DNA from: Solimonas flava DSM 18980
Lineage (GTDB): Bacteria > Pseudomonadota > Gammaproteobacteria > Nevskiales > Nevskiaceae
Length of the DNA: 64,000 nt
Reading direction: 5' to 3'
NCBI RefSeq assembly: GCF_000426685.1
Contig: NZ_AUFV01000008.1
Location: 8,530 to 72,529, forward strand
Positions 1-64,000 of the stretch are shown one piece after another (position 1 is the stretch's first letter; every line of letters starts with the position of its first letter). A program made the translations under genes and the position numbers. The notes under the pieces were generated by a model, which did no database searches, had not been told where the DNA came from, and saw only the letters and a program-made list of their open reading frames with translations.

Positions 1-72
1 CCGCACGAGGCACGCGCCGCACGAGGCACGCGCCGCACGAGGCACGCGCCGCACGAGGCACGCGCCGCACGA
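1..72. repeat. 16-bp tandem repeat, 4 full copies plus half
   Basis: The unit CCGCACGAGGCACGCG is repeated perfectly four times (1-16, 17-32, 33-48, 49-64), followed by the first 8 bp of a fifth copy that runs into the terminator hairpin. The array continues beyond the left edge of the window, so its total copy number is unknown. It has no coding potential that I would defend. Confidence 0.9.
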
Positions 73-107
73 AAAAGCCCGGAAGGCCTGCGCCTTCCGG
101 GCTTTTT
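72..107. terminator. bidirectional intrinsic terminator after the M20 peptidase gene
   Basis: An A-run, then AGCCCGGAAGGC, a CTGC loop, GCCTTCCGGGCT and a T-run form a perfect hairpin whose U-tract would serve transcripts from either strand. It lies about 45 bp past the stop codon of the minus-strand M20 peptidase gene. Confidence 0.85.
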
Positions 108-150
108 TTCGACAGCGGCGACGGCGCGGGGCCGTCGCCGCCATGGCCGC

Positions 151-1437
151 CTATTTCACGCCGGCCAGCATCAGCACGGTCGCCAGACCGAGCGACATGC
201 TGTGCACGTCCTGCGGCTTGTCGAGCTGCACGTACTCGTCGAGCGAATGCGCGCGCGAGCTTTCGAAGCCGCCGCCGAGCGTCAGGGCCTCGATGCCCAG
301 GCTCATCGGCACGTTGGAGTCCGTCGAGCTGCTGCCGAACTGCGGTTCGATGCCGCCGGCGCGCGACACGGCGCTCGCGATCCTGCTGATGCTCTTGTCG
401 AGATCGGTGTGGCCGACCGGACGGTCGCCGACCGCTTCGAGCTTGTAGGCGACTTCGCCCTTCGCCGTCGAACGGGCCGCGTTCTCGGCCGCGACTGCCT
501 TCGGCAGGATCGCCAGGAACTGCTGTTCGAGCGCGTCGAGCTCGGCCTTGCCGGCGGAGCGCATGTCGACGGTCATCGACATCGCGAACGGAATCGAGTT
601 GACCGAGGTGCCGCCTTCGATCAGACCGACGTTGTAGGTCGTTTTCGGCGTCTTCGGCACCTGGATCTTGCCGAACTCCTCGATCGCCTGACCGAGCGCG
701 AACGCCGGGCTGACGAGGCCGAACGCGCCGAAGCTGTGCCCGCCCGGACCGGTGAACGTGACCTTGTAGCGCTTGGAACCGACGCCGCCGTTCGTGATGC
801 GGCCGGCGTGGCCCGGCTCGAACGAGATGAAGTAGCCGATGCGGTCCTTGTACTTGCTCTTGTTGAACAGGTAGCGCGTGCCGCGCAGATCGCCCGGGCC
901 TTCCTCGCCGACGTTGCCGACGAACAGGATGTCGGAGCGGGTCTTGAAGCCGGCGGCGTCCATCGCGCGAACGAACGCGAGCAGCACCGGCAGGCTGCTG
1001 GTGTCGTCGCCGATGCCCGGCGCGTGCAGGGTGTGGCCTTCGCGGCGGACCTTCACGTCGGTGCCGGCCGGAAACACCGTGTCCAGATGCGCGGCGATCA
1101 CCACCAGCGGGCCCGAGCCGGTACCCTTGCGCAGGCCCATGACGTTGCCGACCTCGTCCATCTCGACGTCGGAGAGGCCGTGCTCCTGCAGCATGCGCTG
1201 GTAGACGCGCGCACGTTGCTCTTCCTTGAACGGCGGCGCCTCGATCTCGGTCAGCGTGACGATGTCACCGACGATGCGCTCGTAGTCCTTGTCGATCTGC
1301 GCGGTCGCGGTCTTGAACTTGCCGCTGGCGAGCAGACGCGACGCGTCCTTGTCGTAGTTCGTGCCGGCGGCGTGTGCCGACAGCGTCATCGAGAGCAACA
1401 GGCCGCCGAGTGCGGCGCCGGTCCATTTCCTGTCCAT
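151..1437 (-). CDS. secreted M20-family zinc metallopeptidase
   Basis: A 428-residue peptidase of the M20 family (carboxypeptidase G2 / PepT-like aminoacylases and peptidases), expected to act outside the inner membrane. A hydrophobic signal peptide ends near the SAHAA motif (about residue 24). Metal-site motifs are visible: AHLDTV (H117, D119), GIGDD (D144), GEEGPGD (catalytic and metal glutamates near 178-179) and a late RAHSLDEY histidine. GGHSFGAFG fits the dimerisation domain. ATG at 1437 is preferred because an AGGAG sits 10 bases upstream; GTG at 1449 overlaps that Shine-Dalgarno sequence. Its own promoter, with a LysR-type box, lies at 1510-1575, so it is probably co-regulated with the TonB receptor and the M81 peptidases. 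Substrate unknown. Confidence 0.9.
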   Translation of the reverse strand: MDRKWTGAALGGLLLSMTLSAHAAGTNYDKDASRLLASGKFKTATAQIDKDYERIVGDIVTLTEIEAPPFKEEQRARVYQRMLQEHGLSDVEMDEVGNVMGLRKGTGSGPLVVIAAHLDTVFPAGTDVKVRREGHTLHAPGIGDDTSSLPVLLAFVRAMDAAGFKTRSDILFVGNVGEEGPGDLRGTRYLFNKSKYKDRIGYFISFEPGHAGRITNGGVGSKRYKVTFTGPGGHSFGAFGLVSPAFALGQAIEEFGKIQVPKTPKTTYNVGLIEGGTSVNSIPFAMSMTVDMRSAGKAELDALEQQFLAILPKAVAAENAARSTAKGEVAYKLEAVGDRPVGHTDLDKSISRIASAVSRAGGIEPQFGSSSTDSNVPMSLGIEALTLGGGFESSRAHSLDEYVQLDKPQDVHSMSLGLATVLMLAGVK

Positions 1438-1509
1438 CAAAGTCTTCACTCCTGTCTTCGGGATGCGGCCTTGCGCGCGGATCGTCCGATGCCGCGGCGC
1501 GTGCCCTGA

Positions 1510-1575
1510 ACGCTAGCGCAGGCCGCCCGGCGACCACCAATCACCAGTGCGCGACCTGCCATAACCGGAACAAAT
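1510..1575 (-). promoter_or_regulatory. LysR-box promoter of the M20 peptidase gene (degenerate dyad)
   Basis: Plus-strand CATAAC-CGGAA-CAAATG at 1560-1576 keeps the left half and the T-N11-A geometry (T1562, A1574) of the box found at three other promoters here, but its right half is degenerate. CCAAT lies at 1537, exactly 24 bp from ATAAC, as in the others. On the minus strand this gives TTGGTG as a -35 and TAGCGT (1515-1510) as a -10, 19 bp apart, with an inferred start near 1503. The dyad centre is then about -65. Inference from pattern only. Confidence 0.6.
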
Positions 1576-1646
1576 GGCGGGCGCCGCGCCCCGTCACCGG
1601 GACGGCCGGCGCGGCGCCTCCCCTGCCGGCCCGGATGCCTGAGCCT

Positions 1647-2513
1647 TCAGCCGAGGTTGCAGATCTTGCGCTTGTAGGCGAGGAAGTAGCCGGCCAGCTC
1701 CTTCCAGACCGGCCCCGGCCGGCCGCCGCCGACGGCGCGGCCTTCGAGCGCGACGATCGGCAGCACGTCCTTCGTCGAGCTGGTGATCCACAGCTCGTCG
1801 GCCGCTTCCAGCTCGGCCTTGGTGACCTCGCGCTCCTCGATCGGCAGACCGTGCTGGCGGCAGATCTCGACCGTCAGGTTGCGTGTCACGCCGGCGAGAA
1901 TGCGGTTGCTGATCGGCGGCGTCGCAATGCGGCCGTTCTTGACGACGAACACATTGGTCGACGAGCCCTCGGTCACGCAGCCGTTGCGCGTCAGGATCAC
2001 CTCGGCGGCACCGACGACCTGGGCCATCTGCCGGAACAGGATGTTCGGCAGCAGCGCGACCGACTTGATGTCGCAGCGGTCCCAGCGGTTGTCCTCGCGC
2101 GTCAGCGCCTTGGCGCCGACCGCGCTGTCCGGGTTGTGCAGCGGCGACAGGCTCAGCGGCGAAGCACTCATGAACACCGTCGGCGGCACGGCCGGCACCG
2201 GGAACACGTGATCGCGCTTCGCCGCCGTGCCGCGCGTCACCTGCACGTAGATCGAGACATTGCCGCCGCCGTTGCGGCTGACGATCTCGCCGCACAGCGC
2301 GCGCCACTGCTCGCGCGGATGCGGATTGTCGATCTGCAGCTCGCGCATCGAGCGCTCAAGGCGCTGCAGATGCTCCTCGATACGGAACGGCACGCCGTTG
2401 AAGACCGGCACGACTTCATAGACGCCGTCGGCGAACAGGAAGCCGCGGTCGAGCGGCGAGATGCGCGCCTCCGCGGCATCGACGAACTGACCATCCAGAT
2501 AAACCGTATTCAT
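1647..2513 (-). CDS. dat: D-amino-acid transaminase, class IV PLP aminotransferase
   Basis: A 288-residue cytosolic PLP enzyme of fold type IV, the family of D-alanine transaminase, branched-chain aminotransferase and aminodeoxychorismate lyase. The likely catalytic lysine is in DIKSVALLPN (about residue 150). The VTRGTA segment and the VTEGSSTNVF phosphate-binding region match D-amino-acid transaminases better than IlvE or PabC. The product would interconvert D-Ala, D-Glu and related 2-oxo acids. The ATG at 2513 is chosen over the TTG at 2519. It lies 150 bp downstream of the HupE-like gene on the same strand and may be read from the CapA promoter. Beside two peptidase units and a CapA-like protein it suggests use of D-residue-containing peptides; that link is inferred. 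Confidence 0.85.
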   Translation of the reverse strand: MNTVYLDGQFVDAAEARISPLDRGFLFADGVYEVVPVFNGVPFRIEEHLQRLERSMRELQIDNPHPREQWRALCGEIVSRNGGGNVSIYVQVTRGTAAKRDHVFPVPAVPPTVFMSASPLSLSPLHNPDSAVGAKALTREDNRWDRCDIKSVALLPNILFRQMAQVVGAAEVILTRNGCVTEGSSTNVFVVKNGRIATPPISNRILAGVTRNLTVEICRQHGLPIEEREVTKAELEAADELWITSSTKDVLPIVALEGRAVGGGRPGPVWKELAGYFLAYKRKICNLG

Positions 2514-2663
2514 GCTCAAAACCTGATCCTGATGTTTCGGTGGGTCCGCTGCCCTGCCCGCGTCCGGCGCGCCGCCCGGGAGCGGCAGGCCGGCGCGGGC
2601 CGTGCAAAGGATGATGAGGGGAATCTCGCCGTCGTCGATGTCGGGTGCGCAGGACGTCGCGGC

Positions 2664-3827
2664 TCAGAAGGCACGCAGATAGAACCACACGGCGGCGCAG
2701 GCGCAAACCGCGGCCGAGCCGCCCCGCACCACGCCGATCCGGTAAAAACGCGTCGCGCGCAGCCGGTACGCGAGCGGGAAGAACACGGCGACGATCGCCA
2801 GCTGGCCGATTTCGACGCCGAGGTTGAAGGCGACCAGCGGACGCCAGATCTGCTGCGAACCGAGATCCAGCTCGGACAGCACGCTGGCGAAACCGAAGCC
2901 GTGCAGCAGGCCGAACGCGAACGCGAGCCAGGCCCCGCTGATACCGGCCGTGCGCGGCAGGAAGTTGTAGGCCGCGGCGATGAAGACCGACGCGGCGATC
3001 GCCGATTCGACGAAGTGGCTCGGCAGGTGCACCCAGCCGAGCACCGCGCAGCTCAGGGTGATCGAGTGCGCGAGCGTGAACGCGGTGACGATGGTCGTCA
3101 CGCGCAGGATCGCCGGCATCAGCGTCGGCACCGGCGCGCGGCCCGAGGCCGTGCGCGTGAACACGGCCGGGATCAGCAGGGCGATCAGGAACAGGATGTG
3201 GTCGTAGCCGATCCAGATGTGCCAGACACCGGATTTCAGGAACTGCCAGAAGCCACGGCCGCCGCTCGCCCGGTGCGAGAACGGCTGATAGGCGGTGCCG
3301 ACCGTGAACACCACTTCCTCGGGCTCCGCGTCGCCCCAGACGATCTTGGCCAGGCACTGGTGCTGCAGATCGTCCTCGAAGAACAGCGTATAGCCGATGT
3401 CGAGCTGTTCGATCGCGGCCGGCGCATCCGACTTGAAGCCGGCGATGACGAAGTCCTCGCCGTTCTGCACCGCGTCGACGATGCCGTCGTAATCGAGCAG
3501 CTGCTCGTGCCCGTTGGCGACGAGCTTGAGTCGCTGGCGGACATAGTCGCCGACCTCGTCGTGCCGCGCGGCGAGCGCGGCGCGCAGTTGCTCCGGCGGG
3601 GCGCCGACATCGAGCTTCAGCGCCAGCGCGACGTCGATCAGGCTCATCACCAGCCGCCCCTCGACATGTCCGCCGTCGACCTGCACGGTCAGGTACGACT
3701 GGCTGCCGGCGTGCGCGGACACCGCCGCCGGCAGCAGCGCCGCGAGCAGCAGCGCGAGGGCCGCGAGCCCGCAGCGCCAGAACCGGCCCAGCGCCTGCCA
3801 CACCGTCGTCGAAACCTGCGCGTTCAT
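2664..3827 (-). CDS. HupE/UreJ-like membrane protein
   Basis: A 387-residue inner-membrane protein with a signal-like N-terminus (hydrophobic run ending SAHA, about residues 15-40), a periplasmic domain of about 170 residues, then six or so membrane segments. Typical HupE/UreJ_2 motifs are present: GYDHILFLIALLIPAVF, AHSITLSCAVLG, FGLLHGFGFASVL. HupE and UreJ relatives are metal (nickel) permeases, and the conserved membrane His/Asp residues seen here fit a metal path, but this long subfamily with an N-terminal periplasmic domain has no assigned substrate. The ATG at 3827 (MNAQVS) is preferred to a longer frame starting at 3890. It lies 94 bp downstream of the CapA-like gene on the same strand, and dat follows. 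Confidence 0.8.
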   Translation of the reverse strand: MNAQVSTTVWQALGRFWRCGLAALALLLAALLPAAVSAHAGSQSYLTVQVDGGHVEGRLVMSLIDVALALKLDVGAPPEQLRAALAARHDEVGDYVRQRLKLVANGHEQLLDYDGIVDAVQNGEDFVIAGFKSDAPAAIEQLDIGYTLFFEDDLQHQCLAKIVWGDAEPEEVVFTVGTAYQPFSHRASGGRGFWQFLKSGVWHIWIGYDHILFLIALLIPAVFTRTASGRAPVPTLMPAILRVTTIVTAFTLAHSITLSCAVLGWVHLPSHFVESAIAASVFIAAAYNFLPRTAGISGAWLAFAFGLLHGFGFASVLSELDLGSQQIWRPLVAFNLGVEIGQLAIVAVFFPLAYRLRATRFYRIGVVRGGSAAVCACAAVWFYLRAF

Positions 3828-3921
3828 GATGCGTGGGTCCATCGTCTGCCCGGCTGGTCCGGACCGGCACCGGGCCGGACGCCGCGACACGCTGCGCGGC
3901 GCCGGCCGGCGCGGCCGTTGC

Positions 3922-5310
3922 TCAGTCGGTCTTCCAGCTGGCGTAGCCGACGCCGTCCTTGACCGTGATCTTCACGCCGTACGGCTCGGACAGCTTGGTG
4001 ATGTCCTCGAGAATCTGCGCCGCTTCCGCGCCGGTCGCCGGATACGGCTGGCCGCGCTGCGGACGCGAGCGGCCGAAGCCGAGTGCGACCGGATGCAGCT
4101 TGATGCCCTTGAGCGTGCGGTCGTCCTTGTAGATCACCTCGGCGACCACCGACTGCCAGTACTTGCGGCCGGCCGGGAACCCGACCGTGTCGTTCTTCGA
4201 ACGCTTGCTGTAGTAATCGCTCGGCAGCGCCGACTCCGGCAGCTCGGTCTTCTCGTAGTTCTCGGCCGGCTGGAACGCAACCAGATCGTTCTCGAAGATG
4301 AAGTTCGCCATCGAGTAGAAGATCGGCTTGCCCTTGTAGACCTCGATGCCGCGCAGGATATGCGGGCCGTGGCCGACGACGACATCGGCACCGGCGTCGA
4401 TCATCGCGTGCGCGAACTCGACGAGGAAGTCGGCGGGCTGCGTCGGATCGCTCGGCGTCTTGTACTCGTGCGAATGCACCGAGACCATCACCCAGTCCGC
4501 CTGCTGGCGCGCGTCGCGCACGCTGGCGGCGAGTTCGGCGAGATCGCGGGCATTGGCCTTGGACACCACGCCGACGGTCGCGCCGACCGCGAACGTCGCA
4601 TTGCCGATGCGCAGCGTGTCCTGGCCGTCGACCTTCATCGCCCGCCCCATCGGCTTGAGCGAATCGAAAGTCTGCTGCGTGACGGAGTAGGTCTCCTCGT
4701 GACCGAGCGGATTGATGCCCGGACGGCCCGGCAGATCCTTGCGCTGCGCGCCGGCGCCGATCGCCGACGGGAAGCTCGACGAGGTCGAGATCAGCGCGAC
4801 GCGGCCGCGGCGCGTGTCGAGATAGCCCGGCGCCCGCGCGAACGCGAGATTGCTGCCGGCACCGGCGTAGATCAGATCGGTCTTCGACAGCGCGTCGACC
4901 GTCATCATCAGGCCTTCGGCACCGTAGTCATTGCCGTGGTTGTTGGCGAGGCCGAGCAGATCGAAGCCCGCCCACTCCAGTTCCTTGGCGACGAACGGCG
5001 GCGACGCCATGTAGGTGCCGCCGCTCTCGGCGGCGCCCGGCATGTTGTACGGATGGATCAGCGTCTCGAAATTGGTGAACGCCGCGTCGGCACCGCGGAT
5101 CAGGCCGAACATCGCGTCCTTGCCCGGCGCCTCGTAGACCGACAGGCGGCGGTTGATGATCGAGTCGCCGGTCAGGGCGAACACCGTCTCGTCCGCGGCC
5201 CCGGCGGCCGACTGCCAGGCACGATCGGCCTTGGCGCCGAACGCCGCCGGCGCCGCCAGCACGGCAGCCCCCATCAGACAGGCGGAGAGGCTGAAGGTCA
5301 CTGCGCGCAT
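3922..5310 (-). CDS. CapA-like poly-gamma-glutamate / metallophosphatase family protein
   Basis: A 462-residue protein of the CapA/PgsA family (PGA_cap domain, related to calcineurin-like metallophosphatases). It has a signal peptide (about residues 1-25, ending AAFGA) and the expected metal motifs: TGDSIINRR, NFET, ANNHGNDYG, VSVHSHEY and VVGHGPHILRG. CapA takes part in poly-gamma-glutamate capsule synthesis or export in Bacillus, but most proteobacterial homologues have no known role. There is no CapB/CapC ligase nearby, so capsule synthesis is not supported. A good GGAG Shine-Dalgarno sequence precedes the ATG at 5310. It heads a possible CapA-HupE-dat operon downstream of the TonB receptor. 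Confidence 0.85.
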   Translation of the reverse strand: MRAVTFSLSACLMGAAVLAAPAAFGAKADRAWQSAAGAADETVFALTGDSIINRRLSVYEAPGKDAMFGLIRGADAAFTNFETLIHPYNMPGAAESGGTYMASPPFVAKELEWAGFDLLGLANNHGNDYGAEGLMMTVDALSKTDLIYAGAGSNLAFARAPGYLDTRRGRVALISTSSSFPSAIGAGAQRKDLPGRPGINPLGHEETYSVTQQTFDSLKPMGRAMKVDGQDTLRIGNATFAVGATVGVVSKANARDLAELAASVRDARQQADWVMVSVHSHEYKTPSDPTQPADFLVEFAHAMIDAGADVVVGHGPHILRGIEVYKGKPIFYSMANFIFENDLVAFQPAENYEKTELPESALPSDYYSKRSKNDTVGFPAGRKYWQSVVAEVIYKDDRTLKGIKLHPVALGFGRSRPQRGQPYPATGAEAAQILEDITKLSEPYGVKITVKDGVGYASWKTD

Positions 5311-5560
5311 AAGAACTCCAGGTTGAAGGCGCTGCGTATAAAAGCCATCGACGTCGAGAAGCGATCACGCGACGGCACATGAAGGAACTTGGGGCGGCGA
5401 TACCGGCGGCCGCGTTGAAGACAGTAGCCCGGTCCCGCGGTGGCCGGCTTCACCGCCTGGCCCGGGATTGCCGATCCGCGCAACAAGCAGTCTGCCGCAA
5501 TCGACGTCCGGACAAACCTCACCTCGGAATCAGCCACCGTCATCCGGCAATCCCGTGAAC

Positions 5561-5596
5561 CGCGAAACCCGGGCCAACGTCGGCCCGGGTTTCGCG
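5561..5596 (-). terminator. strong stem-loop after the TonB receptor gene
   Basis: A perfect 15-bp stem (CGCGAAACCCGGGCC pairing with its complement around AACGTC) starts 12 bp past the receptor stop codon. There is no real U-tract on the minus strand (only TTT inside the stem), so termination may be inefficient, or the hairpin may mainly protect the 3' end. Read-through into the CapA-like gene is possible. Confidence 0.65.
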
Positions 5597-5607
5597 ACCA
5601 CCTACCC

Positions 5608-8600
5608 TCAGAAGTTCTTGCTCAGGCGCACCGTCCAGGTACGGCCGACGGCGATGCTGTTGTAGACCGTCGGGTCGTAGCCGGCCGTGTCCGGGGTGAG
5701 CGGCGGCTTCTCGTTCGTCAGGTTCTTCACGCCGACGCGCACCGTCAGGCCGTCCAGCCATGCCGAATCGGAGATGAAGCTGCGCGACACGAAGCCGTTG
5801 TAGGTGATGTTGTCGTCAACCTTCCAGTAGTTCACACCACCGACCGTCTTGACGTAGCCCGGCACCTTGCCGTCCCAGGTCGAGTCCGGCGTGAAGACTG
5901 CCGACGTATCGGCATACTCGCCGATGTAGTACGCCGACAGACCGGCCGACCAGAGGTCGTGCGTCCAGGACAGCGCCGCGGAACCGCGCAGGCGGGTGTT
6001 ACCGTCGGCGCCGAGCAGCACGCTCGACACGCCGGTCAGACCGCCGGTCTGCGTGAACTTGTCGAGATAGGTCCAGTCCGTCGAGAACGTGACCTTGCCC
6101 CAGGTGAAGCGCGGCAGGTTGTAGGTGATGTTGAAGTCATAACCCGCGACTTCCTGCTGGTCGGCGTTGGTGAACGGCGTGTTGGTATTGACCAGCTGGC
6201 CGACCGGCGCGAGCCATTCCGACTGATCCTTGCCGGCGTTGTAGGCGGCGAAGGTATCGCGATCTTCCTGCGTCACTGCGTCGCGGGTGATGTTCGGGTT
6301 GCCCTGATAGCCGGCGGTCCCGCTGCCAAGATCGATGTCCTCCAGCGCCACGCCCGCAGCGAGCGCCGCCTGCGTCGCGGCACGCAGACGCGCGGCGTCG
6401 TCGTTGCGCAGCTGGTTGGCGTTCGGCGTCGCGATGACGTCGTCCATCTTGATCTTGAAGTAGTCCACCGAGAAGCGCAGACCGTCAACCTTCGGCACGT
6501 CGACGACGACACCCAGCGTCATGCCCTGCGAGGTCTCGGGGCCGAGTTCGCCGAGCGCGCCGCTGGTCTGCAGGCGCGGCGACGAGCCGCCACCGGCGAT
6601 ACCCGTGCGATACGGATCGGTATACGACGTGGTCGTGGTGCGCTGGTAGTTCATCATCGCCAGATTCGGCGCGCGGAAGCCCTCGTTGTACGAGGCGCGG
6701 ATCATCACCGGCTCGAGCGGACGGTAGTCCAGCGTGAACTTCGGGTTGGAGGTGCTGCCGAAGTCGCTGTAGTGCTCGTAACGCAGCGAGGCACCGACCG
6801 AGAGGCTGTACAGGCCGGGAATGTTGTTGCCCGGCGTGGCCAGCGGAATGACGGTTTCGGCGAAGCCGGCCATCACGCCGCGCGTGTCGTAGATGTTGGC
6901 GACCGGCGAGGCCTGCACGAAGTCGTTATTGGTCGGATCGAGGCCGAGCGCATTGCCCTCGTAGTTCAGGCCAACATACTGCGGGCGGTACAGCGCGTAG
7001 TCCTCGTGACGGTACTCGCCGCCGAGGGCGACCTGCACCGGGCCGGCCCACAGATCGAACAGCTCGCCGGTCACGCGCGCGTCGACCGTGGCGAGGATGT
7101 CGCGACCGGTCTGGCGGAACTTCTGCGAGAAGCTGTCGATGACCGCCGGATCGTTGACGTAGACGCTGGTCGGAACCGCGGCGGTGCCCGTGCCGGCGAA
7201 GTTGTAGCCGAACGGGTTGTAGAGGCCCGCGGCAACCGCCGCCTGCATGGCGCTCTCGCGAATCGCGTTCTGCGAGGTGTCATGCGTACCGTTGCGCGAG
7301 TAAGTCGCGGCCGACTCCCAGTTCCAGCGCGAGCTGAGATTGCCACGGCCGCCGAACACGAAGCGGTAGGCCAGGGTATCGGTCTTGACGCGCTCGTTGC
7401 CGTTGTCGACAAAGCGGTAGTTGTTGAGCGTCACCGCCGCCCCGAACGGATTGAACGGATTGTCGGCGGCAATGACGATCGCCCGGTCGGCGGTGCTGCT
7501 GTACGCAACCGGCGGGCGCTCCATCGTCGACTGCGCCGAGTACAGCAGCGCCTCGCCGAACAGGCTGAAGTTGTCGGTCACCTGGTAATCGAGCTGGTTG
7601 AACCAGTTGAAGCGCGTCGTCTCCGGCAGCGAGTAGCCGGCGTTCATGTCGTAGTACGCGTCCTTCGAATACTCGCCCTGCCGGTCCGGGGCGGTGGCGC
7701 TGACGACCGCCGTGCCGTTGCCGTTCGGCACCAGATAACGCTTGCCGGTGCCGGCGATGGTGAAGATCGGATACTGGCTCGACGCGTTGCGGTCGAAGAA
7801 CGGACCGTTGACGGCATTGAAGCCGTACGGCGCGCGCGACACCTTGTTCGAGTCGCCGCCGACGTCTTCGCTGAGCAGGGCATCGCGGTCGTAGGCGTCG
7901 AACGTGGAAATCCAGTGCAGCTGGCCGTCCAGGTAGTAGTCGCCGTGCGTCAGCGTCAGGCGACGCTCGTCACCGGAGCCGATTTCGGTGAAGCCGGCCT
8001 GGAACTCGGCCTGATTGCCCTTGAACTTGCTGTCGACGATGAAGTTGACGACGCCGGCGACGGCGTCCGAACCGTAGATCGACGAAGCACCGTCACGCAG
8101 CACGTCGACACGCGCCAGGCCGCGTGCCGGCATGGTGTTGGCATTGACCGTCATGTCGGTACCCGACGCGATGCCGTGCGCCGCCATGCGGCGGCCATTG
8201 AGCAGCAGCAGCGTCGCACCGGTGCCGAGGCCGCGCATCGCCACGCCGGCCACGTCGCCGCGCGCACCCGCGCCGCCCTGCGTCGATTCGTTGAGCGGCA
8301 CGCCGGTCACCGCCGGCAGCGCCGTCAGCAGATCGACCGGCGTACCGGCGTCACGCAAATCCATTTCCTCGGTGCTCATCACCGTCACCGGCAGAGCGGC
8401 ATCGTCCTCGCGGCGGATGCTCGTGCCGGTGACGATGATTTCCTCGACCGCCGCGGCAGCCGGAGCTGCCGGAGCCGCCGGACTGGCGACCTCGGCGGCG
8501 GCAGTTTCCATCGGCGCGTCCTGCGCCTGGGCCGAGCACGCGGCAACCGCCGCGATCGTGCCGATCAGAACCTTCACGGCGGAGACGTCCGATGCGCGAT

Positions 8601-8646
8601 GACGCTTTTCATCAACGGACGGCGAAAGATCTTTTGAACTCAACAC
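5608..8646 (-). CDS. TonB-dependent outer-membrane receptor
   Basis: A 1012-residue TonB-dependent receptor. It has an N-terminal export signal (about residues 20-42, ending SAQAQ), an Ala/Pro-rich linker, a TonB box-like EEIIVTGT, and a plug domain with RGLGTGATLLLLNGRR and VLRDGASSIYGSDAVAG. The remainder is a beta-barrel ending in the aromatic terminal sequence RLSKNF. The plug resembles the large Oar/Caulobacter-type receptors that take up oligosaccharides, peptides or other bulky nutrients rather than classic siderophore receptors; the substrate cannot be read from sequence. The start is GTG at 8646 with GGGAG upstream. The promoter with a LysR box lies at 8876-8940, giving a 5' leader of about 220 nt. 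The LysR gene upstream and the peptidase operon beyond it suggest that this receptor imports the substrate of the M81/M20 enzymes. Confidence 0.92.
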   Translation of the reverse strand: MLSSKDLSPSVDEKRHRASDVSAVKVLIGTIAAVAACSAQAQDAPMETAAAEVASPAAPAAPAAAAVEEIIVTGTSIRREDDAALPVTVMSTEEMDLRDAGTPVDLLTALPAVTGVPLNESTQGGAGARGDVAGVAMRGLGTGATLLLLNGRRMAAHGIASGTDMTVNANTMPARGLARVDVLRDGASSIYGSDAVAGVVNFIVDSKFKGNQAEFQAGFTEIGSGDERRLTLTHGDYYLDGQLHWISTFDAYDRDALLSEDVGGDSNKVSRAPYGFNAVNGPFFDRNASSQYPIFTIAGTGKRYLVPNGNGTAVVSATAPDRQGEYSKDAYYDMNAGYSLPETTRFNWFNQLDYQVTDNFSLFGEALLYSAQSTMERPPVAYSSTADRAIVIAADNPFNPFGAAVTLNNYRFVDNGNERVKTDTLAYRFVFGGRGNLSSRWNWESAATYSRNGTHDTSQNAIRESAMQAAVAAGLYNPFGYNFAGTGTAAVPTSVYVNDPAVIDSFSQKFRQTGRDILATVDARVTGELFDLWAGPVQVALGGEYRHEDYALYRPQYVGLNYEGNALGLDPTNNDFVQASPVANIYDTRGVMAGFAETVIPLATPGNNIPGLYSLSVGASLRYEHYSDFGSTSNPKFTLDYRPLEPVMIRASYNEGFRAPNLAMMNYQRTTTTSYTDPYRTGIAGGGSSPRLQTSGALGELGPETSQGMTLGVVVDVPKVDGLRFSVDYFKIKMDDVIATPNANQLRNDDAARLRAATQAALAAGVALEDIDLGSGTAGYQGNPNITRDAVTQEDRDTFAAYNAGKDQSEWLAPVGQLVNTNTPFTNADQQEVAGYDFNITYNLPRFTWGKVTFSTDWTYLDKFTQTGGLTGVSSVLLGADGNTRLRGSAALSWTHDLWSAGLSAYYIGEYADTSAVFTPDSTWDGKVPGYVKTVGGVNYWKVDDNITYNGFVSRSFISDSAWLDGLTVRVGVKNLTNEKPPLTPDTAGYDPTVYNSIAVGRTWTVRLSKNF

Positions 8647-8875
8647 GCGTACACTCCCATCATTCGATCGGCAAATAGAACGCCACGGATAAAGCGGTCT
8701 GTTTGCGATAAGCGGATATTCCGGATTCGGAAATTGGTTTCTTTCCGGCCCTTGTTACTTCGGCTTCCCGTCCCTCGGCAGCGACTCCCTCGCGCCGTGG
8801 CTGGCTTCTCAAGCCGCGCTGGTCCATCCGACCCACGCTCTTTCAGTTGCAGACATGTCTTTATCGACGGCCTTT

Positions 8876-8940
8876 ACGTTAGTGAGCCGGTTTGTCTGTC
8901 TCCAATGAAAAGATGCTTGCGGCACATAACCGCTTGTTAT
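8876..8940 (-). promoter_or_regulatory. LysR-box promoter of the TonB receptor gene
   Basis: ATAAC-CGCTT-GTTAT (8926-8940) is a perfect 5-bp dyad with T-N11-A geometry, flanked by GCGGC and GCCGC, which are also complementary. CCAATGAA starts at 8902, 24 bp from ATAAC. On the minus strand TTGGAG (8905-8900), an 18-bp spacer and TAACGT (8881-8876) form a plausible -35/-10, with a start near 8869. The dyad centre is then at about -64, the usual LysR activator position. Confidence 0.75.
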
Positions 8941-9202
8941 GCCGCATGAGAGGCCCCGCGCCCGGCGCACCAGCAGCTGCCAGCGCACGGCCCAAAACGA
9001 AGCGCACGCGGGAAAAACGCCCCATTTGGGACACGCACGATTCCACAGGCATGGATGACGGTCCCGACGCAGGCGGACCGCATCGAGGCATCGGAGGGCC
9101 CGCCGACGCGCTTACGCGGCAGAGTTGGCGAAGTTCGCGTGACGGAATCCGCCGCGCTTGAAGCACGCGACATCGCGTCAGACCATGCGTGGCTTCGCGG
9201 CT
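8941..9202. other. non-coding stretch between the LysR gene and the receptor promoter
   Basis: Short frames occur on both strands here, but none has a Shine-Dalgarno sequence, recognisable motif or sensible codon pattern. I see no clear terminator for the LysR gene. The leader of the receptor gene (8647-8869) is likewise empty of a recognisable riboswitch. Confidence 0.5.
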
Positions 9203-10138
9203 CTAGGCCGCCCTCGCCGTTTCCTCTGCCGGACGCGCACCGATCAGCTCTTCGGCCTCGGACTGCACGCACTTCAGGAAGGTCTGCTGCACGACGTTGA
9301 GCGGCCCGTCGACGCGATGTGCGACGTACAGCCGCAACGGAAAGTGCGGCTCGACGACGCGGATGTCGACCTCGTGTCCGCCGGCGACCGCCGTGAACGG
9401 ATCGACCAGCGCCATGCCCTCGCCGGCGCTGACCAGCTCCTTGGCGATCTGATAGGTCTGCACCCAGATGGAAATGCGCGGCGGCGGCGTCAGCCGCTCC
9501 AGATAGGTCTGCAGCTGGCGCCCGAAGTTGTCCATCATCGCGATTCCGACCAGCGGGCTGTCGGCGAGGCAGTCGATCGAGATCGGCTGCTTGCGCTCCT
9601 GCGCCGTCCACGTCCCGGCCGGGGCGATCAGCACCAGCGCGCCGGTGCACAAGGGCCGGCAGCGCACATCCGGATGGTTGAGTTCCTGCAGGGTGAGACC
9701 GATATCGGTTTCGCGCAGCACGATCGAGCGGATCATCTCGTTCGAGTGCTGCGTCGACAGCTCGACGGCGGCATTGCTGAAACGCTTACGCAGGCAGGTG
9801 ATCGCCCGCGGCACGATCGCGTTGGCGAGCGTTGGCGTGCTGACCACGCGCAGCAGTTGCTGATCCGAGCGCGCCAGATTGGCGGCGAGGCGCTGCAGGT
9901 CGCGCAGCTCGTCGGAGATGCGCTCGATCTTTTCCTTGAGCAGCACGCTCTCGGGCGTGAGCTGCAGGCGCCCCTTGGCGCGCACGAACAGCGGGAAGCC
10001 GAGGCGACGCTCGGCCTGCTGCAGCAGCTTGGTCGCCGCCGGCTGCGAAATGTTCAGGAGCGTTGCCGCACCGGTGAGCGTCCCGGCCTGCACGATGGCC
10101 TGGAACATCTCGATGTAGCGGAGTTGCATCGTTGCCAT
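9203..10138 (-). CDS. LysR-family transcriptional regulator
   Basis: A 311-residue LysR-type regulator. An N-terminal winged helix-turn-helix is visible (MQLRYIEMFQAIVQAGTL, then GAATLLNISQPAATKLLQ, about residues 4-41) together with the usual linker helix. The effector-binding domain runs from about residue 90 (LLRVVSTPTLANAIVP) to 295. The start is ATG at 10138 (or 10129); the frame upstream lacks family similarity. The gene lies between the receptor and the M81 operon, both of which carry an ATAAC-N5-GTTAT box at the position expected for a LysR activator, so it is the best candidate regulator of the four box-bearing promoters. That assignment rests on neighbourhood and motif geometry. A different dyad at 10250-10270 may mediate its own control. 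Confidence 0.92.
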   Translation of the reverse strand: MATMQLRYIEMFQAIVQAGTLTGAATLLNISQPAATKLLQQAERRLGFPLFVRAKGRLQLTPESVLLKEKIERISDELRDLQRLAANLARSDQQLLRVVSTPTLANAIVPRAITCLRKRFSNAAVELSTQHSNEMIRSIVLRETDIGLTLQELNHPDVRCRPLCTGALVLIAPAGTWTAQERKQPISIDCLADSPLVGIAMMDNFGRQLQTYLERLTPPPRISIWVQTYQIAKELVSAGEGMALVDPFTAVAGGHEVDIRVVEPHFPLRLYVAHRVDGPLNVVQQTFLKCVQSEAEELIGARPAEETARAA

Positions 10139-10249
10139 GAGCGTCTTCAACCAGAGGGCCGTGCCCTTCGAAACCGTGTTGCTTGCGTCGGCAACTTCCT
10201 TTGTCGGCCGTCCATCGTTCGCGGGCCGCGCGGCGCCGTTATCGATTGC

Positions 10250-10270
10250 CACGAATGCGCAACATTCGTG
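10250..10270. promoter_or_regulatory. 21-bp dyad upstream of the LysR gene
   Basis: CACGAATG-CGCAA-CATTCGTG is a perfect 8-bp inverted repeat with a 5-bp spacer, centred about 122 bp upstream of the LysR start. The arm sequence differs from the ATAAC box and gives A-N11-T rather than T-N11-A, so it may be an operator for another factor or an autoregulatory site of different affinity. Confidence 0.5.
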
Positions 10271-10340
10271 CCACGGATCACTCTTTTGGGGCACGAAAAA
10301 CCGATGTCAGGGAATGCCTTGCGGGAAAACCCCGACAACG

Positions 10341-10364
10341 AAAAACCCGGCCGATGGGCCGGGT
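10341..10364 (-). terminator. intrinsic terminator of the M81 peptidase operon
   Basis: Read on the minus strand, ACCCGGCC, a CATC loop and GGCCGGGT are followed by five T residues. It lies 34 bp after the stop codon of the last M81 gene and separates the operon from the LysR gene. Confidence 0.8.
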
Positions 10365-10397
10365 CGGATGAAGCGCCTGTCAGTTCGACGACCGCTG

Positions 10398-12008
10398 TCA
10401 GGGATAGGTCACGTTCTTGCCGTACGGATAGAACTTGTCGATCTTGAGGGTCTTGTACTTGAGCGCCTCGAGCCGGACGGTGCCGACGAAGGGTTGATCC
10501 GGCTCGCAGAGCAGGATGGTCTTGGCATAGCCGCTGTCGTAGTAGCCGCGGCGGAAGTGCACGCGCGACTTGATCGCGAACGCCTTGAAGTCCGCCGGAT
10601 TGATGCCGATGTCGAGGAATTCCTTCGGTTCGAGGTTCTGGTAGAGGTAAGGGCTGATCAGCACGACGTTGCCGTCGCCGAACTTGACGCTGACCCACAG
10701 CTGCGACGCGGCGTTGCCGCCGAAGCGGCCGATGCCGCTGCTGACCGTGTGGACCGTGCCGCTGATGCGCACCGGCTTGCCGGCCGACTCGTCGAGACGC
10801 CCGCCGATCTCCATGTCGAACGGATCGCCCGGCTTGACGCCCTTCTTGCGCAAGGTCTCGATCGCCTGCTCGTCGGCGATCGTGCCGATCAGTGTGTTGC
10901 TCATCTTCTGCGCGACGATCTGCTCGAGCAGCCAGGTCGCGGCGCCGCTGCGGTCGCTGTGATCGGCGAACACGATCGGCGCCTGCTTCTTCGCCAGCGC
11001 GTCCTTGGCCAGCTTCACGGCGTCCTTCATCGAATAGACCTTGGTGCCGTGCACGAGCTCGTCGCGCAGACGCCAGGCGGTGTTGGCCATGTCGTCGGCG
11101 ATGTGGTTCGCCAGTTCCGGCTTGCCGTTGGTCATCACCTGGAAGCACATGCCGGCGTCGACCACGTCGGCGAACGCGAAGCCGTAGTAGAAGTTCACGT
11201 AGACGTCCGGCTCGCGCGCCTCCCAGACCAGCGCCCGCTGCACCAGATCCATCCACGGCGAGGCGCCGGTCCACTGCAGCACCGAGGCGGTCAGGATCGG
11301 CGGCTTGCGCGTCGCCGTCGTCGGCTTGTAGTCGCCGCGGCAGGCGCGAATCAGCATGCGCGCCGCGCGCTCGCCCTGCAGGCGGTCGTCGTAGTGCGGG
11401 TAATACTTGATGCAGAACGCGAAGTCCGCATGGCGCAGGAATTCGGCGTCCTCGTTGCCGTGCGGATCGAAGGTGCCGGCGATGAAGCCCTTGGGACCGA
11501 GCACCTCGCGCACGCGGCGCGCGATCTCGGACTCCGCCTTCGGCACGTCGCGCACGCTCATCGCGCCGTGCAGCGACAGATAGGCGCCGTCGAACGGCCC
11601 CTGCGCCTTCATGTCGGCGATCATCTTGTTCAGCAGCGTATCGAAGGCATCCTTGGTCACCCAGCCGGACGCCGAGCCACGCTTCGGGAACAGCGGCGAT
11701 TCGACGCCGACCAGTTCGACGTTGGCGTGCTCGCGCGCCACCTTCACGAAGCCGCTGATGGTGCCGAAGCCGGACTGCAGCAGCGCCTCGCCGCGCGCCG
11801 GCGAACCTTCGTAGATAAAGTCGTCGAGCGTGGTGTCGTACGGCAGGAACGTGACGTTCTCGTGCATGAAGTTCATCACGGCGATGCGCAGCGGCTTGCT
11901 CGCGTTCGGATTGCCCGGCCGGCCGGCGGCCAGCGCCGAGCCGAACGGCACAGCGGCGAGGCCCGCCATCGCGGACGCGGTCAGGGCGGTTCTTCTGGTG
12001 ATTTTCAT
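10398..12008 (-). CDS. Tat-exported M81 (MlrC-like) metallopeptidase, copy 1
   Basis: A 536-residue member of the M81 family, whose known member MlrC hydrolyses linearised microcystin. The N-terminus MKITRRTALTASAMAGLAAV is a twin-arginine signal, so the folded enzyme should be periplasmic. Likely metal and catalytic motifs are FMHENVTFLP (about residue 50), FDPHGNED, KYYPHYD and FADHSDRSGAATWLLEQ; the D-x-H and YPH residues are candidate zinc ligands by analogy with MlrC. It is the last of three tandem paralogues; the gap to copy 2 is 44 bp. Whole blocks are nearly identical among the copies, for example around WTGASPWMDLVQRALVWEAR. Substrate unknown. Confidence 0.88.
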   Translation of the reverse strand: MKITRRTALTASAMAGLAAVPFGSALAAGRPGNPNASKPLRIAVMNFMHENVTFLPYDTTLDDFIYEGSPARGEALLQSGFGTISGFVKVAREHANVELVGVESPLFPKRGSASGWVTKDAFDTLLNKMIADMKAQGPFDGAYLSLHGAMSVRDVPKAESEIARRVREVLGPKGFIAGTFDPHGNEDAEFLRHADFAFCIKYYPHYDDRLQGERAARMLIRACRGDYKPTTATRKPPILTASVLQWTGASPWMDLVQRALVWEAREPDVYVNFYYGFAFADVVDAGMCFQVMTNGKPELANHIADDMANTAWRLRDELVHGTKVYSMKDAVKLAKDALAKKQAPIVFADHSDRSGAATWLLEQIVAQKMSNTLIGTIADEQAIETLRKKGVKPGDPFDMEIGGRLDESAGKPVRISGTVHTVSSGIGRFGGNAASQLWVSVKFGDGNVVLISPYLYQNLEPKEFLDIGINPADFKAFAIKSRVHFRRGYYDSGYAKTILLCEPDQPFVGTVRLEALKYKTLKIDKFYPYGKNVTYP

Positions 12009-12052
12009 ATTGGCTTGGGGATGTGGGTCAGAAGGCGCAGCGATGGCAGACC

Positions 12053-13681
12053 TCAGGGATAGCTAAGGTTCTTGCCGTACGGATAGAACTTGTCCAGCTG
12101 CAGGTGCTGGTAGTGCAGCGCCTCCAGGTGGACGGTGCCGACGAAGGGTTGCTCGGGCTCGCAGAGCAGGATGGTCTTGGCGAAACCGCTGTCGTAGTAG
12201 CCACGGCGGAAGTGCACGCGCGACTTGATCGCGAACGCCTTGAAGTCCGCCGGATTGATGCCGAGGTCGGTCCAGGCCTCCGGATCGGTGTTCTGATGCA
12301 GGTAGGGGCTGATGATGACGACGTTGCCGTCGCCGAACCTGACGCTGACCCAGAGCTGCGAGCCGCCGCTGCCGACCGCGCCGCCGCCGCGACGCTGCGG
12401 CGCGCCGCTGACCGTGTTGACGGTACCGGTGATGCGCACCGGCTTGCCGGCCGAATCGTCGAGACGGCCGCCGATCTCCATGTCGAACGGATCGCCCGGG
12501 CGCACGCCCCTCTTGCGCAGCGCCTCGATCGCATCGGCGTCGGCGATGGTGCCGATCAGCGTCTTGCTCATCTTCTGCGCGATGATCTGCTCGAGCAGCC
12601 AGGTCGCGGCACCGGTGCGGTCGCTGTGGTCGGCGAACACGATCGGCGTCTGGCCCTTGGCGAGCGCTTCCTTGCCGAGCTTCACCGCGTCCTTCATGTA
12701 GTAGACCTTGGTGCCGTGCACGAGCTCGTCGCGCAGGCGCCAGGCGGTGTTCGCCATGTCCTCGGCGATGCGGTTCGCCAGTTCCGGATTGCCGTTGGTG
12801 ATGGCCTGGAAACACATGCCGGCCTCGGCCGAGTCCATGAACGCGAAGCCGTAGTAAAAATTGACGTAGACGTCCGGCTCCCTCGCCTCCCAGACCAGCG
12901 CCCGCTGCACCAGATCCATCCACGGCGACTGGCCCGTCCACTGCAGCACCGACGGCGTGATGATCGGCGGTTTGCGCGTCGCCGTCGCCGGCTTGTAGTC
13001 ACCGCGCGCGGCGCGGATCAGCACGCGCGCCATGCGCTCGCCCTGCAGGTAGTAGTCGTAGTGCGGGTAATACTTCACGCAGAACGCGAAATCGGCGTGG
13101 CGCAGGAACTCGGCGTCCTCGTTGCCGTGCGGATCGAAAGTGCCGCCGATGCAGGCCTTCGGCCCGACCACCTGACGCACGCGCCGCGCCAGCTCCGCTT
13201 CCGGCCGCTCGACGCCGCGCACGCCCATCGCGCCGTGCAGCGCGAGGTAAACGACGTCGAACGGCCCCTGGGCTTTCAGCTCGGCGACCATCTTGTCGAC
13301 GAAGTGGTAGTAGGTCGTCTTGTCGATCCAGCCGGACGCCGTGCCGCGCTTCGGAAACAGCGGCGACTCGATGCCGACCAGCTCGATGTTGGCGTGCTCG
13401 CGCGCGACCTTGACGAAGCCGCCGATCGCGCCGCGCGGATCGGAGCCGAGCAAGGCCTCGCCACGCGCCGGCGAGCCTTCGTAGATGAAGTCGTCGAGCG
13501 TGGTGTCGTACGGCAGGAAGGTCACCGTCTCGTGCACGAAGTAGATCACGGCGATGCGCAGCGGCTTGCTCGCGTTCAGCGCGCCGCGCTTGTCGGCCGC
13601 CTGCACGGCGCCGGCGAACGGCGCCGCCGCGAGTCCCGCCATCGCCGAGGCGGCGAGTACCTTGCGCCGGGTGATCTTCAT
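12053..13681 (-). CDS. Tat-exported M81 (MlrC-like) metallopeptidase, copy 2
   Basis: A 542-residue paralogue starting MKITRRKVLAASAMAGLAAA, a twin-arginine signal. It has FVHETVTFLP, FDPHGNED, KYYPHYDYYLQG and FADHSDRTGAATWLLEQ. It is the most divergent of the three: YLQGERMARVL where the others have a slightly different segment, YYHFVDKMVAELKAQG replacing FDTLLDKMIADLKAQG, and a Gly/Arg-rich insertion (SGAPQRRGGGAVGSGG) near residue 430. Such differences in a shared scaffold suggest altered substrate range. The frame continues upstream of 13681 without a stop, but the Tat start is clear. It lies between the other two copies. Confidence 0.88.
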   Translation of the reverse strand: MKITRRKVLAASAMAGLAAAPFAGAVQAADKRGALNASKPLRIAVIYFVHETVTFLPYDTTLDDFIYEGSPARGEALLGSDPRGAIGGFVKVAREHANIELVGIESPLFPKRGTASGWIDKTTYYHFVDKMVAELKAQGPFDVVYLALHGAMGVRGVERPEAELARRVRQVVGPKACIGGTFDPHGNEDAEFLRHADFAFCVKYYPHYDYYLQGERMARVLIRAARGDYKPATATRKPPIITPSVLQWTGQSPWMDLVQRALVWEAREPDVYVNFYYGFAFMDSAEAGMCFQAITNGNPELANRIAEDMANTAWRLRDELVHGTKVYYMKDAVKLGKEALAKGQTPIVFADHSDRTGAATWLLEQIIAQKMSKTLIGTIADADAIEALRKRGVRPGDPFDMEIGGRLDDSAGKPVRITGTVNTVSGAPQRRGGGAVGSGGSQLWVSVRFGDGNVVIISPYLHQNTDPEAWTDLGINPADFKAFAIKSRVHFRRGYYDSGFAKTILLCEPEQPFVGTVHLEALHYQHLQLDKFYPYGKNLSYP

Positions 13682-13739
13682 GAAGCCCTCTCCTGCTGCC
13701 CGCCGCAGCGGGTGCGGTGCATGACCGCCGGAACGAAGA

Positions 13740-13783
13740 CGGCGGCGCGATCGACGAACCCGAAGATCCGCATCGCGCCGCCG
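13740..13783 (-). other. intercistronic stem-loop between M81 copies 3 and 2
   Basis: CGGCGGCGCGAT (13740-13751) pairs perfectly with ATCGCGCCGCCG (13772-13783), a 12-bp stem with a 20-nt loop, inside the 122-bp gap between two co-oriented paralogues. There is no U-tract, so it is more likely an mRNA-stability or partial-attenuation element than a terminator. Confidence 0.55.
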
Positions 13784-13803
13784 CGGGGGACCGCGCGCCG
13801 CGC

Positions 13804-15429
13804 TTACGGATAGCTGACGTTCTTGCCGTACGGATAGAACTTGTCGCGCGGCAGATGCTTGTAGTTCAGCGCTTCGAGATGCACGGTGCCGACGAACGGC
13901 GTCTCCGGCTCGCAGAGCAGGATGGTCTTGGCGTAGCCGTTGTCGTAGTAGCCGCGGCGGAAGTGCACGCGCGACTTGATCGCGAACGCCTTGAAGTCCG
14001 CCGGGTTGATGCCGATCGACAGCCAGGTCTCCGGCTCGGTGTTCTGGTGCAGATACGGGCTGATGATGACGACGTTGCCGTCGCCGAACTTGACGCTGAC
14101 CCACAGCTGCGAACCGCCGGCCTTGGTGCCGTATTCCGGACGCCCGGCCGCGCCGCTGACCGTGTAGACGGTGCCGGTGATGCGCACCGGCTTGCCCGCC
14201 GACGGATCGAGCTTGCCGCCGATCTCCATGTCGAACTTGTCGCCGACCTTGACGCCCTTCTTGCGCAGCGTCTCGATCACGTCGGCATCGGCGATGGTGC
14301 CGATCAGCGTATTGCTCATCTTCTGCGCGATGATCTGTTCGAGCAGCCAGGTCGCCGCACCGCTGCGGTCGCTGTGGTCGGCGAAGACGATCGGATACTT
14401 GCCGCTGGCGAGCGCTTCCTTGCCGAGCTTCACCGCCTCCTTCATGTAATAGACCTTGGTGCCGTTCACCAGCTGCTCGCGCAGACGCCAGGCGGTGTTG
14501 GCCATGTCGTCGGCGATGTGGTTCGCCAGTTCCGGCTTGCCGTTGGTCATCACCTGGAAGCACATGCCGGCATCGACCACATCGGCGAACGCGAAGCCGT
14601 AGTAGAAGTTGACGTAGACGTCCGGCTCGCGCGCCTCCCAGACCAGCGCCCGCTGCACCAGATCCATCCACGGCGACGCGCCGGTCCACTGCAGCACCGA
14701 GGCGGTCAGGATCGGCGGCTTGCGCGTCGCCGTCGTCGGCTTGTAGTCGCCGCGGCAGGCGCGGATCAGCGTGCGCGCCGCGCGCTCGCCCTGCAGGAAG
14801 CCGTCGTAATGCGGGTAATACTTGATCGTGAACGCAAGGTCGGCGTGGCGCAGGAACTCGGCGTCCTCGTTGCCGTGCGGATCGAAGGTGCCGACGATGT
14901 AGGCCTTCGGGCCGACCACTTCGCGCACGCGCGCGGCGATGATCGATTCCGGCTTGGCGACGTCGCGCACGCCCATCGCGCCATGCAGCGACAGATAGGC
15001 GCCGTCGAACGGGCCCTGCGCCTTGAGGTCGGCGATCATCTTGTCGAGCAGCGTGTCGAACGCTTCCTTGGTGATCCAGCCGGAGCCCGAGCCCTTCTTC
15101 GAGCCGAGCGGCGATTCGACGCCGACCAGTTCGACGTTGGCGTGCTCGCGCGCCACCTTCACGAAACCGCCGATGTAGCTGCGCGGCGAGGAGTTCAGCA
15201 GCGCTTCGCCGCGCGCCGGCGAACCTTCGTAGATGAAGTCGTCGAGCGTGGTGTCGTACGGTAGGAAGGTCACCGTCTCGTGCGCGAAGTGCATGACGGC
15301 GATGCGCAGCGGCTTGGTCGGGCTGACGCGCCCGGCACGCTCGGGTGCAGCAGTCGCGGTGCCGAACGGCACCGCCGCCAGGCCGGCCATGGCCGAAGCC
15401 GTCAACACCGAGCGTCGCGTGATTTTCAT
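13804..15429 (-). CDS. Tat-exported M81 (MlrC-like) metallopeptidase, copy 3 (first in operon)
   Basis: A 541-residue paralogue starting MKITRRSVLTASAMAGLAAV, a twin-arginine signal. It has FAHETVTFLP, FDPHGNED, IKYYPHYDGFLQG and FADHSDRSGAATWLLEQ. It is closest to copy 1 over the central 200 residues, including near-identical DNA, so duplication or gene conversion is recent or ongoing. It heads the operon; the promoter with the LysR box is at 15552-15616, giving a leader of about 116 nt. M81 relatives act on peptides with unusual residues (MlrC); a role in degrading an imported non-standard peptide is an inference from that and the adjacent TonB receptor. Confidence 0.88.
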   Translation of the reverse strand: MKITRRSVLTASAMAGLAAVPFGTATAAPERAGRVSPTKPLRIAVMHFAHETVTFLPYDTTLDDFIYEGSPARGEALLNSSPRSYIGGFVKVAREHANVELVGVESPLGSKKGSGSGWITKEAFDTLLDKMIADLKAQGPFDGAYLSLHGAMGVRDVAKPESIIAARVREVVGPKAYIVGTFDPHGNEDAEFLRHADLAFTIKYYPHYDGFLQGERAARTLIRACRGDYKPTTATRKPPILTASVLQWTGASPWMDLVQRALVWEAREPDVYVNFYYGFAFADVVDAGMCFQVMTNGKPELANHIADDMANTAWRLREQLVNGTKVYYMKEAVKLGKEALASGKYPIVFADHSDRSGAATWLLEQIIAQKMSNTLIGTIADADVIETLRKKGVKVGDKFDMEIGGKLDPSAGKPVRITGTVYTVSGAAGRPEYGTKAGGSQLWVSVKFGDGNVVIISPYLHQNTEPETWLSIGINPADFKAFAIKSRVHFRRGYYDNGYAKTILLCEPETPFVGTVHLEALNYKHLPRDKFYPYGKNVSYP

Positions 15430-15551
15430 GATGAGCCCCTGGAAGAACGGAAGAGAAGAAGCGCGGCCACGACGCGGCCGACGCAGACAGAACCGAAGCG
15501 ATACGTCCTCACGACGCGGGTGAGCCCATCACGCCCCGACCACGTCACCAG

Positions 15552-15616
15552 ACCATATCGGGCGCCAGAGCGGCGCACCAATGAATTGCGAAACCCTGCG
15601 CATAACCCGCGGTTAT
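15552..15616 (-). promoter_or_regulatory. LysR-box promoter of the M81 operon
   Basis: ATAAC-CCGCG-GTTAT (15602-15616) extends to a 10-bp perfect dyad, GCGCATAACC-CGC-GGTTATGCGC (15598-15620), with T-N11-A geometry. CCAATGAA starts at 15578, 24 bp from ATAAC. On the minus strand TTGGTG (15581-15576), an 18-bp spacer and TATGGT (15557-15552) give a start near 15545, placing the dyad centre at -64. Confidence 0.8.
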
Positions 15617-15630
15617 GCGCCAGGCGCGAC

Positions 15631-15689
15631 GCGACCGCGACCGCGACCGCGGCGGTGCGGGTGCGGGTGCGGGTGCGGGTGCGGGTGCG
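15631..15689. repeat. hexanucleotide repeats (GCGACC)3 and (GGTGCG)6
   Basis: Three GCGACC units (15631-15648) are followed after 5 bp by six perfect GGTGCG units (15654-15689). They lie between the LysR box of the M81 operon and the 3' end of the MoxR/VWA operon, in a non-coding stretch. Copy number could vary by replication slippage. Confidence 0.8.
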
Positions 15690-15745
15690 CGGCACCGTAC
15701 CGCAGCGCGCGCGATCGACTCCGCACCGCGCCGGCGCCACCGCGC

Positions 15746-17212
15746 TCACGGCCGCGCGGGCGCGGCAGGCGGCGGCGCGGCTTCGCCGTAGAGCGGCATC
15801 ACGGCGCCGGCGCGGACCCAGCCGACCTGCGAACCGGCCGCGACCTGGCGCCAGCCGAGGAAAGCGCGCAGGCCGAGCACCACGCTGCCGCCGGCGGCCG
15901 GCGTGGTCTCGTCCTGCGGCACCAGATCGGTCGGCGTCGGACTCAGGTTGACGCGCTGCAGCAGCAGGCCGGCGTTGCCCAGGCGCAGCTCGCCGTAGGC
16001 CTGCCAGGCGCCGATCGAGGCCGCCAGCGCCAGCAGCGCCACGCCGGCTGCGCCGATGCCGGCATAGCGGTAGCGGCGCGGCCAGCCGCGGTAGCGGCCG
16101 ACGATCGGCACCGCCGCGGCGGCCGCGAACAGCAGGCTCGCCAGCAGCGCCGCGCGCTGCCAGCCGCCGGGCGCCAGCGCGGCCGGCAGGCGCTCGAGCG
16201 CATTGCCGAGGAACAGGCGCTGCAGACGTGAATCGGCGCCGGGTGCGAGCGCGAGCGCCGCACGCAACGTGTCGCGCGCCTGAGGCGTCGACGAGTGCAG
16301 CAGGAACGCGGCCGTCGCATGCGCCAGCGCGCGATCGCCGTCCTGCTGCTGCAGGTAGAAGTGCGCGAGATTTTCGTGCGCCGCCCAGTCGCGCGGCTGC
16401 GCCTGCAGCGCGACGAGCGCGGCATCGCGCATCGCCAGCGACTCGGCGGCATCGGCCGCGACAGCCGATGCCGTCGCGGGTGCCGCGGACCCGGCGCGCG
16501 CCGCCTCCGGCGCCCCGAGCCACAGCGCCAGCGTCAGCACCGCCAGCGGCGGCAGCCAATCGACGCGGCGATCAGGCCCGCGCCGCGTGCGCGGCGGCAC
16601 CAGCAGCGCCGCACCGAGCGCCTGGGCGCGCTCGGCCCAGTTGTCGGCGAGACCGGCATCGGCGGCGTACAGGCCGCGCTCGGTCGCGCGCCACAGGCCC
16701 TGCCACTGCCCGGCGAGCGTGTCGTCGCCGCCGAGCACCCGGATCGCCGCCGCCAGCTCGTCGGCGCTCGGCGCGGCGCTGCGCAGGTCCCAGGCCCGCG
16801 CCGCGGCCAGCAGCCAGCGGTGCAGCTGGCGTGGCGTCGGCCGCGTGCCGGGCGCACGCTGCAGCTCGCGCAGCAGGCGGTGCAGCTCGCGCACGCCGCG
16901 ACGGCGGCCGCGCACCGGATCGGTTTCGAACGCCTGCTTCCAGGCCAGCACCAGCCACAGTGCGGCCGGGACCAGCAGCGCACCGAGCGCGAACCAGGCC
17001 GGAGCGAAGGGCCACGGCGCGCTGCCGACGCGGCCGAGCGCCAGCGGCGCGGCGCTGACGGCAACCGCGGCGGCGACCGGCGCATCGGCGCCGGCGGCGG
17101 TGTCCGGCATGTCGCCCGCAACCGTGGCGCGCGCGCCGGACGGCAGCGCGGCGGCGGCCAGCGTCGCCGCCAGCACCATTGCCGTGAACCAGCCGCGGAG
17201 GGTCGCCGTCAT
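15746..17212 (-). CDS. TPR-containing membrane protein of the MoxR/VWA operon (BatE/BatD-like)
   Basis: A 488-residue protein starting MTATLRGWFTAMVLAATL, with a signal peptide (ending SGARA), a membrane segment near residues 70-90 (FALGALLVPAALWLVLAW), another near 225-240, and TPR-like helices (ALQAQPRDWAAHENLAHFYL, about 275-345). Two more membrane segments follow near 360-420, and a short SH3-like tail ends the protein (GSQVGWVRAGAVMPLY). This layout resembles the BatD/BatE-type TPR proteins that end Bat operons, but similarity is weak and I would not assign a letter. Its start overlaps the stop of the upstream VWA gene by one base, indicating translational coupling. A Gly/Ala/Arg-rich composition is typical of this region. 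Confidence 0.65.
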   Translation of the reverse strand: MTATLRGWFTAMVLAATLAAAALPSGARATVAGDMPDTAAGADAPVAAAVAVSAAPLALGRVGSAPWPFAPAWFALGALLVPAALWLVLAWKQAFETDPVRGRRRGVRELHRLLRELQRAPGTRPTPRQLHRWLLAAARAWDLRSAAPSADELAAAIRVLGGDDTLAGQWQGLWRATERGLYAADAGLADNWAERAQALGAALLVPPRTRRGPDRRVDWLPPLAVLTLALWLGAPEAARAGSAAPATASAVAADAAESLAMRDAALVALQAQPRDWAAHENLAHFYLQQQDGDRALAHATAAFLLHSSTPQARDTLRAALALAPGADSRLQRLFLGNALERLPAALAPGGWQRAALLASLLFAAAAAVPIVGRYRGWPRRYRYAGIGAAGVALLALAASIGAWQAYGELRLGNAGLLLQRVNLSPTPTDLVPQDETTPAAGGSVVLGLRAFLGWRQVAAGSQVGWVRAGAVMPLYGEAAPPPAAPARP

Positions 17213-19002
17213 CACCAGTCTTCCTGTTCCGTGGTCTGCTGCGCCTGCGTGCTCTCGCTCATCAGCTGATGCAGGCGCCCCGGCGAATCGCGCTCGGCGA
17301 CGTCCTTGAGGCGCTGCTTCGAGAACTCGAGGATCGGGTCCGGGCCGGCGCGGCTCTCGCCGGACTTCGCCGCGCGCAGCGCCGCCATGCGCACGTTCTT
17401 CGGCGGCGGCGTCTGGTTCTTCTTGGCGACCGGCGAATCGGCGTCGGGCGACAGATCGCCGAGCGAGGCGTCGGTCTTGGTCGCCGAGCCCTGGCCGAAC
17501 GAATCGTTCGCCGACTGCTGCGTGCTCTGGCCGGCGACGGTCGGCGGCTTGTCCTCCTCGTCGAGCGGATTGGCCTTGTTCTGCGCGGCCTTGTTGGCGC
17601 CGTCCTCGCCGGCCGGCGGCTTGAGCATCTCGGTCAGGCGCGCGCGGTAGAACGCCCAGTTGGCAACCGATTTGTCGAGCCGCTCGCCCTCGTAGGTCGC
17701 GTCGATCGCATCGCGGATCACGCCCTCGGCCGGAACCAGCTCGGTGCGCTGCTCGTCGAGGCCGTATTTGATCGTCTCCTCGACCATCAGGCGGATATCG
17801 TAGGCGTCGTAACCGTAGCGGCCGAGGTGATCGACGATCGCGCGCAGACGCTCGCTCGGGTTGCTGTCGAATACCTCGCGCACCTCGAACTGCGCGTCGG
17901 CGTCGAAATGCGCGCGCGCCTGTTCGCCGCCGGCGAGCGTCGCCAGCGCGGCCAGTGCCAGCGGCACGCCGCTGCGCACCGTCGCGCCGGTCTTGCGTCG
18001 ATGGATCTCGCGCGGCTGCGGCCGCTGGTGGAATTCGGTGAACAGGCCGAGCAGGCCGAGCAGTACCGCCGGCAGCAGGAACCACTGGAAGCGCTCGCGG
18101 CTGGCGGTGCCGAGTTCATCGCCGAAACGACCCTTGCGGCCGGTCGCGACGGTTTTCTGCAGTAGCGGTCCGACGTCCTCGAGCGTGCTGGCATTGAGGT
18201 ACTCGCCGTGCGTGCGCCGCGCCAGTGTCAGCAGCGTCGACGGCATCAGTTTCGAGTGCACCGTGCCGCCACGCGAATCCTGCAGGTAGGCGCCGCTGGC
18301 GTCGCGGATGAAGCCGCCGGCCTCGGTGCCGAGTCCGAGCGCGATCACGTGGATCTGCCGCTTCTCCAGCGTGTCGAGCAGGTCCTGCCAGCCCTCGGTC
18401 GTGCTCTCGCCGTCGCTGAGCACGATCAGGTAGCGGTCGACGTCGGGCTCCTCGCCGAAACCTTCGAGCGCCGCCTTGAGCATGCCGGTGTAGTCGGAAC
18501 CGCCCTGCGGCATGTAGTCCGGCCCGAGGTCGGGCAGGAACTCGCGGATAATCTGGTAATCGGAACTCAGCGGCACCTGCACGAACGCGGTGCCGGCGAA
18601 CACGATCAGCCCGACGCGCTCGCCCTTGAGCGCATCGAGCAGCGATTCGGTGATCGCCGCGGCGTGATCGAGCCGCGTCGGCTCGACGTCCTCGGCGAGC
18701 ATGCTGCGCGACAGATCGAGCGCGATCATCACCTCGCGCGCGCTGGTGAACGCGCTTTGATCCTGCTCGCCCCAGCGCGGCTGCGCCAGCGCCACGATCG
18801 CCAGCGCGATCGCCAGCAGCATCAGCACGCGCGGCCGCGGGCGCCCCGGCACCCGCGCGCGCAGGCGTTCGCCGACGACCGCGACCCGCCGCATCGCCGG
18901 CCAGCGCGCCGTCGCGATGCGCCGCGCATGGCGGCGCATCGCGACGGCGCCGAGCAGCGGCAGCAGCAATGCCAGCAACAGCAGTGGTGAACCCCAGCTC
19001 AT
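17212..19002 (-). CDS. VWA-domain membrane protein with long C-terminal extension (BatB-like)
   Basis: A 596-residue protein. N-terminal membrane segments (about 4-20 and 58-75) precede a von Willebrand A domain with an intact MIDAS motif (DLSRSMLAED, about residues 95-104, plus SDGES near 200). A further membrane segment follows near 310-325 (FLLPAVLLGLLGLF). After a second signal-like hydrophobic stretch (LALAALATLAGGEQARAH) comes a helical region of about 90 residues and a low-complexity, Gln/Asn/Ser/Pro-rich tail. The C-terminal half looks like a separate periplasmic protein fused to a BatB. Start and stop overlap the neighbouring genes (ATGA at 18999-19002), so the operon is tightly coupled. 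Likely role: envelope-anchored adaptor or chaperone partner of the MoxR ATPase. Confidence 0.8.
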   Translation of the reverse strand: MSWGSPLLLLALLLPLLGAVAMRRHARRIATARWPAMRRVAVVGERLRARVPGRPRPRVLMLLAIALAIVALAQPRWGEQDQSAFTSAREVMIALDLSRSMLAEDVEPTRLDHAAAITESLLDALKGERVGLIVFAGTAFVQVPLSSDYQIIREFLPDLGPDYMPQGGSDYTGMLKAALEGFGEEPDVDRYLIVLSDGESTTEGWQDLLDTLEKRQIHVIALGLGTEAGGFIRDASGAYLQDSRGGTVHSKLMPSTLLTLARRTHGEYLNASTLEDVGPLLQKTVATGRKGRFGDELGTASRERFQWFLLPAVLLGLLGLFTEFHQRPQPREIHRRKTGATVRSGVPLALAALATLAGGEQARAHFDADAQFEVREVFDSNPSERLRAIVDHLGRYGYDAYDIRLMVEETIKYGLDEQRTELVPAEGVIRDAIDATYEGERLDKSVANWAFYRARLTEMLKPPAGEDGANKAAQNKANPLDEEDKPPTVAGQSTQQSANDSFGQGSATKTDASLGDLSPDADSPVAKKNQTPPPKNVRMAALRAAKSGESRAGPDPILEFSKQRLKDVAERDSPGRLHQLMSESTQAQQTTEQEDW

Positions 19003-20018
19003 GCGTAGGCATCCTCGCCGCTGCGACGCACGGCGCCGAACAGCGCCAGGCCGAGCAAGGCGACGCCCGGCAGCGCGAAGTACGCGAACAGTTCATGGCT
19101 GATCAGCGGCGGCGGCGCATCGAAGTCGATCTTGTTCTCGCGGTCGATCTGCGCGAAGGCCTGACCGACCGCGCGCTCGTCGGTGGCGCGGAAGAACAGG
19201 CCGCCGGTGCTCTCGGCAATGTCGCGCAGCAGCAGCGTGTCGACTTCCGACGCGCGAATCTCGGTGCCGACGCGCTTGCCGGCGTAGTCGAACACCGGCA
19301 TCGGAATATTGCCTTCGGCACCGGCGCCGATCGTGTAGACGGCGACGCCGTCCTCGGCCGCGAGCTGCGCGGCCTGGCGCGGATCGAGCGAACCCTTGTT
19401 GCTGGCGCCGTCGGTGAGCAGCACGATGAACGCGCCCTCGCGCTTGCCGGCCTCCCCCTTCTGTCCCTGGCGCAGGCGCGACAGCGAGACGCCGATCGCG
19501 TCGCCGATCGCGGTGCCATCCTCGATCAGGCCGATCGACAGGCGCGCCGTCTGCTTGCGCAGCCACTCGTGGTCGAAGGTCAGCGGCGCGAAGGTATAGG
19601 CGCGGCCGCCGAAGGTGACGATGCCGATGCGGTCGTCCGGACGGCGGTTGATGAAGGCGGAGATGATCGGCTTGATCGCCTGCAGGCGGTTGGTGGTCGT
19701 GCCGCCGCGCTGGAAGTCCTCGGCGTACATGCTGGTCGACAGGTCGATGGCGATGATGAAGTCGTAGCCGCTGCGCTTCGGGTCCTTCTCCGGCTCCAGG
19801 AACTGCGGCCGCGCCAGGCCGACGATCAGCAGCGCCAGCCCGGCATACGCGCAGGCCACCGCCCACGGCGGTGAATTGGCGCTCGCCGACATCTGCCACT
19901 GCTGCGCCTCGGGCACCACCAGCACCGTCACGCCGCGGCGCCGGCGCAGCCACATCAGCAGCGGCAGCGCGGCCAGCAGCCACAGCCAGAGAGAGTCGTG
20001 AAACGTCCAGCCCGGCAT
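18999..20018 (-). CDS. VWA-domain membrane protein (BatA-like)
   Basis: A 339-residue protein with the BatA layout: two N-terminal membrane segments (about 10-25 and 50-68), a VWA domain with MIDAS motif DLSTSMYAED (about residues 92-101) and LLTDGASNKG, and a C-terminal membrane segment (YFALPGVALLGLALFGAV, about 312-330). In Bat operons the VWA proteins face the periplasm and are thought to work with a cytosolic MoxR AAA ATPase in assembly or stress tolerance of envelope proteins. It follows the DUF58 gene by 11 bp; the small DUF4381 gene often found between them is missing here. Confidence 0.85.
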   Translation of the reverse strand: MPGWTFHDSLWLWLLAALPLLMWLRRRRGVTVLVVPEAQQWQMSASANSPPWAVACAYAGLALLIVGLARPQFLEPEKDPKRSGYDFIIAIDLSTSMYAEDFQRGGTTTNRLQAIKPIISAFINRRPDDRIGIVTFGGRAYTFAPLTFDHEWLRKQTARLSIGLIEDGTAIGDAIGVSLSRLRQGQKGEAGKREGAFIVLLTDGASNKGSLDPRQAAQLAAEDGVAVYTIGAGAEGNIPMPVFDYAGKRVGTEIRASEVDTLLLRDIAESTGGLFFRATDERAVGQAFAQIDRENKIDFDAPPPLISHELFAYFALPGVALLGLALFGAVRRSGEDAYA

Positions 20019-20029
20019 ACGTCAGTCCC

Positions 20030-20944
20030 TCAGCCGCGGGCGCCGGGCTGCTTGTGCCGGCGGAAGTAGGCGATCAGCGACTGCAGCAGGTCCTCGTCGT
20101 TGCGTACCGCGAGGCGGCCGCCGGGCGTCGGGAACAGGCGGCTGAAATAGGCGTCGCGCCAGACGCGCCACTGCGCGTGCGCATGGCGCTCGGCGCGCGA
20201 CGCAGGATCGAGATTGACGACGCGGCCGGCGACCGGGTCGTAGACGGCCAGGCGCCCGCACTCCGGCAGCGCATCGTCCCAGGCGTCGTCGGCGCGCACG
20301 CCGATCGTCTGGCAGCGCTGCTGCAGCACGCGCCAGCCCTCCGGCGTTTCGGTCGGCATGAAAGCGCCGAACCAGAGGATCACGCTGCCGTTCGAAGCCG
20401 CGCGGCGGATCATCCGCCACGGCAGCGCGCAGTCCGGCGCCACATCGAGCGGCGGCGGCGGCGTGTCGAGCAGGCGCGAGGCCATACGCAGCGTGCTCTT
20501 GCGGCCGGCCATCGGCCGCTGATACCAGGACGCGACCGGCGAGCTGTAGAACAGGCCGACGCGGTCGCGGTTCACCGAAGCCAGCAGCATCAGCAGCGCG
20601 GCGACTTCGAGCAGCGATTCGCGGCGCGTGCGCGCACCGGAGCCGAACTGCAGCGCCGGCGAATCCTCGAACACGAAGATCAGCGACAGCTCGCGCTCTT
20701 CGACGAACTTCTTGCGGTACGGCTCGCCGAGCCGCGCCGTCACGTTCCAGTCGATGTCGCGCAGGTCGTCGCCCCACTGGTACTTGACGACCTGATCGAA
20801 CTCCATGCCGCGGCCGCGGAATGCCGAGCGGTAGTCGCCGGACAGCGTGGTGTTGACCGCACGCTCGATCTGCCACTCCATGCGCCGCAGCGCCGCTTTC
20901 GGCGCGGTCGGCAGGACGGCGGTCGCGGCGGGAATCGGCGCCAT
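20030..20944 (-). CDS. DUF58-domain protein
   Basis: A 304-residue cytosolic protein with the DUF58 signature region GRGMEFDQVVKYQWGDDLRDIDWNVTAR in parts: the RGMEFD (about residue 45) and DIDWN (about residue 64) motifs characteristic of the family are clear. The C-terminal part is a VWA-like fold (LIFVFEDSPALQFGSG). DUF58 proteins almost always accompany MoxR ATPases and VWA proteins. No biochemical activity is established. It sits 47 bp after the MoxR gene, in the same operon. Confidence 0.88.
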   Translation of the reverse strand: MAPIPAATAVLPTAPKAALRRMEWQIERAVNTTLSGDYRSAFRGRGMEFDQVVKYQWGDDLRDIDWNVTARLGEPYRKKFVEERELSLIFVFEDSPALQFGSGARTRRESLLEVAALLMLLASVNRDRVGLFYSSPVASWYQRPMAGRKSTLRMASRLLDTPPPPLDVAPDCALPWRMIRRAASNGSVILWFGAFMPTETPEGWRVLQQRCQTIGVRADDAWDDALPECGRLAVYDPVAGRVVNLDPASRAERHAHAQWRVWRDAYFSRLFPTPGGRLAVRNDEDLLQSLIAYFRRHKQPGARG

Positions 20945-20991
20945 TGAGTCGGACCTGTACGAGCGAAGGGCGAGCGGGGAGCGGACGGCGT

Positions 20992-22008
20992 TCAGCGCGC
21001 GCCGGCGTCCGGTTCCGGCACCGCGGTCTGGCGCAGCACCTCGGCCAGCACCTGATCGGTCGTCATGCCGATCGCTTCGGCCTCGTAGGTCAGGCCGACG
21101 CGGTGACGCATGACGTCGAGAAAGATGTCCTGCACGAAGGCCGGCGCCACGAAATCGCTGCCGCGCAGCCAGGCCAGCGCCTTGCTCGCCTGCAGCAGGC
21201 CGAGCGAGGCACGCGGCGAAGCGCCGAAGGCCAGCGTGCGCGGCTCGCGCGACGAATCTTCCTTGCGCGCGGCGATCGCGCGCGTGGCGCGGACCAGGGC
21301 GACGATGTAGGCCTGGATCGCGTCGGCGACATGCACCCGATCGACTTGCTTGCGCAGTTCCAGCAGCTGCGCGCCGCTGGCGACGGCCTGCACTTCGGGC
21401 TGCGAGGTGACCTGGCCCCAGCGCCGCATCATCTCGATTTCTTCGTCGACCGCCGGGTAGTCGAGCATCAGCTTGAACAGGAAGCGGTCGAGCTGCGCTT
21501 CCGGCAGCGGATAGGTGCCTTCCTGCTCGACCGGGTTCTGCGTCGCCATCACCAGAAACGGCTTGGGCAGCGCGTGCGTGGCGCCGCCGATCGTCACCTG
21601 CCGTTCCTGCATCGCTTCGAGCAGCGCGCTCTGCACCTTGGCCGGCGAGCGGTTGATTTCGTCGGCGAGGACCAGGTTCGCGAAGATCGGGCCCAGGTGC
21701 GGCGAGAACTTGCCGTCACCCGGCGAGTACACCATCGTGCCGACCACGTCGCTCGGCAACAGGTCCGGCGTGAACTGGATGCGCTCGAAGCGCACGCCGA
21801 GCGCTTGCGCGAGCGATTTGACGAGCAGCGTCTTGGCCAGGCCCGGCATGCCTTCGAGCAGCACGTGGCCGCCGGTCAGCAGCGCGATCTGCAGGCGTTC
21901 GATGATCGGGCGCTGGCCGAGGACCGCCTTGCCGATTTCGTCGGCGAGCGTCGCCGACCACTGCGCACCGGACAGCGGGGCCGGCGCCATGTCTGCGGCC
22001 GCGCTCAT
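20992..22008 (-). CDS. MoxR-family AAA+ ATPase
   Basis: A 338-residue AAA+ ATPase of the MoxR family. The Walker A is EGMPGLAKTLLVKSLA (a degenerate P-loop typical of MoxR, about residues 53-68), Walker B is LVLADEINRS, and sensor-type ATQNPVEQEGTYPLPEAQLDRF follows in segments. MoxR ATPases act as chaperones that mature or activate partner complexes together with VWA proteins. First gene of a five-gene operon (MoxR, DUF58, VWA, VWA, TPR). Its promoter carries the same LysR-type box, with identical spacing, as the M81 and TonB receptor promoters, which ties this envelope module to the peptide locus. ATG at 22008 or 21990. Confidence 0.9.
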   Translation of the reverse strand: MSAAADMAPAPLSGAQWSATLADEIGKAVLGQRPIIERLQIALLTGGHVLLEGMPGLAKTLLVKSLAQALGVRFERIQFTPDLLPSDVVGTMVYSPGDGKFSPHLGPIFANLVLADEINRSPAKVQSALLEAMQERQVTIGGATHALPKPFLVMATQNPVEQEGTYPLPEAQLDRFLFKLMLDYPAVDEEIEMMRRWGQVTSQPEVQAVASGAQLLELRKQVDRVHVADAIQAYIVALVRATRAIAARKEDSSREPRTLAFGASPRASLGLLQASKALAWLRGSDFVAPAFVQDIFLDVMRHRVGLTYEAEAIGMTTDQVLAEVLRQTAVPEPDAGAR

Positions 22009-22125
22009 GGCGCGACGCCCGGCCGGACGGTTCCGAGCGCGGTCTGCACCGCGCGCGCGCCGCGCGGCGCAGCGGAAAAGTATGTCGTCGTCAACATCGT
22101 GCGCTTCCTGTCGAGTGGCTCGTTG

Positions 22126-22190
22126 AGATTAGGAAGCGCCTGCTTCCCCAGCCAATGAATTTGTCAGTGGAGCGCATAACTCGCGGTTAT
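22126..22190 (-). promoter_or_regulatory. LysR-box promoter of the MoxR/VWA operon
   Basis: ATAAC-TCGCG-GTTAT (22176-22190), T-N11-A, has CCAATGAA starting at 22152, again 24 bp from ATAAC. On the minus strand TTGGCT (22155-22150), an 18-bp spacer and TAATCT (22131-22126) give a start near 22119 and a dyad centre at -64. The leader to the MoxR ATG is about 111 nt. Confidence 0.75.
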
Positions 22191-22515
22191 CCGCTTCCCG
22201 CGCTTCGGCTTGATGCAAATTCCCGTCCACTCGCGTGCGCCTTGCTGCGGCGGCATTTTTGGGGGACGCGGGCGCGCAAAGCACGATGCGCTGGTATACC
22301 CCGGAATGCGACGACGACGCGGCGCGTTCATCGCCGGATCGGCGCCGTTCGGGCGGTGGGTGGGCCTTCGTCCCGCCGTCGGCGAGCGAACGGTGGCGGG
22401 CCTTGGTACCGCTATCGTGCAACGCGCACCAATCGCGGGCCCGTGCGACTCCATCCGGTGCGCGAGCACCACCGGCCGGCGGCATAGGCGGCGCCGATGC
22501 GGCAACGCGCAAAGA
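22191..22515. other. non-coding stretch between the MoxR promoter and the purA terminator
   Basis: I see no gene, repeat or RNA motif that I can support here. Several overlapping short frames exist on both strands, but they lack Shine-Dalgarno sequences and recognisable domains. Confidence 0.5.
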
Positions 22516-22549
22516 AAAAGCGGCGGCTCCGTTGCCGGAACCGCCGCTT
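22516..22549 (-). terminator. intrinsic terminator of purA
   Basis: On the minus strand AAAGCGGCGGTTCC, a GGCAAC loop and GGAGCCGCCGCTTT end in a run of five T residues, 20 bp after the purA stop codon. Confidence 0.85.
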
Positions 22550-22569
22550 TCGGCGTCGCTCGCGCGGTT

Positions 22570-23871
<1,302 letters not shown>

Positions 23872-23911
23872 TCATCACTCACTTGAACGGCGCGCCCAGC
23901 GCGCCAGGGGG

Positions 23912-24892
23912 TCACGCGCCGAGGCGCAGCAAATCGTTGAGGTCGGCCGAGAAGCCGGTCGCCGGCCGCGGCGCGCCGAACTCGTGGCCGACGCCGTCGT
24001 AGCGGCCGCCGCGCGCGATCTCGCGGCCGTGGCCGGGCACGAACGCGGCGAACACCATGCCGGTCTGGTAGCGGTAGCCGCGCAGTTCGGCGAGGTCGAG
24101 GTTGATCGGCAGCCGCGGCATCTCGCGGCGCAGTTCGGCGATCGTGTCGCCGAGCAGCGTCAGCGCCGCGACGACTTCGCCGCGCTCGCCCTTGAGCAGT
24201 TCCCCGGCGCGCGCCAGCACGTCCTCGGGCGCGCCGTTGAGATCGATCAGCGCGCCCATCGTGCGCGCCACGCGCGGCTTGAGCTGGCGCGCCTGCGCGA
24301 ACTCGGCGAGGTCCGGATGCGATTTGCGCTGCACGATGTCGAACAGCACCGCCTCGCTGTCGGCGTCGAGGCCGAGCTTGGCGACGACGGCGCGATAGAT
24401 GCCGACGTGGCCGAGGTCGAGGTGCACGTTGCGCAAGCCGGCCAGCTTCAGCGTCTTGAGCATGACGCGCAGGATTTCGAGATCCGCCGTCATGCCGGGT
24501 TCACCGAAGATCTCGCAGCCGACCTGGCGCGGCGAGCGCGGCCCGCCGAGGCTGTCGGGGCGCGAGCGCAGCACGGTGCCGAGATAGCAGAGGCGCACGA
24601 TCGCCTGGTCGCGATAGTGCCGTGCGGCGATGCGCGCGGCCTGCGGCGTCATGTCGGCGCGCAGCCCGAGCAGCCGGCCGGTGGCCGGATCGGTGAGCTT
24701 GAAGATCTGCTGTTCGAGATCCTGCGCGGTGCCGGTCAGCAGAGCGTCGAGGTGCTCGATCAGCGGCGGATGCACCAGCTCGTAACGGCTCTTGCGGTAG
24801 TAGTCGAGCAGCTTGCGGCGCAGGTCTTCGAGCTGCCACGACACCGGCGGCAGCGCTTCCTCGACGCCGCTGGGCAGCATCCACTTCTTCAT
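23912..24892 (-). CDS. hisZ: ATP phosphoribosyltransferase regulatory subunit
   Basis: A 326-residue HisRS-like protein without the anticodon domain. It pairs with the short catalytic HisG to give the hetero-octameric ATP phosphoribosyltransferase of histidine synthesis. The class II synthetase-like segments LTDPATGRLLGLRADMT and GRYDGVG are visible. The start MKKWMLPSGVEE (ATG at 24892) matches family N-termini; the frame upstream does not. HisZ beside purA and hflC is the normal Pseudomonas-type order. Confidence 0.95.
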   Translation of the reverse strand: MKKWMLPSGVEEALPPVSWQLEDLRRKLLDYYRKSRYELVHPPLIEHLDALLTGTAQDLEQQIFKLTDPATGRLLGLRADMTPQAARIAARHYRDQAIVRLCYLGTVLRSRPDSLGGPRSPRQVGCEIFGEPGMTADLEILRVMLKTLKLAGLRNVHLDLGHVGIYRAVVAKLGLDADSEAVLFDIVQRKSHPDLAEFAQARQLKPRVARTMGALIDLNGAPEDVLARAGELLKGERGEVVAALTLLGDTIAELRREMPRLPINLDLAELRGYRYQTGMVFAAFVPGHGREIARGGRYDGVGHEFGAPRPATGFSADLNDLLRLGA

Positions 24893-24906
24893 GTCGATCT
24901 TGGTTC

Positions 24907-25098
24907 CTAGACGAACTGCAGGACGGCGAGGCCGGCGACCATGCTGGCGAAGCCGATCATGCGCATGCTGCGGTTTTCGAGTTGCGCGATGGTGAACAGC
25001 GTGCGCCGCCACTGCGACGGCGCCGCGAACGGCATCAGCCCCTCGATCACCATCACCAGCGCCAGCGCGCGCAGCAGCTCCGTCCAGTCGAAGCTCAC
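24907..25098 (-). CDS. DUF2065 small membrane protein (YjeT-like)
   Basis: A 63-residue protein with two predicted membrane helices (about 8-24 and 45-62), matching the YjeT/DUF2065 family that lies beside hflC in many gammaproteobacteria. GTG start at 25098, overlapping the hflC stop (GTGA), so translation is coupled. Function unknown. Confidence 0.85.
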   Translation of the reverse strand: MSFDWTELLRALALVMVIEGLMPFAAPSQWRRTLFTIAQLENRSMRMIGFASMVAGLAVLQFV

Positions 25099-25961
25099 GG
25101 CACGCCGTTCTTGAAGTACTTGAAGAACGGGCTGTCCGGCTGCAGGACCATGACGTCGCCCTGCCCGCCGAGGCTGTCGCGGTAGACGTTCAGCGTGCGG
25201 TAGAAGCTGTAGAACTCCGGATCCTGGCCGTAGGCCTTGGCGTAGATCTCCGCGGCGCGGGCGTCGCCCTGGCCCTTGAGCTGCTCGGCCTGCCGGTAGG
25301 CGTTGGCCAGCGTCACCTGCGCTTCCTGATCAGCCGTCGCGCTGATCTTCTCGGCCTCCTCGGCGCCGCGGGCGCGCAGGTCGGAAGCGACGCGCGCGCG
25401 CTCGGCGCGCATGCGGTCGTAGACCGATTCGCTGACCGTCTGCGGCAGGTTGATCGACTTGATGCGCACGTCGATGACGCTGATGCCGAGATCCTTGACC
25501 TTGTCGACGACGCTCTCGCGCAGCGCCGCGGTGATGGCGTTGCGCTCGTCGGATACCGCCTGCTGGATGGTGCGCGAGCCGAACTCGTCGCGCAGACCGC
25601 GGTTGACGATGCCGGCGAGGCGGTCCATCGCCACCAGTTCCTGGCCGCGCGTCGCGCGGTAGTAGGTCGCGGCGTCGGAAATGCGCCACTTGACGTAGTA
25701 ATCGACCTCGACGTTCTTCTTCTCGACCGTCAGGAAGTTCTCGGTCTGGTTGTCGAGCGTCAGCACGCGGCCGTCGAAGGTATCGACGCGCTGCACGAAC
25801 GGCAGCTTCAGATGCAGGCCCGGCGTGTAGCTCTCGCCCTTGAGCTCGCCGAACTGGAACAGCAGCGCGCGCTCGCGCTGGTCGACGATGAACAGCGAAT
25901 TCGACGCCGCCCAGAGGACGAGGCCGACGATCAGAATCGTCAGCAGAGTGGAATTCTTCAT
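25095..25961 (-). CDS. hflC: HflC, SPFH-domain regulator of FtsH
   Basis: A 288-residue inner-membrane protein with one N-terminal anchor (about 5-22) and a periplasmic SPFH/band 7 domain. With HflK it forms the large HflKC cage that modulates the FtsH protease. Typical segments are DQRERALLFQFGE and SVIDVRIKSINLP. The start overlaps the hflK stop by 4 bp. Confidence 0.96.
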   Translation of the reverse strand: MKNSTLLTILIVGLVLWAASNSLFIVDQRERALLFQFGELKGESYTPGLHLKLPFVQRVDTFDGRVLTLDNQTENFLTVEKKNVEVDYYVKWRISDAATYYRATRGQELVAMDRLAGIVNRGLRDEFGSRTIQQAVSDERNAITAALRESVVDKVKDLGISVIDVRIKSINLPQTVSESVYDRMRAERARVASDLRARGAEEAEKISATADQEAQVTLANAYRQAEQLKGQGDARAAEIYAKAYGQDPEFYSFYRTLNVYRDSLGGQGDVMVLQPDSPFFKYFKNGVP

Positions 25962-27103
25962 TGGCGGCTCCGGTCGCGCGAACGCGAGCTGTCGCTGGAG
26001 GTACCGCCGCTGTCGCTGCGCGGCACCGCCTGATAGGAACGCTGCGGAACGTCCGGCGTGCCCGCGGAAGCGCCCGGCGCATTCTTGAGGATCTGGTCGA
26101 GCGGCAGGTAGATCATCGGGCTGCCCTTGTCGACGTCGAGCAGCACCTTGCTCGAACCGCCGAGCACGCTCTGCATCATGTCGAGGTAGAGGCGTTCCTT
26201 GGTGACCTTCGGCGACTTCTTGTACTCGGTGACGAGCTGGCTGAAGCGGGCCGCGTCACCTTCGGCCCTGGCGACCACCTGATCGCGATAGGCGGTCGCC
26301 TCGGCGATCTGGCGCGCCGCGGCGCCACGCGCCTTCGGCAGACGGTCGTTGGCGTAGGCCTCGGCCTCGTTCTTGACGCGCTGCTGGTCCTCGCGGGCCT
26401 TGATCGCGTCGGCGAACGCGGCCTGCACCGGCTCCGGCGGCTGCGCCTGCTGCAGGTTCACTTCGGTCACGACCAGACCGGCCTGGTAGGCGTCGAGCCG
26501 CTCCTGCAGGAGCCGCTTGGTCTCGTCGGCGACTTCCTCGCGGCCTTCGGTCAGGATGAAGTCCATCTCGCTCTGGCCGACCACTTCGCGAACCGATGCC
26601 TTGAGGGCCTGCTTGAGGGTCAGGTCCGGCTCGGACACCTGGAACACGTAATCGTCGACATTGGAGATGCGGTACTGCACCGACAGCTCGACGTCGATGA
26701 TGTTCTCGTCCTTGGTCAGCATCGTCGCTTCCTCGCGCACCGAGCGCACGCCGGTGACGTTGACGATCTCGATGTCCTCGACCGGCCACGGCAGGTGCCA
26801 GTGCGGGCCCGGCCCGGTCGTGCCGACGTGCTGGCCGAAGCGCAGCACCACGGCGCGCTCCTGCTCGTCGACCACGTAGATGCCGGAGCCCAGCCACAGC
26901 GCCGCGATCAGCAGCGCGGCGACGCCGAACAGGCCGGACGGCATGCCCTTGCCGGCGCCCGGCACGCCGGGACCACCGCCCTTGCCGCCGAAGCGCTCCT
27001 TGAAACGCTTCAGCGCATCATCGAGCGGGTTCGGACTTTGGCCGCCGCGCTTCGGTCCCTGGTTCCACGGGTCGCGGCCGGGGCCGGGCTCATTCCAAGC
27101 CAT
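25958..27103 (-). CDS. hflK: HflK, SPFH-domain regulator of FtsH
   Basis: A 381-residue partner of HflC. The Gly/Pro-rich N-terminus MAWNEPGPGRDPWNQGPKRG is diagnostic of HflK. A membrane anchor (about 58-76) and an SPFH domain follow (VVDEQERAVVLRFGQ near residue 80). The Ser/Arg-rich C-terminus is low complexity. The ATG at 27103 matches the family start. It lies downstream of hflX and is coupled to hflC by a 4-bp overlap. Confidence 0.96.
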   Translation of the reverse strand: MAWNEPGPGRDPWNQGPKRGGQSPNPLDDALKRFKERFGGKGGGPGVPGAGKGMPSGLFGVAALLIAALWLGSGIYVVDEQERAVVLRFGQHVGTTGPGPHWHLPWPVEDIEIVNVTGVRSVREEATMLTKDENIIDVELSVQYRISNVDDYVFQVSEPDLTLKQALKASVREVVGQSEMDFILTEGREEVADETKRLLQERLDAYQAGLVVTEVNLQQAQPPEPVQAAFADAIKAREDQQRVKNEAEAYANDRLPKARGAAARQIAEATAYRDQVVARAEGDAARFSQLVTEYKKSPKVTKERLYLDMMQSVLGGSSKVLLDVDKGSPMIYLPLDQILKNAPGASAGTPDVPQRSYQAVPRSDSGGTSSDSSRSRDRSRQ

Positions 27104-27239
27104 TGACTGACTCCTACCTGGTATTCGTGCAGACGTCCGCAATGGATACGGCGGACGGGATTTGTCGGCATGCCCGGCGGGATACCCGGCGGCCCTTGCC
27201 TGCTTTGCGATTGCGCAGTCTCCTGGCGAGCCGCAAATT

Positions 27240-28553
27240 TTAGGGAGATAGCTCCCATTCCTCAACGACATGCGGCGACGGCGGCGGCAAAACCCCGGCC
27301 GCCGCACACAATCCGCGCAGGCGTTCGTAGGGCATGGCCACGCGCAGATGGAAATTGCCCTGCTCGTCGACCGCCTCGGCGCGGATCGCATGATGGGTGA
27401 ACAGCTGCGCCCGCAGCCGCGCCGCCGACGGCGGCAGAACCAGCTCCTGCTCCTGCAGCGCCGGCTGCAGGCGTTCGGCGATCGCCTCGCGCAACAGGTC
27501 GAGTCCGAGTCCCTGGCGCGCCGAAACGTAGACGCGCGCCGGCCGGCCTTCCTCGTCGCGCTCGATGCGCGGCGTTTCGTCCTCGCGCAGATCGATCTTG
27601 TTGAAGACCTGCAGGCGTGGCACTTCGTCGGCGCCGATCTCGCCCAGCACTTCCTCGACCTGCCGGATGCGGGTCGTGCGCTCGGGGTCGGCGGCGTCGA
27701 CCACGTGCAGCAGCAGCGAGGCGTCGCGCGCTTCCTCGAGCGTGGCGCGGAACGCGGCGATCAGGTCGTGCGGCAGATCGCGGATGAAGCCGACGGTGTC
27801 GGCGAGCAGCACGGTCTCGCCGGTCTTGACCGCCAGGCGCCGCACCGTGGTGTCGAGCGTCGCGAACAGCTGGCTCGACGCAAAGGTGGCGTCGCCGGTC
27901 AGGGCGTTGAACAGCGTCGACTTGCCGGCATTGGTGTAGCCGACCAGCGATACCGTCGGCACGTCGTTGCGCATGCGCGCGGCGCGGCTCTGCGCGCGGC
28001 GCCCGCGCACCGCCTCCAGATGCCGCTTGAGCGTGCCGATGCGCTCGCGGATCAGGCGGCGATCCATTTCGAGCTGGGTTTCGCCGGGGCCGCGCAGGCC
28101 GATGCCGCCGCCGCGCTGGCGCTCCAGGTGCGTCCAGCCGCGCACGAGGCGCGTGGCGACGTGGTTGAGCTGCGCCAGTTCGACCTGCAGCTTGCCCTCG
28201 TGCGAGCGGGCGCGGGTCGCGAAGATATCGAGGATCAGACCGGCGCGGTCGAGCACGCGGGCCTTGACGATCTTCTCGAGATTGCGCTCCTGGCTCGGCG
28301 ACAGCGCGTGGTTGAAGATCACCAGCTCGGCGCCGCTCGCGGCGACCGCGTCGGCGATCTCCTGGGCCTTGCCGGAGCCGACGAACAGGCCCGGATCGGG
28401 ATCGCGGCGCGAGCCGCCGATGACGTCGATGATCTCAGCGCCGGCCGAACGCGCCAGCTCGATGAATTCCTGGCGGTCGGACTCGAAGTCGGCACCGGGG
28501 AACTCGAGATGCACCAGCAGGGCCTTCTGGCCTGCTTTCGGTCGCTCAAACAT
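27240..28553 (-). CDS. hflX: ribosome-dissociating GTPase HflX
   Basis: A 437-residue GTPase that splits stalled ribosomes under stress. The N-terminal HflX domain contains LFVGSGKAQE. The GTPase domain has G1 GYTNAGKSTLFN (about residues 210-221), G3 DTVGFIRDLP and G4 NKID. The order hfq-hflX-hflK-hflC is conserved. The gap to hfq upstream is about 170 bp and has no clear terminator. Confidence 0.97.
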   Translation of the reverse strand: MFERPKAGQKALLVHLEFPGADFESDRQEFIELARSAGAEIIDVIGGSRRDPDPGLFVGSGKAQEIADAVAASGAELVIFNHALSPSQERNLEKIVKARVLDRAGLILDIFATRARSHEGKLQVELAQLNHVATRLVRGWTHLERQRGGGIGLRGPGETQLEMDRRLIRERIGTLKRHLEAVRGRRAQSRAARMRNDVPTVSLVGYTNAGKSTLFNALTGDATFASSQLFATLDTTVRRLAVKTGETVLLADTVGFIRDLPHDLIAAFRATLEEARDASLLLHVVDAADPERTTRIRQVEEVLGEIGADEVPRLQVFNKIDLREDETPRIERDEEGRPARVYVSARQGLGLDLLREAIAERLQPALQEQELVLPPSAARLRAQLFTHHAIRAEAVDEQGNFHLRVAMPYERLRGLCAAAGVLPPPSPHVVEEWELSP

Positions 28554-28723
28554 GGCGCCGGGCCGTCAGTGCGCCAGCGACGCGGCCGGGCCACGTCCGC
28601 TGCGGCGTGGCTCCGTGCGGGCCGGCAAGGGAGCCGTCACGGCATGCACCGTGACGCCGGCTCGACACGCGACCGCCGCCGGACAACCGGCGGCGGCACT
28701 GGGGGATACGGAAGACGATGCGG

Positions 28724-28984
28724 TCAAGCGGCGGGAGTCTCCGCGGCGGCGTCGCCTTCGCCTTCCGCGTCGTAGATGCGCACGGCACGCGCCGGCACGA
28801 CGGTCGAGATGGCATGCTTGTAAACCATCTGGCTGACGCTGTTGCGAAGCAGCACGACGAACGAGTCGAAAGATTCGATCTGGCCCTGCAGCTTGATGCC
28901 GTTGACGAGATAAATGGAAACCGGGATGCGTTCTTTGCGCAGGGCGTTCAGAAACGGTTCTTGTAGCGTATGACCTTTCGACAT
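28724..28984 (-). CDS. hfq: RNA chaperone Hfq
   Basis: An 86-residue hexameric RNA-binding protein that pairs small RNAs with mRNAs. The Sm1 motif [20 protein letters not shown] and Sm2 motif [10 protein letters not shown] are canonical. The C-terminal tail is short and acidic ([15 protein letters not shown]), unlike the longer E. coli tail. It lies just downstream of miaA, as usual. Confidence 0.98.
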
Positions 28985-29055
28985 CGGATTTTCCCTATTG
29001 TGTACCCGGACTTACGTGGCCCGGACGTGGTTATCGCCGGTCAGTGTAGCACTGC

Positions 29056-30012
29056 TCACGAGCCTGCGCTGTCGTCCGTGGCGGCGTGCAACGCGAGTGC
29101 CTTCTCTATGAGGTCGGCTTGCGCCGGATCAAGCCAGACCAGACCGGATTCGGAGCGCAGCCAGGTCAGCTGACGCTTGGCGAACTGGCGGGTCGCGGCC
29201 ATGCCGCGCCGGACCGCTTCGTCGATCGGATATTCGCCGGCCAGATGACCCCACAGCTGCCGGTAGCCGACCGCGCGGATCGACGGCAGCTCCGGATGCA
29301 GGTCGCCGCGCCGGTATAGCGCCGCAACCTCGTCGAGGAAGCCGGCCGCCATCATGTCGTGGAAGCGCCGTTCGATCCGCGCATGCAGTTCGGCGCGCGC
29401 CGGCGGATTCAGCGCCAGCTTGAGCCAGCGCTCGCCGCCGCCGGCGGCTTTGGGCTGCGCGTAGAAAGCGCTCGGCGCCATGCCGCTCAGCTCGGCGATC
29501 TCCAGCGCCCGCTGGATGCGTTGCTGGTCGTTCGGATGCAGGCGCGCCGCGGTCGGCGGATCGAGCGCCGCCAGGCGCGCGTGCAGCGCCGGCCAGCCGA
29601 GCCGGGCAGCCTCGGCTTCGAGCCGGGCGCGCAGCTGCGGATCGGCGGACGGCAGCGCGCTGAGGCCCTGGGTCAGGGCCCGGAAGTAGAGCATCGTGCC
29701 GCCGACCAGCAGCGGCACACGGCCGCGGCCGCGGATCTCGCCGATCAGCCGCCGCGCGTCCTCGGCGAAGCGCGCCGCCGAGTACGGCTCGGCCGGGTCG
29801 AGAATGTCGATCAGATGATGCGGCACGTCCGCCCGCATCGCCGCGTCGGGCTTGGCCGAGCCGATGTCCATACCGCGATAGACGAGCGCCGAGTCGACCG
29901 AGACGATCTCGACCGGCAGGCGCTCGGCCAGCGCCAGCGCCAGCGCGGTCTTGCCCGACGCAGTCGGACCCATCAGCAGGATGACGGGGGCGGAATCGTC
30001 GGTAGACGCCAT
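29056..30012 (-). CDS. miaA: tRNA dimethylallyltransferase
   Basis: A 318-residue enzyme that prenylates A37 of tRNAs reading UNN codons. The P-loop [15 protein letters not shown] (about residues 15-29) and [16 protein letters not shown] (about 39-54) are typical. It lies upstream of hfq on the same strand; the M48 protease gene ends 39 bp upstream. Confidence 0.97.
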
Positions 30013-30051
30013 AGGCGCGTAGTGTACGGTCGCACTGCCCGGCTGCGGCAG

Positions 30052-31086
30052 CTACGGTTCGGCGCCGCCACGCCCGGCGCCGTCCGGCGGCAGGCTCTCC
30101 AGCGCCCGCGCGCGTTCGAGCAGCGCCGGATGCGAATCAAGCAGTCCGCCGAGCGGATCGGCACCGCCCTGCCCGCGCTGCGCGTCGAGCTTGCGCAGCA
30201 GCGCGCCGAGCCGCGCCGGCGCGATGCCGTTGACGCGCATCAGCGCGGCGGCGTAGCGATCGGCTTCTGCCTCGAACGCGCGCGAATAGCGCGCCTGCAT
30301 CAGCACGGTCGGCGCCGTCGCCAGCACGGTGCTGACGTCGCCGAACCACCATGCCGCGAGCACGCCGATCGCCGAGTTCTGCGCGATCAGGCGCAGACCG
30401 TGGCGATGATGCACGTGACCGAGTTCGTGACCGATGACGCCGAGGATCTGTGCGTCGTCGTCGGCCAGCGCCACCAGCTCGTCGAGCAGCACGACCGTAC
30501 CGTCCGGCAGCGCGAATGCGTTCGGCCCGAGATCGGGGGCGCTGCGAAACTCCAGCCGGTATACCGGCTGCGAACCGTCGGGCGCGCGCAAGGCCTCGGC
30601 GGCGCCGGTCAGATCGGCGGCGCGCGTCGGATCGAGCGTCGATTTGTGCAGCAGATGGCGGTCGAGCAGGTCCAGGCTCTGTTCGGACAGGACCCGCGTC
30701 ATGCGCTCCGGCATCGTGTCGGCGATCCACTGCGCACCGCGCGGCACGCCCCAGACCAGTGTCGCCGCGGCGAGCAATCCGATCGCGACGACCGCCAGCG
30801 CGACGATCTTCCAGTCGGCCTCGGCGCGATGCAGCCAGCCGCGCCCGAGCGGCGTGCGCCGCAGCATCGCCTCCAGCGCCGCGTGGTCGCGCAGCTCGCA
30901 GGACGCGCCGTCGGCGAACGCGATCGTGCGCGGCGCGCGGCCGATGCGCGCCGACAGGCGCAGCGTCGCAAGCGGCTCGCGGCGCTCGATGCCGTCACCG
31001 CAAACGTGCAGGTCGTCGCCGTCGAGCGCGACGCGCACGGCGTGGCCGCGCGCGTGGCGTCCGTCGAAATAGACCGCGTCGAGCAT
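30052..31086 (-). CDS. membrane-anchored M48 zinc metalloprotease
   Basis: A 344-residue protein. An N-terminal cytosolic domain of about 95 residues precedes a membrane segment (about 94-112, IVALAVVAIGLLAAATLVWG) and an M48 peptidase domain with HELGHVHHRHG (about residue 220) and the third zinc ligand in EAEADRYAAALM. Related to the HtpX/Oma1/BepA peptidases of envelope quality control. Its start is 6 bp from the stop of the upstream DUF898 gene; this pair occurs together in several gammaproteobacteria, so the two likely work together. It interrupts the usual mutL-miaA adjacency. Confidence 0.88.
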   Translation of the reverse strand: MLDAVYFDGRHARGHAVRVALDGDDLHVCGDGIERREPLATLRLSARIGRAPRTIAFADGASCELRDHAALEAMLRRTPLGRGWLHRAEADWKIVALAVVAIGLLAAATLVWGVPRGAQWIADTMPERMTRVLSEQSLDLLDRHLLHKSTLDPTRAADLTGAAEALRAPDGSQPVYRLEFRSAPDLGPNAFALPDGTVVLLDELVALADDDAQILGVIGHELGHVHHRHGLRLIAQNSAIGVLAAWWFGDVSTVLATAPTVLMQARYSRAFEAEADRYAAALMRVNGIAPARLGALLRKLDAQRGQGGADPLGGLLDSHPALLERARALESLPPDGAGRGGAEP

Positions 31087-31092
31087 GGCCCT

Positions 31093-32151
31093 TCAGAGCC
31101 CGATGTCGATGTCGAACAGCTCGGCGGTTTCCTCGCCGAGCGCAGCGACCTCGACGCCGGCATCGGCGACGATGGCGTCGAGCGAACCTTCGACCTGCAG
31201 GCTCGTGCAGCTCGCACGGTAACGGGCGACGCGCACCGCCGCCCACGGCATGAACAGGCCCAGCGTCAGCGCCACGAGCACGAAGTTGCTCGCCGTGATC
31301 CCGAGCAGGCGCCAGCCGGACAGCCGGCTGACGAAACGATGCGGGCCGAGCGCCGTGTGATTCCAGATCAGGTTCTGGATCGCCGCCTGAAACAGCGGGC
31401 CGAGCACCAGCGCTCCGAACAGGAACACGGCGAGAAAGCCGAAGCCGGCGGCCGCCACCGCCTCCGGATCAGGCTTGCCGCCGGCCTTCGCACTGGCCGA
31501 CAGGCCGATGATCGGCAGGAACGCGAGCGCGAACAGCACCGCGAAGCCGACCATGAACGGCAGATAGGTCCGGTAAAAGCGCCCGACGCCGGCGCTGAAC
31601 GAGAACGCGCTGCCGCCAAAGCAGGCGTTGCCGTGCTGGTAACGCTTGAGGCGCTGGTGGAACAGCGGCGCGGCGAGATAGGCGGTGAAGAACATCAGCG
31701 CGCCGTAGCCGAGGAACACCCCGTAGGCGCCGGCCAGTGAACCGCGAAAGCTGAAGCGCAACCCGCGATAGCTGCTGTAGTGCGCGCGGAAGCGAAAAGC
31801 GTTGCGCAGCAGCCAGGGCATCACCAGCGCGATCAGCACCAGCGCGACCGCCGTCCACACCGACAGGTAGGTCGTCGCGAAGTGATAGATCAGCAGCAGG
31901 CCGAGCGCGATCAGGCGGCCCTTGAGGATCGACCAGGGCTTGCCGTGGTAGTCGAACGGCGCGCCGGCCAGCTCGGTGTTGCGATAGAAGTACTGCAGGC
32001 GCCGGACTTTCGCCCACGGCGAATAAAGCCCCAGCGTGACCAGCGTCAGCAGCAGGTTGACGATCCAGATGCCGAAGTATTCGCCACCGGAACCATTGAA
32101 GCGGAACGGCTCGGTCTGCACCGGCGGCGCCGGCGTCGGTTCGCTATCCAT
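31093..32151 (-). CDS. DUF898 (YjgN-like) multi-spanning membrane protein
   Basis: A 352-residue inner-membrane protein with about seven hydrophobic segments and the repeated YjgN signature (FRFNGSGGEYFGIWIVNLLL and later FQAAIQNLIWNHTALG), characteristic of DUF898. Function unknown. It is tightly linked to the downstream M48 protease gene. The Shine-Dalgarno region is a run of nine G residues only 2 bases from the ATG, which is unusual (see the separate entry). Confidence 0.88.
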   Translation of the reverse strand: MDSEPTPAPPVQTEPFRFNGSGGEYFGIWIVNLLLTLVTLGLYSPWAKVRRLQYFYRNTELAGAPFDYHGKPWSILKGRLIALGLLLIYHFATTYLSVWTAVALVLIALVMPWLLRNAFRFRAHYSSYRGLRFSFRGSLAGAYGVFLGYGALMFFTAYLAAPLFHQRLKRYQHGNACFGGSAFSFSAGVGRFYRTYLPFMVGFAVLFALAFLPIIGLSASAKAGGKPDPEAVAAAGFGFLAVFLFGALVLGPLFQAAIQNLIWNHTALGPHRFVSRLSGWRLLGITASNFVLVALTLGLFMPWAAVRVARYRASCTSLQVEGSLDAIVADAGVEVAALGEETAELFDIDIGL

Positions 32152-32153
32152 AT

Positions 32154-32162
32154 CCCCCCCCC
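32154..32162 (-). promoter_or_regulatory. G9 homopolymer acting as ribosome binding site of the DUF898 gene
   Basis: On the minus strand nine G residues are followed by AT and the ATG start. The run provides the only Shine-Dalgarno-like sequence, so changes in tract length by slippage would shift binding spacing and could vary expression of this gene and the coupled protease. Inference from sequence only. Confidence 0.5.
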
Positions 32163-32244
32163 GGGATCGAAGTCATCGAAGTCGATGAATGCCTGCACGC
32201 CCGCGCGGCGCCCACGGCCACTTCGAGGATAAACAAACGGACGT

Positions 32245-34080
32245 TCAGCGTCCGCGCAGGAACAGCCGGTCCAGCTCGGCGACTGTGATCTGCACCCAGG
32301 TCGGCCGGCCGTGATTGCACTGGCCGGCGAGTTCCGTGCGCTCCATGTCGCGCAGCAAGGCGTCCATCTCGGCCAGCGTCAGGCGGCGGTGCGCCTTGAT
32401 CGCCGCCTTGCAGGCGACGTCGGCGAGCACGCGGTGCTGTGCGTCGAGCGCCTCGCCGAAATGTGAAGCCGTCTCGCGGCGCGTCTCGTCGCCGGCGAGT
32501 TCGCGCAACAGCGCACCGACATCGCTACGTGCCAGCAGCGGCGGTACCGCGCGCACGAGGATACTGCCGGGCCCGCTGCGGTCGAAGTCGATGCCGTAGG
32601 CGTGCAGCTGCTCGCGCCGCGCTTCGAGCGCGTCGGCCTCGTCCTCGGCCAGCGTCACCACTTCCGGCACCAGCAGCGCCTGCGCCGGAATGCCGCCGTC
32701 GGCGAGCTGGCGCTTGAGGCGTTCGTAGAGCACGCGCTCATGGCCGGCATGCGCATCGACCAGCACCAGGCCGTGATCGTTCTGCGCGAGGATGTAAATG
32801 CCGTGCACCTGCGCGAGCGGCGTGCCGAGCGGCCGGTCGTCCACCGGCGCCGGCGCCGGCTCGATGCCGACCGCCGATGCCGCGGCAACCGGCGCGTAGG
32901 CCGGCGACGGCGGCTCGCGCAGATCGAGCCGTGCCGGCGGCCGCCAGGCCGGCGGCGACACGGCCTCGCGGGCGACGTAGCCGGGCAGCACACCGGCACT
33001 CGCCGCACTCGCCGCCGGCGGCGCCGCGGCAGCAGACGCTTCGGAGCCGGCGAATGTGACCTGATGATGCCGTTCCGGCTCGGGCCGCAAGCGGCGCAGC
33101 AACTGGTGCACCGCGCCGAACAGCAGGTCGTGCACGCGCGCGGCATCGCGGAAGCGCACCTCGGTCTTCTGCGGATGCACGTTGACGTCGACCGCCGCCG
33201 GATCGAGTTCGAGATAGACGACGTAGGCCGGATGGTGCGTCGAGTGCATGGCGTCGGCGAAGGCGCGCTTGAGGGCGAACGCCATCAGGCGGTCGCGCAC
33301 GAGGCGGCCGTTGACATAGACGTACTGCAGGTCGGCGCTCGGCCTCGCGAAGCTCGGCAGACCAATCCAGCCGTGCAGACGCATGCCGAGCCGCGCCTCG
33401 TCGATGGCCACCGACGCAGCGACGAAATCGTCGCCGCAGATCGCGCGAATGCGCGCCAGCCGGCCTTCCTCACCGGCCGCCGGCGTCAGGTCGAAGATGC
33501 GGCGGTTGTTGTGGCGCAGCGAGAAGCCGACGTCGAAGCGCGACAGCGCGATGCGCGACAGCGCCTGCTGGATCTGGCGGAACTCGGTGGCTTCCGATTT
33601 CAGGAACTTGCGCCGCGCCGGCGTGTTGAAGAACAGGTCGCGGACTTCGATCGTCGTGCCGAACGGATGCGCGGCCGGCCGCGGCTGCACGCCGTCGATG
33701 TGTCCGGCGCCGGCCAGCTCCCAGGCGTGATCGGCCTCGGCGGTGCGCGAGGCGAGCCTGAGCCGCGACACCGACAGAATGCTCGGCAGCGCCTCGCCGC
33801 GAAAGCCCAGCGTCGCGACGCGCTCGAGATCGTCGAAGCTCGCGATCTTGCTGGTCGCGTGCCGCGTCAGCGCCAGCGCCAGCTCGTCGCGGCCGATGCC
33901 CTTGCCGTCGTCGCGGATGCGGATCAGCCCCGCCCCGCCCTGCTCGATCTCGACTTCGACCGCACGCGCACCGGCGTCGAGGCTGTTCTCGACCAGCTCC
34001 TTGACGACCGCAGCCGGGCGCTCGACGACTTCGCCGGCCGCGATCTGATTGACGAGCGTGTCGGGAAGAACGCGGATCAT
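32245..34080 (-). CDS. mutL: DNA mismatch repair protein MutL
   Basis: A 611-residue protein. The N-terminal GHKL ATPase has ENSLDAGA (about 31-38), DDGKGI and GFRGEALPSI. The C-terminal dimerisation domain includes DAHAGHERVLYE (about 430), where the first Q of the usual DQHA is A, and QCNHGRPTW near the end. The middle linker is Ala/Pro-rich. MutL couples MutS mismatch recognition to downstream repair. amiB, often upstream in other gammaproteobacteria, is not here. Confidence 0.97.
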   Translation of the reverse strand: MIRVLPDTLVNQIAAGEVVERPAAVVKELVENSLDAGARAVEVEIEQGGAGLIRIRDDGKGIGRDELALALTRHATSKIASFDDLERVATLGFRGEALPSILSVSRLRLASRTAEADHAWELAGAGHIDGVQPRPAAHPFGTTIEVRDLFFNTPARRKFLKSEATEFRQIQQALSRIALSRFDVGFSLRHNNRRIFDLTPAAGEEGRLARIRAICGDDFVAASVAIDEARLGMRLHGWIGLPSFARPSADLQYVYVNGRLVRDRLMAFALKRAFADAMHSTHHPAYVVYLELDPAAVDVNVHPQKTEVRFRDAARVHDLLFGAVHQLLRRLRPEPERHHQVTFAGSEASAAAAPPAASAASAGVLPGYVAREAVSPPAWRPPARLDLREPPSPAYAPVAAASAVGIEPAPAPVDDRPLGTPLAQVHGIYILAQNDHGLVLVDAHAGHERVLYERLKRQLADGGIPAQALLVPEVVTLAEDEADALEARREQLHAYGIDFDRSGPGSILVRAVPPLLARSDVGALLRELAGDETRRETASHFGEALDAQHRVLADVACKAAIKAHRRLTLAEMDALLRDMERTELAGQCNHGRPTWVQITVAELDRLFLRGR

Positions 34081-34197
34081 CGTGACAGTCTATCGTTCAT
34101 CGTCATGGCGCAGCGCCGCGACACCGCGCGCGCAGGCTGCGGATTCCGGATGGCGTCGCCGGCGCTACGGGCGCCTCACCATGGCGCTGGGCATGCC

Positions 34198-35887
<1,690 letters not shown>

Positions 35888-35894
35888 GTCCGCC

Positions 35895-36278
35895 TCAGGC
35901 CTTCAGGCCGTTGTAGGTCGCGATGCCGAGCAGGGTCATCAGCAACGAGCCGCCGAGATGCAGGCCGATCGTCGCCAGCGCCCAGCCGTACTGCTCACGC
36001 AGCAGCAAGGTGCTGGTCTCGGCCGAGAATGTCGAGAACGTGGTCAGGCCACCGAGAAAGCCGGTGGCGAGCAGCAGGCGCAGCTCCGGCGGCAACGTCT
36101 GGTGATGCGCGAACAGCGCCATCGCCAGCCCCATCAGATAGCCGCCGAGCAGGTTCGCTGCCAGCGTGCCGAACGGCACGGTCGGGAACAGCGGGTTCAG
36201 CCACAGGCCGAGCAGCCAGCGCAGCCAGGCACCGCAGGCGGCGCCGATGCCGACCATCACGAATCCGGAACCGCTCAT
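35895..36278 (-). CDS. crcB: fluoride channel CrcB (Fluc)
   Basis: A 127-residue four-helix membrane protein that forms a dual-topology dimeric fluoride exporter. The diagnostic [15 protein letters not shown] is present (about residues 72-86), as are [10 protein letters not shown] and [15 protein letters not shown]. The start at 36278 matches the family. No convincing fluoride riboswitch precedes it. Confidence 0.95.
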
Positions 36279-36384
36279 GAGCCTCCTCGGGCGAAAATGC
36301 ACAGCCCCCGTATCGAGCCGTGCCGCGCCAAGCATGCCATCTCCAGACGCAGGCGCGCAGGCCTGCAGCCCGGCAAGCGGCGTA

Positions 36385-37719
36385 TCAGCGCGTCTTGCGC
36401 GCGGCGCGCAACTGCGCGAGCCGTTCGCCGATCTTGATCTCGAGGCCGCGCGGCACCGGCGCGTACAGCTCGGTGCCGAGCAGGCGATCCGGCAGGAACT
36501 GCTGGCCTGCCGCCACGGCGCCCGCTTCGTCGTGATCGTAGCGATAGCCCTGGCCGTAGCCGAGGTCCTTCATCAGCTTGGTCGGCGCGTTGCGGATGTG
36601 CATCGGCACTTCCAGCGTACCGGTCTGCTCGACCAGCGCACGCGCCGCGTTGTAGCCGGCGTAGACCGCGTTGCTCTTCGGCGCGCAGGCCAGATAGACG
36701 ACGGCGATCGCCAGCGCCAGCTCGCCTTCCGGGCTGCCGAGACGCTCGTAGGTGTCCCAGCCGTCGAGGCACAGGCGCTGCGCGCGTGGATCGGCCAGGC
36801 CGATGTCCTCGATCGCCATGCGCGTGATGCGGCGCGCCAGATAGGCGGCGTCGACGCCGCCGTCGAGCATGCGCGCGAACCAGTACAGCGCTGCGTCCGG
36901 ATCGCTGCCGCGCACGCTCTTGTGCAGCGCCGAGATCTGGTCGTAGAAGTTCTCGCCGCCCTTGTCGAAGCGGCGCAGGCCGCGGCCGATCAGCTTGTCG
37001 AGCACCTGATCGTCGCGGCCGGCTTCGGCGCGGCCGAGTTCGACCGCGGTTTCGAGCAGCACCAAGCTGCGCCGCGCGTCGCCGTCGGCGGCCTCGGCGA
37101 TGCGATCGAGCCAGCGCGCCGGCAGTGCGTCGGCCGCCAGGCCCAGGCCGCGTTCGGCATCGCTCAGCGCGCGCACCAGCAGATCGCGGATCGCGGTCTC
37201 GTCGAGGCCGCGCAGCACGAACACGCGCAGCCGCGACAGCAGCGCCGCATTGAGCTCGAACGAGGGATTCTCGGTGGTCGCGCCGATCAGCGTGATCGTG
37301 CCGTCCTCGACGTACGGCAGCAGCGCGTCCTGCTGGCTCTTGTTGAAGCGGTGGATTTCGTCGATGAACAGCACCGTGCGCCGCGGCGCAAGCCCCTGGC
37401 GCAGCGCCTGCGCATGGGCGACCGCCTCGCGGATGTCCTTGACGCCGGCGAGCACCGCCGACAGCGTCAGGAACTCGGCATCGCTGTACTGCGCGAGCAG
37501 GCGCGCGAGCGTGGTCTTGCCGACGCCCGGCGGCCCCCAGAACACCATCGACGGCACGCTGCCGGCCTCGAGCAGCACGCGCAGCGGGCCGCCGGCGCCC
37601 AGCAGGTGATCCTGGCCGACGACCTCGTCGAGCGTGCGCGGCCGCATGCGCTCGGCCAGCGGCTGCGCCGGATCGGGCCGGCGTCCGCCGGACGTCGACC
37701 CCGGCGAACGCCCGGTCAT
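36385..37719 (-). CDS. rarA: replication-associated recombination protein RarA (MgsA)
   Basis: A 444-residue AAA+ clamp-loader-like ATPase acting at stalled forks. Walker A is [15 protein letters not shown], Walker [14 protein letters not shown], and the N-terminal [22 protein letters not shown] matches RarA. The start is uncertain: ATG at 37719 gives a family-like N-terminus, while GTG at 37749 has a better GAGG. It lies between lolA and crcB, as in Pseudomonas. Confidence 0.95.
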
Positions 37720-37828
37720 GGAGGGCTGCGCCGGCGTGCGATCAGCCACGGGCAGCCTCGCCGGCAACGGCGTCGCGAAGGGCCGAAGGGGTTTCTCCGG
37801 AGAAGGTGCCAGCGTCGCTCACGGCGCC

Positions 37829-38467
37829 TTAACGCCCCGCCCCGTCGTCGATCACTTCCGTGCCCTTCGGCGGCGTGAAGCGGAACAGCGCGGCATCGAG
37901 CTTGACGCCGGTCTTGATGTCGGAGAAGCGGATGTCGGTATTGCCGCCGAGCGCATCGAAGAACTGCATGCGCTGCGGCACGCCGTTCTTCAGCCACAGT
38001 TCGATCGACTGGAAGTCGCTGTTGACCTCGCCGCCCTTGGGCCTGAGGCGGACGACGTCGGCGCCCTCCTTCTGCCCGCCGGATTCGACGGTGAAGGCGT
38101 CGCCGAGCAGCGAGCGCTGCGCCAGCAGCGCCGCCGGCGTGCCTTTCAGCACCTGATCGGCCGGACGCACCGTCACCTGCGCGAGATCCGGCTCGTAGTT
38201 CCAGATCTTGTTGCCGTCGCAGACCATCAGCTGCTCGTACGGTTGGTCGTAGCGCCAGCGGAAGCGTCCGGGGCGCGACAGGTCGAAGGTGCCGCTGCGC
38301 TGCGCCAGCACCTCGCCGTGCTCGTCCTTCTGCGTCTGCTCGAAGCGCGCGCTGAGCGTCTGCGCGCCGTCGACGAAGCGCCGGAGCGCGTCGTCGGCCG
38401 GACCGGCATGGGCCTGCGCGCCGCACAGCGCGAGGACAGCGAACAGCAGGGTCGACAGCTTCTTCAT
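37829..38467 (-). CDS. lolA: outer-membrane lipoprotein carrier LolA
   Basis: A 212-residue periplasmic chaperone with a signal peptide (about 1-21, ending AQAHA). It carries lipoproteins from LolCDE to LolB. Family features include RFEQTQKDEHGEVLAQRSGTF in parts, PGRFRWRYDQPYEQLMVCDG and a beta-barrel-like second half. It follows ftsK on the same strand, 84 bp downstream. Confidence 0.93.
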   Translation of the reverse strand: MKKLSTLLFAVLALCGAQAHAGPADDALRRFVDGAQTLSARFEQTQKDEHGEVLAQRSGTFDLSRPGRFRWRYDQPYEQLMVCDGNKIWNYEPDLAQVTVRPADQVLKGTPAALLAQRSLLGDAFTVESGGQKEGADVVRLRPKGGEVNSDFQSIELWLKNGVPQRMQFFDALGGNTDIRFSDIKTGVKLDAALFRFTPPKGTEVIDDGAGR

Positions 38468-38551
38468 GGAGGGAACCCGGTGAAAGGACGCGCCACTATC
38501 GGCGGCGGCGCTGAATCGGATCTGACTCCGCGCAAGATCCCGGACGACGCG

Positions 38552-41002
38552 TCAATCGCGTCCGCCCGGGGCGAGGATCTCGCGGTTGCCGCCGGGGCCG
38601 CTCGGCCCGACGATGCCGGCTGCCTCCATCTGCTCGACCATGCGCGCGGCACGGTTGTAGCCGATCTTGAGACGGCGCTGCACCCAGGACACCGAGGCCT
38701 TGCGCGTCTCCAGCACCATCGCCACCGCCTGGTCGTACAAAGGATCGGCCTCGGCGTCATCGCCGCTGCCTTCGGCCGGACCGGACGGCGCCTCGTCGGC
38801 GCAGATTTCCTCGATGTAGCGCGGCTCGCCGACCTGCTTCAGATAGGCGACCACCTTGTGCACCTCGTGATCATCGACGAACGCGCCGTGCACGCGGTCG
38901 AGCCGGCTGGCGCCGATCGGCCGGAACAGGCCGTCGCCGTGACCGAGCAGCGTCTCGGCACCCTGCTCGTCGAGGATGGTGCGCGAATCGATGCGCGAGG
39001 CGACCTGGAACGCGAGGCGCGACGGGATGTTGGCCTTGATCAGGCCGGTGATGACGTCGACGCTCGGCCGCTGCGTGGCGACGATCAGGTGGATGCCGGC
39101 GGCGCGCGCCTTCTGCGCGATGCGCGCGATCAGCTCTTCGACCTTCTTGCCGACGACCATCATCATGTCAGCCAGCTCGTCGATGACGACGACGATATGC
39201 GGCAGCGGCTGCAGCGGCTCGGCTTCCGGCACGCCCGCTTCCGGATCGAACAGATCCTGGCTGCTGTTCTTCAGCGGGTCGCGGATCGGCTCGCCGCCGG
39301 CGGCGGCCTCCTCGACCTTGCGATTGAGACCGGCCAGATTGCGCACGCCGAGCGCCGACATCAGGCGGTAACGCCGTTCCATCTCGGCGACGCACCAGCG
39401 CAGCGCGTTGGCGGCATCCTTCATGTCGGTGACGACCGGCGTCAGCAGGTGCGGAATGCCCTCGTAGACCGACAGCTCCAGCATCTTCGGATCGACGAAG
39501 ATGAAGCGCACCTGATCGGCGGTCGCCTTGAACAGCATCGACAGGATCATGCCGTTGATCGCCACCGACTTGCCGGAGCCGGTGGTGCCCGCGACCAGCA
39601 GATGCGGCATCTTGGCCAGATCGCCCGCCATCGGATTGCCGGCGATGTCCTTGCCGAGCGCCAGCGTCAGCGGCGACGCGGAGTTGCGGTACGCGGGCGA
39701 GTCGATGATCTCGCGCAGCATCACCATCTCGCGCTTCTGGTTCGGAATCTCCAGACCGACGACCGACTTGCCTTCGATGACCTCGATGACGCGCACGCTC
39801 GACACCGACAGCGAGCGCGCCAGATCGCGCGACAGATTGGTGATCTGCGAGCCCTTCACGCCGGGCGCCGGCTGGATCTCGAAGCGCGTGATGACCGGCC
39901 CCGGCGTCGCCGCGACGACTTGCGCCCTTACGCCGAACGATTCGAGATGGCGCTCGACGTCGCGCGACAGGCGCTCGAGTTCCTCCGGCGTGTACTGGCG
40001 GCCGGACGGGCGCGCCGGATCGAGGATCGTCAGCGGCGGCAGCGGATCGCCGTCGAAGGCCGGCACCTCGACCGCCTCGGCCTTGCGGACCGGCGCCGCC
40101 GGACGGGGCGCCGGCGCGGGCGCGGGCATCGGCGCAAGCGCCGGCGCCGCCGGCGCCTCGTGCAGCAGGCCGAGCTGCTCCTCCTCGGAGCCGAGCAGCG
40201 ACGGCGCCTTGCGCTTGCGCTTCTCTTTCGCCGGTGACGTTTCCTCGAAGACCGGCGTGCCGAACAGCGGTTCGATGCGCGCGGCCGGCTCTTCCTTCTC
40301 CTTGCGGCGTCTGGCCGGAGCACGTTCGGACTCGGCGACGATCGGCAGTTCGCCGTCCTCGCCGTCGGTGCCTTCGGCCAGCCGCGCCGGCCTCTCGATG
40401 CGCCGTGCCGCCAGCGCGAAGACCCAGCTGCCGACGCGATCGAGGATGTCGAGCCACGAAAAGGTCAGCGCCAGCGGCGCGGCGACGATCACCAGCGTCA
40501 GCAGCAGCAGGCTGCTGCCGAAGCCGCCGAGCACCGAGACCAGACCGCGCGCCACCGCCTGACCGGCGATGCCGCCGCTGCCCTGCGGCGCCCAGCTCGC
40601 CGAGGCCCCGATGTGCTGCGAGGCCAGCGCCGCCAGCCCGACCAGCAGCACGGCCCAGGCCGCGACGCGCACGCCGCGCGGCATGCGCGCGCCCGGCGGA
40701 GCCTCGCTGAAGATGCGGATGCCGATCAGCAGCACCGCCCACGGCAGCAGAAAGGCCACATAGCCGCACAGCGACAGCAGCACGTCGGCGATCCACGCCC
40801 CGACCGGCCCTGCCAGGTTGCGGACCGGCTCGCCGCTGCCGGACGAGGACCAGCCCGGATCGTTCGGATTGAAGCTGGCGAGGGTTACCAGCAGGAACAG
40901 CGACAGGCCGAGGCAGCCGAGCAGCGCTGCCTCGCGCGGCAGGCGCTCGAGCCAGCCTGGCCCGGCGGCTTCGTCGGTGGCGTGCGGTTTGGCTTTGAAC
41001 AT
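38552..41002 (-). CDS. ftsK: DNA translocase FtsK
   Basis: An 816-residue septal translocase for chromosome dimer resolution. Four N-terminal membrane segments (within about 25-180) are followed by a short linker (about 220-345) and the RecA-like motor with Walker [13 protein letters not shown] and Walker [11 protein letters not shown]. The C-terminal gamma winged helix ([20 protein letters not shown]) recognises KOPS. Starts at 41002 or 41026 are both possible. A TATACT -10 lies at 41072-41067. trxB, which often follows in other species, is absent from this neighbourhood. Confidence 0.96.
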
Positions 41003-41066
41003 GCGTGAGATTTCGGGATGCGGCATGGCGCGGAACCCGCGCCGGCGGGCCTGCGGCGATCGGGGC

Positions 41067-41072
41067 AGTATA
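41067..41072 (-). promoter_or_regulatory. probable -10 element of ftsK
   Basis: TATACT on the minus strand, about 65 bp upstream of the ftsK start. No good -35 is visible at 16-18 bp, so this is a weak call. Confidence 0.35.
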
Positions 41073-41099
41073 CCGGTCATGCTCCCCTGCGGCCGAGAC

Positions 41100-41129
41100 T
41101 TGAAAGCCGGCGCGAAACCTTCATATTGA
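41100..41129 (+). promoter_or_regulatory. possible promoter of the small gene at 41173
   Basis: TTGAAA (41100-41105), an 18-bp spacer and TATTGA (41124-41129) lie 44 bp upstream of the ATG, divergent from ftsK. Confidence 0.35.
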
Positions 41130-41172
41130 AAGCGTGTCCAAAGTTTCACGAGCGCAAGCCGACATCAAAGCC

Positions 41173-41505
41173 ATGAGCCATATTCGCCATTTCGTCCTGA
41201 CGCCGGAAGGCGGCATCCGCGAATTCACTGCCGATCAGGCGGCGCTAATCGCCGCCGGTTCCGACCGCCTGCCCGAATTCGCCGGGCGCGACCTGCGCTA
41301 CCTGCAGCTGACGCTGCAGGACAACCGCAACAGCGGCGAACTCAAGATCCAGACCGCCGGCGCGCGCATCCATTTCGACAACGAAGGCCGCATGACCGAA
41401 GCCGGTCCACCGACCGACGCCGAGCCGATCACGCATTTCGAGCACGACGCAGTCGTGCAATGGGTACTCAAGGACGTGCCGGCGGCAGCGCCGACTTTCC
41501 ACTAG
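41173..41505 (+). CDS. conserved-looking hypothetical protein, 110 aa
   Basis: A soluble protein of 110 residues starting MSHIRHFVLTPEGGIREFT, with the segments RDLRYLQLTLQDN, GARIHFDNEGRMTEAGPP and ITHFEHDAVVQWVLKD. I do not recognise the family. Codon use matches the neighbours and an upstream promoter-like sequence exists, so it is probably real. ATG at 41173 is preferred; an in-frame ATG-like start at 41134 is possible. Its TAG stop is formed by the TA target duplication plus the first G of the MITE-like element at 41505; without the insertion the sequence would read TAA at the same codon, so the protein is unchanged. Confidence 0.7.
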   Translation: MSHIRHFVLTPEGGIREFTADQAALIAAGSDRLPEFAGRDLRYLQLTLQDNRNSGELKIQTAGARIHFDNEGRMTEAGPPTDAEPITHFEHDAVVQWVLKDVPAAAPTFH

Positions 41506-41772
41506 GGCCTGTTAACGCCAAGAGCGTCGCTGTGGCCGAGTCCGTTTTGCCGCAGCGCAAGGAACGAGGAGCGCGATGTACTGGACGTACATGAGCGACG
41601 AGAGACGTCGCGATGCGGCAAAACGGACCGGTCCCTTCGGGATGCCGCTTGGCGAGCCGCCATGCGGCGTTGCGGTCCGCTTCTTGGGAATCACCCAAGT
41701 GCGCGGCCCGCGCCTAGCCTGGCGACTCGCCAGGCAGCACCACAGCGACGCTATTGGCGTTAACAGGCCCTA
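41503..41772. mobile_element. 266-bp MITE-like element with 31-bp terminal inverted repeats
   Basis: The termini begin GGGCCTGTTAACGCCAA and extend to 31 bp with one mismatch (41505-41535 against 41740-41770). The dinucleotide TA is duplicated on both sides (41503-41504 and 41771-41772). A second, internal inverted repeat contains GTCCGTTTTGCCGCA and TGCGGCAAAACGGAC, and the centre has TGTAC-TGGAC-GTACA. No transposase is encoded. TA duplication and short terminal repeats fit a non-autonomous relative of an IS5- or IS630-type element; the family is an inference. Confidence 0.85.
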
Positions 41773-41779
41773 ATCCGAC

Positions 41780-41811
41780 CGCGTGCCGGCGCGCATTCCC
41801 GCCGGCACGCG
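41780..41811 (+). terminator. 12-bp perfect stem-loop, probable original terminator of the small gene
   Basis: CGCGTGCCGGCG pairs with CGCCGGCACGCG around CGCATTCC. It begins 7 bp beyond the MITE, so before insertion it would have lain directly after the small gene's stop codon. No T-run follows, which lowers confidence in termination. Confidence 0.5.
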
Positions 41812-41857
41812 AGCTGCGTATGCTAGCGGTGCACCGTAGGAGGCCCGCTTCGCGACG

Positions 41858-42601
41858 ATGGAAAGCCCGATCCGCCTGCACTGGCTGGACCCGCGCAATC
41901 CGCACCAGCCGTTCCCGCCCGTGCACCTGGCGATGCGCGATCCGAACGGTTTGCTGGCCATCGGCGGCGATCTTTCGACGACCCGGCTGCTGCGCGCCTA
42001 CCGGCAGGGCATTTTCCCCTGGTACAACCCCGACGAGCCGATCCTCTGGTGGTGCCCGGACCCGCGCACGGTGCTGCACCCGTCGGGCCTGCACGTCTCG
42101 CGCAGTCTCGGCAAGACCGTGCGCCGCAGCGATTACGCCCTCAGCTTCGACCGCGCCTTCGGCGAGGTGCTGGCCGCCTGCGGCGGCGAACGCGCCAAGA
42201 GTCGCGGCACCTGGCTCGGCCCGGACATGCGCGCCGCGTACGGCGATCTGTTCCGCAAGGGCCACGCGCACAGCGTCGAGGTCTGGCGCGACGGCCGGCT
42301 GATCGGCGGCCTCTACGGCGTCGCCATCGGACGCGTGTTCTTCGGCGAGTCGATGTTCTCGCATGCGACCGACGCTTCGAAGCTGGCGCTGTACTGGCTG
42401 TGCCGGCAGCTGGAGCGCTGGGGCTTCGAGCTGATCGATTGCCAGGTCAGCTCCTCGCACCTGCTGAGCCTCGGCGCGCAGGAGGTGCCGCGCGAGCAGT
42501 TCCTGCGCCAGCTGGCGCAGGCGACCGATGCCGGCGCGCTGTCGCCGGTCTGGCGCTTCGACGACGCGCCGGCCGACCCGCGCCACGGACCGTCGCCATG
42601 A
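41858..42601 (+). CDS. aat: leucyl/phenylalanyl-tRNA--protein transferase
   Basis: A 247-residue cytosolic enzyme that adds Leu or Phe to N-terminal Lys/Arg, creating bacterial N-degrons. Motifs include FPPVHLAMRDPNGLLAIGGD, YRQGIFPWY, WWCPDPR and RVFFGESMFS in segments. AGGAGG lies 13 bp before the ATG, and TATGCT at 41819-41824 is a possible -10. The stop overlaps the start of ate (ATGA), so the two are translationally coupled. Confidence 0.97.
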   Translation: MESPIRLHWLDPRNPHQPFPPVHLAMRDPNGLLAIGGDLSTTRLLRAYRQGIFPWYNPDEPILWWCPDPRTVLHPSGLHVSRSLGKTVRRSDYALSFDRAFGEVLAACGGERAKSRGTWLGPDMRAAYGDLFRKGHAHSVEVWRDGRLIGGLYGVAIGRVFFGESMFSHATDASKLALYWLCRQLERWGFELIDCQVSSSHLLSLGAQEVPREQFLRQLAQATDAGALSPVWRFDDAPADPRHGPSP

Positions 42602-43320
42602 CGCAATCCCTGCGCCTGTTCCTCAGCACCGAGCATGCCTGCGGCTACCTGCCCGGCCTGCTCGCGCGCAGCGCCTTCGTCGACCCGGAGGCCGGACTCG
42701 GCCCGGGCCACTACCAGCGCCTGCTCGAACTCGGCTTCCGCCGCAGCGGTGATCACACCTACCGTCCGCACTGCCGCGACTGCACACGCTGCGTGCCGGT
42801 GCGCATCGACGTGCGCCAGTTCGGCGCCGACCGCGGCCAGCGCCGGTGCTGGCGCGACAACGCCGATCTGCAGCTGACGATCGAACGCCGCCTCGGCGAC
42901 GAACACTACGAGCTGTATCGCCGCTACCTGCAGGCGCGGCACGCCGGCGGCGGCATGGACCCGCTCGACCGCAAGGCCTTCCACGCCTTCCTCGAATGCT
43001 CGTGGCTGGACGTGCGCTACTGGTGCTTTCGCGAACGCGGCGAACTGCGCAGCGTCGCCGTCGTCGACCACCTGCCGCAGGCCCTGTCCGCCGTCTACAC
43101 CTTCTTCGCCCCGGAACTGCGCGAACGCGGTCTCGGCACGCTCGCGGTCCTGGCGCAGATCGAACAGGCGCGCAGTTCGGGCCTGCCGCATGTCTATCTC
43201 GGCTACTGGGTCGAGCACAGCCCGAAGATGGATTACAAGCGTCGCTTCCGACCGCTGGAGGCCCTGCTCGGCACCCAGTGGCGCGAGCTGACGCCGGTTC
43301 GATCGGTCGCCGCGGGTTGA
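42598..43320 (+). CDS. bpt: aspartate/glutamate leucyltransferase (Bpt/Ate type)
   Basis: A 240-residue ATE-family transferase, which in bacteria adds Leu to N-terminal Asp/Glu for ClpS recognition. The N-terminal cysteine cluster CRDCTRCVPVRID (about residues 59-71) and FLSTEHACGYLPG are typical. The C-terminal GNAT-like fold has YLGYWVEHSPKMDYKRRF. Starts at 42598, overlapping aat by 4 bp. Confidence 0.96.
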   Translation: MTQSLRLFLSTEHACGYLPGLLARSAFVDPEAGLGPGHYQRLLELGFRRSGDHTYRPHCRDCTRCVPVRIDVRQFGADRGQRRCWRDNADLQLTIERRLGDEHYELYRRYLQARHAGGGMDPLDRKAFHAFLECSWLDVRYWCFRERGELRSVAVVDHLPQALSAVYTFFAPELRERGLGTLAVLAQIEQARSSGLPHVYLGYWVEHSPKMDYKRRFRPLEALLGTQWRELTPVRSVAAG

Positions 43321-43374
43321 TGTGGCGGGGTGCTTTCCCGATAATGCCGCCCTTCTAAGTAAATCGAAGGGCGT

Positions 43375-43593
43375 ATGGCGAAGGAAGATCACATCGAGAT
43401 GGCGGGCGTCATCCTGGAGACGCTGCCGAACACGACGTTTCGCGTGAAGCTGGAAAACGGCCACGTCGTCGTCGCGCACATCTCGGGTCGCATGCGCAAG
43501 AATTACATCCGCATCCTGACCGGCGACAAGGTCAAGGTCGAACTGACCCCCTACGACCTCACCAAGGGCCGCATCACGTTCCGGGATAAGTAG
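43375..43593 (+). CDS. infA: translation initiation factor IF-1
   Basis: A 72-residue S1-fold factor ([20 protein letters not shown] at the N-terminus, GRITFRDK at the end). It occludes the ribosomal A site during initiation. It follows bpt by 54 bp with a GAAGGG Shine-Dalgarno sequence. The order aat-ate-infA then clpA is conserved in gammaproteobacteria. Confidence 0.98.
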
Positions 43594-43705
43594 TCGTCCG
43601 AACCGCGTGGAGAGTCCACGACGCGCAGCGTCGGGGATCCTGGCGTCGTGAGGACGACCGTCGTGCACGCAGCACGACGAGACCGAAACGAACCGCCGCG
43701 CCAAC

Positions 43706-43733
43706 AAAAAGCCCGCCTTCCGGCGGGCTTTTT
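43706..43733. terminator. bidirectional terminator between infA and clpA
   Basis: AAAAAGCCCGCC, TTCC and GGCGGGCTTTTT form a perfect hairpin with U-tracts for both converging genes. Confidence 0.9.
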
Positions 43734-43750
43734 CGTTCCAGTCGCGATCC

Positions 43751-46030
<2,280 letters not shown>

Positions 46031-46111
46031 CCGCGACCTCCGCGCGCGAGCGCGATACCACGTTCGTGAAACCAAACATACCCTGACCGGCCAGGCCGCG
46101 CACGATCAGGC

Positions 46112-46435
46112 TCAGGCCTGCTCCATGACAGTCAGCAGCGGATGCTGATTCTTGCGCGCGTAGGCGTTGACCTGCGCCGTCTTCGTCTCAGCGATCTCCG
46201 CCGGAAACACCCCGGCGACACCGCGTCCCGCCGTATGAATCTCCAGCATGATCTGTACCGCTTTCTCACGGGAGTGGCGGAAGAACTGCTGCAAAACCTG
46301 GACCACGAATTCCATCGGCGTGTAGTCATCATTGATCATGATGACCTTGTATTGCGGCGGCGGGGCCAGCCGGGGCTTGGCCTCCTCGATCGCCAGACCC
46401 TGACCGGAATCGCCGCGTTTGACCTCGTTGCTCAT
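46112..46435 (-). CDS. clpS: ClpS adaptor of ClpAP
   Basis: A 107-residue adaptor that recognises Leu/Phe/Trp/Tyr N-degrons. The binding-pocket region [17 protein letters not shown] (about residues 28-44) is intact. It shares this cluster with both transferases that create its ligands. Confidence 0.97.
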
Positions 46436-46549
46436 GGTGCCAGTTTACCGTCGTCGCTCCATTGTGGGGGCGTCGGCAGGCAACTCAAGCAGCCGCCGGA
46501 AAGCCGCCGGCGACCGTCCGTCGCGACGTCCGGGAGCGGGCCGCAGAGG

Positions 46550-48778
46550 CTACTTGTGGTCGAAGGTGAAGGCGCCGTCCCAGCCCGGCCCCGGCGGGTG
46601 CCGGCGCAGCCAGGCGATACGCTCGAGGAACAGCGCATAGACCGGATGCGGCCGCTCGCCCCGCGCCAGCAGCGCGAACTCGCGCTCGGCAGTATCCCAC
46701 TGCTGCGCGCGGTAGAGCTTGAGCGCACCACGATGGCGGGCCAGATCCTGGCGCAGCCCCGGATCGAGCGCGTCCTTGGGACCGAACGGCTCGTAGATCG
46801 CGACCGGCGCCTGCTTGCCCTTGACGCGGACGTAGTCGAGTTCGCGGAACGCCCAGTCGCCGGGCGCCGCATCGCGGGTCGACTGCGTGCAGAGGATCGA
46901 CACCCCGTAGGCCTTGGTCAGACCCTCGACGCGCGAGCCGAGGTTCACGGCGTCGCCCATCACGGTGTAGGCGCGCCGGAACGCCGAGCCCATGTTGCCG
47001 ACGCTCATCTTGCCGCTGTTGAGCCCGACGCCGATCTCCAGCCGCGGCCAGCCGCGCGCCGCGAACTCGGCGTCGAGTTCGCGCACCGCGCGCAGCATTT
47101 CCAGGCCGGCTTCGAGCGCGTGCAGGCCATGTCCGGGATCGGCGAGCGGCGCGCCCCAGAACGCCATCACCGCATCGCCCATGTACTTGTCGATGGTGCC
47201 GCGATGTTTCTGGATGACGGCGGTCTGCCGGCTCAGGAAGGCGTTCATCAGCGCCGCCAGCTCGCGCGCGTCGAGACGCTCGGAAATGCTGGTGAAGCCG
47301 CGCACGTCGGAGAACAGCACCGTCATCTCGCGGCTCTCGCCTTCCATCGAGATCTCGCCGCCGCGCTCGGCCATTTCGGCGACGATCTCCGGCGGCACGT
47401 ACTCGCCGAAGGTCTTGGAAATGCTGCGCGCGCGTCGCGATTCGATGAAGTAGCCGTACAGCAGGTGGGCCATGAACAGGGTCAACGTGAACAGCACCGG
47501 CACGCCGAGCGGCACGATGAAATCGGCGCCCTGCCACAAGGCCAGCGCCAGCGCGATCAGCGCGCCGACCAGGCCGAAGCCGAGCAGCGAACTCCAGGCC
47601 GCGCCCAGATGCGAGAACGCCCAGGCCAGGATCAGCGCCACCGCCAGCAACAGCAGCGCCTCGATGCCGTCGTAGTACGGCGCCTTCTGGCGGATGCCGC
47701 CATTGAGGATGCCGTCGACCAGATTGGCGTGCACCTCGACCCCGGCAAAGACCTTGTTGACCGGCGTCGAGCGCAGATCGAGATAGCCGGCGGCGGTCGC
47801 GCCCATCAGCACGACGGCGTCGCGCAGCAGGTCCGGCTCGGCGACCGCGCCGCGGATCACGTCGGTCGCCGACACGTAGCGGAACGTACGGTTGTCGCCG
47901 CGGTACGGCACGTAGGCGGCGGCCTGGGCATCGACCGGCACCGTACGGTCACCGACGCGCAGGCGCTCCAGATGCAGCGAGGTGCGCACCTCGGGCGGAT
48001 CGAACTCGAGGCTGACGGGCACATCGCCGAGCGCCCGCCGCGCGACCGCCAGCGCCAGCGACGGATAGACCGCCCCCTCGTAGGCCTGCAGCAGCGGCAC
48101 GCGGCGGTAGACGCCGTCGAAATCGACGCTCGGATTGTCGAAGAAGCCGCAGTCCGGCACCGCCTCCTGCAGCACCGGCACGTTGCCGCCGGCGCCGCGT
48201 GCCGCGACGAAGCGCACGTCGTAGAGGCGCGCGCTGGCGGCATCGAGCAGCGGTGCGCACAGGCGGCCGGTCAGCGCCGGCTCGCCCGGATCGAGGCGCG
48301 GCTTGAAGAAGCTGCCGAGCACCACCGGCCGGCCACGCAATGCCGCCGCGAAACGGGCGTCGTAATCGAGATCGGCAGCGATCGCCGCGCGGCGCTCGGC
48401 CAGCCCCGGCAGATCGGCCAGCACGCCGCCGGCGAGCTGACGCCACAGCCGTTCCGCCTTGTCATCGGCCTCGGCGAAGACGATGTCGAAACCGAGCACA
48501 CGCACGTGGTAGCGGTCGAACAGCTGCTCGACCAGAACCGCCAGCTTGTCGCGCGTCCACGGCCATTGGCCTTCGGCGGCCAGGCTTTTCTCGTCGAGAT
48601 CGACGATGACGATCTTCGGATCGGCCCGATCCGGCATCGTCAGCATGACGCGGGCGTCATAGGTGAACGCCTCGACGACGTCGAGCAGGCGCAGCGGCAG
48701 CACGCGCGCGGTGTGCAGCAGGAACAGCGCGAACACGACGGCGCTGATGCCGGCGCGGATGCGCGTACGTGGCGACAT
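46550..48778 (-). CDS. CHASE2-domain class III adenylate/guanylate cyclase
   Basis: A 742-residue membrane sensor. An N-terminal anchor (about 10-28) is followed by a periplasmic CHASE2 domain (VDLDEKSLAAEGQWPWTRD, about residues 58-77, to about 345). Three membrane helices (about 365-440) lead to a class III cyclase domain with both metal-binding aspartates (LFSDVRGFTS and GDAVMAFWG) and GDAVNLGSRVEG. KYMGD supplies a lysine at the base-specificity site, favouring ATP, so cAMP is likely. Divergent from gspC; 114 bp before clpS. The stimulus is unknown. Confidence 0.9.
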   Translation of the reverse strand: MSPRTRIRAGISAVVFALFLLHTARVLPLRLLDVVEAFTYDARVMLTMPDRADPKIVIVDLDEKSLAAEGQWPWTRDKLAVLVEQLFDRYHVRVLGFDIVFAEADDKAERLWRQLAGGVLADLPGLAERRAAIAADLDYDARFAAALRGRPVVLGSFFKPRLDPGEPALTGRLCAPLLDAASARLYDVRFVAARGAGGNVPVLQEAVPDCGFFDNPSVDFDGVYRRVPLLQAYEGAVYPSLALAVARRALGDVPVSLEFDPPEVRTSLHLERLRVGDRTVPVDAQAAAYVPYRGDNRTFRYVSATDVIRGAVAEPDLLRDAVVLMGATAAGYLDLRSTPVNKVFAGVEVHANLVDGILNGGIRQKAPYYDGIEALLLLAVALILAWAFSHLGAAWSSLLGFGLVGALIALALALWQGADFIVPLGVPVLFTLTLFMAHLLYGYFIESRRARSISKTFGEYVPPEIVAEMAERGGEISMEGESREMTVLFSDVRGFTSISERLDARELAALMNAFLSRQTAVIQKHRGTIDKYMGDAVMAFWGAPLADPGHGLHALEAGLEMLRAVRELDAEFAARGWPRLEIGVGLNSGKMSVGNMGSAFRRAYTVMGDAVNLGSRVEGLTKAYGVSILCTQSTRDAAPGDWAFRELDYVRVKGKQAPVAIYEPFGPKDALDPGLRQDLARHRGALKLYRAQQWDTAEREFALLARGERPHPVYALFLERIAWLRRHPPGPGWDGAFTFDHK

Positions 48779-48952
48779 GATCTTCCCCCCAACCCCGGCG
48801 CCGGTCGGCGGCGGGCGCGACGCAGGCTACTGAATGCCGCCCCGCGGCCGCAAATGCGGCCGGCGCCGCGCGCTCCGGAATTCGGGTTAGGGTGCAATCC
48901 CTTACCAAGATCGGCTATTTCCTTTCACGTAGCGCAGGTATCATCGGCCCTC

Positions 48953-49822
48953 ATGACCTTCAGTCCCTCGCTGCAATCCCTCGGTCGCCTTTACGAACAG
49001 CACGGGCGCAAGCTGCCGCCGCTCGCGGTGCTGCTGCTCGTGGTGGCCGTCGCGTATCTGGCGGCGCAGCTGGTCTGGGCTCTGATGCCGGTCCCCGAGG
49101 CCGCCCGCTGGCAGGCGCCGCCGCTGCCGCCGCCGGCGACGTCCGCGCGCGCCGAAACCAATGTTCAGGCGCTTGCCGATGCGCACCTGTTCGGCGCCTA
49201 CCAGCCCGCCCCGAGCGCGCAGAACGCTGCGGAAGCCCCGGACACGCGCCTGTCGCTGACCCTGCTCGGCATCCTTTCGGCGACTGCCGAGAACGAGTCG
49301 CGCGCGCTGATCGGCAGCTCGGACGGCGAGGAAAAGCCCTATGCGATCGGCGACGACGTGATCCGCGGCGTGAGCCTCCAGGCGATCTTCCCCGACCGCG
49401 TCGTGCTGTCGCGCAACGGCACGCTGGAGACGCTGCGACTCAACAAGGACACGCCGAGTACGGCCGAAGCGCCGCCACCGCGCGGCGCGGCCGGCGCCGG
49501 CGGCGATACCGCGCAGATGCTGAGCCGCATCCGCGACGAGGTGATGAGCGATCCGAGCAAGGCCTCGCAGTACATCCGCGTGCAGCCTGCCAACGTCAAC
49601 GGCCAGCTCAAGGGCTTCCGCATCTATCCCGGCCGCGACCGCGGTGCGTTCAACCAGCTGGGCCTGCGTCCGGGCGATCTGGTGACCTCGGTCAACGGCG
49701 TACAATTGGACGATGGCCAGAAGGCCCTGCAGATGCTGACCGATCTGTCCAAGGCCAGCAGCGTATCGCTGACCGTCGAGCGCGGCGGCCAGACCCAAAC
49801 CTTCAACGTGACCCTCAATTGA
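48953..49822 (+). CDS. gspC: type II secretion system inner-membrane protein GspC
   Basis: A 289-residue protein with one N-terminal membrane helix (about 24-42) and a periplasmic homology region (about 65-150; LSLTLLGILSATAENESRALI in part, YAIGDDV). The C-terminal PDZ domain (about 195-285) has GRDRGAFNQLGLRPGD and VTSVNGV. GspC links the inner-membrane platform to the secretin GspD. The ATG at 48953 is chosen; the frame is open far upstream by chance. Confidence 0.93.
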   Translation: MTFSPSLQSLGRLYEQHGRKLPPLAVLLLVVAVAYLAAQLVWALMPVPEAARWQAPPLPPPATSARAETNVQALADAHLFGAYQPAPSAQNAAEAPDTRLSLTLLGILSATAENESRALIGSSDGEEKPYAIGDDVIRGVSLQAIFPDRVVLSRNGTLETLRLNKDTPSTAEAPPPRGAAGAGGDTAQMLSRIRDEVMSDPSKASQYIRVQPANVNGQLKGFRIYPGRDRGAFNQLGLRPGDLVTSVNGVQLDDGQKALQMLTDLSKASSVSLTVERGGQTQTFNVTLN

Positions 49823-49824
49823 AT

Positions 49825-51999
49825 ATGAAGCTCCGCAGACCTCTCGTTTGCGCGATGGCGGCGCTCGTCTGGCTGGCCGCCGGCCCCGCGCATGCGGACA
49901 TCACCCTCAATCTGAAGGACGCGGACATCAATACGCTGATCGCGACCGTCAGCGACGTCACCGGCAAGAACTTCATCGTCGACAGCCGCGTGCGCGGCAA
50001 GGTGACGGTGATCTCGGCTTCGCCGATGAACTCCGACAGCCTCTACGAAACCTTCCTCGCGGTGCTGCAGGTCAACGGCTTTGCGGCGATTCCGTCGGGC
50101 GGCGCGATCAAGATCGTGCCGGACGCCAACGTGAAGTGGGAAGGCGGCGCCTATACCTCGGACGGCACGCGCCTGGCCCGCGATGAAGTCGTCACCCATG
50201 TGTTCCAGCTGCAGAACGTCAGCGCCTCGCAGCTGGTGCCGATCCTGCGCCCGCTGATGCCGCAGTGGGCGCATCTGGCCGCCTATCAGCCGAACAACAC
50301 CCTGATCGTCGCCGACCGCGCCGCCAACGTGGCACGTCTCGGCGCGCTGATCCGGCAGATGGATCAGGCCGGCGACCGCGACATCGAGAACATCAAGCTG
50401 CAATACGCTTCCGCCGCCGACGTCGTGCGTACGCTGACGACGATGACGCAGCAGGACAAGCAGGCCGATCCGGCGAGCAAGCCGGCGACCATCATCGCCG
50501 ACGAGCGCAGCAACAGCATCCTGATCGGCGGTGACAAGGCCGATCGCGCGCGCCTGATCGCGATCGTCCGTCAGCTCGATGTCGAACTGCCGGACGGCGG
50601 CGCGACGCAGGTCGTCTACCTGCGCTACGCCAGCGCCGAGAACCTCGCGCCGATCCTCGAAGGCTACGCCCAGCAGGTCAAGCAACAGCAGCAGCGCAGC
50701 ACCGCCGGCACCGCCGCGGCGACGCCGGCGGCGGCCAGCAGCGCGTCCGGCGGCGGCAACGGCGACGCCCGCGTGCTCGCCGACAAGGACACCAACGCGC
50801 TGATCATCACCGCCCCGCCGAAGGCGATGCGGCAGATCCGCGACGTCATCGCCCAGCTCGACATCCGCCGCGCGCAGGTGCTGGTCGAGGGCATCGTCGC
50901 CGAAGTCAGCGCCAACAAGCAGAAGGAAATCGGCGTCGACTGGGTCGCCTACGACCCGAACCACGTCGCCGCGGCCGGCATCCTCAACAGCAGCACGCAG
51001 AGCGCGCTGTCGCGCCTCAGCAGCGTGACCACTTCCACGAGCACCAGCACCTCCGCCTACGCCTCGGCAGCCGCGTCGCTGATCGGTTCCGGCGGCACCA
51101 TGGTGGTCGGCGCCACGACCGGCTCCGGCGGCATCTACGGCGCGCTGATCCGCGCCCTGAAGAGCGACGGCGACACCAACGTGCTGTCGACGCCGTCGCT
51201 GGTCACGCTCGACAACGAGGAAGCCAAGTTCTCGGTCGGCCAGGAAGTGCCGTTCCTGTCGGGCAGCTACTCCAATACCGGCACGTCGTCGGTGTCCGGC
51301 TCGGTCAACCCGTTCCAGACGATCGACCGCAAGGACGTCGGCCTGACGCTGTCGGTGACGCCGCAGATCAGCGAGGGCGACACCGTCAAGCTGAAGATCA
51401 ACCTCGAGATTTCGGGCATTGCCAGCGGCGCCGCCGGCTCATCGAATCTGATCACCAACAAGCGCACGCTGAGCAACGTCGTCAGCGTCGAGGACGGTCA
51501 GATCCTCGTCATCGGCGGCCTGATCGACGACCAGATCCAGGCCTCGAAGAGCTCGATCCCGCTGCTCGGCGACATCCCGCTGCTCGGCGCCCTGTTCCGC
51601 AGCAACTCGATCAAGAAGAGCAAGCAGAACCTGATGCTGTTCATCCGGCCGTCGATCCTGCGTCAGGACACGCAGATCGAGTACTACTCGCGCAAGAAGT
51701 ACGACAACGTCCGGCAGTCGCTGATCGACGCCGCCAGCGGCACCGACTATCCGCTGCTGCGCAGCTTCGACACCTGGCGCGGCGACCGCCCGCCGCAGAC
51801 GGCGCCGGCCCCGACGACGTCGGCGCCACCCGCCGCGAGCCCGACGATGCCGCCGATCGAAATCGCGCCGTCGGCGACGCCGCCCGCCGGTACGCCGGAG
51901 CCGGGCGCCGCCGAACCCCAGCCGCCCGCTTCGCAGCCCCCCGCACAGGCCCCTGGCGCGATCCCGGCACCGACGACCGAGCCGTCGCCGACCCCATGA
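49825..51999 (+). CDS. gspD: type II secretion system secretin GspD
   Basis: A 724-residue outer-membrane secretin with a signal peptide (about 1-24, ending PAHA). N0-N3 domains (about 26-330) include NFIVDSRVRGKVTV and QLDIRRAQVLVEGI. The secretin core has VPFLSGSYSNTG and VEDGQILVIGGLIDD plus LLGDIPLLGALFR. A Pro/Ala/Thr-rich C-terminal tail of about 75 residues is unusually long. The start lies 2 bp beyond the gspC stop, and the stop overlaps gspE (ATGA). Confidence 0.95.
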   Translation: MKLRRPLVCAMAALVWLAAGPAHADITLNLKDADINTLIATVSDVTGKNFIVDSRVRGKVTVISASPMNSDSLYETFLAVLQVNGFAAIPSGGAIKIVPDANVKWEGGAYTSDGTRLARDEVVTHVFQLQNVSASQLVPILRPLMPQWAHLAAYQPNNTLIVADRAANVARLGALIRQMDQAGDRDIENIKLQYASAADVVRTLTTMTQQDKQADPASKPATIIADERSNSILIGGDKADRARLIAIVRQLDVELPDGGATQVVYLRYASAENLAPILEGYAQQVKQQQQRSTAGTAAATPAAASSASGGGNGDARVLADKDTNALIITAPPKAMRQIRDVIAQLDIRRAQVLVEGIVAEVSANKQKEIGVDWVAYDPNHVAAAGILNSSTQSALSRLSSVTTSTSTSTSAYASAAASLIGSGGTMVVGATTGSGGIYGALIRALKSDGDTNVLSTPSLVTLDNEEAKFSVGQEVPFLSGSYSNTGTSSVSGSVNPFQTIDRKDVGLTLSVTPQISEGDTVKLKINLEISGIASGAAGSSNLITNKRTLSNVVSVEDGQILVIGGLIDDQIQASKSSIPLLGDIPLLGALFRSNSIKKSKQNLMLFIRPSILRQDTQIEYYSRKKYDNVRQSLIDAASGTDYPLLRSFDTWRGDRPPQTAPAPTTSAPPAASPTMPPIEIAPSATPPAGTPEPGAAEPQPPASQPPAQAPGAIPAPTTEPSPTP

Positions 52000-53480
52000 T
52001 GGACACGCTGCGGCGCCCGCCGTTCACGTTCGCCAAGCGGCACGGCCTGATCGTCACCGAAGACCTCGGCGACCATGTCATCGCCGTCGCGCGCCCCGGC
52101 GTCGCGCTCGACGCGGTGCAGGAAACGCGCCGCTTCGTCGGCCGCCCGCTCAAGCTGCAGTCGGTGTCGGCCCAGGAGTTCGACGCACTGCTGTCGCGCA
52201 CCTACGAAGGCCAGACCGCGGCGACCGCGAGCCTGATGGACAGCCTGCAGGACGACGAGGCCGATCTCGACGCACTCGCCCAGGCGTTGCAGGACAACCA
52301 GGATCTGCTCGAATCCGACGACGACGCGCCGGTCATCAAGTTCATCAACGGCCTGCTCGTCGAGGCGATCCGCGAGAACGCTTCCGACATTCACATCGAA
52401 AGCTTCGAGAGCCGCCTGCAGATCCGCTTCCGCGTCGACGGCGTGCTGCGCGAGGTGATGGCGCCGCCGCGCCAGCTCGCACCGCGTCTGGTCTCGCGCA
52501 TCAAGGTCATGGCCAAGCTCGACATCGCCGAGAAGCGCCTGCCGCAGGACGGCCGCATCTCGCGCGCGTTCGGCGGCCGCAAGGTCGACGTGCGCGTGTC
52601 GACGATCCCGACCGGCGTCAATCAGGAACGCGTGGTGATGCGTATCCTCGACAAGCAGGCCGAGAAGCTCGACCTCGAACAGCTCGGCCTCGACGCGCAT
52701 TCGATCGCCGCGCTCAAGCGCATCATCCACCACCCCTACGGCATCCTGCTCGTGACCGGTCCGACCGGCTCGGGCAAGACCACGACGCTGTATTCCGCGC
52801 TGTCGGTGCTCAACGACCGCTCGCGCAACATCATGACGGTCGAGGACCCGATCGAGTACTACATCGACGGCGTCGGCCAGACCCAGGTCAACACCAAGGT
52901 CGAGATGACCTTCGCGCGCGGCCTGCGCGCGATCCTGCGCCAGGACCCGGACGTGGTGATGATCGGCGAAATCCGCGACCTCGAAACCGCCGAGATCGCG
53001 GTGCAGGCCTCGCAGACCGGCCACCTCGTGCTGTCGACGCTGCACACCAATACCGCGGTCGGCGCCGTCACGCGCCTGCGCGACATGGGCGTCGAACCGT
53101 ATCAGCTGTCGAGCTCGCTGATCGGCCTGATGGCGCAGCGTCTGGTGCGCCAGCTGTGCCGGCACTGCAAGGAACCTTACGAGGCCAGTGCCGCCGAGAA
53201 GGAGCAGCTCGACCGCGACCCGGCGCAGCCGCTGACGCTGTTCAAGCCGGTCGGCTGCCCGGCCTGCCGCCATACCGGCTACCTCGGCCGCACCGGCGTG
53301 CACGAAGTCATCGAGGTCGACCGCAAGCTCGAGGCGATGATTCACGACAACGCCTCCGAGCAGCAGCTCGAAGCCTACGCGCGCTCGCAGGGCCCCGGCA
53401 TCCTGCAGTCGGGCCGCGACAAGGTCGTCGCCGGCCAGACCACGCTGCGCGAAGTCCTGCGCGTGACGATCGAGGACTGA
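51996..53480 (+). CDS. gspE: type II secretion system ATPase GspE
   Basis: A 494-residue cytosolic motor ATPase. Walker A GPTGSGKTTTLYSAL (about residues 255-269), the Asp box (IMTVEDPIEYYIDGVGQTQ in part) and Walker B DVVMIGEIRD are intact. The zinc-binding CRHC and CPAC pairs lie near 388 and 421. The start overlaps the gspD stop codon. Confidence 0.96.
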   Translation: MMDTLRRPPFTFAKRHGLIVTEDLGDHVIAVARPGVALDAVQETRRFVGRPLKLQSVSAQEFDALLSRTYEGQTAATASLMDSLQDDEADLDALAQALQDNQDLLESDDDAPVIKFINGLLVEAIRENASDIHIESFESRLQIRFRVDGVLREVMAPPRQLAPRLVSRIKVMAKLDIAEKRLPQDGRISRAFGGRKVDVRVSTIPTGVNQERVVMRILDKQAEKLDLEQLGLDAHSIAALKRIIHHPYGILLVTGPTGSGKTTTLYSALSVLNDRSRNIMTVEDPIEYYIDGVGQTQVNTKVEMTFARGLRAILRQDPDVVMIGEIRDLETAEIAVQASQTGHLVLSTLHTNTAVGAVTRLRDMGVEPYQLSSSLIGLMAQRLVRQLCRHCKEPYEASAAEKEQLDRDPAQPLTLFKPVGCPACRHTGYLGRTGVHEVIEVDRKLEAMIHDNASEQQLEAYARSQGPGILQSGRDKVVAGQTTLREVLRVTIED

Positions 53481-53560
53481 AGATGCCTGCGTCGCCGCCT
53501 CGTCCCGATGCCGGCCGCGCCGTCGCGTCGGCGCCCGCCACGACCGGGCGCGGCTGACGC

Positions 53561-54778
53561 ATGGCCGCGTACGAATACAGCGCCCTCGACGCACAGGGCC
53601 GCCAGAAGAAGGGCCTGATCGAAGGCGATACGCCGCGCCACGCCCGCCAGCTGCTGCGCGAGCGGGGCCTGACGCCGCTCGACGTCACCCAGGTTTCCGA
53701 ACGCCGGGCCAGCGGCGGTGCGCCGTTCAGCCGCGGCGGTGGCAGCATCGGCAGCGCCGAGCTCGCCCTGTTCACGCGCCAGCTCGCGATCCTCGTGCGC
53801 TCGGGCCTGCCGCTCGACGAGGCGCTGACCGCGGTGTCCGAGCAAAGCGAGAGCAAGCGCGTCAAGCGCGTCGCGCTTGGCGTGCGCGCCGGCGTCATCG
53901 AAGGCAACTCCCTCGCCCATTCGCTGAACCAGTTCCCGAACGCCTTTCCGCCGCTGTTCCGCGCCACCGTCGAAGCCGGCGAGCAGTCGGGCAAGCTCGA
54001 CTACATCCTCGAGCGCCTCGCCGACTACGTCGAGCGCCGCCAGGTGCTGAAGTCGCGCGTCAGCCTCGCGCTGATCTACCCGGTGATCCTGACGGTGGTC
54101 GCGATCGGCGTGGTCGTGGCGCTGCTGACCTACGTCGTGCCGCAGGTCGTCGGCGTGTTCGACAGCATCGGCGCGCAGCTGCCGCTGCTGACGCGCGCGC
54201 TGATCGCCGTTTCGAACTTCCTGCGTGAATGGGGCATCTACCTGCTGATCCTGATCGCCGCCGGCGCATTCATGTTCGCGCGCATGATGCAGGCTGCGCC
54301 GTTCAAACGGCGCGTGCACGGCTTCCTGCTGCGGGTGCCGCTGATCGGGCGCCTCACGCGCGGCGCCAACACCGGCCGTTTCACGCGCACGCTCGGCATC
54401 CTGTTCGGCTCCGGCGTGCCGATCCTCGACGCCATGCGCATCGGCACGCAGGTCGTCACCAATCTGCCGATGCGCGAAGCGATCGACGAAGCGACGATCA
54501 AGGTCCGCGAGGGCGCCTCGCTGAGCCGCTCGCTGGCGGCCAGCAAGCTGTTCCCGCCGATCACCGTGCACCTGATCGCCTCCGGCGAATCGTCCGGCCG
54601 TCTCGACGAGATGCTCGATCGCTCGGCCGAGAACCAGGAGCGCGAAGTCGAGATGCTGGTCCAGACCACAGTCAGCGTGTTCGAGCCGGCGCTGATCGTC
54701 GTGATGGGCGGCATCGTGCTGCTGATCGTGCTCGCGATCCTCGTGCCGATCTTCGATCTGAACCAGCTGGTCAAGTAA
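53561..54778 (+). CDS. gspF: type II secretion system inner-membrane protein GspF
   Basis: A 405-residue platform protein with two T2SSF domains (AELALFTRQLAILVRSGLPL, about 65-84, and FTRTLGILFGSGVPILDAM, about 273-291) and three membrane helices. The N-terminus MAAYEYSALDAQGRQKKGLI is typical. It is separated from gspE by 80 bp. The next gene is glk on the opposite strand, so gspG and later genes are elsewhere. Confidence 0.95.
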   Translation: MAAYEYSALDAQGRQKKGLIEGDTPRHARQLLRERGLTPLDVTQVSERRASGGAPFSRGGGSIGSAELALFTRQLAILVRSGLPLDEALTAVSEQSESKRVKRVALGVRAGVIEGNSLAHSLNQFPNAFPPLFRATVEAGEQSGKLDYILERLADYVERRQVLKSRVSLALIYPVILTVVAIGVVVALLTYVVPQVVGVFDSIGAQLPLLTRALIAVSNFLREWGIYLLILIAAGAFMFARMMQAAPFKRRVHGFLLRVPLIGRLTRGANTGRFTRTLGILFGSGVPILDAMRIGTQVVTNLPMREAIDEATIKVREGASLSRSLAASKLFPPITVHLIASGESSGRLDEMLDRSAENQEREVEMLVQTTVSVFEPALIVVMGGIVLLIVLAILVPIFDLNQLVK

Positions 54779-54846
54779 AGCCGGGCGCCGTCCCTGCGGC
54801 CGGCGCGCGCGGCGCACGCTCCGTTGCGGAGCGCCGCCCCGCCCCG

Positions 54847-55851
54847 TCAGCCGCCGCGCCGTTCGTACAGGCCCAGCGCGCAGGCGCCGGAGCCGAGCAG
54901 GCCGACGTGCGGATGCGTGATCGCGAGCGTCGGCACCCGTTGCAGCAGTGGCTCGAAGCGCCCCTTGCGTTCGAAGCGCGTGCGGAACGCGCCCTGCTCC
55001 AGCCAGTGCACCAGCTTCTGCGTGATGCCGCCGGCGAGGTAGACGCCGTCCCAGGCGCCATGCGCGAGCACGGTGTCGCCGGTGAAACTGCCGAGCAGCC
55101 CGCAGAACAGCGCCACGGTGCGCCCGGCCAGACTGTCCGGATCGGCCTCCGCCTGCCCGGTGATCTGCGCCGGCGTCTCGGCGTCGGCGGCGACCCCTTC
55201 GATCTCGGCGACCACGCGATACAGATTCAGCAGGCCGGCCCCGGACAACAGACGCTCGGCCGACACGCGCGGATACCGCCGCAGCATCAGCTCGAGAATC
55301 TTCAGCTCGTAGCCGTCCGCCGGCGCGAAGCCGACGTGCCCGCCCTCGGTCTCGATGACGATGGTCTCGCCCTTGCGCAGCAGCAGACGGCCGACGCCGA
55401 GGCCGGTGCCGGGTCCGAGCACCGAGTAATGGCCGTCGCTGTGATCGCGCGCGAGGCGCTCGGGCATCGCACCGATCGCACGCACGTCGCCATGGCCGAG
55501 GTGCGGCACCGCATGGCCGACCGCCGCGAAGTCGTTGATCAGCTGCAGCGCGCGCAGGCCCAGCTCGGCGCGCAGTGCCTGTACCGAGAACGCCCAGGGG
55601 TTGTTGGTGATCTTGATGTGATCGCCGGTGACCGGCGAGGCGACCGCGAACACGGCGGTCTCGACCTGCGTCCCGCAAAGATCGAGATAGTGCCGGGCCG
55701 CCGCGCCGAGCGTCGGATAGTCGGCGGCCCTCAGCTCGCGAATCGCAGACAGCACCGGCCGCTGTTCGGCGTCGCCCGAAGCCAGCGCGAAACGCGCATT
55801 GGTGCCGCCGATGTCGGCGACGAGGAACGGCAGTTCGGACGTGGCGGGCAT
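54847..55851 (-). CDS. glk: glucokinase (Glk family)
   Basis: A 334-residue ATP-dependent glucokinase of the proteobacterial Glk group. It has the phosphate-binding ADIGGTNARFAL (about 12-23), LINDFAAVGHAV (about 108-119), GPGTGLGVG and EGGHVGFAPAD, with the catalytic aspartate in NDF. The gene converges on gspF. No sugar genes adjoin it. Confidence 0.94.
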   Translation of the reverse strand: MPATSELPFLVADIGGTNARFALASGDAEQRPVLSAIRELRAADYPTLGAAARHYLDLCGTQVETAVFAVASPVTGDHIKITNNPWAFSVQALRAELGLRALQLINDFAAVGHAVPHLGHGDVRAIGAMPERLARDHSDGHYSVLGPGTGLGVGRLLLRKGETIVIETEGGHVGFAPADGYELKILELMLRRYPRVSAERLLSGAGLLNLYRVVAEIEGVAADAETPAQITGQAEADPDSLAGRTVALFCGLLGSFTGDTVLAHGAWDGVYLAGGITQKLVHWLEQGAFRTRFERKGRFEPLLQRVPTLAITHPHVGLLGSGACALGLYERRGG

Positions 55852-55918
55852 GGTGCGGGTTCGGCTTCGAGGTTGGAGCCGGTCATTCTAGAGGCGCGCG
55901 CCGGCGCCTGGCGAGGCG

Positions 55919-56455
55919 TCACTGGCCGCCGCGCCAGCGGCGCACGGCCTTCTGGAAGAACATGCTGTTCGGAATCTGCACCTGGGCGCCGCCGCTTTCG
56001 CTGAGCGTGGTGTAGAGCAGATTGATCGCAACCACGCGCCCCTTCAGACCGGGCTTGTCGGCGGCATCGACCAGCTCCACCTCGTCGCCGAGCCGGAACG
56101 CGCCGACGGTGAAGATCAGGATCGCGCACAGCAGGTTCGACAGCACGCTCCAGATCGCGAAGAAAGCGATCGCGGCAACCGCCACGAAGCCGGATACCGC
56201 CGTCCACAGCACCGTCGCCGACACGCCGATCCGGCCGAGCACGGCGATCAGCGCCGCGATCCAGATCAGCGCCCGCAAACTACCGCGCAGAACGAGCGCG
56301 AGCTCGGGCGCAAACAGATAGCGGCGCGCGATGCGCTTGAGCGCGCGCGCCACCAGGCGCTGCACGATCCAGGCACCGACCAGAATGACGACGACCTGCA
56401 GCGCGAGCAGCGCCGGCGCGCTCCACTGCTGCAGGGTCGCGTAGAGCGGATCCAT
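55919..56455 (-). CDS. small MscS-like mechanosensitive channel protein
   Basis: A 178-residue protein with three hydrophobic helices (about 14-32, 58-75, 82-110) and a short beta domain (FRLGDEVELVD, IPNSMFFQKAVRRW) matching the pore helix and upper beta domain of MscS. It lacks the lower vestibule of E. coli MscS, so it is a short form. It lies between plsX and glk on the minus strand. Confidence 0.85.
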   Translation of the reverse strand: MDPLYATLQQWSAPALLALQVVVILVGAWIVQRLVARALKRIARRYLFAPELALVLRGSLRALIWIAALIAVLGRIGVSATVLWTAVSGFVAVAAIAFFAIWSVLSNLLCAILIFTVGAFRLGDEVELVDAADKPGLKGRVVAINLLYTTLSESGGAQVQIPNSMFFQKAVRRWRGGQ

Positions 56456-56487
56456 GACGACGAGGCGCGACCGGCGACGCGCTGGCG

Positions 56488-57543
56488 TCAGGCTTCGCCG
56501 GACGCGGCCTTCGGCAGCTGCGGCAGCGCAACCGCGAGCAGCCGCGAAATCCGCGCCGGCACATCATGCTGGACTTCGCGCACGGCGACGCGGATCGCCG
56601 CAGCGAAGGCCAGCGCGTCGGCGCTGCCGTGCGACTTGATGACAATGCCGTTGAGACCGACCAGGCTGGCGCCGTTGTAGTTGCGCGGATCCATGCGCTT
56701 GCCGAGCGCCTTGAGCGCCGGCATCGCCGCGAGCGCGGCGAGCTTGGTGAACGCCGAGCGCGTGAATTCCTGCTTGATGTAGTGGTAGATCAGCTTGGCG
56801 ACGCCTTCGCCGGTCTTCAGCGCGATGTTGCCGGTGAAGCCGTCGCAGACGACGACGTCGATGTCGCGCAGAAACACGCCGTCGCCTTCGACGAAGCCGA
56901 TGTAATTCAGCTGCGAGGCCTGCAGCAGATGCGCGGTCTGCTTGATGACCTCGTTGCCCTTGATCTCTTCCTCGCCGATGTTGAGCAGCGCCACCCGCGG
57001 TCGCTCGATGCCGTGGATCGCCGTGACCAGTGCCGAGCCCATGACGGCGAACTGGAACAGCTGCTCGGCACTGCACTCGGCGTTGGCGCCGAGATCGAGC
57101 ATGTGCACATGGCCGCTCATCGACGGAATCGGCGAGATGATGGCCGGCCGGTCGATGCCCGGCAGCGTCTTCAGCACGAACTTGGCGGTCGCCATCAGCG
57201 CGCCGGTGTTGCCGGCCGACACCACGGCCTGCGCACGGCCGTCGCGCACGAGGTTGATCGCCACGCGCAGCGACGAATCCTTCTTGTTGCGCAGCGCCTT
57301 GGACGGCGCCTCATCCATGCCGACCACTTCCGCGGCGTGCTGCACAGCGATACGCGCGCGCAGCAGCGCCGCCGGCTTGCGCGCCTTCAGCGCGGCTTCG
57401 ACCAGCGACTCGTCGCCGACCAGGACCAGTTGCAACCCCTCGTGCTCGGCCAACGCCAAAAGAGCGGCGTCCACGGTCGTTTGCAGACCGTGATCGCCGC
57501 CCATGGCGTCGATCGATAAAACGACGGGAGCCGTAGCGGGCAT
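56488..57543 (-). CDS. plsX: phosphate acyltransferase PlsX
   Basis: A 351-residue enzyme that makes acyl-phosphate from acyl-ACP for phospholipid synthesis. IDAMGGDHG (about residues 10-18), SAGNTGALMA and VVCDGFTGNIALK are conserved. ATG at 57543 is preferred; GTG at 57555 is possible. It follows rpmF as usual, but fabH, which normally comes next, is replaced by the MscS-like gene. Confidence 0.95.
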   Translation of the reverse strand: MPATAPVVLSIDAMGGDHGLQTTVDAALLALAEHEGLQLVLVGDESLVEAALKARKPAALLRARIAVQHAAEVVGMDEAPSKALRNKKDSSLRVAINLVRDGRAQAVVSAGNTGALMATAKFVLKTLPGIDRPAIISPIPSMSGHVHMLDLGANAECSAEQLFQFAVMGSALVTAIHGIERPRVALLNIGEEEIKGNEVIKQTAHLLQASQLNYIGFVEGDGVFLRDIDVVVCDGFTGNIALKTGEGVAKLIYHYIKQEFTRSAFTKLAALAAMPALKALGKRMDPRNYNGASLVGLNGIVIKSHGSADALAFAAAIRVAVREVQHDVPARISRLLAVALPQLPKAASGEA

Positions 57544-57561
57544 GCCCGACGGCACCGGCGC

Positions 57562-57762
57562 TTACTCGCCGGCGTCGGCCGCCGGAGCCGTGTCCACGAC
57601 CTTCTTGCCGCGGTAGTAACCGTCGGCAGTCACGTGGTGACGGCGGTGCGTCTCGCCCGAGGTCGGATCGGTCGACAGGGCCGGAGCCTGCACCTTGTTC
57701 TTCCAGTGCGCGTGGCGGTGGCCGCGTTTCGCACGGGACTTCTTGGAATCCTGAACTGCCAT
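57562..57762 (-). CDS. rpmF: 50S ribosomal protein L32
   Basis: A 66-residue basic protein with [19 protein letters not shown] at the N-terminus and [15 protein letters not shown], typical of the zinc-free L32 type. It has a GGAG Shine-Dalgarno sequence and lies in the order yceD-rpmF-plsX. Confidence 0.96.
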
Positions 57763-57788
57763 GTCTCTAACTCCGTCGGGCGGATGCC

Positions 57789-58304
57789 CTACTGCTGTTT
57801 ACCTAAACGCTCTTTCAGCGCCGCGAATGGGTTCTGTTCCCGGCGGACCTCCCCGCTTTCGTCCGCAGGTGCGGCCGGCGAGGCTTGGATCGCATTTTCG
57901 CACGATTCACAACGCGGCAGCATCGGCAGTGCCAGCAGGAGTTCGTCTTCGACGATCTCGCGCAGCGGCAGGCTGTCGTCCTGCACCAGATACGGATCCG
58001 CCTCGTGCAAGACGGACTGCTCTTCCTCTTCGGTATCGACCAGACGCAGGTCGACCTCGACGTGCATCGGCCAGGCGTACGGCTTTTCGCAGCGCTGGCA
58101 GCGCAGCGTCAGCGCTCCATCCAGCGTGCCGCGCAGCCGCGCTTGGCCCTGCGACTTCGACGCCTGCAGGCCGACCTGCACCTCGCCAGCGTCGTCGGCC
58201 AGCAAGGGACGCAGACGCTCGAAGCTGCGCACCGGCAATTCGCCGCGGTACGCTTGGCTCTGCGCGACGGCGGTCGATGCCCGGACGCTCTGCGGAATCG
58301 GCAT
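57789..58304 (-). CDS. yceD: YceD/DUF177 protein
   Basis: A 171-residue protein of the YceD family, linked to 23S rRNA accumulation and ribosome assembly. Two cysteine pairs, CQRCEKPY (about residues 88-95) and CESCENA (about 135-141), are conserved metal-site candidates. It is upstream of rpmF by 26 bp. Confidence 0.92.
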
Positions 58305-58371
58305 GCTCGCTCCGGCCCCGAAAAAGGGCGCGAATCATAGTCACGCCCCCTTCAAAAGTCAAAGAATTCCA

Positions 58372-58980
58372 ATGCTTAATATCGCTTCTCCGGCCCGCAT
58401 CAGCGCCGACCGGCCGCTCGTCCTCGCATCCGGCTCGCGCTACCGGGCGGAACTGCTGGCGCGCCTTCGCCTGCCGTTCGTGGCAAAGGCCTCCGCGGTC
58501 GACGAAACACCGGCGCCCGGCGAAGCGGCCGAAGCGCTGGTGCAACGGCTGGCGCGCGCCAAGGCTGCAGCGCTCGCCAGCAGCCACCCGGGCCAGTGGA
58601 TCCTCGGCTCGGATCAGGTCGCAAGCCTCGACGACGCGATCCTCGGCAAGCCCGGCAGCCTCGAACGCGCCCGCGTGCAGCTGTCGCGCTGCAGTGGCCG
58701 CGCGGTGCGCTTCCTGACGGCGGTCGCGCTCACCGACGGCGAGCGCATGCTAGAGGCGCTGGATCTGACGCTCGTGCGCTTTCGCGCGCTGCGCGCCGAC
58801 GAGATCGAGCGCTACATCGAGACCGAACCGGCGCTCGATTGCGCCGGCAGCTTCAAGTGCGAGTCTTACGGCATCACGCTGTTCGACGCGATCGAGAGCC
58901 GCGATCCGACCGCCCTGGTCGGCCTGCCGCTGATCGCCGTGCGCCGTCTGCTGGCCGAAGCCGGAACGCCGTTGCCCTAG
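58372..58980 (+). CDS. maf: Maf-family nucleotide pyrophosphatase (YceF-like)
   Basis: A 202-residue house-cleaning pyrophosphatase (dTTP/UTP or 7-methyl-GTP). The substrate loop LASGSRYRAELLARL (about 18-32), ILGSDQVASLD (about 81-91) and CAGSFKCESYG match YceF rather than YhdE. The adjacency to yceD, rpmF and rluC is conserved. Its stop codon overlaps that of the convergent HAD gene in the sequence CTAG. Confidence 0.93.
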   Translation: MLNIASPARISADRPLVLASGSRYRAELLARLRLPFVAKASAVDETPAPGEAAEALVQRLARAKAAALASSHPGQWILGSDQVASLDDAILGKPGSLERARVQLSRCSGRAVRFLTAVALTDGERMLEALDLTLVRFRALRADEIERYIETEPALDCAGSFKCESYGITLFDAIESRDPTALVGLPLIAVRRLLAEAGTPLP

Positions 58981-59648
58981 CGGCTAGCGGCGCGCGCCTG
59001 CGCGAGCCAGACCGGCAAATCGGCCACGCGTTCGAGCAGCGCATGCGCGCCGGCGCCGAGCAGGCGCTGCGGGGCGTGCACGCCGCAGGTCACGCCGATC
59101 GCCGGCATGCCGATCGCACCCGCCATCGCCACGTCATACTCGGTGTCGCCGACCATCAGCGCCTGCTCCGGCTGCAACCCTTCGTCGGCGAGCAGCTCCC
59201 GCAGCATCAGCGGATCGGGCTTCGACGCCGTCTCGTCGGCCGTGCGCGAATTGACGATCAGCTCGCGAACGTCGACGTGGTGCGCCAGCGATCGGTCGAG
59301 GCCGCGCCGGCTCTTGCCGGTCGCGATCGCCAGGCGCAGGCCCTCGCCGTGCAGGGTGCGCAAGGCTTCGAGCCCTTGCGCGAACAGCGGCGCTTCACCG
59401 CTGCCATCAGCCAGCCAGTGCGCGCGGTAGCGGTCGAGCAGCTGACGCAGGTAGCCGACGTCCGCGTCCGGGTACAGCCGCCGCAGCGCGTCGACGAGGC
59501 TGAGCCCGATCAGCTCGCGGATCGATTCGTCCGGGCGCGGCGGCAGATCGAGCGCCGCGATCGCCCGCTGCATCGCGCCGACGATCTGCGCGGCGGAGTC
59601 GGCAAGCGTGCCGTCCCAGTCGAAAATGACGAGCCGGATGCGGTCCAT
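58977..59648 (-). CDS. HAD-superfamily phosphatase (Gph/PGP-like)
   Basis: A 223-residue HAD hydrolase with motif I FDWDGTLADSA (about 8-18), motif II ATGKSRRG, motif III lysine in TASKPDPLM and motif IV GDTEYDVAMA. It resembles phosphoglycolate phosphatases and the HAD protein beside rluC in many gammaproteobacteria. Substrate not assigned. Confidence 0.9.
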   Translation of the reverse strand: MDRIRLVIFDWDGTLADSAAQIVGAMQRAIAALDLPPRPDESIRELIGLSLVDALRRLYPDADVGYLRQLLDRYRAHWLADGSGEAPLFAQGLEALRTLHGEGLRLAIATGKSRRGLDRSLAHHVDVRELIVNSRTADETASKPDPLMLRELLADEGLQPEQALMVGDTEYDVAMAGAIGMPAIGVTCGVHAPQRLLGAGAHALLERVADLPVWLAQARAASR

Positions 59649-59663
59649 CGCGCCCCGCCCCGC

Positions 59664-60614
59664 TCAGCGCGCGCGCGGCAGGCGGTCGAGCACGTCGCGC
59701 AGCTCGTCCGGAAAGGCCGCGTTGAGGATCAGCTTCGGGAAGTCACCCTCCGGCGCCAGCTTCAGGAAATGCGAATGCAGGAACATGCGCTTGAGGCCGA
59801 GCTCGCGCAGCGGCTTGTTGTCCTCGCGCTCGCCGTACTTGGTGTCGCCGGCGACCGGGTGACCGAGCGCCAGCGCGTGCACGCGGATCTGGTGCGTGCG
59901 GCCGGAGAAGATCTGCACTTCGCAGAGCGTCGCGTCGCGATAGCGGCTCTTCGGCGAGAAGCGGGATTTCGACGGCTTGCCGTCGTCCTCGTCGATCTTC
60001 ACGCGGCGCTCGCCGGACTGCAGGCGGCTCTTGACCAGCGCGGCGTCGACGTCGCGGTCCTCGCCGCGCCACTTGCCGATCAGCAGCGCAAAATAGCGCT
60101 TCTCCGCCTCGCCGTGCTTGAGCGCGCGCTGCGCGCGCAGCAGCGCCGGCCGCGACTTGGCCAGCAGCAGCACGCCGCTGGTATCGCGGTCGAGGCGATG
60201 CGCGAGCTCGATGAAATCGTATTTGTTCCAGGCCCGCACGGCTTCGATGACGCCGTACGGCACGCCGCTGCCGGCATGCGCGGCCAGCCCTGCCGGCTTG
60301 GAGATCGCCAGGTAATGCTCGTCCTCGTGCACGATCGCTGCGCGCAGACGGTTGAGGACCGCGTCCGGCGGCCGTGCCACCTGTGCCTTGTCGGCGGCGC
60401 GAACCGGCGGAATGCGCACCTCGTCGCCGGACGACAGTTTTCTTTCTGCCTTGACGCGTCCACCGTTGACCCGCACCTGACCCGAACGCAGGAGCTGGTA
60501 GACGTGCGACTTCGGAACGCCAGGCAATTGTTTCAAAAGGAAATTGTCGATCCGCTGCCCCTCGTCTCGGGCACCGGCCGACACATATCTGACTTGTGGA
60601 CGATCTTGTGTCAA
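59664..60614 (-). CDS. rluC: 23S rRNA pseudouridine synthase RluC
   Basis: A 316-residue enzyme (pseudouridines 955, 2504 and 2580 in E. coli). An N-terminal S4 domain (RIDNFLLKQLPGVPKSHVYQ) precedes the catalytic HRLDRDTSGVLLLAKS (about residue 140). TTG at 60614 fits the family length but has no clear Shine-Dalgarno sequence. It is divergent from rne, as in E. coli. Confidence 0.93.
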   Translation of the reverse strand: MTQDRPQVRYVSAGARDEGQRIDNFLLKQLPGVPKSHVYQLLRSGQVRVNGGRVKAERKLSSGDEVRIPPVRAADKAQVARPPDAVLNRLRAAIVHEDEHYLAISKPAGLAAHAGSGVPYGVIEAVRAWNKYDFIELAHRLDRDTSGVLLLAKSRPALLRAQRALKHGEAEKRYFALLIGKWRGEDRDVDAALVKSRLQSGERRVKIDEDDGKPSKSRFSPKSRYRDATLCEVQIFSGRTHQIRVHALALGHPVAGDTKYGEREDNKPLRELGLKRMFLHSHFLKLAPEGDFPKLILNAAFPDELRDVLDRLPRAR

Positions 60615-60883
60615 AATAGGAATGTCCGTCGATTCAGGTCGAAATTCCGTTCCCGAATCGACGGTTACGGAAGAAAAATGAGATGCAGGGCTCGTTGCTA
60701 TTGTATCAGCCCGACATCCGCTCCGAATTCCAGTCGCCGCGCCGCATCCGCTGCAGGTGGCTACAGGTTTAAATCAGAACGCGCGTGCACCGCGCCGGGG
60801 AGACTCCATGACGATTCGCGGAAACCGCGGAATCCGGGACGAGTCCACCGACGCCGGCCGCTGCGCCCTACAGGACATTTCAC
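60615..60883 (+). promoter_or_regulatory. intergenic region and presumed 5' leader of rne
   Basis: This 269-bp gap between divergent rluC and rne lacks a gene. In E. coli the rne leader mediates feedback by RNase E; a comparable leader is plausible here, but I do not recognise the conserved hairpins in this sequence. Confidence 0.35.
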
Positions 60884-63800
60884 ATGAAGCGCATCTTGAT
60901 CAATGCCACGCAGCGCGAGGAGCTGCGCGTGGCGATCGTCGACGGCCAGAAGCTGCAAGACCTCGACATTGAAACCGCCGCCCGCGAACAGAAGAAGGGC
61001 AACGTCTACAAAGGCCGCATCACCCGCGTCGAACCCTCGCTCGAAGCCTGCTTCATCGATTACGGCGCCGAACGCCACGGCTTCCTGCCGGTCAAGGAAA
61101 TCGCCAAGTCCTACTTCAAGGAAGGCAAGTCCGGCGGCAATCTGCGTGAGCAGCTGCAGGAAGGCCAGGAAATCATCGTCCAGGTCGAGAAAGAGGAACG
61201 CGGCAACAAGGGCGCGGCGCTGACGACCTTCGTCTCGCTGGCCGGCCGCTATCTGGTGCTGATGCCGAACAACCCGAAGGCCGGCGGCGTGTCGCGCCGG
61301 GCCGAGGGCGACGAGCGCGAGGAAGCCAAGGAAGCGCTCGAAAAGCTGCAGATTCCGGACGGCATGGGCGTCATCATCCGCAGCAACGGCGTCGGCCGCA
61401 CGGTCGACGAGCTGCAGTGGGACGCCAACTACCTCGCCGAGATCTGGTCCGCGATCGAGAAGGCCGCGGCCGAGCGCCAGGGCGCGTTCCTGATCTATCA
61501 GGAAAACAACATCATCCTGCGTGCGCTGCGCGACTATCTGCGCGCCGACATCGGCGAAGTCGTGATCGACAACACCGAGATCTTCGAGCAGGCGCGGACG
61601 CACATGGAGCATGTGATGCCGCAGAACCTGCCGCGGCTCAAGCTCTACAAGGATGAAATCCCGCTGTTCTCGCGCTTCCAGATCGAATCGCAGATCGAAT
61701 CGGCGCACGAGCGCACCGTGCGCCTGCCGTCGGGCGGCTCGATTGTCATCGATCCGTCGGAAGCGCTGACCGCGATCGACATCAACTCGGCGAAAGCGAC
61801 CGGCGGCGGCAGCATCGAGGACACGGCGTTCAACACCAACCTCGAAGCCGCCGACGAAATCGCCCGACAGCTGCGCCTGCGCGACCTCGGCGGCCTGATC
61901 GTCATCGACTTCATCGACATGAATTCGACGAAGAACCAGCGCGAAGTCGAGAAGCGCCTGGAGCAGGCCGTCGAGATGGATCGCGCGCGCATCCAGCTCG
62001 GCAAGATCTCGCGCTTCGGCCTGCTCGAGCTGTCGCGCCAGCGCCTGCGTCCGAGCCTCGGCGAGCACACGCAGATCCCCTGCCCGCGCTGCTCGGGCCG
62101 CGGCCACATCCGCAGCGTCGAATCGCTGGCGCTGTCGATCCTGCGCCTGATCGAAGAGGAAGCGATGAAGGACCGTACCGGCCGCGTCATCGCGCAGGTG
62201 CCGGTCGACGTCGGCACCTTCCTGCTCAACGAGAAGCGCCTCGCCGTGCGCGAGATCGAGGCGCGCTACCGCACCTACATTACGCTGGTGCCGAATCCGA
62301 CGCTGCACACGCCGAACTACGAGATCCGTCGCGTGCGCGCCGACCACCTGCAGCAGGACGACAACGACAGCACGAGCTATCAGCTCGTGCAGGATTTCGA
62401 CGCCAAGGCGCAGGACGATCTCGGCAAGGCTGCGACCGTGCAGAAGACCCTGCCCGAGCCCGCCGTCAAGCAGATCCTGCCGTCGACGCCGGCACCGACG
62501 CCGGTGGTCGTGCAGCAGCCGGCACCGGTCGTCATGCAGCCGGTCGTTGCCGCCTCCGGCGATGGTTTCTGGACGCGCCTGATGCGTCTGCTCGGCTTCG
62601 GCCCGCGCGCGGTCAAGCCGATCGCGGCGCCGGTGCCGCCGCCGCGCCGCGAAGGTGGCCGTCGTGACGAGCGTCGTGACGAGCGCCGCGGCGGCCCGCG
62701 CGACGCGCAGCGCCGCGATCGCGGTCGTAGTGACGGCCGCGGCCAGCCGCGCGACGGCCAGCCGCAGCGCGGCCAGCAGCAGCCGCAGCGCAATCCGCAA
62801 CAGCAGCAGCCGCAGCGCCAGCCGCAGCCCCCGCGCCAGCCGCAGCCGCAGCAGGCCCAGCCGCAGCGCGCCGGTCAGGCTGCGAACCCGGCGCCGCAAG
62901 CGCCGCGCCCGAATCTGAACCCGGTCCCGGCCGCCCGCGCCGAAGCCGCGCCGGCACCGGCCGAGCTGGAAACGGCCATCGCCCCGGCCGAGATCGCCGC
63001 CGAGGCCGGTGCGACCCCGAATGCAGCGCCGCGCACGGGTGAAGAGCGCAGCGCCGGTGGCGGCCGCCGCCGCCGCCGCGGCGGTCGTGATCGCCGCGAG
63101 CGCGACGCCGCTCGCGCAGCGGCGGCCGGCGCGACGGGCGAAGCCGTCGGCGCGATGCTGAACGACGCCGAAGCGCTCGCCGACGAAGAGATGGGGTCGC
63201 ACGCCGCGGAAACCGACACCGCCGGTGCCGTGGCCGCCGCGAGCACGCCGGCTGGCGTCGAACTCGCCCAGACGCCGCCTGCCGAAATCCCGTCGACCGA
63301 AGCCGCACCAGCCGAAGCCGAAGCCGAAGCCGAAGCCGAAGCCGAAGCAAGCGTGCCGGCGCCGGCCGAATCCGTTGCGCCAGCGCGGACCGAGCGGGTC
63401 GAGACGCAGCTGCCGCTGCTGCGCGAAGTGACGCGCGACGAGAGCCCGATGGCGGCGCCGATCGTCGTCGCCGAGCCGTCCCCCGACGTGCAAGAAGCAG
63501 CCGCGGAGCCGGCGCCGGTCGAAGCGTTCGTCGTCAGCGCCGCGAGCGAAGCGCCGGCGGAGCAAGAAGCCACGCCGGAACCGGTCGAGCCCGAAGCGCC
63601 TCAGGCACCGGTTGCCGTCGCGAGCAGCGAGCCGCAGGCCGTCGTGCCGGCGGCCGAGGAGCGGGCGCCGGAAGTCGCCGAGGCCCCGGTCGTCAGCGAG
63701 GCGGCGGTGGTCGACAGCAACCCGTCGACCGTCGTCGCGGACGAGCCCGCCGAGGCGCCGCTGGCGGCGACGCCGGAGTCGGCGGCCGGCGGCGGCGCGC

Positions 63801-63925
63801 CGCAGTTCCGCGCGACAGCGCCGGCTGCCGATTACTTCAAGCTGTTCGAAAGCGCGACGCGAACGACGCAGGGTGCTGCGCCCGACGCCGACCAGGACAA
63901 GCCGGAAGAGCGGAAACCGGGCTGA
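60884..63925 (+). CDS. rne: ribonuclease E
   Basis: A 1013-residue endoribonuclease and degradosome scaffold. An S1 domain (about 38-120; [17 protein letters not shown]) and 5'-sensor are followed by a DNase I-like catalytic part with [12 protein letters not shown] (aspartate near 299) and VIDFIDM (near 342). The zinc-link is [10 protein letters not shown] (near 400). The C-terminal half is disordered: an Arg/Gly block, a Gln/Pro/Arg block and long Ala/Glu/Pro repeats with six AE dipeptides encoded by GCCGAA repeats at 63311-63346. Confidence 0.97.
63311..63346 (+). repeat. (GCCGAA)6 microsatellite inside rne
   Basis: Six perfect hexamers encode an Ala-Glu run in the disordered tail of RNase E. 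Length changes by whole units would keep the frame. Confidence 0.85.
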
Positions 63926-63940
63926 GCCCGCGTGGCAACG

Positions 63941-63968
63941 AAAAAGGCGACCCGAGGGTCGCCTTTTT
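63941..63968 (+). terminator. intrinsic terminator of rne
   Basis: AAAAAGGCGACCC, GA and GGGTCGCC followed by five T residues, 15 bp after the rne stop codon. Confidence 0.88.
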
Positions 63969-64000
63969 CATGCACGCAGCGCCGCGGGCGCTCCAGCCGC

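What the first reader, a model, noticed from the sequence alone, without database searches (positions are those of the whole stretch)
1510..22190. A four-promoter LysR-type regulon with invariant spacing
ATAAC-N5-GTTAT (T-N11-A) occurs at 8926-8940, 15602-15616 and 22176-22190, and in degenerate form (ATAAC-N5-CAAAT) at 1561-1575. In all four cases CCAAT starts exactly 24 bp from ATAAC, and a -35/-10 (TTGGnn, 18-19 bp, TAnnnT) follows in the minus direction, placing the dyad centre 64-65 bp upstream of the inferred start. That is the classic LysR activator layout. The LysR gene at 9203-10138 lies between two of these promoters. The units served are the M20 peptidase, the TonB receptor, the M81 operon and the MoxR/VWA operon.
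Basis: partly seen in the sequence, partly recalled or inferred. Interest (0 to 1): 0.9.

Follow-up and report, generated by a model that had tools for sequence, protein, structure and literature searches.

The report
D-glutamate regulator with many matching promoters
One regulator protein probably switches on a whole cluster of genes for taking up and digesting D-glutamate-containing material, through promoters built to the same fixed plan in this bacterium and its relatives.

Summary
ATAAC-N5-GTTAT occurs at 6 places in the 4.46-Mb genome, 5 within 30 kb, all five with CCAAT at exactly 24 bp. Two lie left of the window, before gltP and dgcN-dgcA. The motif CCAATSAAWW-N14-ATAAC-N5-GTTAT is in 49 stretches of 257 Gb, from 35 genomes; 29 of 35 hold one close homologue of this LysR, against only the own genome of 369 in the class. 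The -10 box, not part of the motif, is conserved. In Pseudomonas the LysR and a related site sit beside a D-amino-acid dehydrogenase and RidA, the content I recall for dguR-dguABC. Conclusion: a DguR-like D-glutamate regulon, expanded in Nevskiaceae to many promoters that serve TonB receptors, M81 peptidases, a MoxR/VWA operon, DgcN-DgcA and a glutamate symporter. The site at 1561 is weak. Binding, effector and substrate are not shown. New variant of a known kind.

The parts
8926..8940 (-). LysR recognition palindrome (ATAAC-N5-GTTAT) of the TonB receptor promoter
   Evidence: score 56.9
8902..8912 (-). conserved CTTTTCATTGG box (proposed activation contact overlapping the TTGG -35)
8876..8881 (-). 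-10 TAACGT, 18 bp from TTGGAG
   Evidence: position not in the search pattern
15602..15616 (-). LysR recognition palindrome of the M81 operon promoter
   Evidence: score 46.9
15552..15557 (-). -10 TATGGT of the M81 promoter
   Evidence: sequence
22176..22190 (-). LysR recognition palindrome of the MoxR/VWA operon promoter
   Evidence: score 48.8
22126..22131 (-). -10 TAATCT of the MoxR promoter
   Evidence: sequence
1561..1575 (-). degenerate recognition site of the M20 promoter (one half-site kept)
   Evidence: 17.4, fourth in window; no M20 gene found in the island stretches fetched from G014, G025 and H. effusa
151..1449 (-). M20 metallopeptidase
   Evidence: PF01546
1647..2519 (-). class IV aminotransferase, D-amino-acid transaminase-like (296.1 bits of cut-off 320)
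2664..3890 (-). HupE/UreJ-type membrane protein
   Evidence: PF13795
3922..5310 (-). PGA_cap protein, distantly like peptide epimerase MslH (319.7 bits of cut-off 700)
5608..8646 (-). TonB-dependent receptor
9203..10138 (-). LysR-type regulator, DguR-like, the proposed activator
10398..12008 (-). M81 (MlrC-like) metallopeptidase with MKITRR leader
12053..13681 (-). M81 metallopeptidase, second copy (start moved in from the ORF end at 14689)
13804..15429 (-). M81 metallopeptidase, third copy
15746..17212 (-). unnamed protein next to the VWA genes (Bat-like by position only), conserved in G014 and G025
17212..19002 (-). VWA protein
18999..20018 (-). VWA protein with a BatA-type N-terminus (below the Pfam cut-off)
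20030..20944 (-). DUF58 protein
20992..22008 (-). MoxR-type AAA+ ATPase

Best explanation
The LysR protein at 9203-10138 is a DguR-like activator that senses D-glutamate or a close derivative. It binds the ATAAC-N5-GTTAT palindrome centred about 64 bp upstream of the start, contacts the CTTTTCATTGG box over the -35, and recruits RNA polymerase. It turns on at least five promoters here: gltP, dgcN-dgcA (perhaps with the RND-HlyD genes behind them), the TonB-PGA_cap-HupE-transaminase operon, the M81 operon (which runs towards lysR, so positive feedback is possible) and the MoxR/VWA operon; probably also M20. Together these would import D-Glu-containing peptides, cut them in the envelope, take up glutamate, and convert D-Glu to L-Glu by DgcN-DgcA or to 2-oxoglutarate by the transaminase. 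Shown: sites, spacing, -10, co-conservation with the LysR, gene families. Inferred: binding, activation, effector, substrate, operon extents.
For: Sites are scarce and clustered. Relatives have clusters before orthologous genes; eight site-bearing genomes give 48 matches with up to 2 mismatches (29 exact, 13 with one, 6 with two), 0 with the reversed pattern. Of 49 stretches in the 257-Gb scan, 43 lie in genomes with the LysR; 29 of 35 genomes have it, against own only of 369 class genomes. Pseudomonas: 22 of 59 genomes have the LysR; 19 of those 22 loci have both the dehydrogenase neighbour and a site with at most 3 mismatches; a pattern made from these sites hits 17 of 59 genomes, all 17 among the 22, none of the other 37. 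The -10 is conserved. Targets fit: DgcN, DgcA and GltP above curated cut-offs; D-amino-acid dehydrogenases, RidA and gamma-glutamyltransferase elsewhere. Seven fetched loci with DgcN of the below-cut-off kind have neither LysR nor site. DguR is a LysR-type regulator of the dguA promoter in D-Glu catabolism (PMC10926688, passage seen).
Against: No binding, expression or effector data. No D-amino-acid dehydrogenase is among the island genes I annotated (I did not search the genome for one). In the tree one Pseudomonas DguR-like group falls with the window LysR and the other with three paralogues not beside the dehydrogenase and with long branches (87/83). The DguR paper is not held, so its operator and D-Glu binding are recalled, and that the Pseudomonas loci are dguR rests on gene content. 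The 29 genomes are related, so the Fisher p of 1e-38 (own genome left out) overstates independence; the class control scored at most six candidates per genome, the other search up to 65. Six of 35 site genomes lack the LysR. At two mismatches 44 of 369 class genomes have a match, so two-mismatch sites alone mean little. One H. effusa site (C1:917740) has no evident target gene close by.
Confidence: 0.82

Rival explanations
1. The LysR and sites are as described, but the effector is not D-glutamate: for example N-acetyl-D-Glu, D-Asp, D-Gln or a D-Glu peptide.
For: Targets elsewhere also include D-amino-acid dehydrogenases, an amidohydrolase, a DppA-like binding protein and TonB receptors.
Against: DgcN, DgcA and the glutamate symporter and a gamma-glutamyltransferase point to glutamate; DguR is tied to D-Glu.
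Confidence: 0.25
2. The sites belong to another co-inherited regulator and the LysR is a bystander.
For: No binding data exist; in the window the LysR is not divergent from a target.
Against: In the 17 Pseudomonas genomes the site lies 7-11 bp from the start of the LysR match, and LysR-negative genomes have none; T-N11-A near -64 is the usual LysR layout (established knowledge).
Confidence: 0.06
3. The LysR represses rather than activates these promoters.
For: LysR proteins can repress, mostly their own gene (established knowledge); nothing in the calls speaks for it.
Against: The palindrome is centred about 64 bp upstream and does not cover the -10 or start; TTGGnn is a poor -35, as expected of activated promoters.
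Confidence: 0.07
4. The fourth site (1561) is chance.
For: Distal half is ATTTG; score 17.4 against 46.9-56.9; no M20 gene in the island stretches fetched from G014 and G025 and H. effusa.
Against: Clear fourth rank in the window, exact 24-bp spacing, right orientation, TAGCGT -10.
Confidence: 0.35

Closest known systems
DguR-dguABC of Pseudomonas aeruginosa (He et al. 2014, recalled; cited in PMC10926688, passage seen)
   Same: LysR family; the 19 dehydrogenase-adjacent Pseudomonas homologues are 40-47% identical to the window LysR; related palindrome plus ATTG box at the same spacing; D-Glu catabolism.
   Different: One divergent promoter seen per Pseudomonas genome; here at least five, with peptidases, TonB, MoxR/VWA and DgcN-DgcA. 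PAO1 itself was not examined.
DgcN-DgcA D-glutamate pathway (PMC10845958 and PMC12363236, passages seen)
   Same: Both enzymes above NCBIfam equivalog cut-offs.
   Different: The published regulator DgcR (recalled) could not be compared; the peptidase, TonB and MoxR setting is not in the passages I saw.
MlrC microcystinase, M81 family (PMC4810221, PMC9982164, passages seen)
   Same: Same Pfam domains; MlrC cuts the Adda-Glu bond.
   Different: 102.3 bits against a cut-off of 999; three copies here, five in G025. Other mlr genes were not searched for.
MoxR-VWA (Bat-type) operons
   Same: MoxR, DUF58 and two VWA genes in order.
   Different: Preceded by this LysR site in nine genomes (own, G014, G025, G061, G084, G085, G087, G090, G112; by reading the translation).

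Membership tests
LysR-type transcriptional regulator | N-terminal HTH_1 plus LysR_substrate domain | tested here: met
   PF00126 1.9e-16 and PF03466 5.8e-29
LysR activator promoter layout | T-N11-A dyad near -65 | tested here: met
   the start is inferred from the -10, not mapped
LysR activator promoter layout | second, inducer-dependent contact near -35 | tested here: inconclusive
   a conserved CTTTTCATTGG box is there, but its use as a contact is not shown
DguR | homologue with an operator shared with the Pseudomonas dehydrogenase-RidA loci | tested here: met
   that those loci are dguR rests on recalled gene content
DguR | gene divergent from dguA-dguB-dguC | tested here: not met
   dehydrogenase, RidA and TAXI binding protein found in Pseudomonas L049; in the window lysR lies between M81 and TonB genes. 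Hence filed as DguR-like, not as DguR
DguR | responds to D-Glu | not testable with these tools
   needs binding or reporter assays
DgcN-DgcA pathway | both enzymes above curated cut-offs | tested here: met
   DgcN 507.6 (cut-off 480), DgcA 445.7 (cut-off 400)
MlrC microcystinase | NCBIfam NF041767 cut-off | tested here: not met
   102.3 bits of 999 for the copy tested (13804-15429)
M81 peptidase family | DUF1485 and MlrC_C domains | tested here: met
   three copies

The most novel reading that the evidence does not exclude
A single-promoter D-glutamate sensor has been built out, chiefly in Nevskiaceae, into a master switch for a dedicated D-peptide feeding system. It controls outer-membrane receptors, several exported M81 peptidases specialised for bonds next to D-Glu, an AAA+/VWA (MoxR) machine with a HupE-type transporter that readies those metalloenzymes, and an RND pump, all on one rigid promoter template.
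Probability: 0.4. Interest if true: 0.72.

Novelty: new variant of a known kind. Interest (0 to 1): 0.58.

Why it matters
It gives a probable inducer and pathway to genes that are hard to place (M81 peptidases, PGA_cap, a MoxR/VWA operon, TonB receptors of unknown ligand) and a motif specific enough to find further members in other genomes. It shows a regulon going from one promoter to as many as ten candidate sites (H. effusa, up to 2 mismatches) while keeping its 24-bp ruler, and it makes the client of a MoxR/VWA machine testable.

Tried and rejected
Considered and dropped: chance. The C20:3176 palindrome as a member (no CCAAT at 24 bp; no matrix score of 12 or more in L008). The CCAAT-N19-ATAAC matches at C4:218348 and C11:25528 (no score of 12 or more in L103 and L102). 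The other exact matches outside the island (two on C1, one on C20) got no matrix score except where L101 and L008 cover them. The six LysR-less genomes (L044, L048, L065, L070, L071, L083) are taken as chance hits; that is a judgement, not a test.

Rows dropped: before building the matrix I left out five of 64 distinct sequences (L044, L048, L070, L071, L083) and reduced 59 to 44 by similarity; L065, later found LysR-less, stayed in. The matrix contains the window genome's own five strong sites, so their scores are not independent.

A candidate further promoter, C1:439908-439946 (2 mismatches, score 36.4, -10 in place), precedes a TonB receptor and a NicT-like nickel transporter. Of 12 genomes searched for NicT one had it at E <= 1e-30, and the 4,029 bases held there have no match under 7 mismatches, though they may not reach the promoter. 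Left open.

Led nowhere: the DguR and DgcN papers (not held). The listings of paper searches showed nothing that describes this expanded regulon or its motif; I opened passages of only some. Solved structures gave distant LysR proteins, best 2e-16.
Full report
Observation. All coordinates and the 24-bp CCAAT spacing are right. The palindrome ATAAC-N5-GTTAT has 6 places in the 4.46-Mb genome (0.19 expected from base composition); five lie on contig C6 between 1555 and 30719, and the window is C6:8530-72529. CCAAT-N19-ATAAC has 11 exact matches genome-wide, six of them in that 30 kb. The extended motif CCAATSAAWW-N14-ATAAC-N5-GTTAT, drawn from these and the G014/G025 sites, has six matches in the genome with up to 3 mismatches: five in the island and one on C1.

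Two perfect sites lie left of the window, facing outwards: one before a glutamate/aspartate symporter (GltP, 741.8 bits, cut-off 638), one before DgcN (507.6, cut-off 480) and DgcA (445.7, cut-off 400), followed by an RND pump and a fusion protein. This turns an unnamed LysR regulon into a probable D-glutamate one.

Relatives. Among 61 genomes, 8 have a match to CCAAT-N19-ATAAC-N5-GTTAT with at most 1 mismatch, own included. G014 and G025, of another genus of the family, have six clustered sites each (G014 one more elsewhere); five others have single one-mismatch hits that look like chance; the reversed pattern has one hit in each of two genomes. The clusters carry homologues of MoxR, DUF58, VWA, M81, DgcN, DgcA, LysR, TonB, PGA_cap, HupE and the transaminase, and lysR follows dgcA directly. 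The ten same-genus genomes have no site; one of the ten has a DgcN, below the cut-off. I did not search the LysR in those ten. DgcN above the cut-off occurs in 4 of 58 family genomes, and all four have sites. Eight further genomes have DgcN below the cut-off; I fetched loci of seven of them (L106-L112), and none has a LysR hit at 1e-10 or a site scoring 12 or more. The partial G062 copy and second copies in G036 and G078 were not fetched.

All-genome scan. The motif lies in 49 stretches of 257 Gb, in Pseudomonas, Rhodanobacteraceae, Lysobacteraceae, Nevskiaceae and a few others; records of the window's own genome may be left out there. In 36 of 49 a homologue of some island protein (1e-10) lies in the fetched stretch, a few of them only weak TonB or RND matches. 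The 49 come from 35 genomes; 29 of 35 hold exactly one LysR homologue at E <= 1e-40, 39-71% identical. The other six genomes have one stretch each, are scattered, and are taken as chance. In 369 genomes of the class only the own genome has such a LysR; an exact motif is in own (5) and one other, G399, the same place as L044. With 2 mismatches 44 of 369 match, so such hits are not informative alone. Fisher p is 1e-38 with own left out, and the 29 genomes are related.

Promoter anatomy. Forty-four non-redundant sites give, on the coding strand, C-ATAAC-N5-GTTAT-G, then CTTTTCATTGG, then a -10 in two registers: T 27/44 at 59, A 28/44 and T 16/44 at 60, T 31/44 at 64, counted from the first A. The -10 was not in the search pattern, so its conservation is independent evidence of promoters. 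The palindrome centre lies about 64 bp before the inferred start.

Pseudomonas. In the eight Pseudomonas loci the site precedes a D-amino-acid-dehydrogenase-like frame (by reading) and lies beside the LysR. For L049 the families are D-amino-acid dehydrogenase, RidA and a TAXI-type binding protein, the content I recall for dguR-dguABC. Of 59 Pseudomonas genomes 22 have the LysR at 1e-70; 19 of those 22 loci have both the dehydrogenase and a site with at most 3 mismatches at the 24-bp spacing. A pattern made from these sites hits 17 of 59 genomes, once each, all 17 among the 22, with 0 control hits. The other three LysR loci (L161, L163, L164) are not beside the dehydrogenase; L161 has the palindrome without the CCAAT box. 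A tree puts the window LysR with the G014, G025, Hydrocarboniphaga and RYN copies (100/100), next to the Lysobacter and Pseudoxanthomonas copies (96/90); deeper joins are unsure.

Other targets. By family search: gamma-glutamyltransferase in Luteimonas, D-amino-acid dehydrogenase in Hydrocarboniphaga, RidA in RYN_607, an amidohydrolase in H. effusa, a DppA-like protein in Aquitalea. By reading translations only: RND pump genes behind sites in H. effusa and RYN_607. Eight genomes chosen because they have sites give 48 matches with up to 2 mismatches, 2 to 10 each, 0 in the control. One of them, H. effusa C1:917740, has no evident target close by.

Mechanism. LysR activation from -64 plus -35 is inferred from the layout. 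The M81 proteins begin MKITRR with a hydrophobic stretch, which looks like a Tat leader; that would mean folding and metal loading before export, which could explain MoxR/VWA and HupE in the regulon. This is inference. MlrC, a distant M81 relative, needs zinc (PMC9982164, passages) and cuts between Adda and Glu (PMC4810221, passages). The likeliest substrates are D-Glu-containing peptides such as peptidoglycan fragments; microcystin-like peptides are possible.

Limits. No binding, expression or effector data. That the window is from Nevskiaceae is inferred: G061 is of the same family, and its contig length equals that of H. effusa NZ_AKGD01000003.1.

Noticed in passing
G000:C1:439908-439946 (L101:3409-3447), genes at L101:63-3237: Candidate further site before a TonB receptor and a NicT-like nickel transporter; a separate perfect palindrome ATTACGAATTCGTAAT lies between it and the gene, perhaps another regulator's site.
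   Followed up: partly
window 1-70: Tandem repeat of a unit like CCGCACGAGGCACGCG at the window's left edge, next to a run of N in L007.
   Followed up: no
window 15620-15680: Short GCGACC and GCGGGT tandem repeats just behind the M81-promoter palindrome.
   Followed up: no
window 3922-5310: PGA_cap protein resembles the lasso-peptide Trp epimerase MslH (319.7 bits, cut-off 700): possibly a peptide epimerase or hydrolase acting on D-residues.
   Followed up: no
L106-L112: A second kind of DgcN-DgcA locus in the family (DgcN 47-52%, DgcA 40-46% identical) beside a distant M81 homologue (26-29%), without the LysR or its sites.
   Followed up: partly
L007:3955-8308, G014:C1:104830-109248, G025:C64:10162-14445, L137, L142: RND-type pump genes recur under or next to the same sites in five genomes; the cargo is unknown.
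   Followed up: partly
L007:1708-1746: At the dgcN promoter the CCAATCA box is part of a perfect inverted repeat CCAATCA-N5-TGATTGG, perhaps a full activation site.
   Followed up: no
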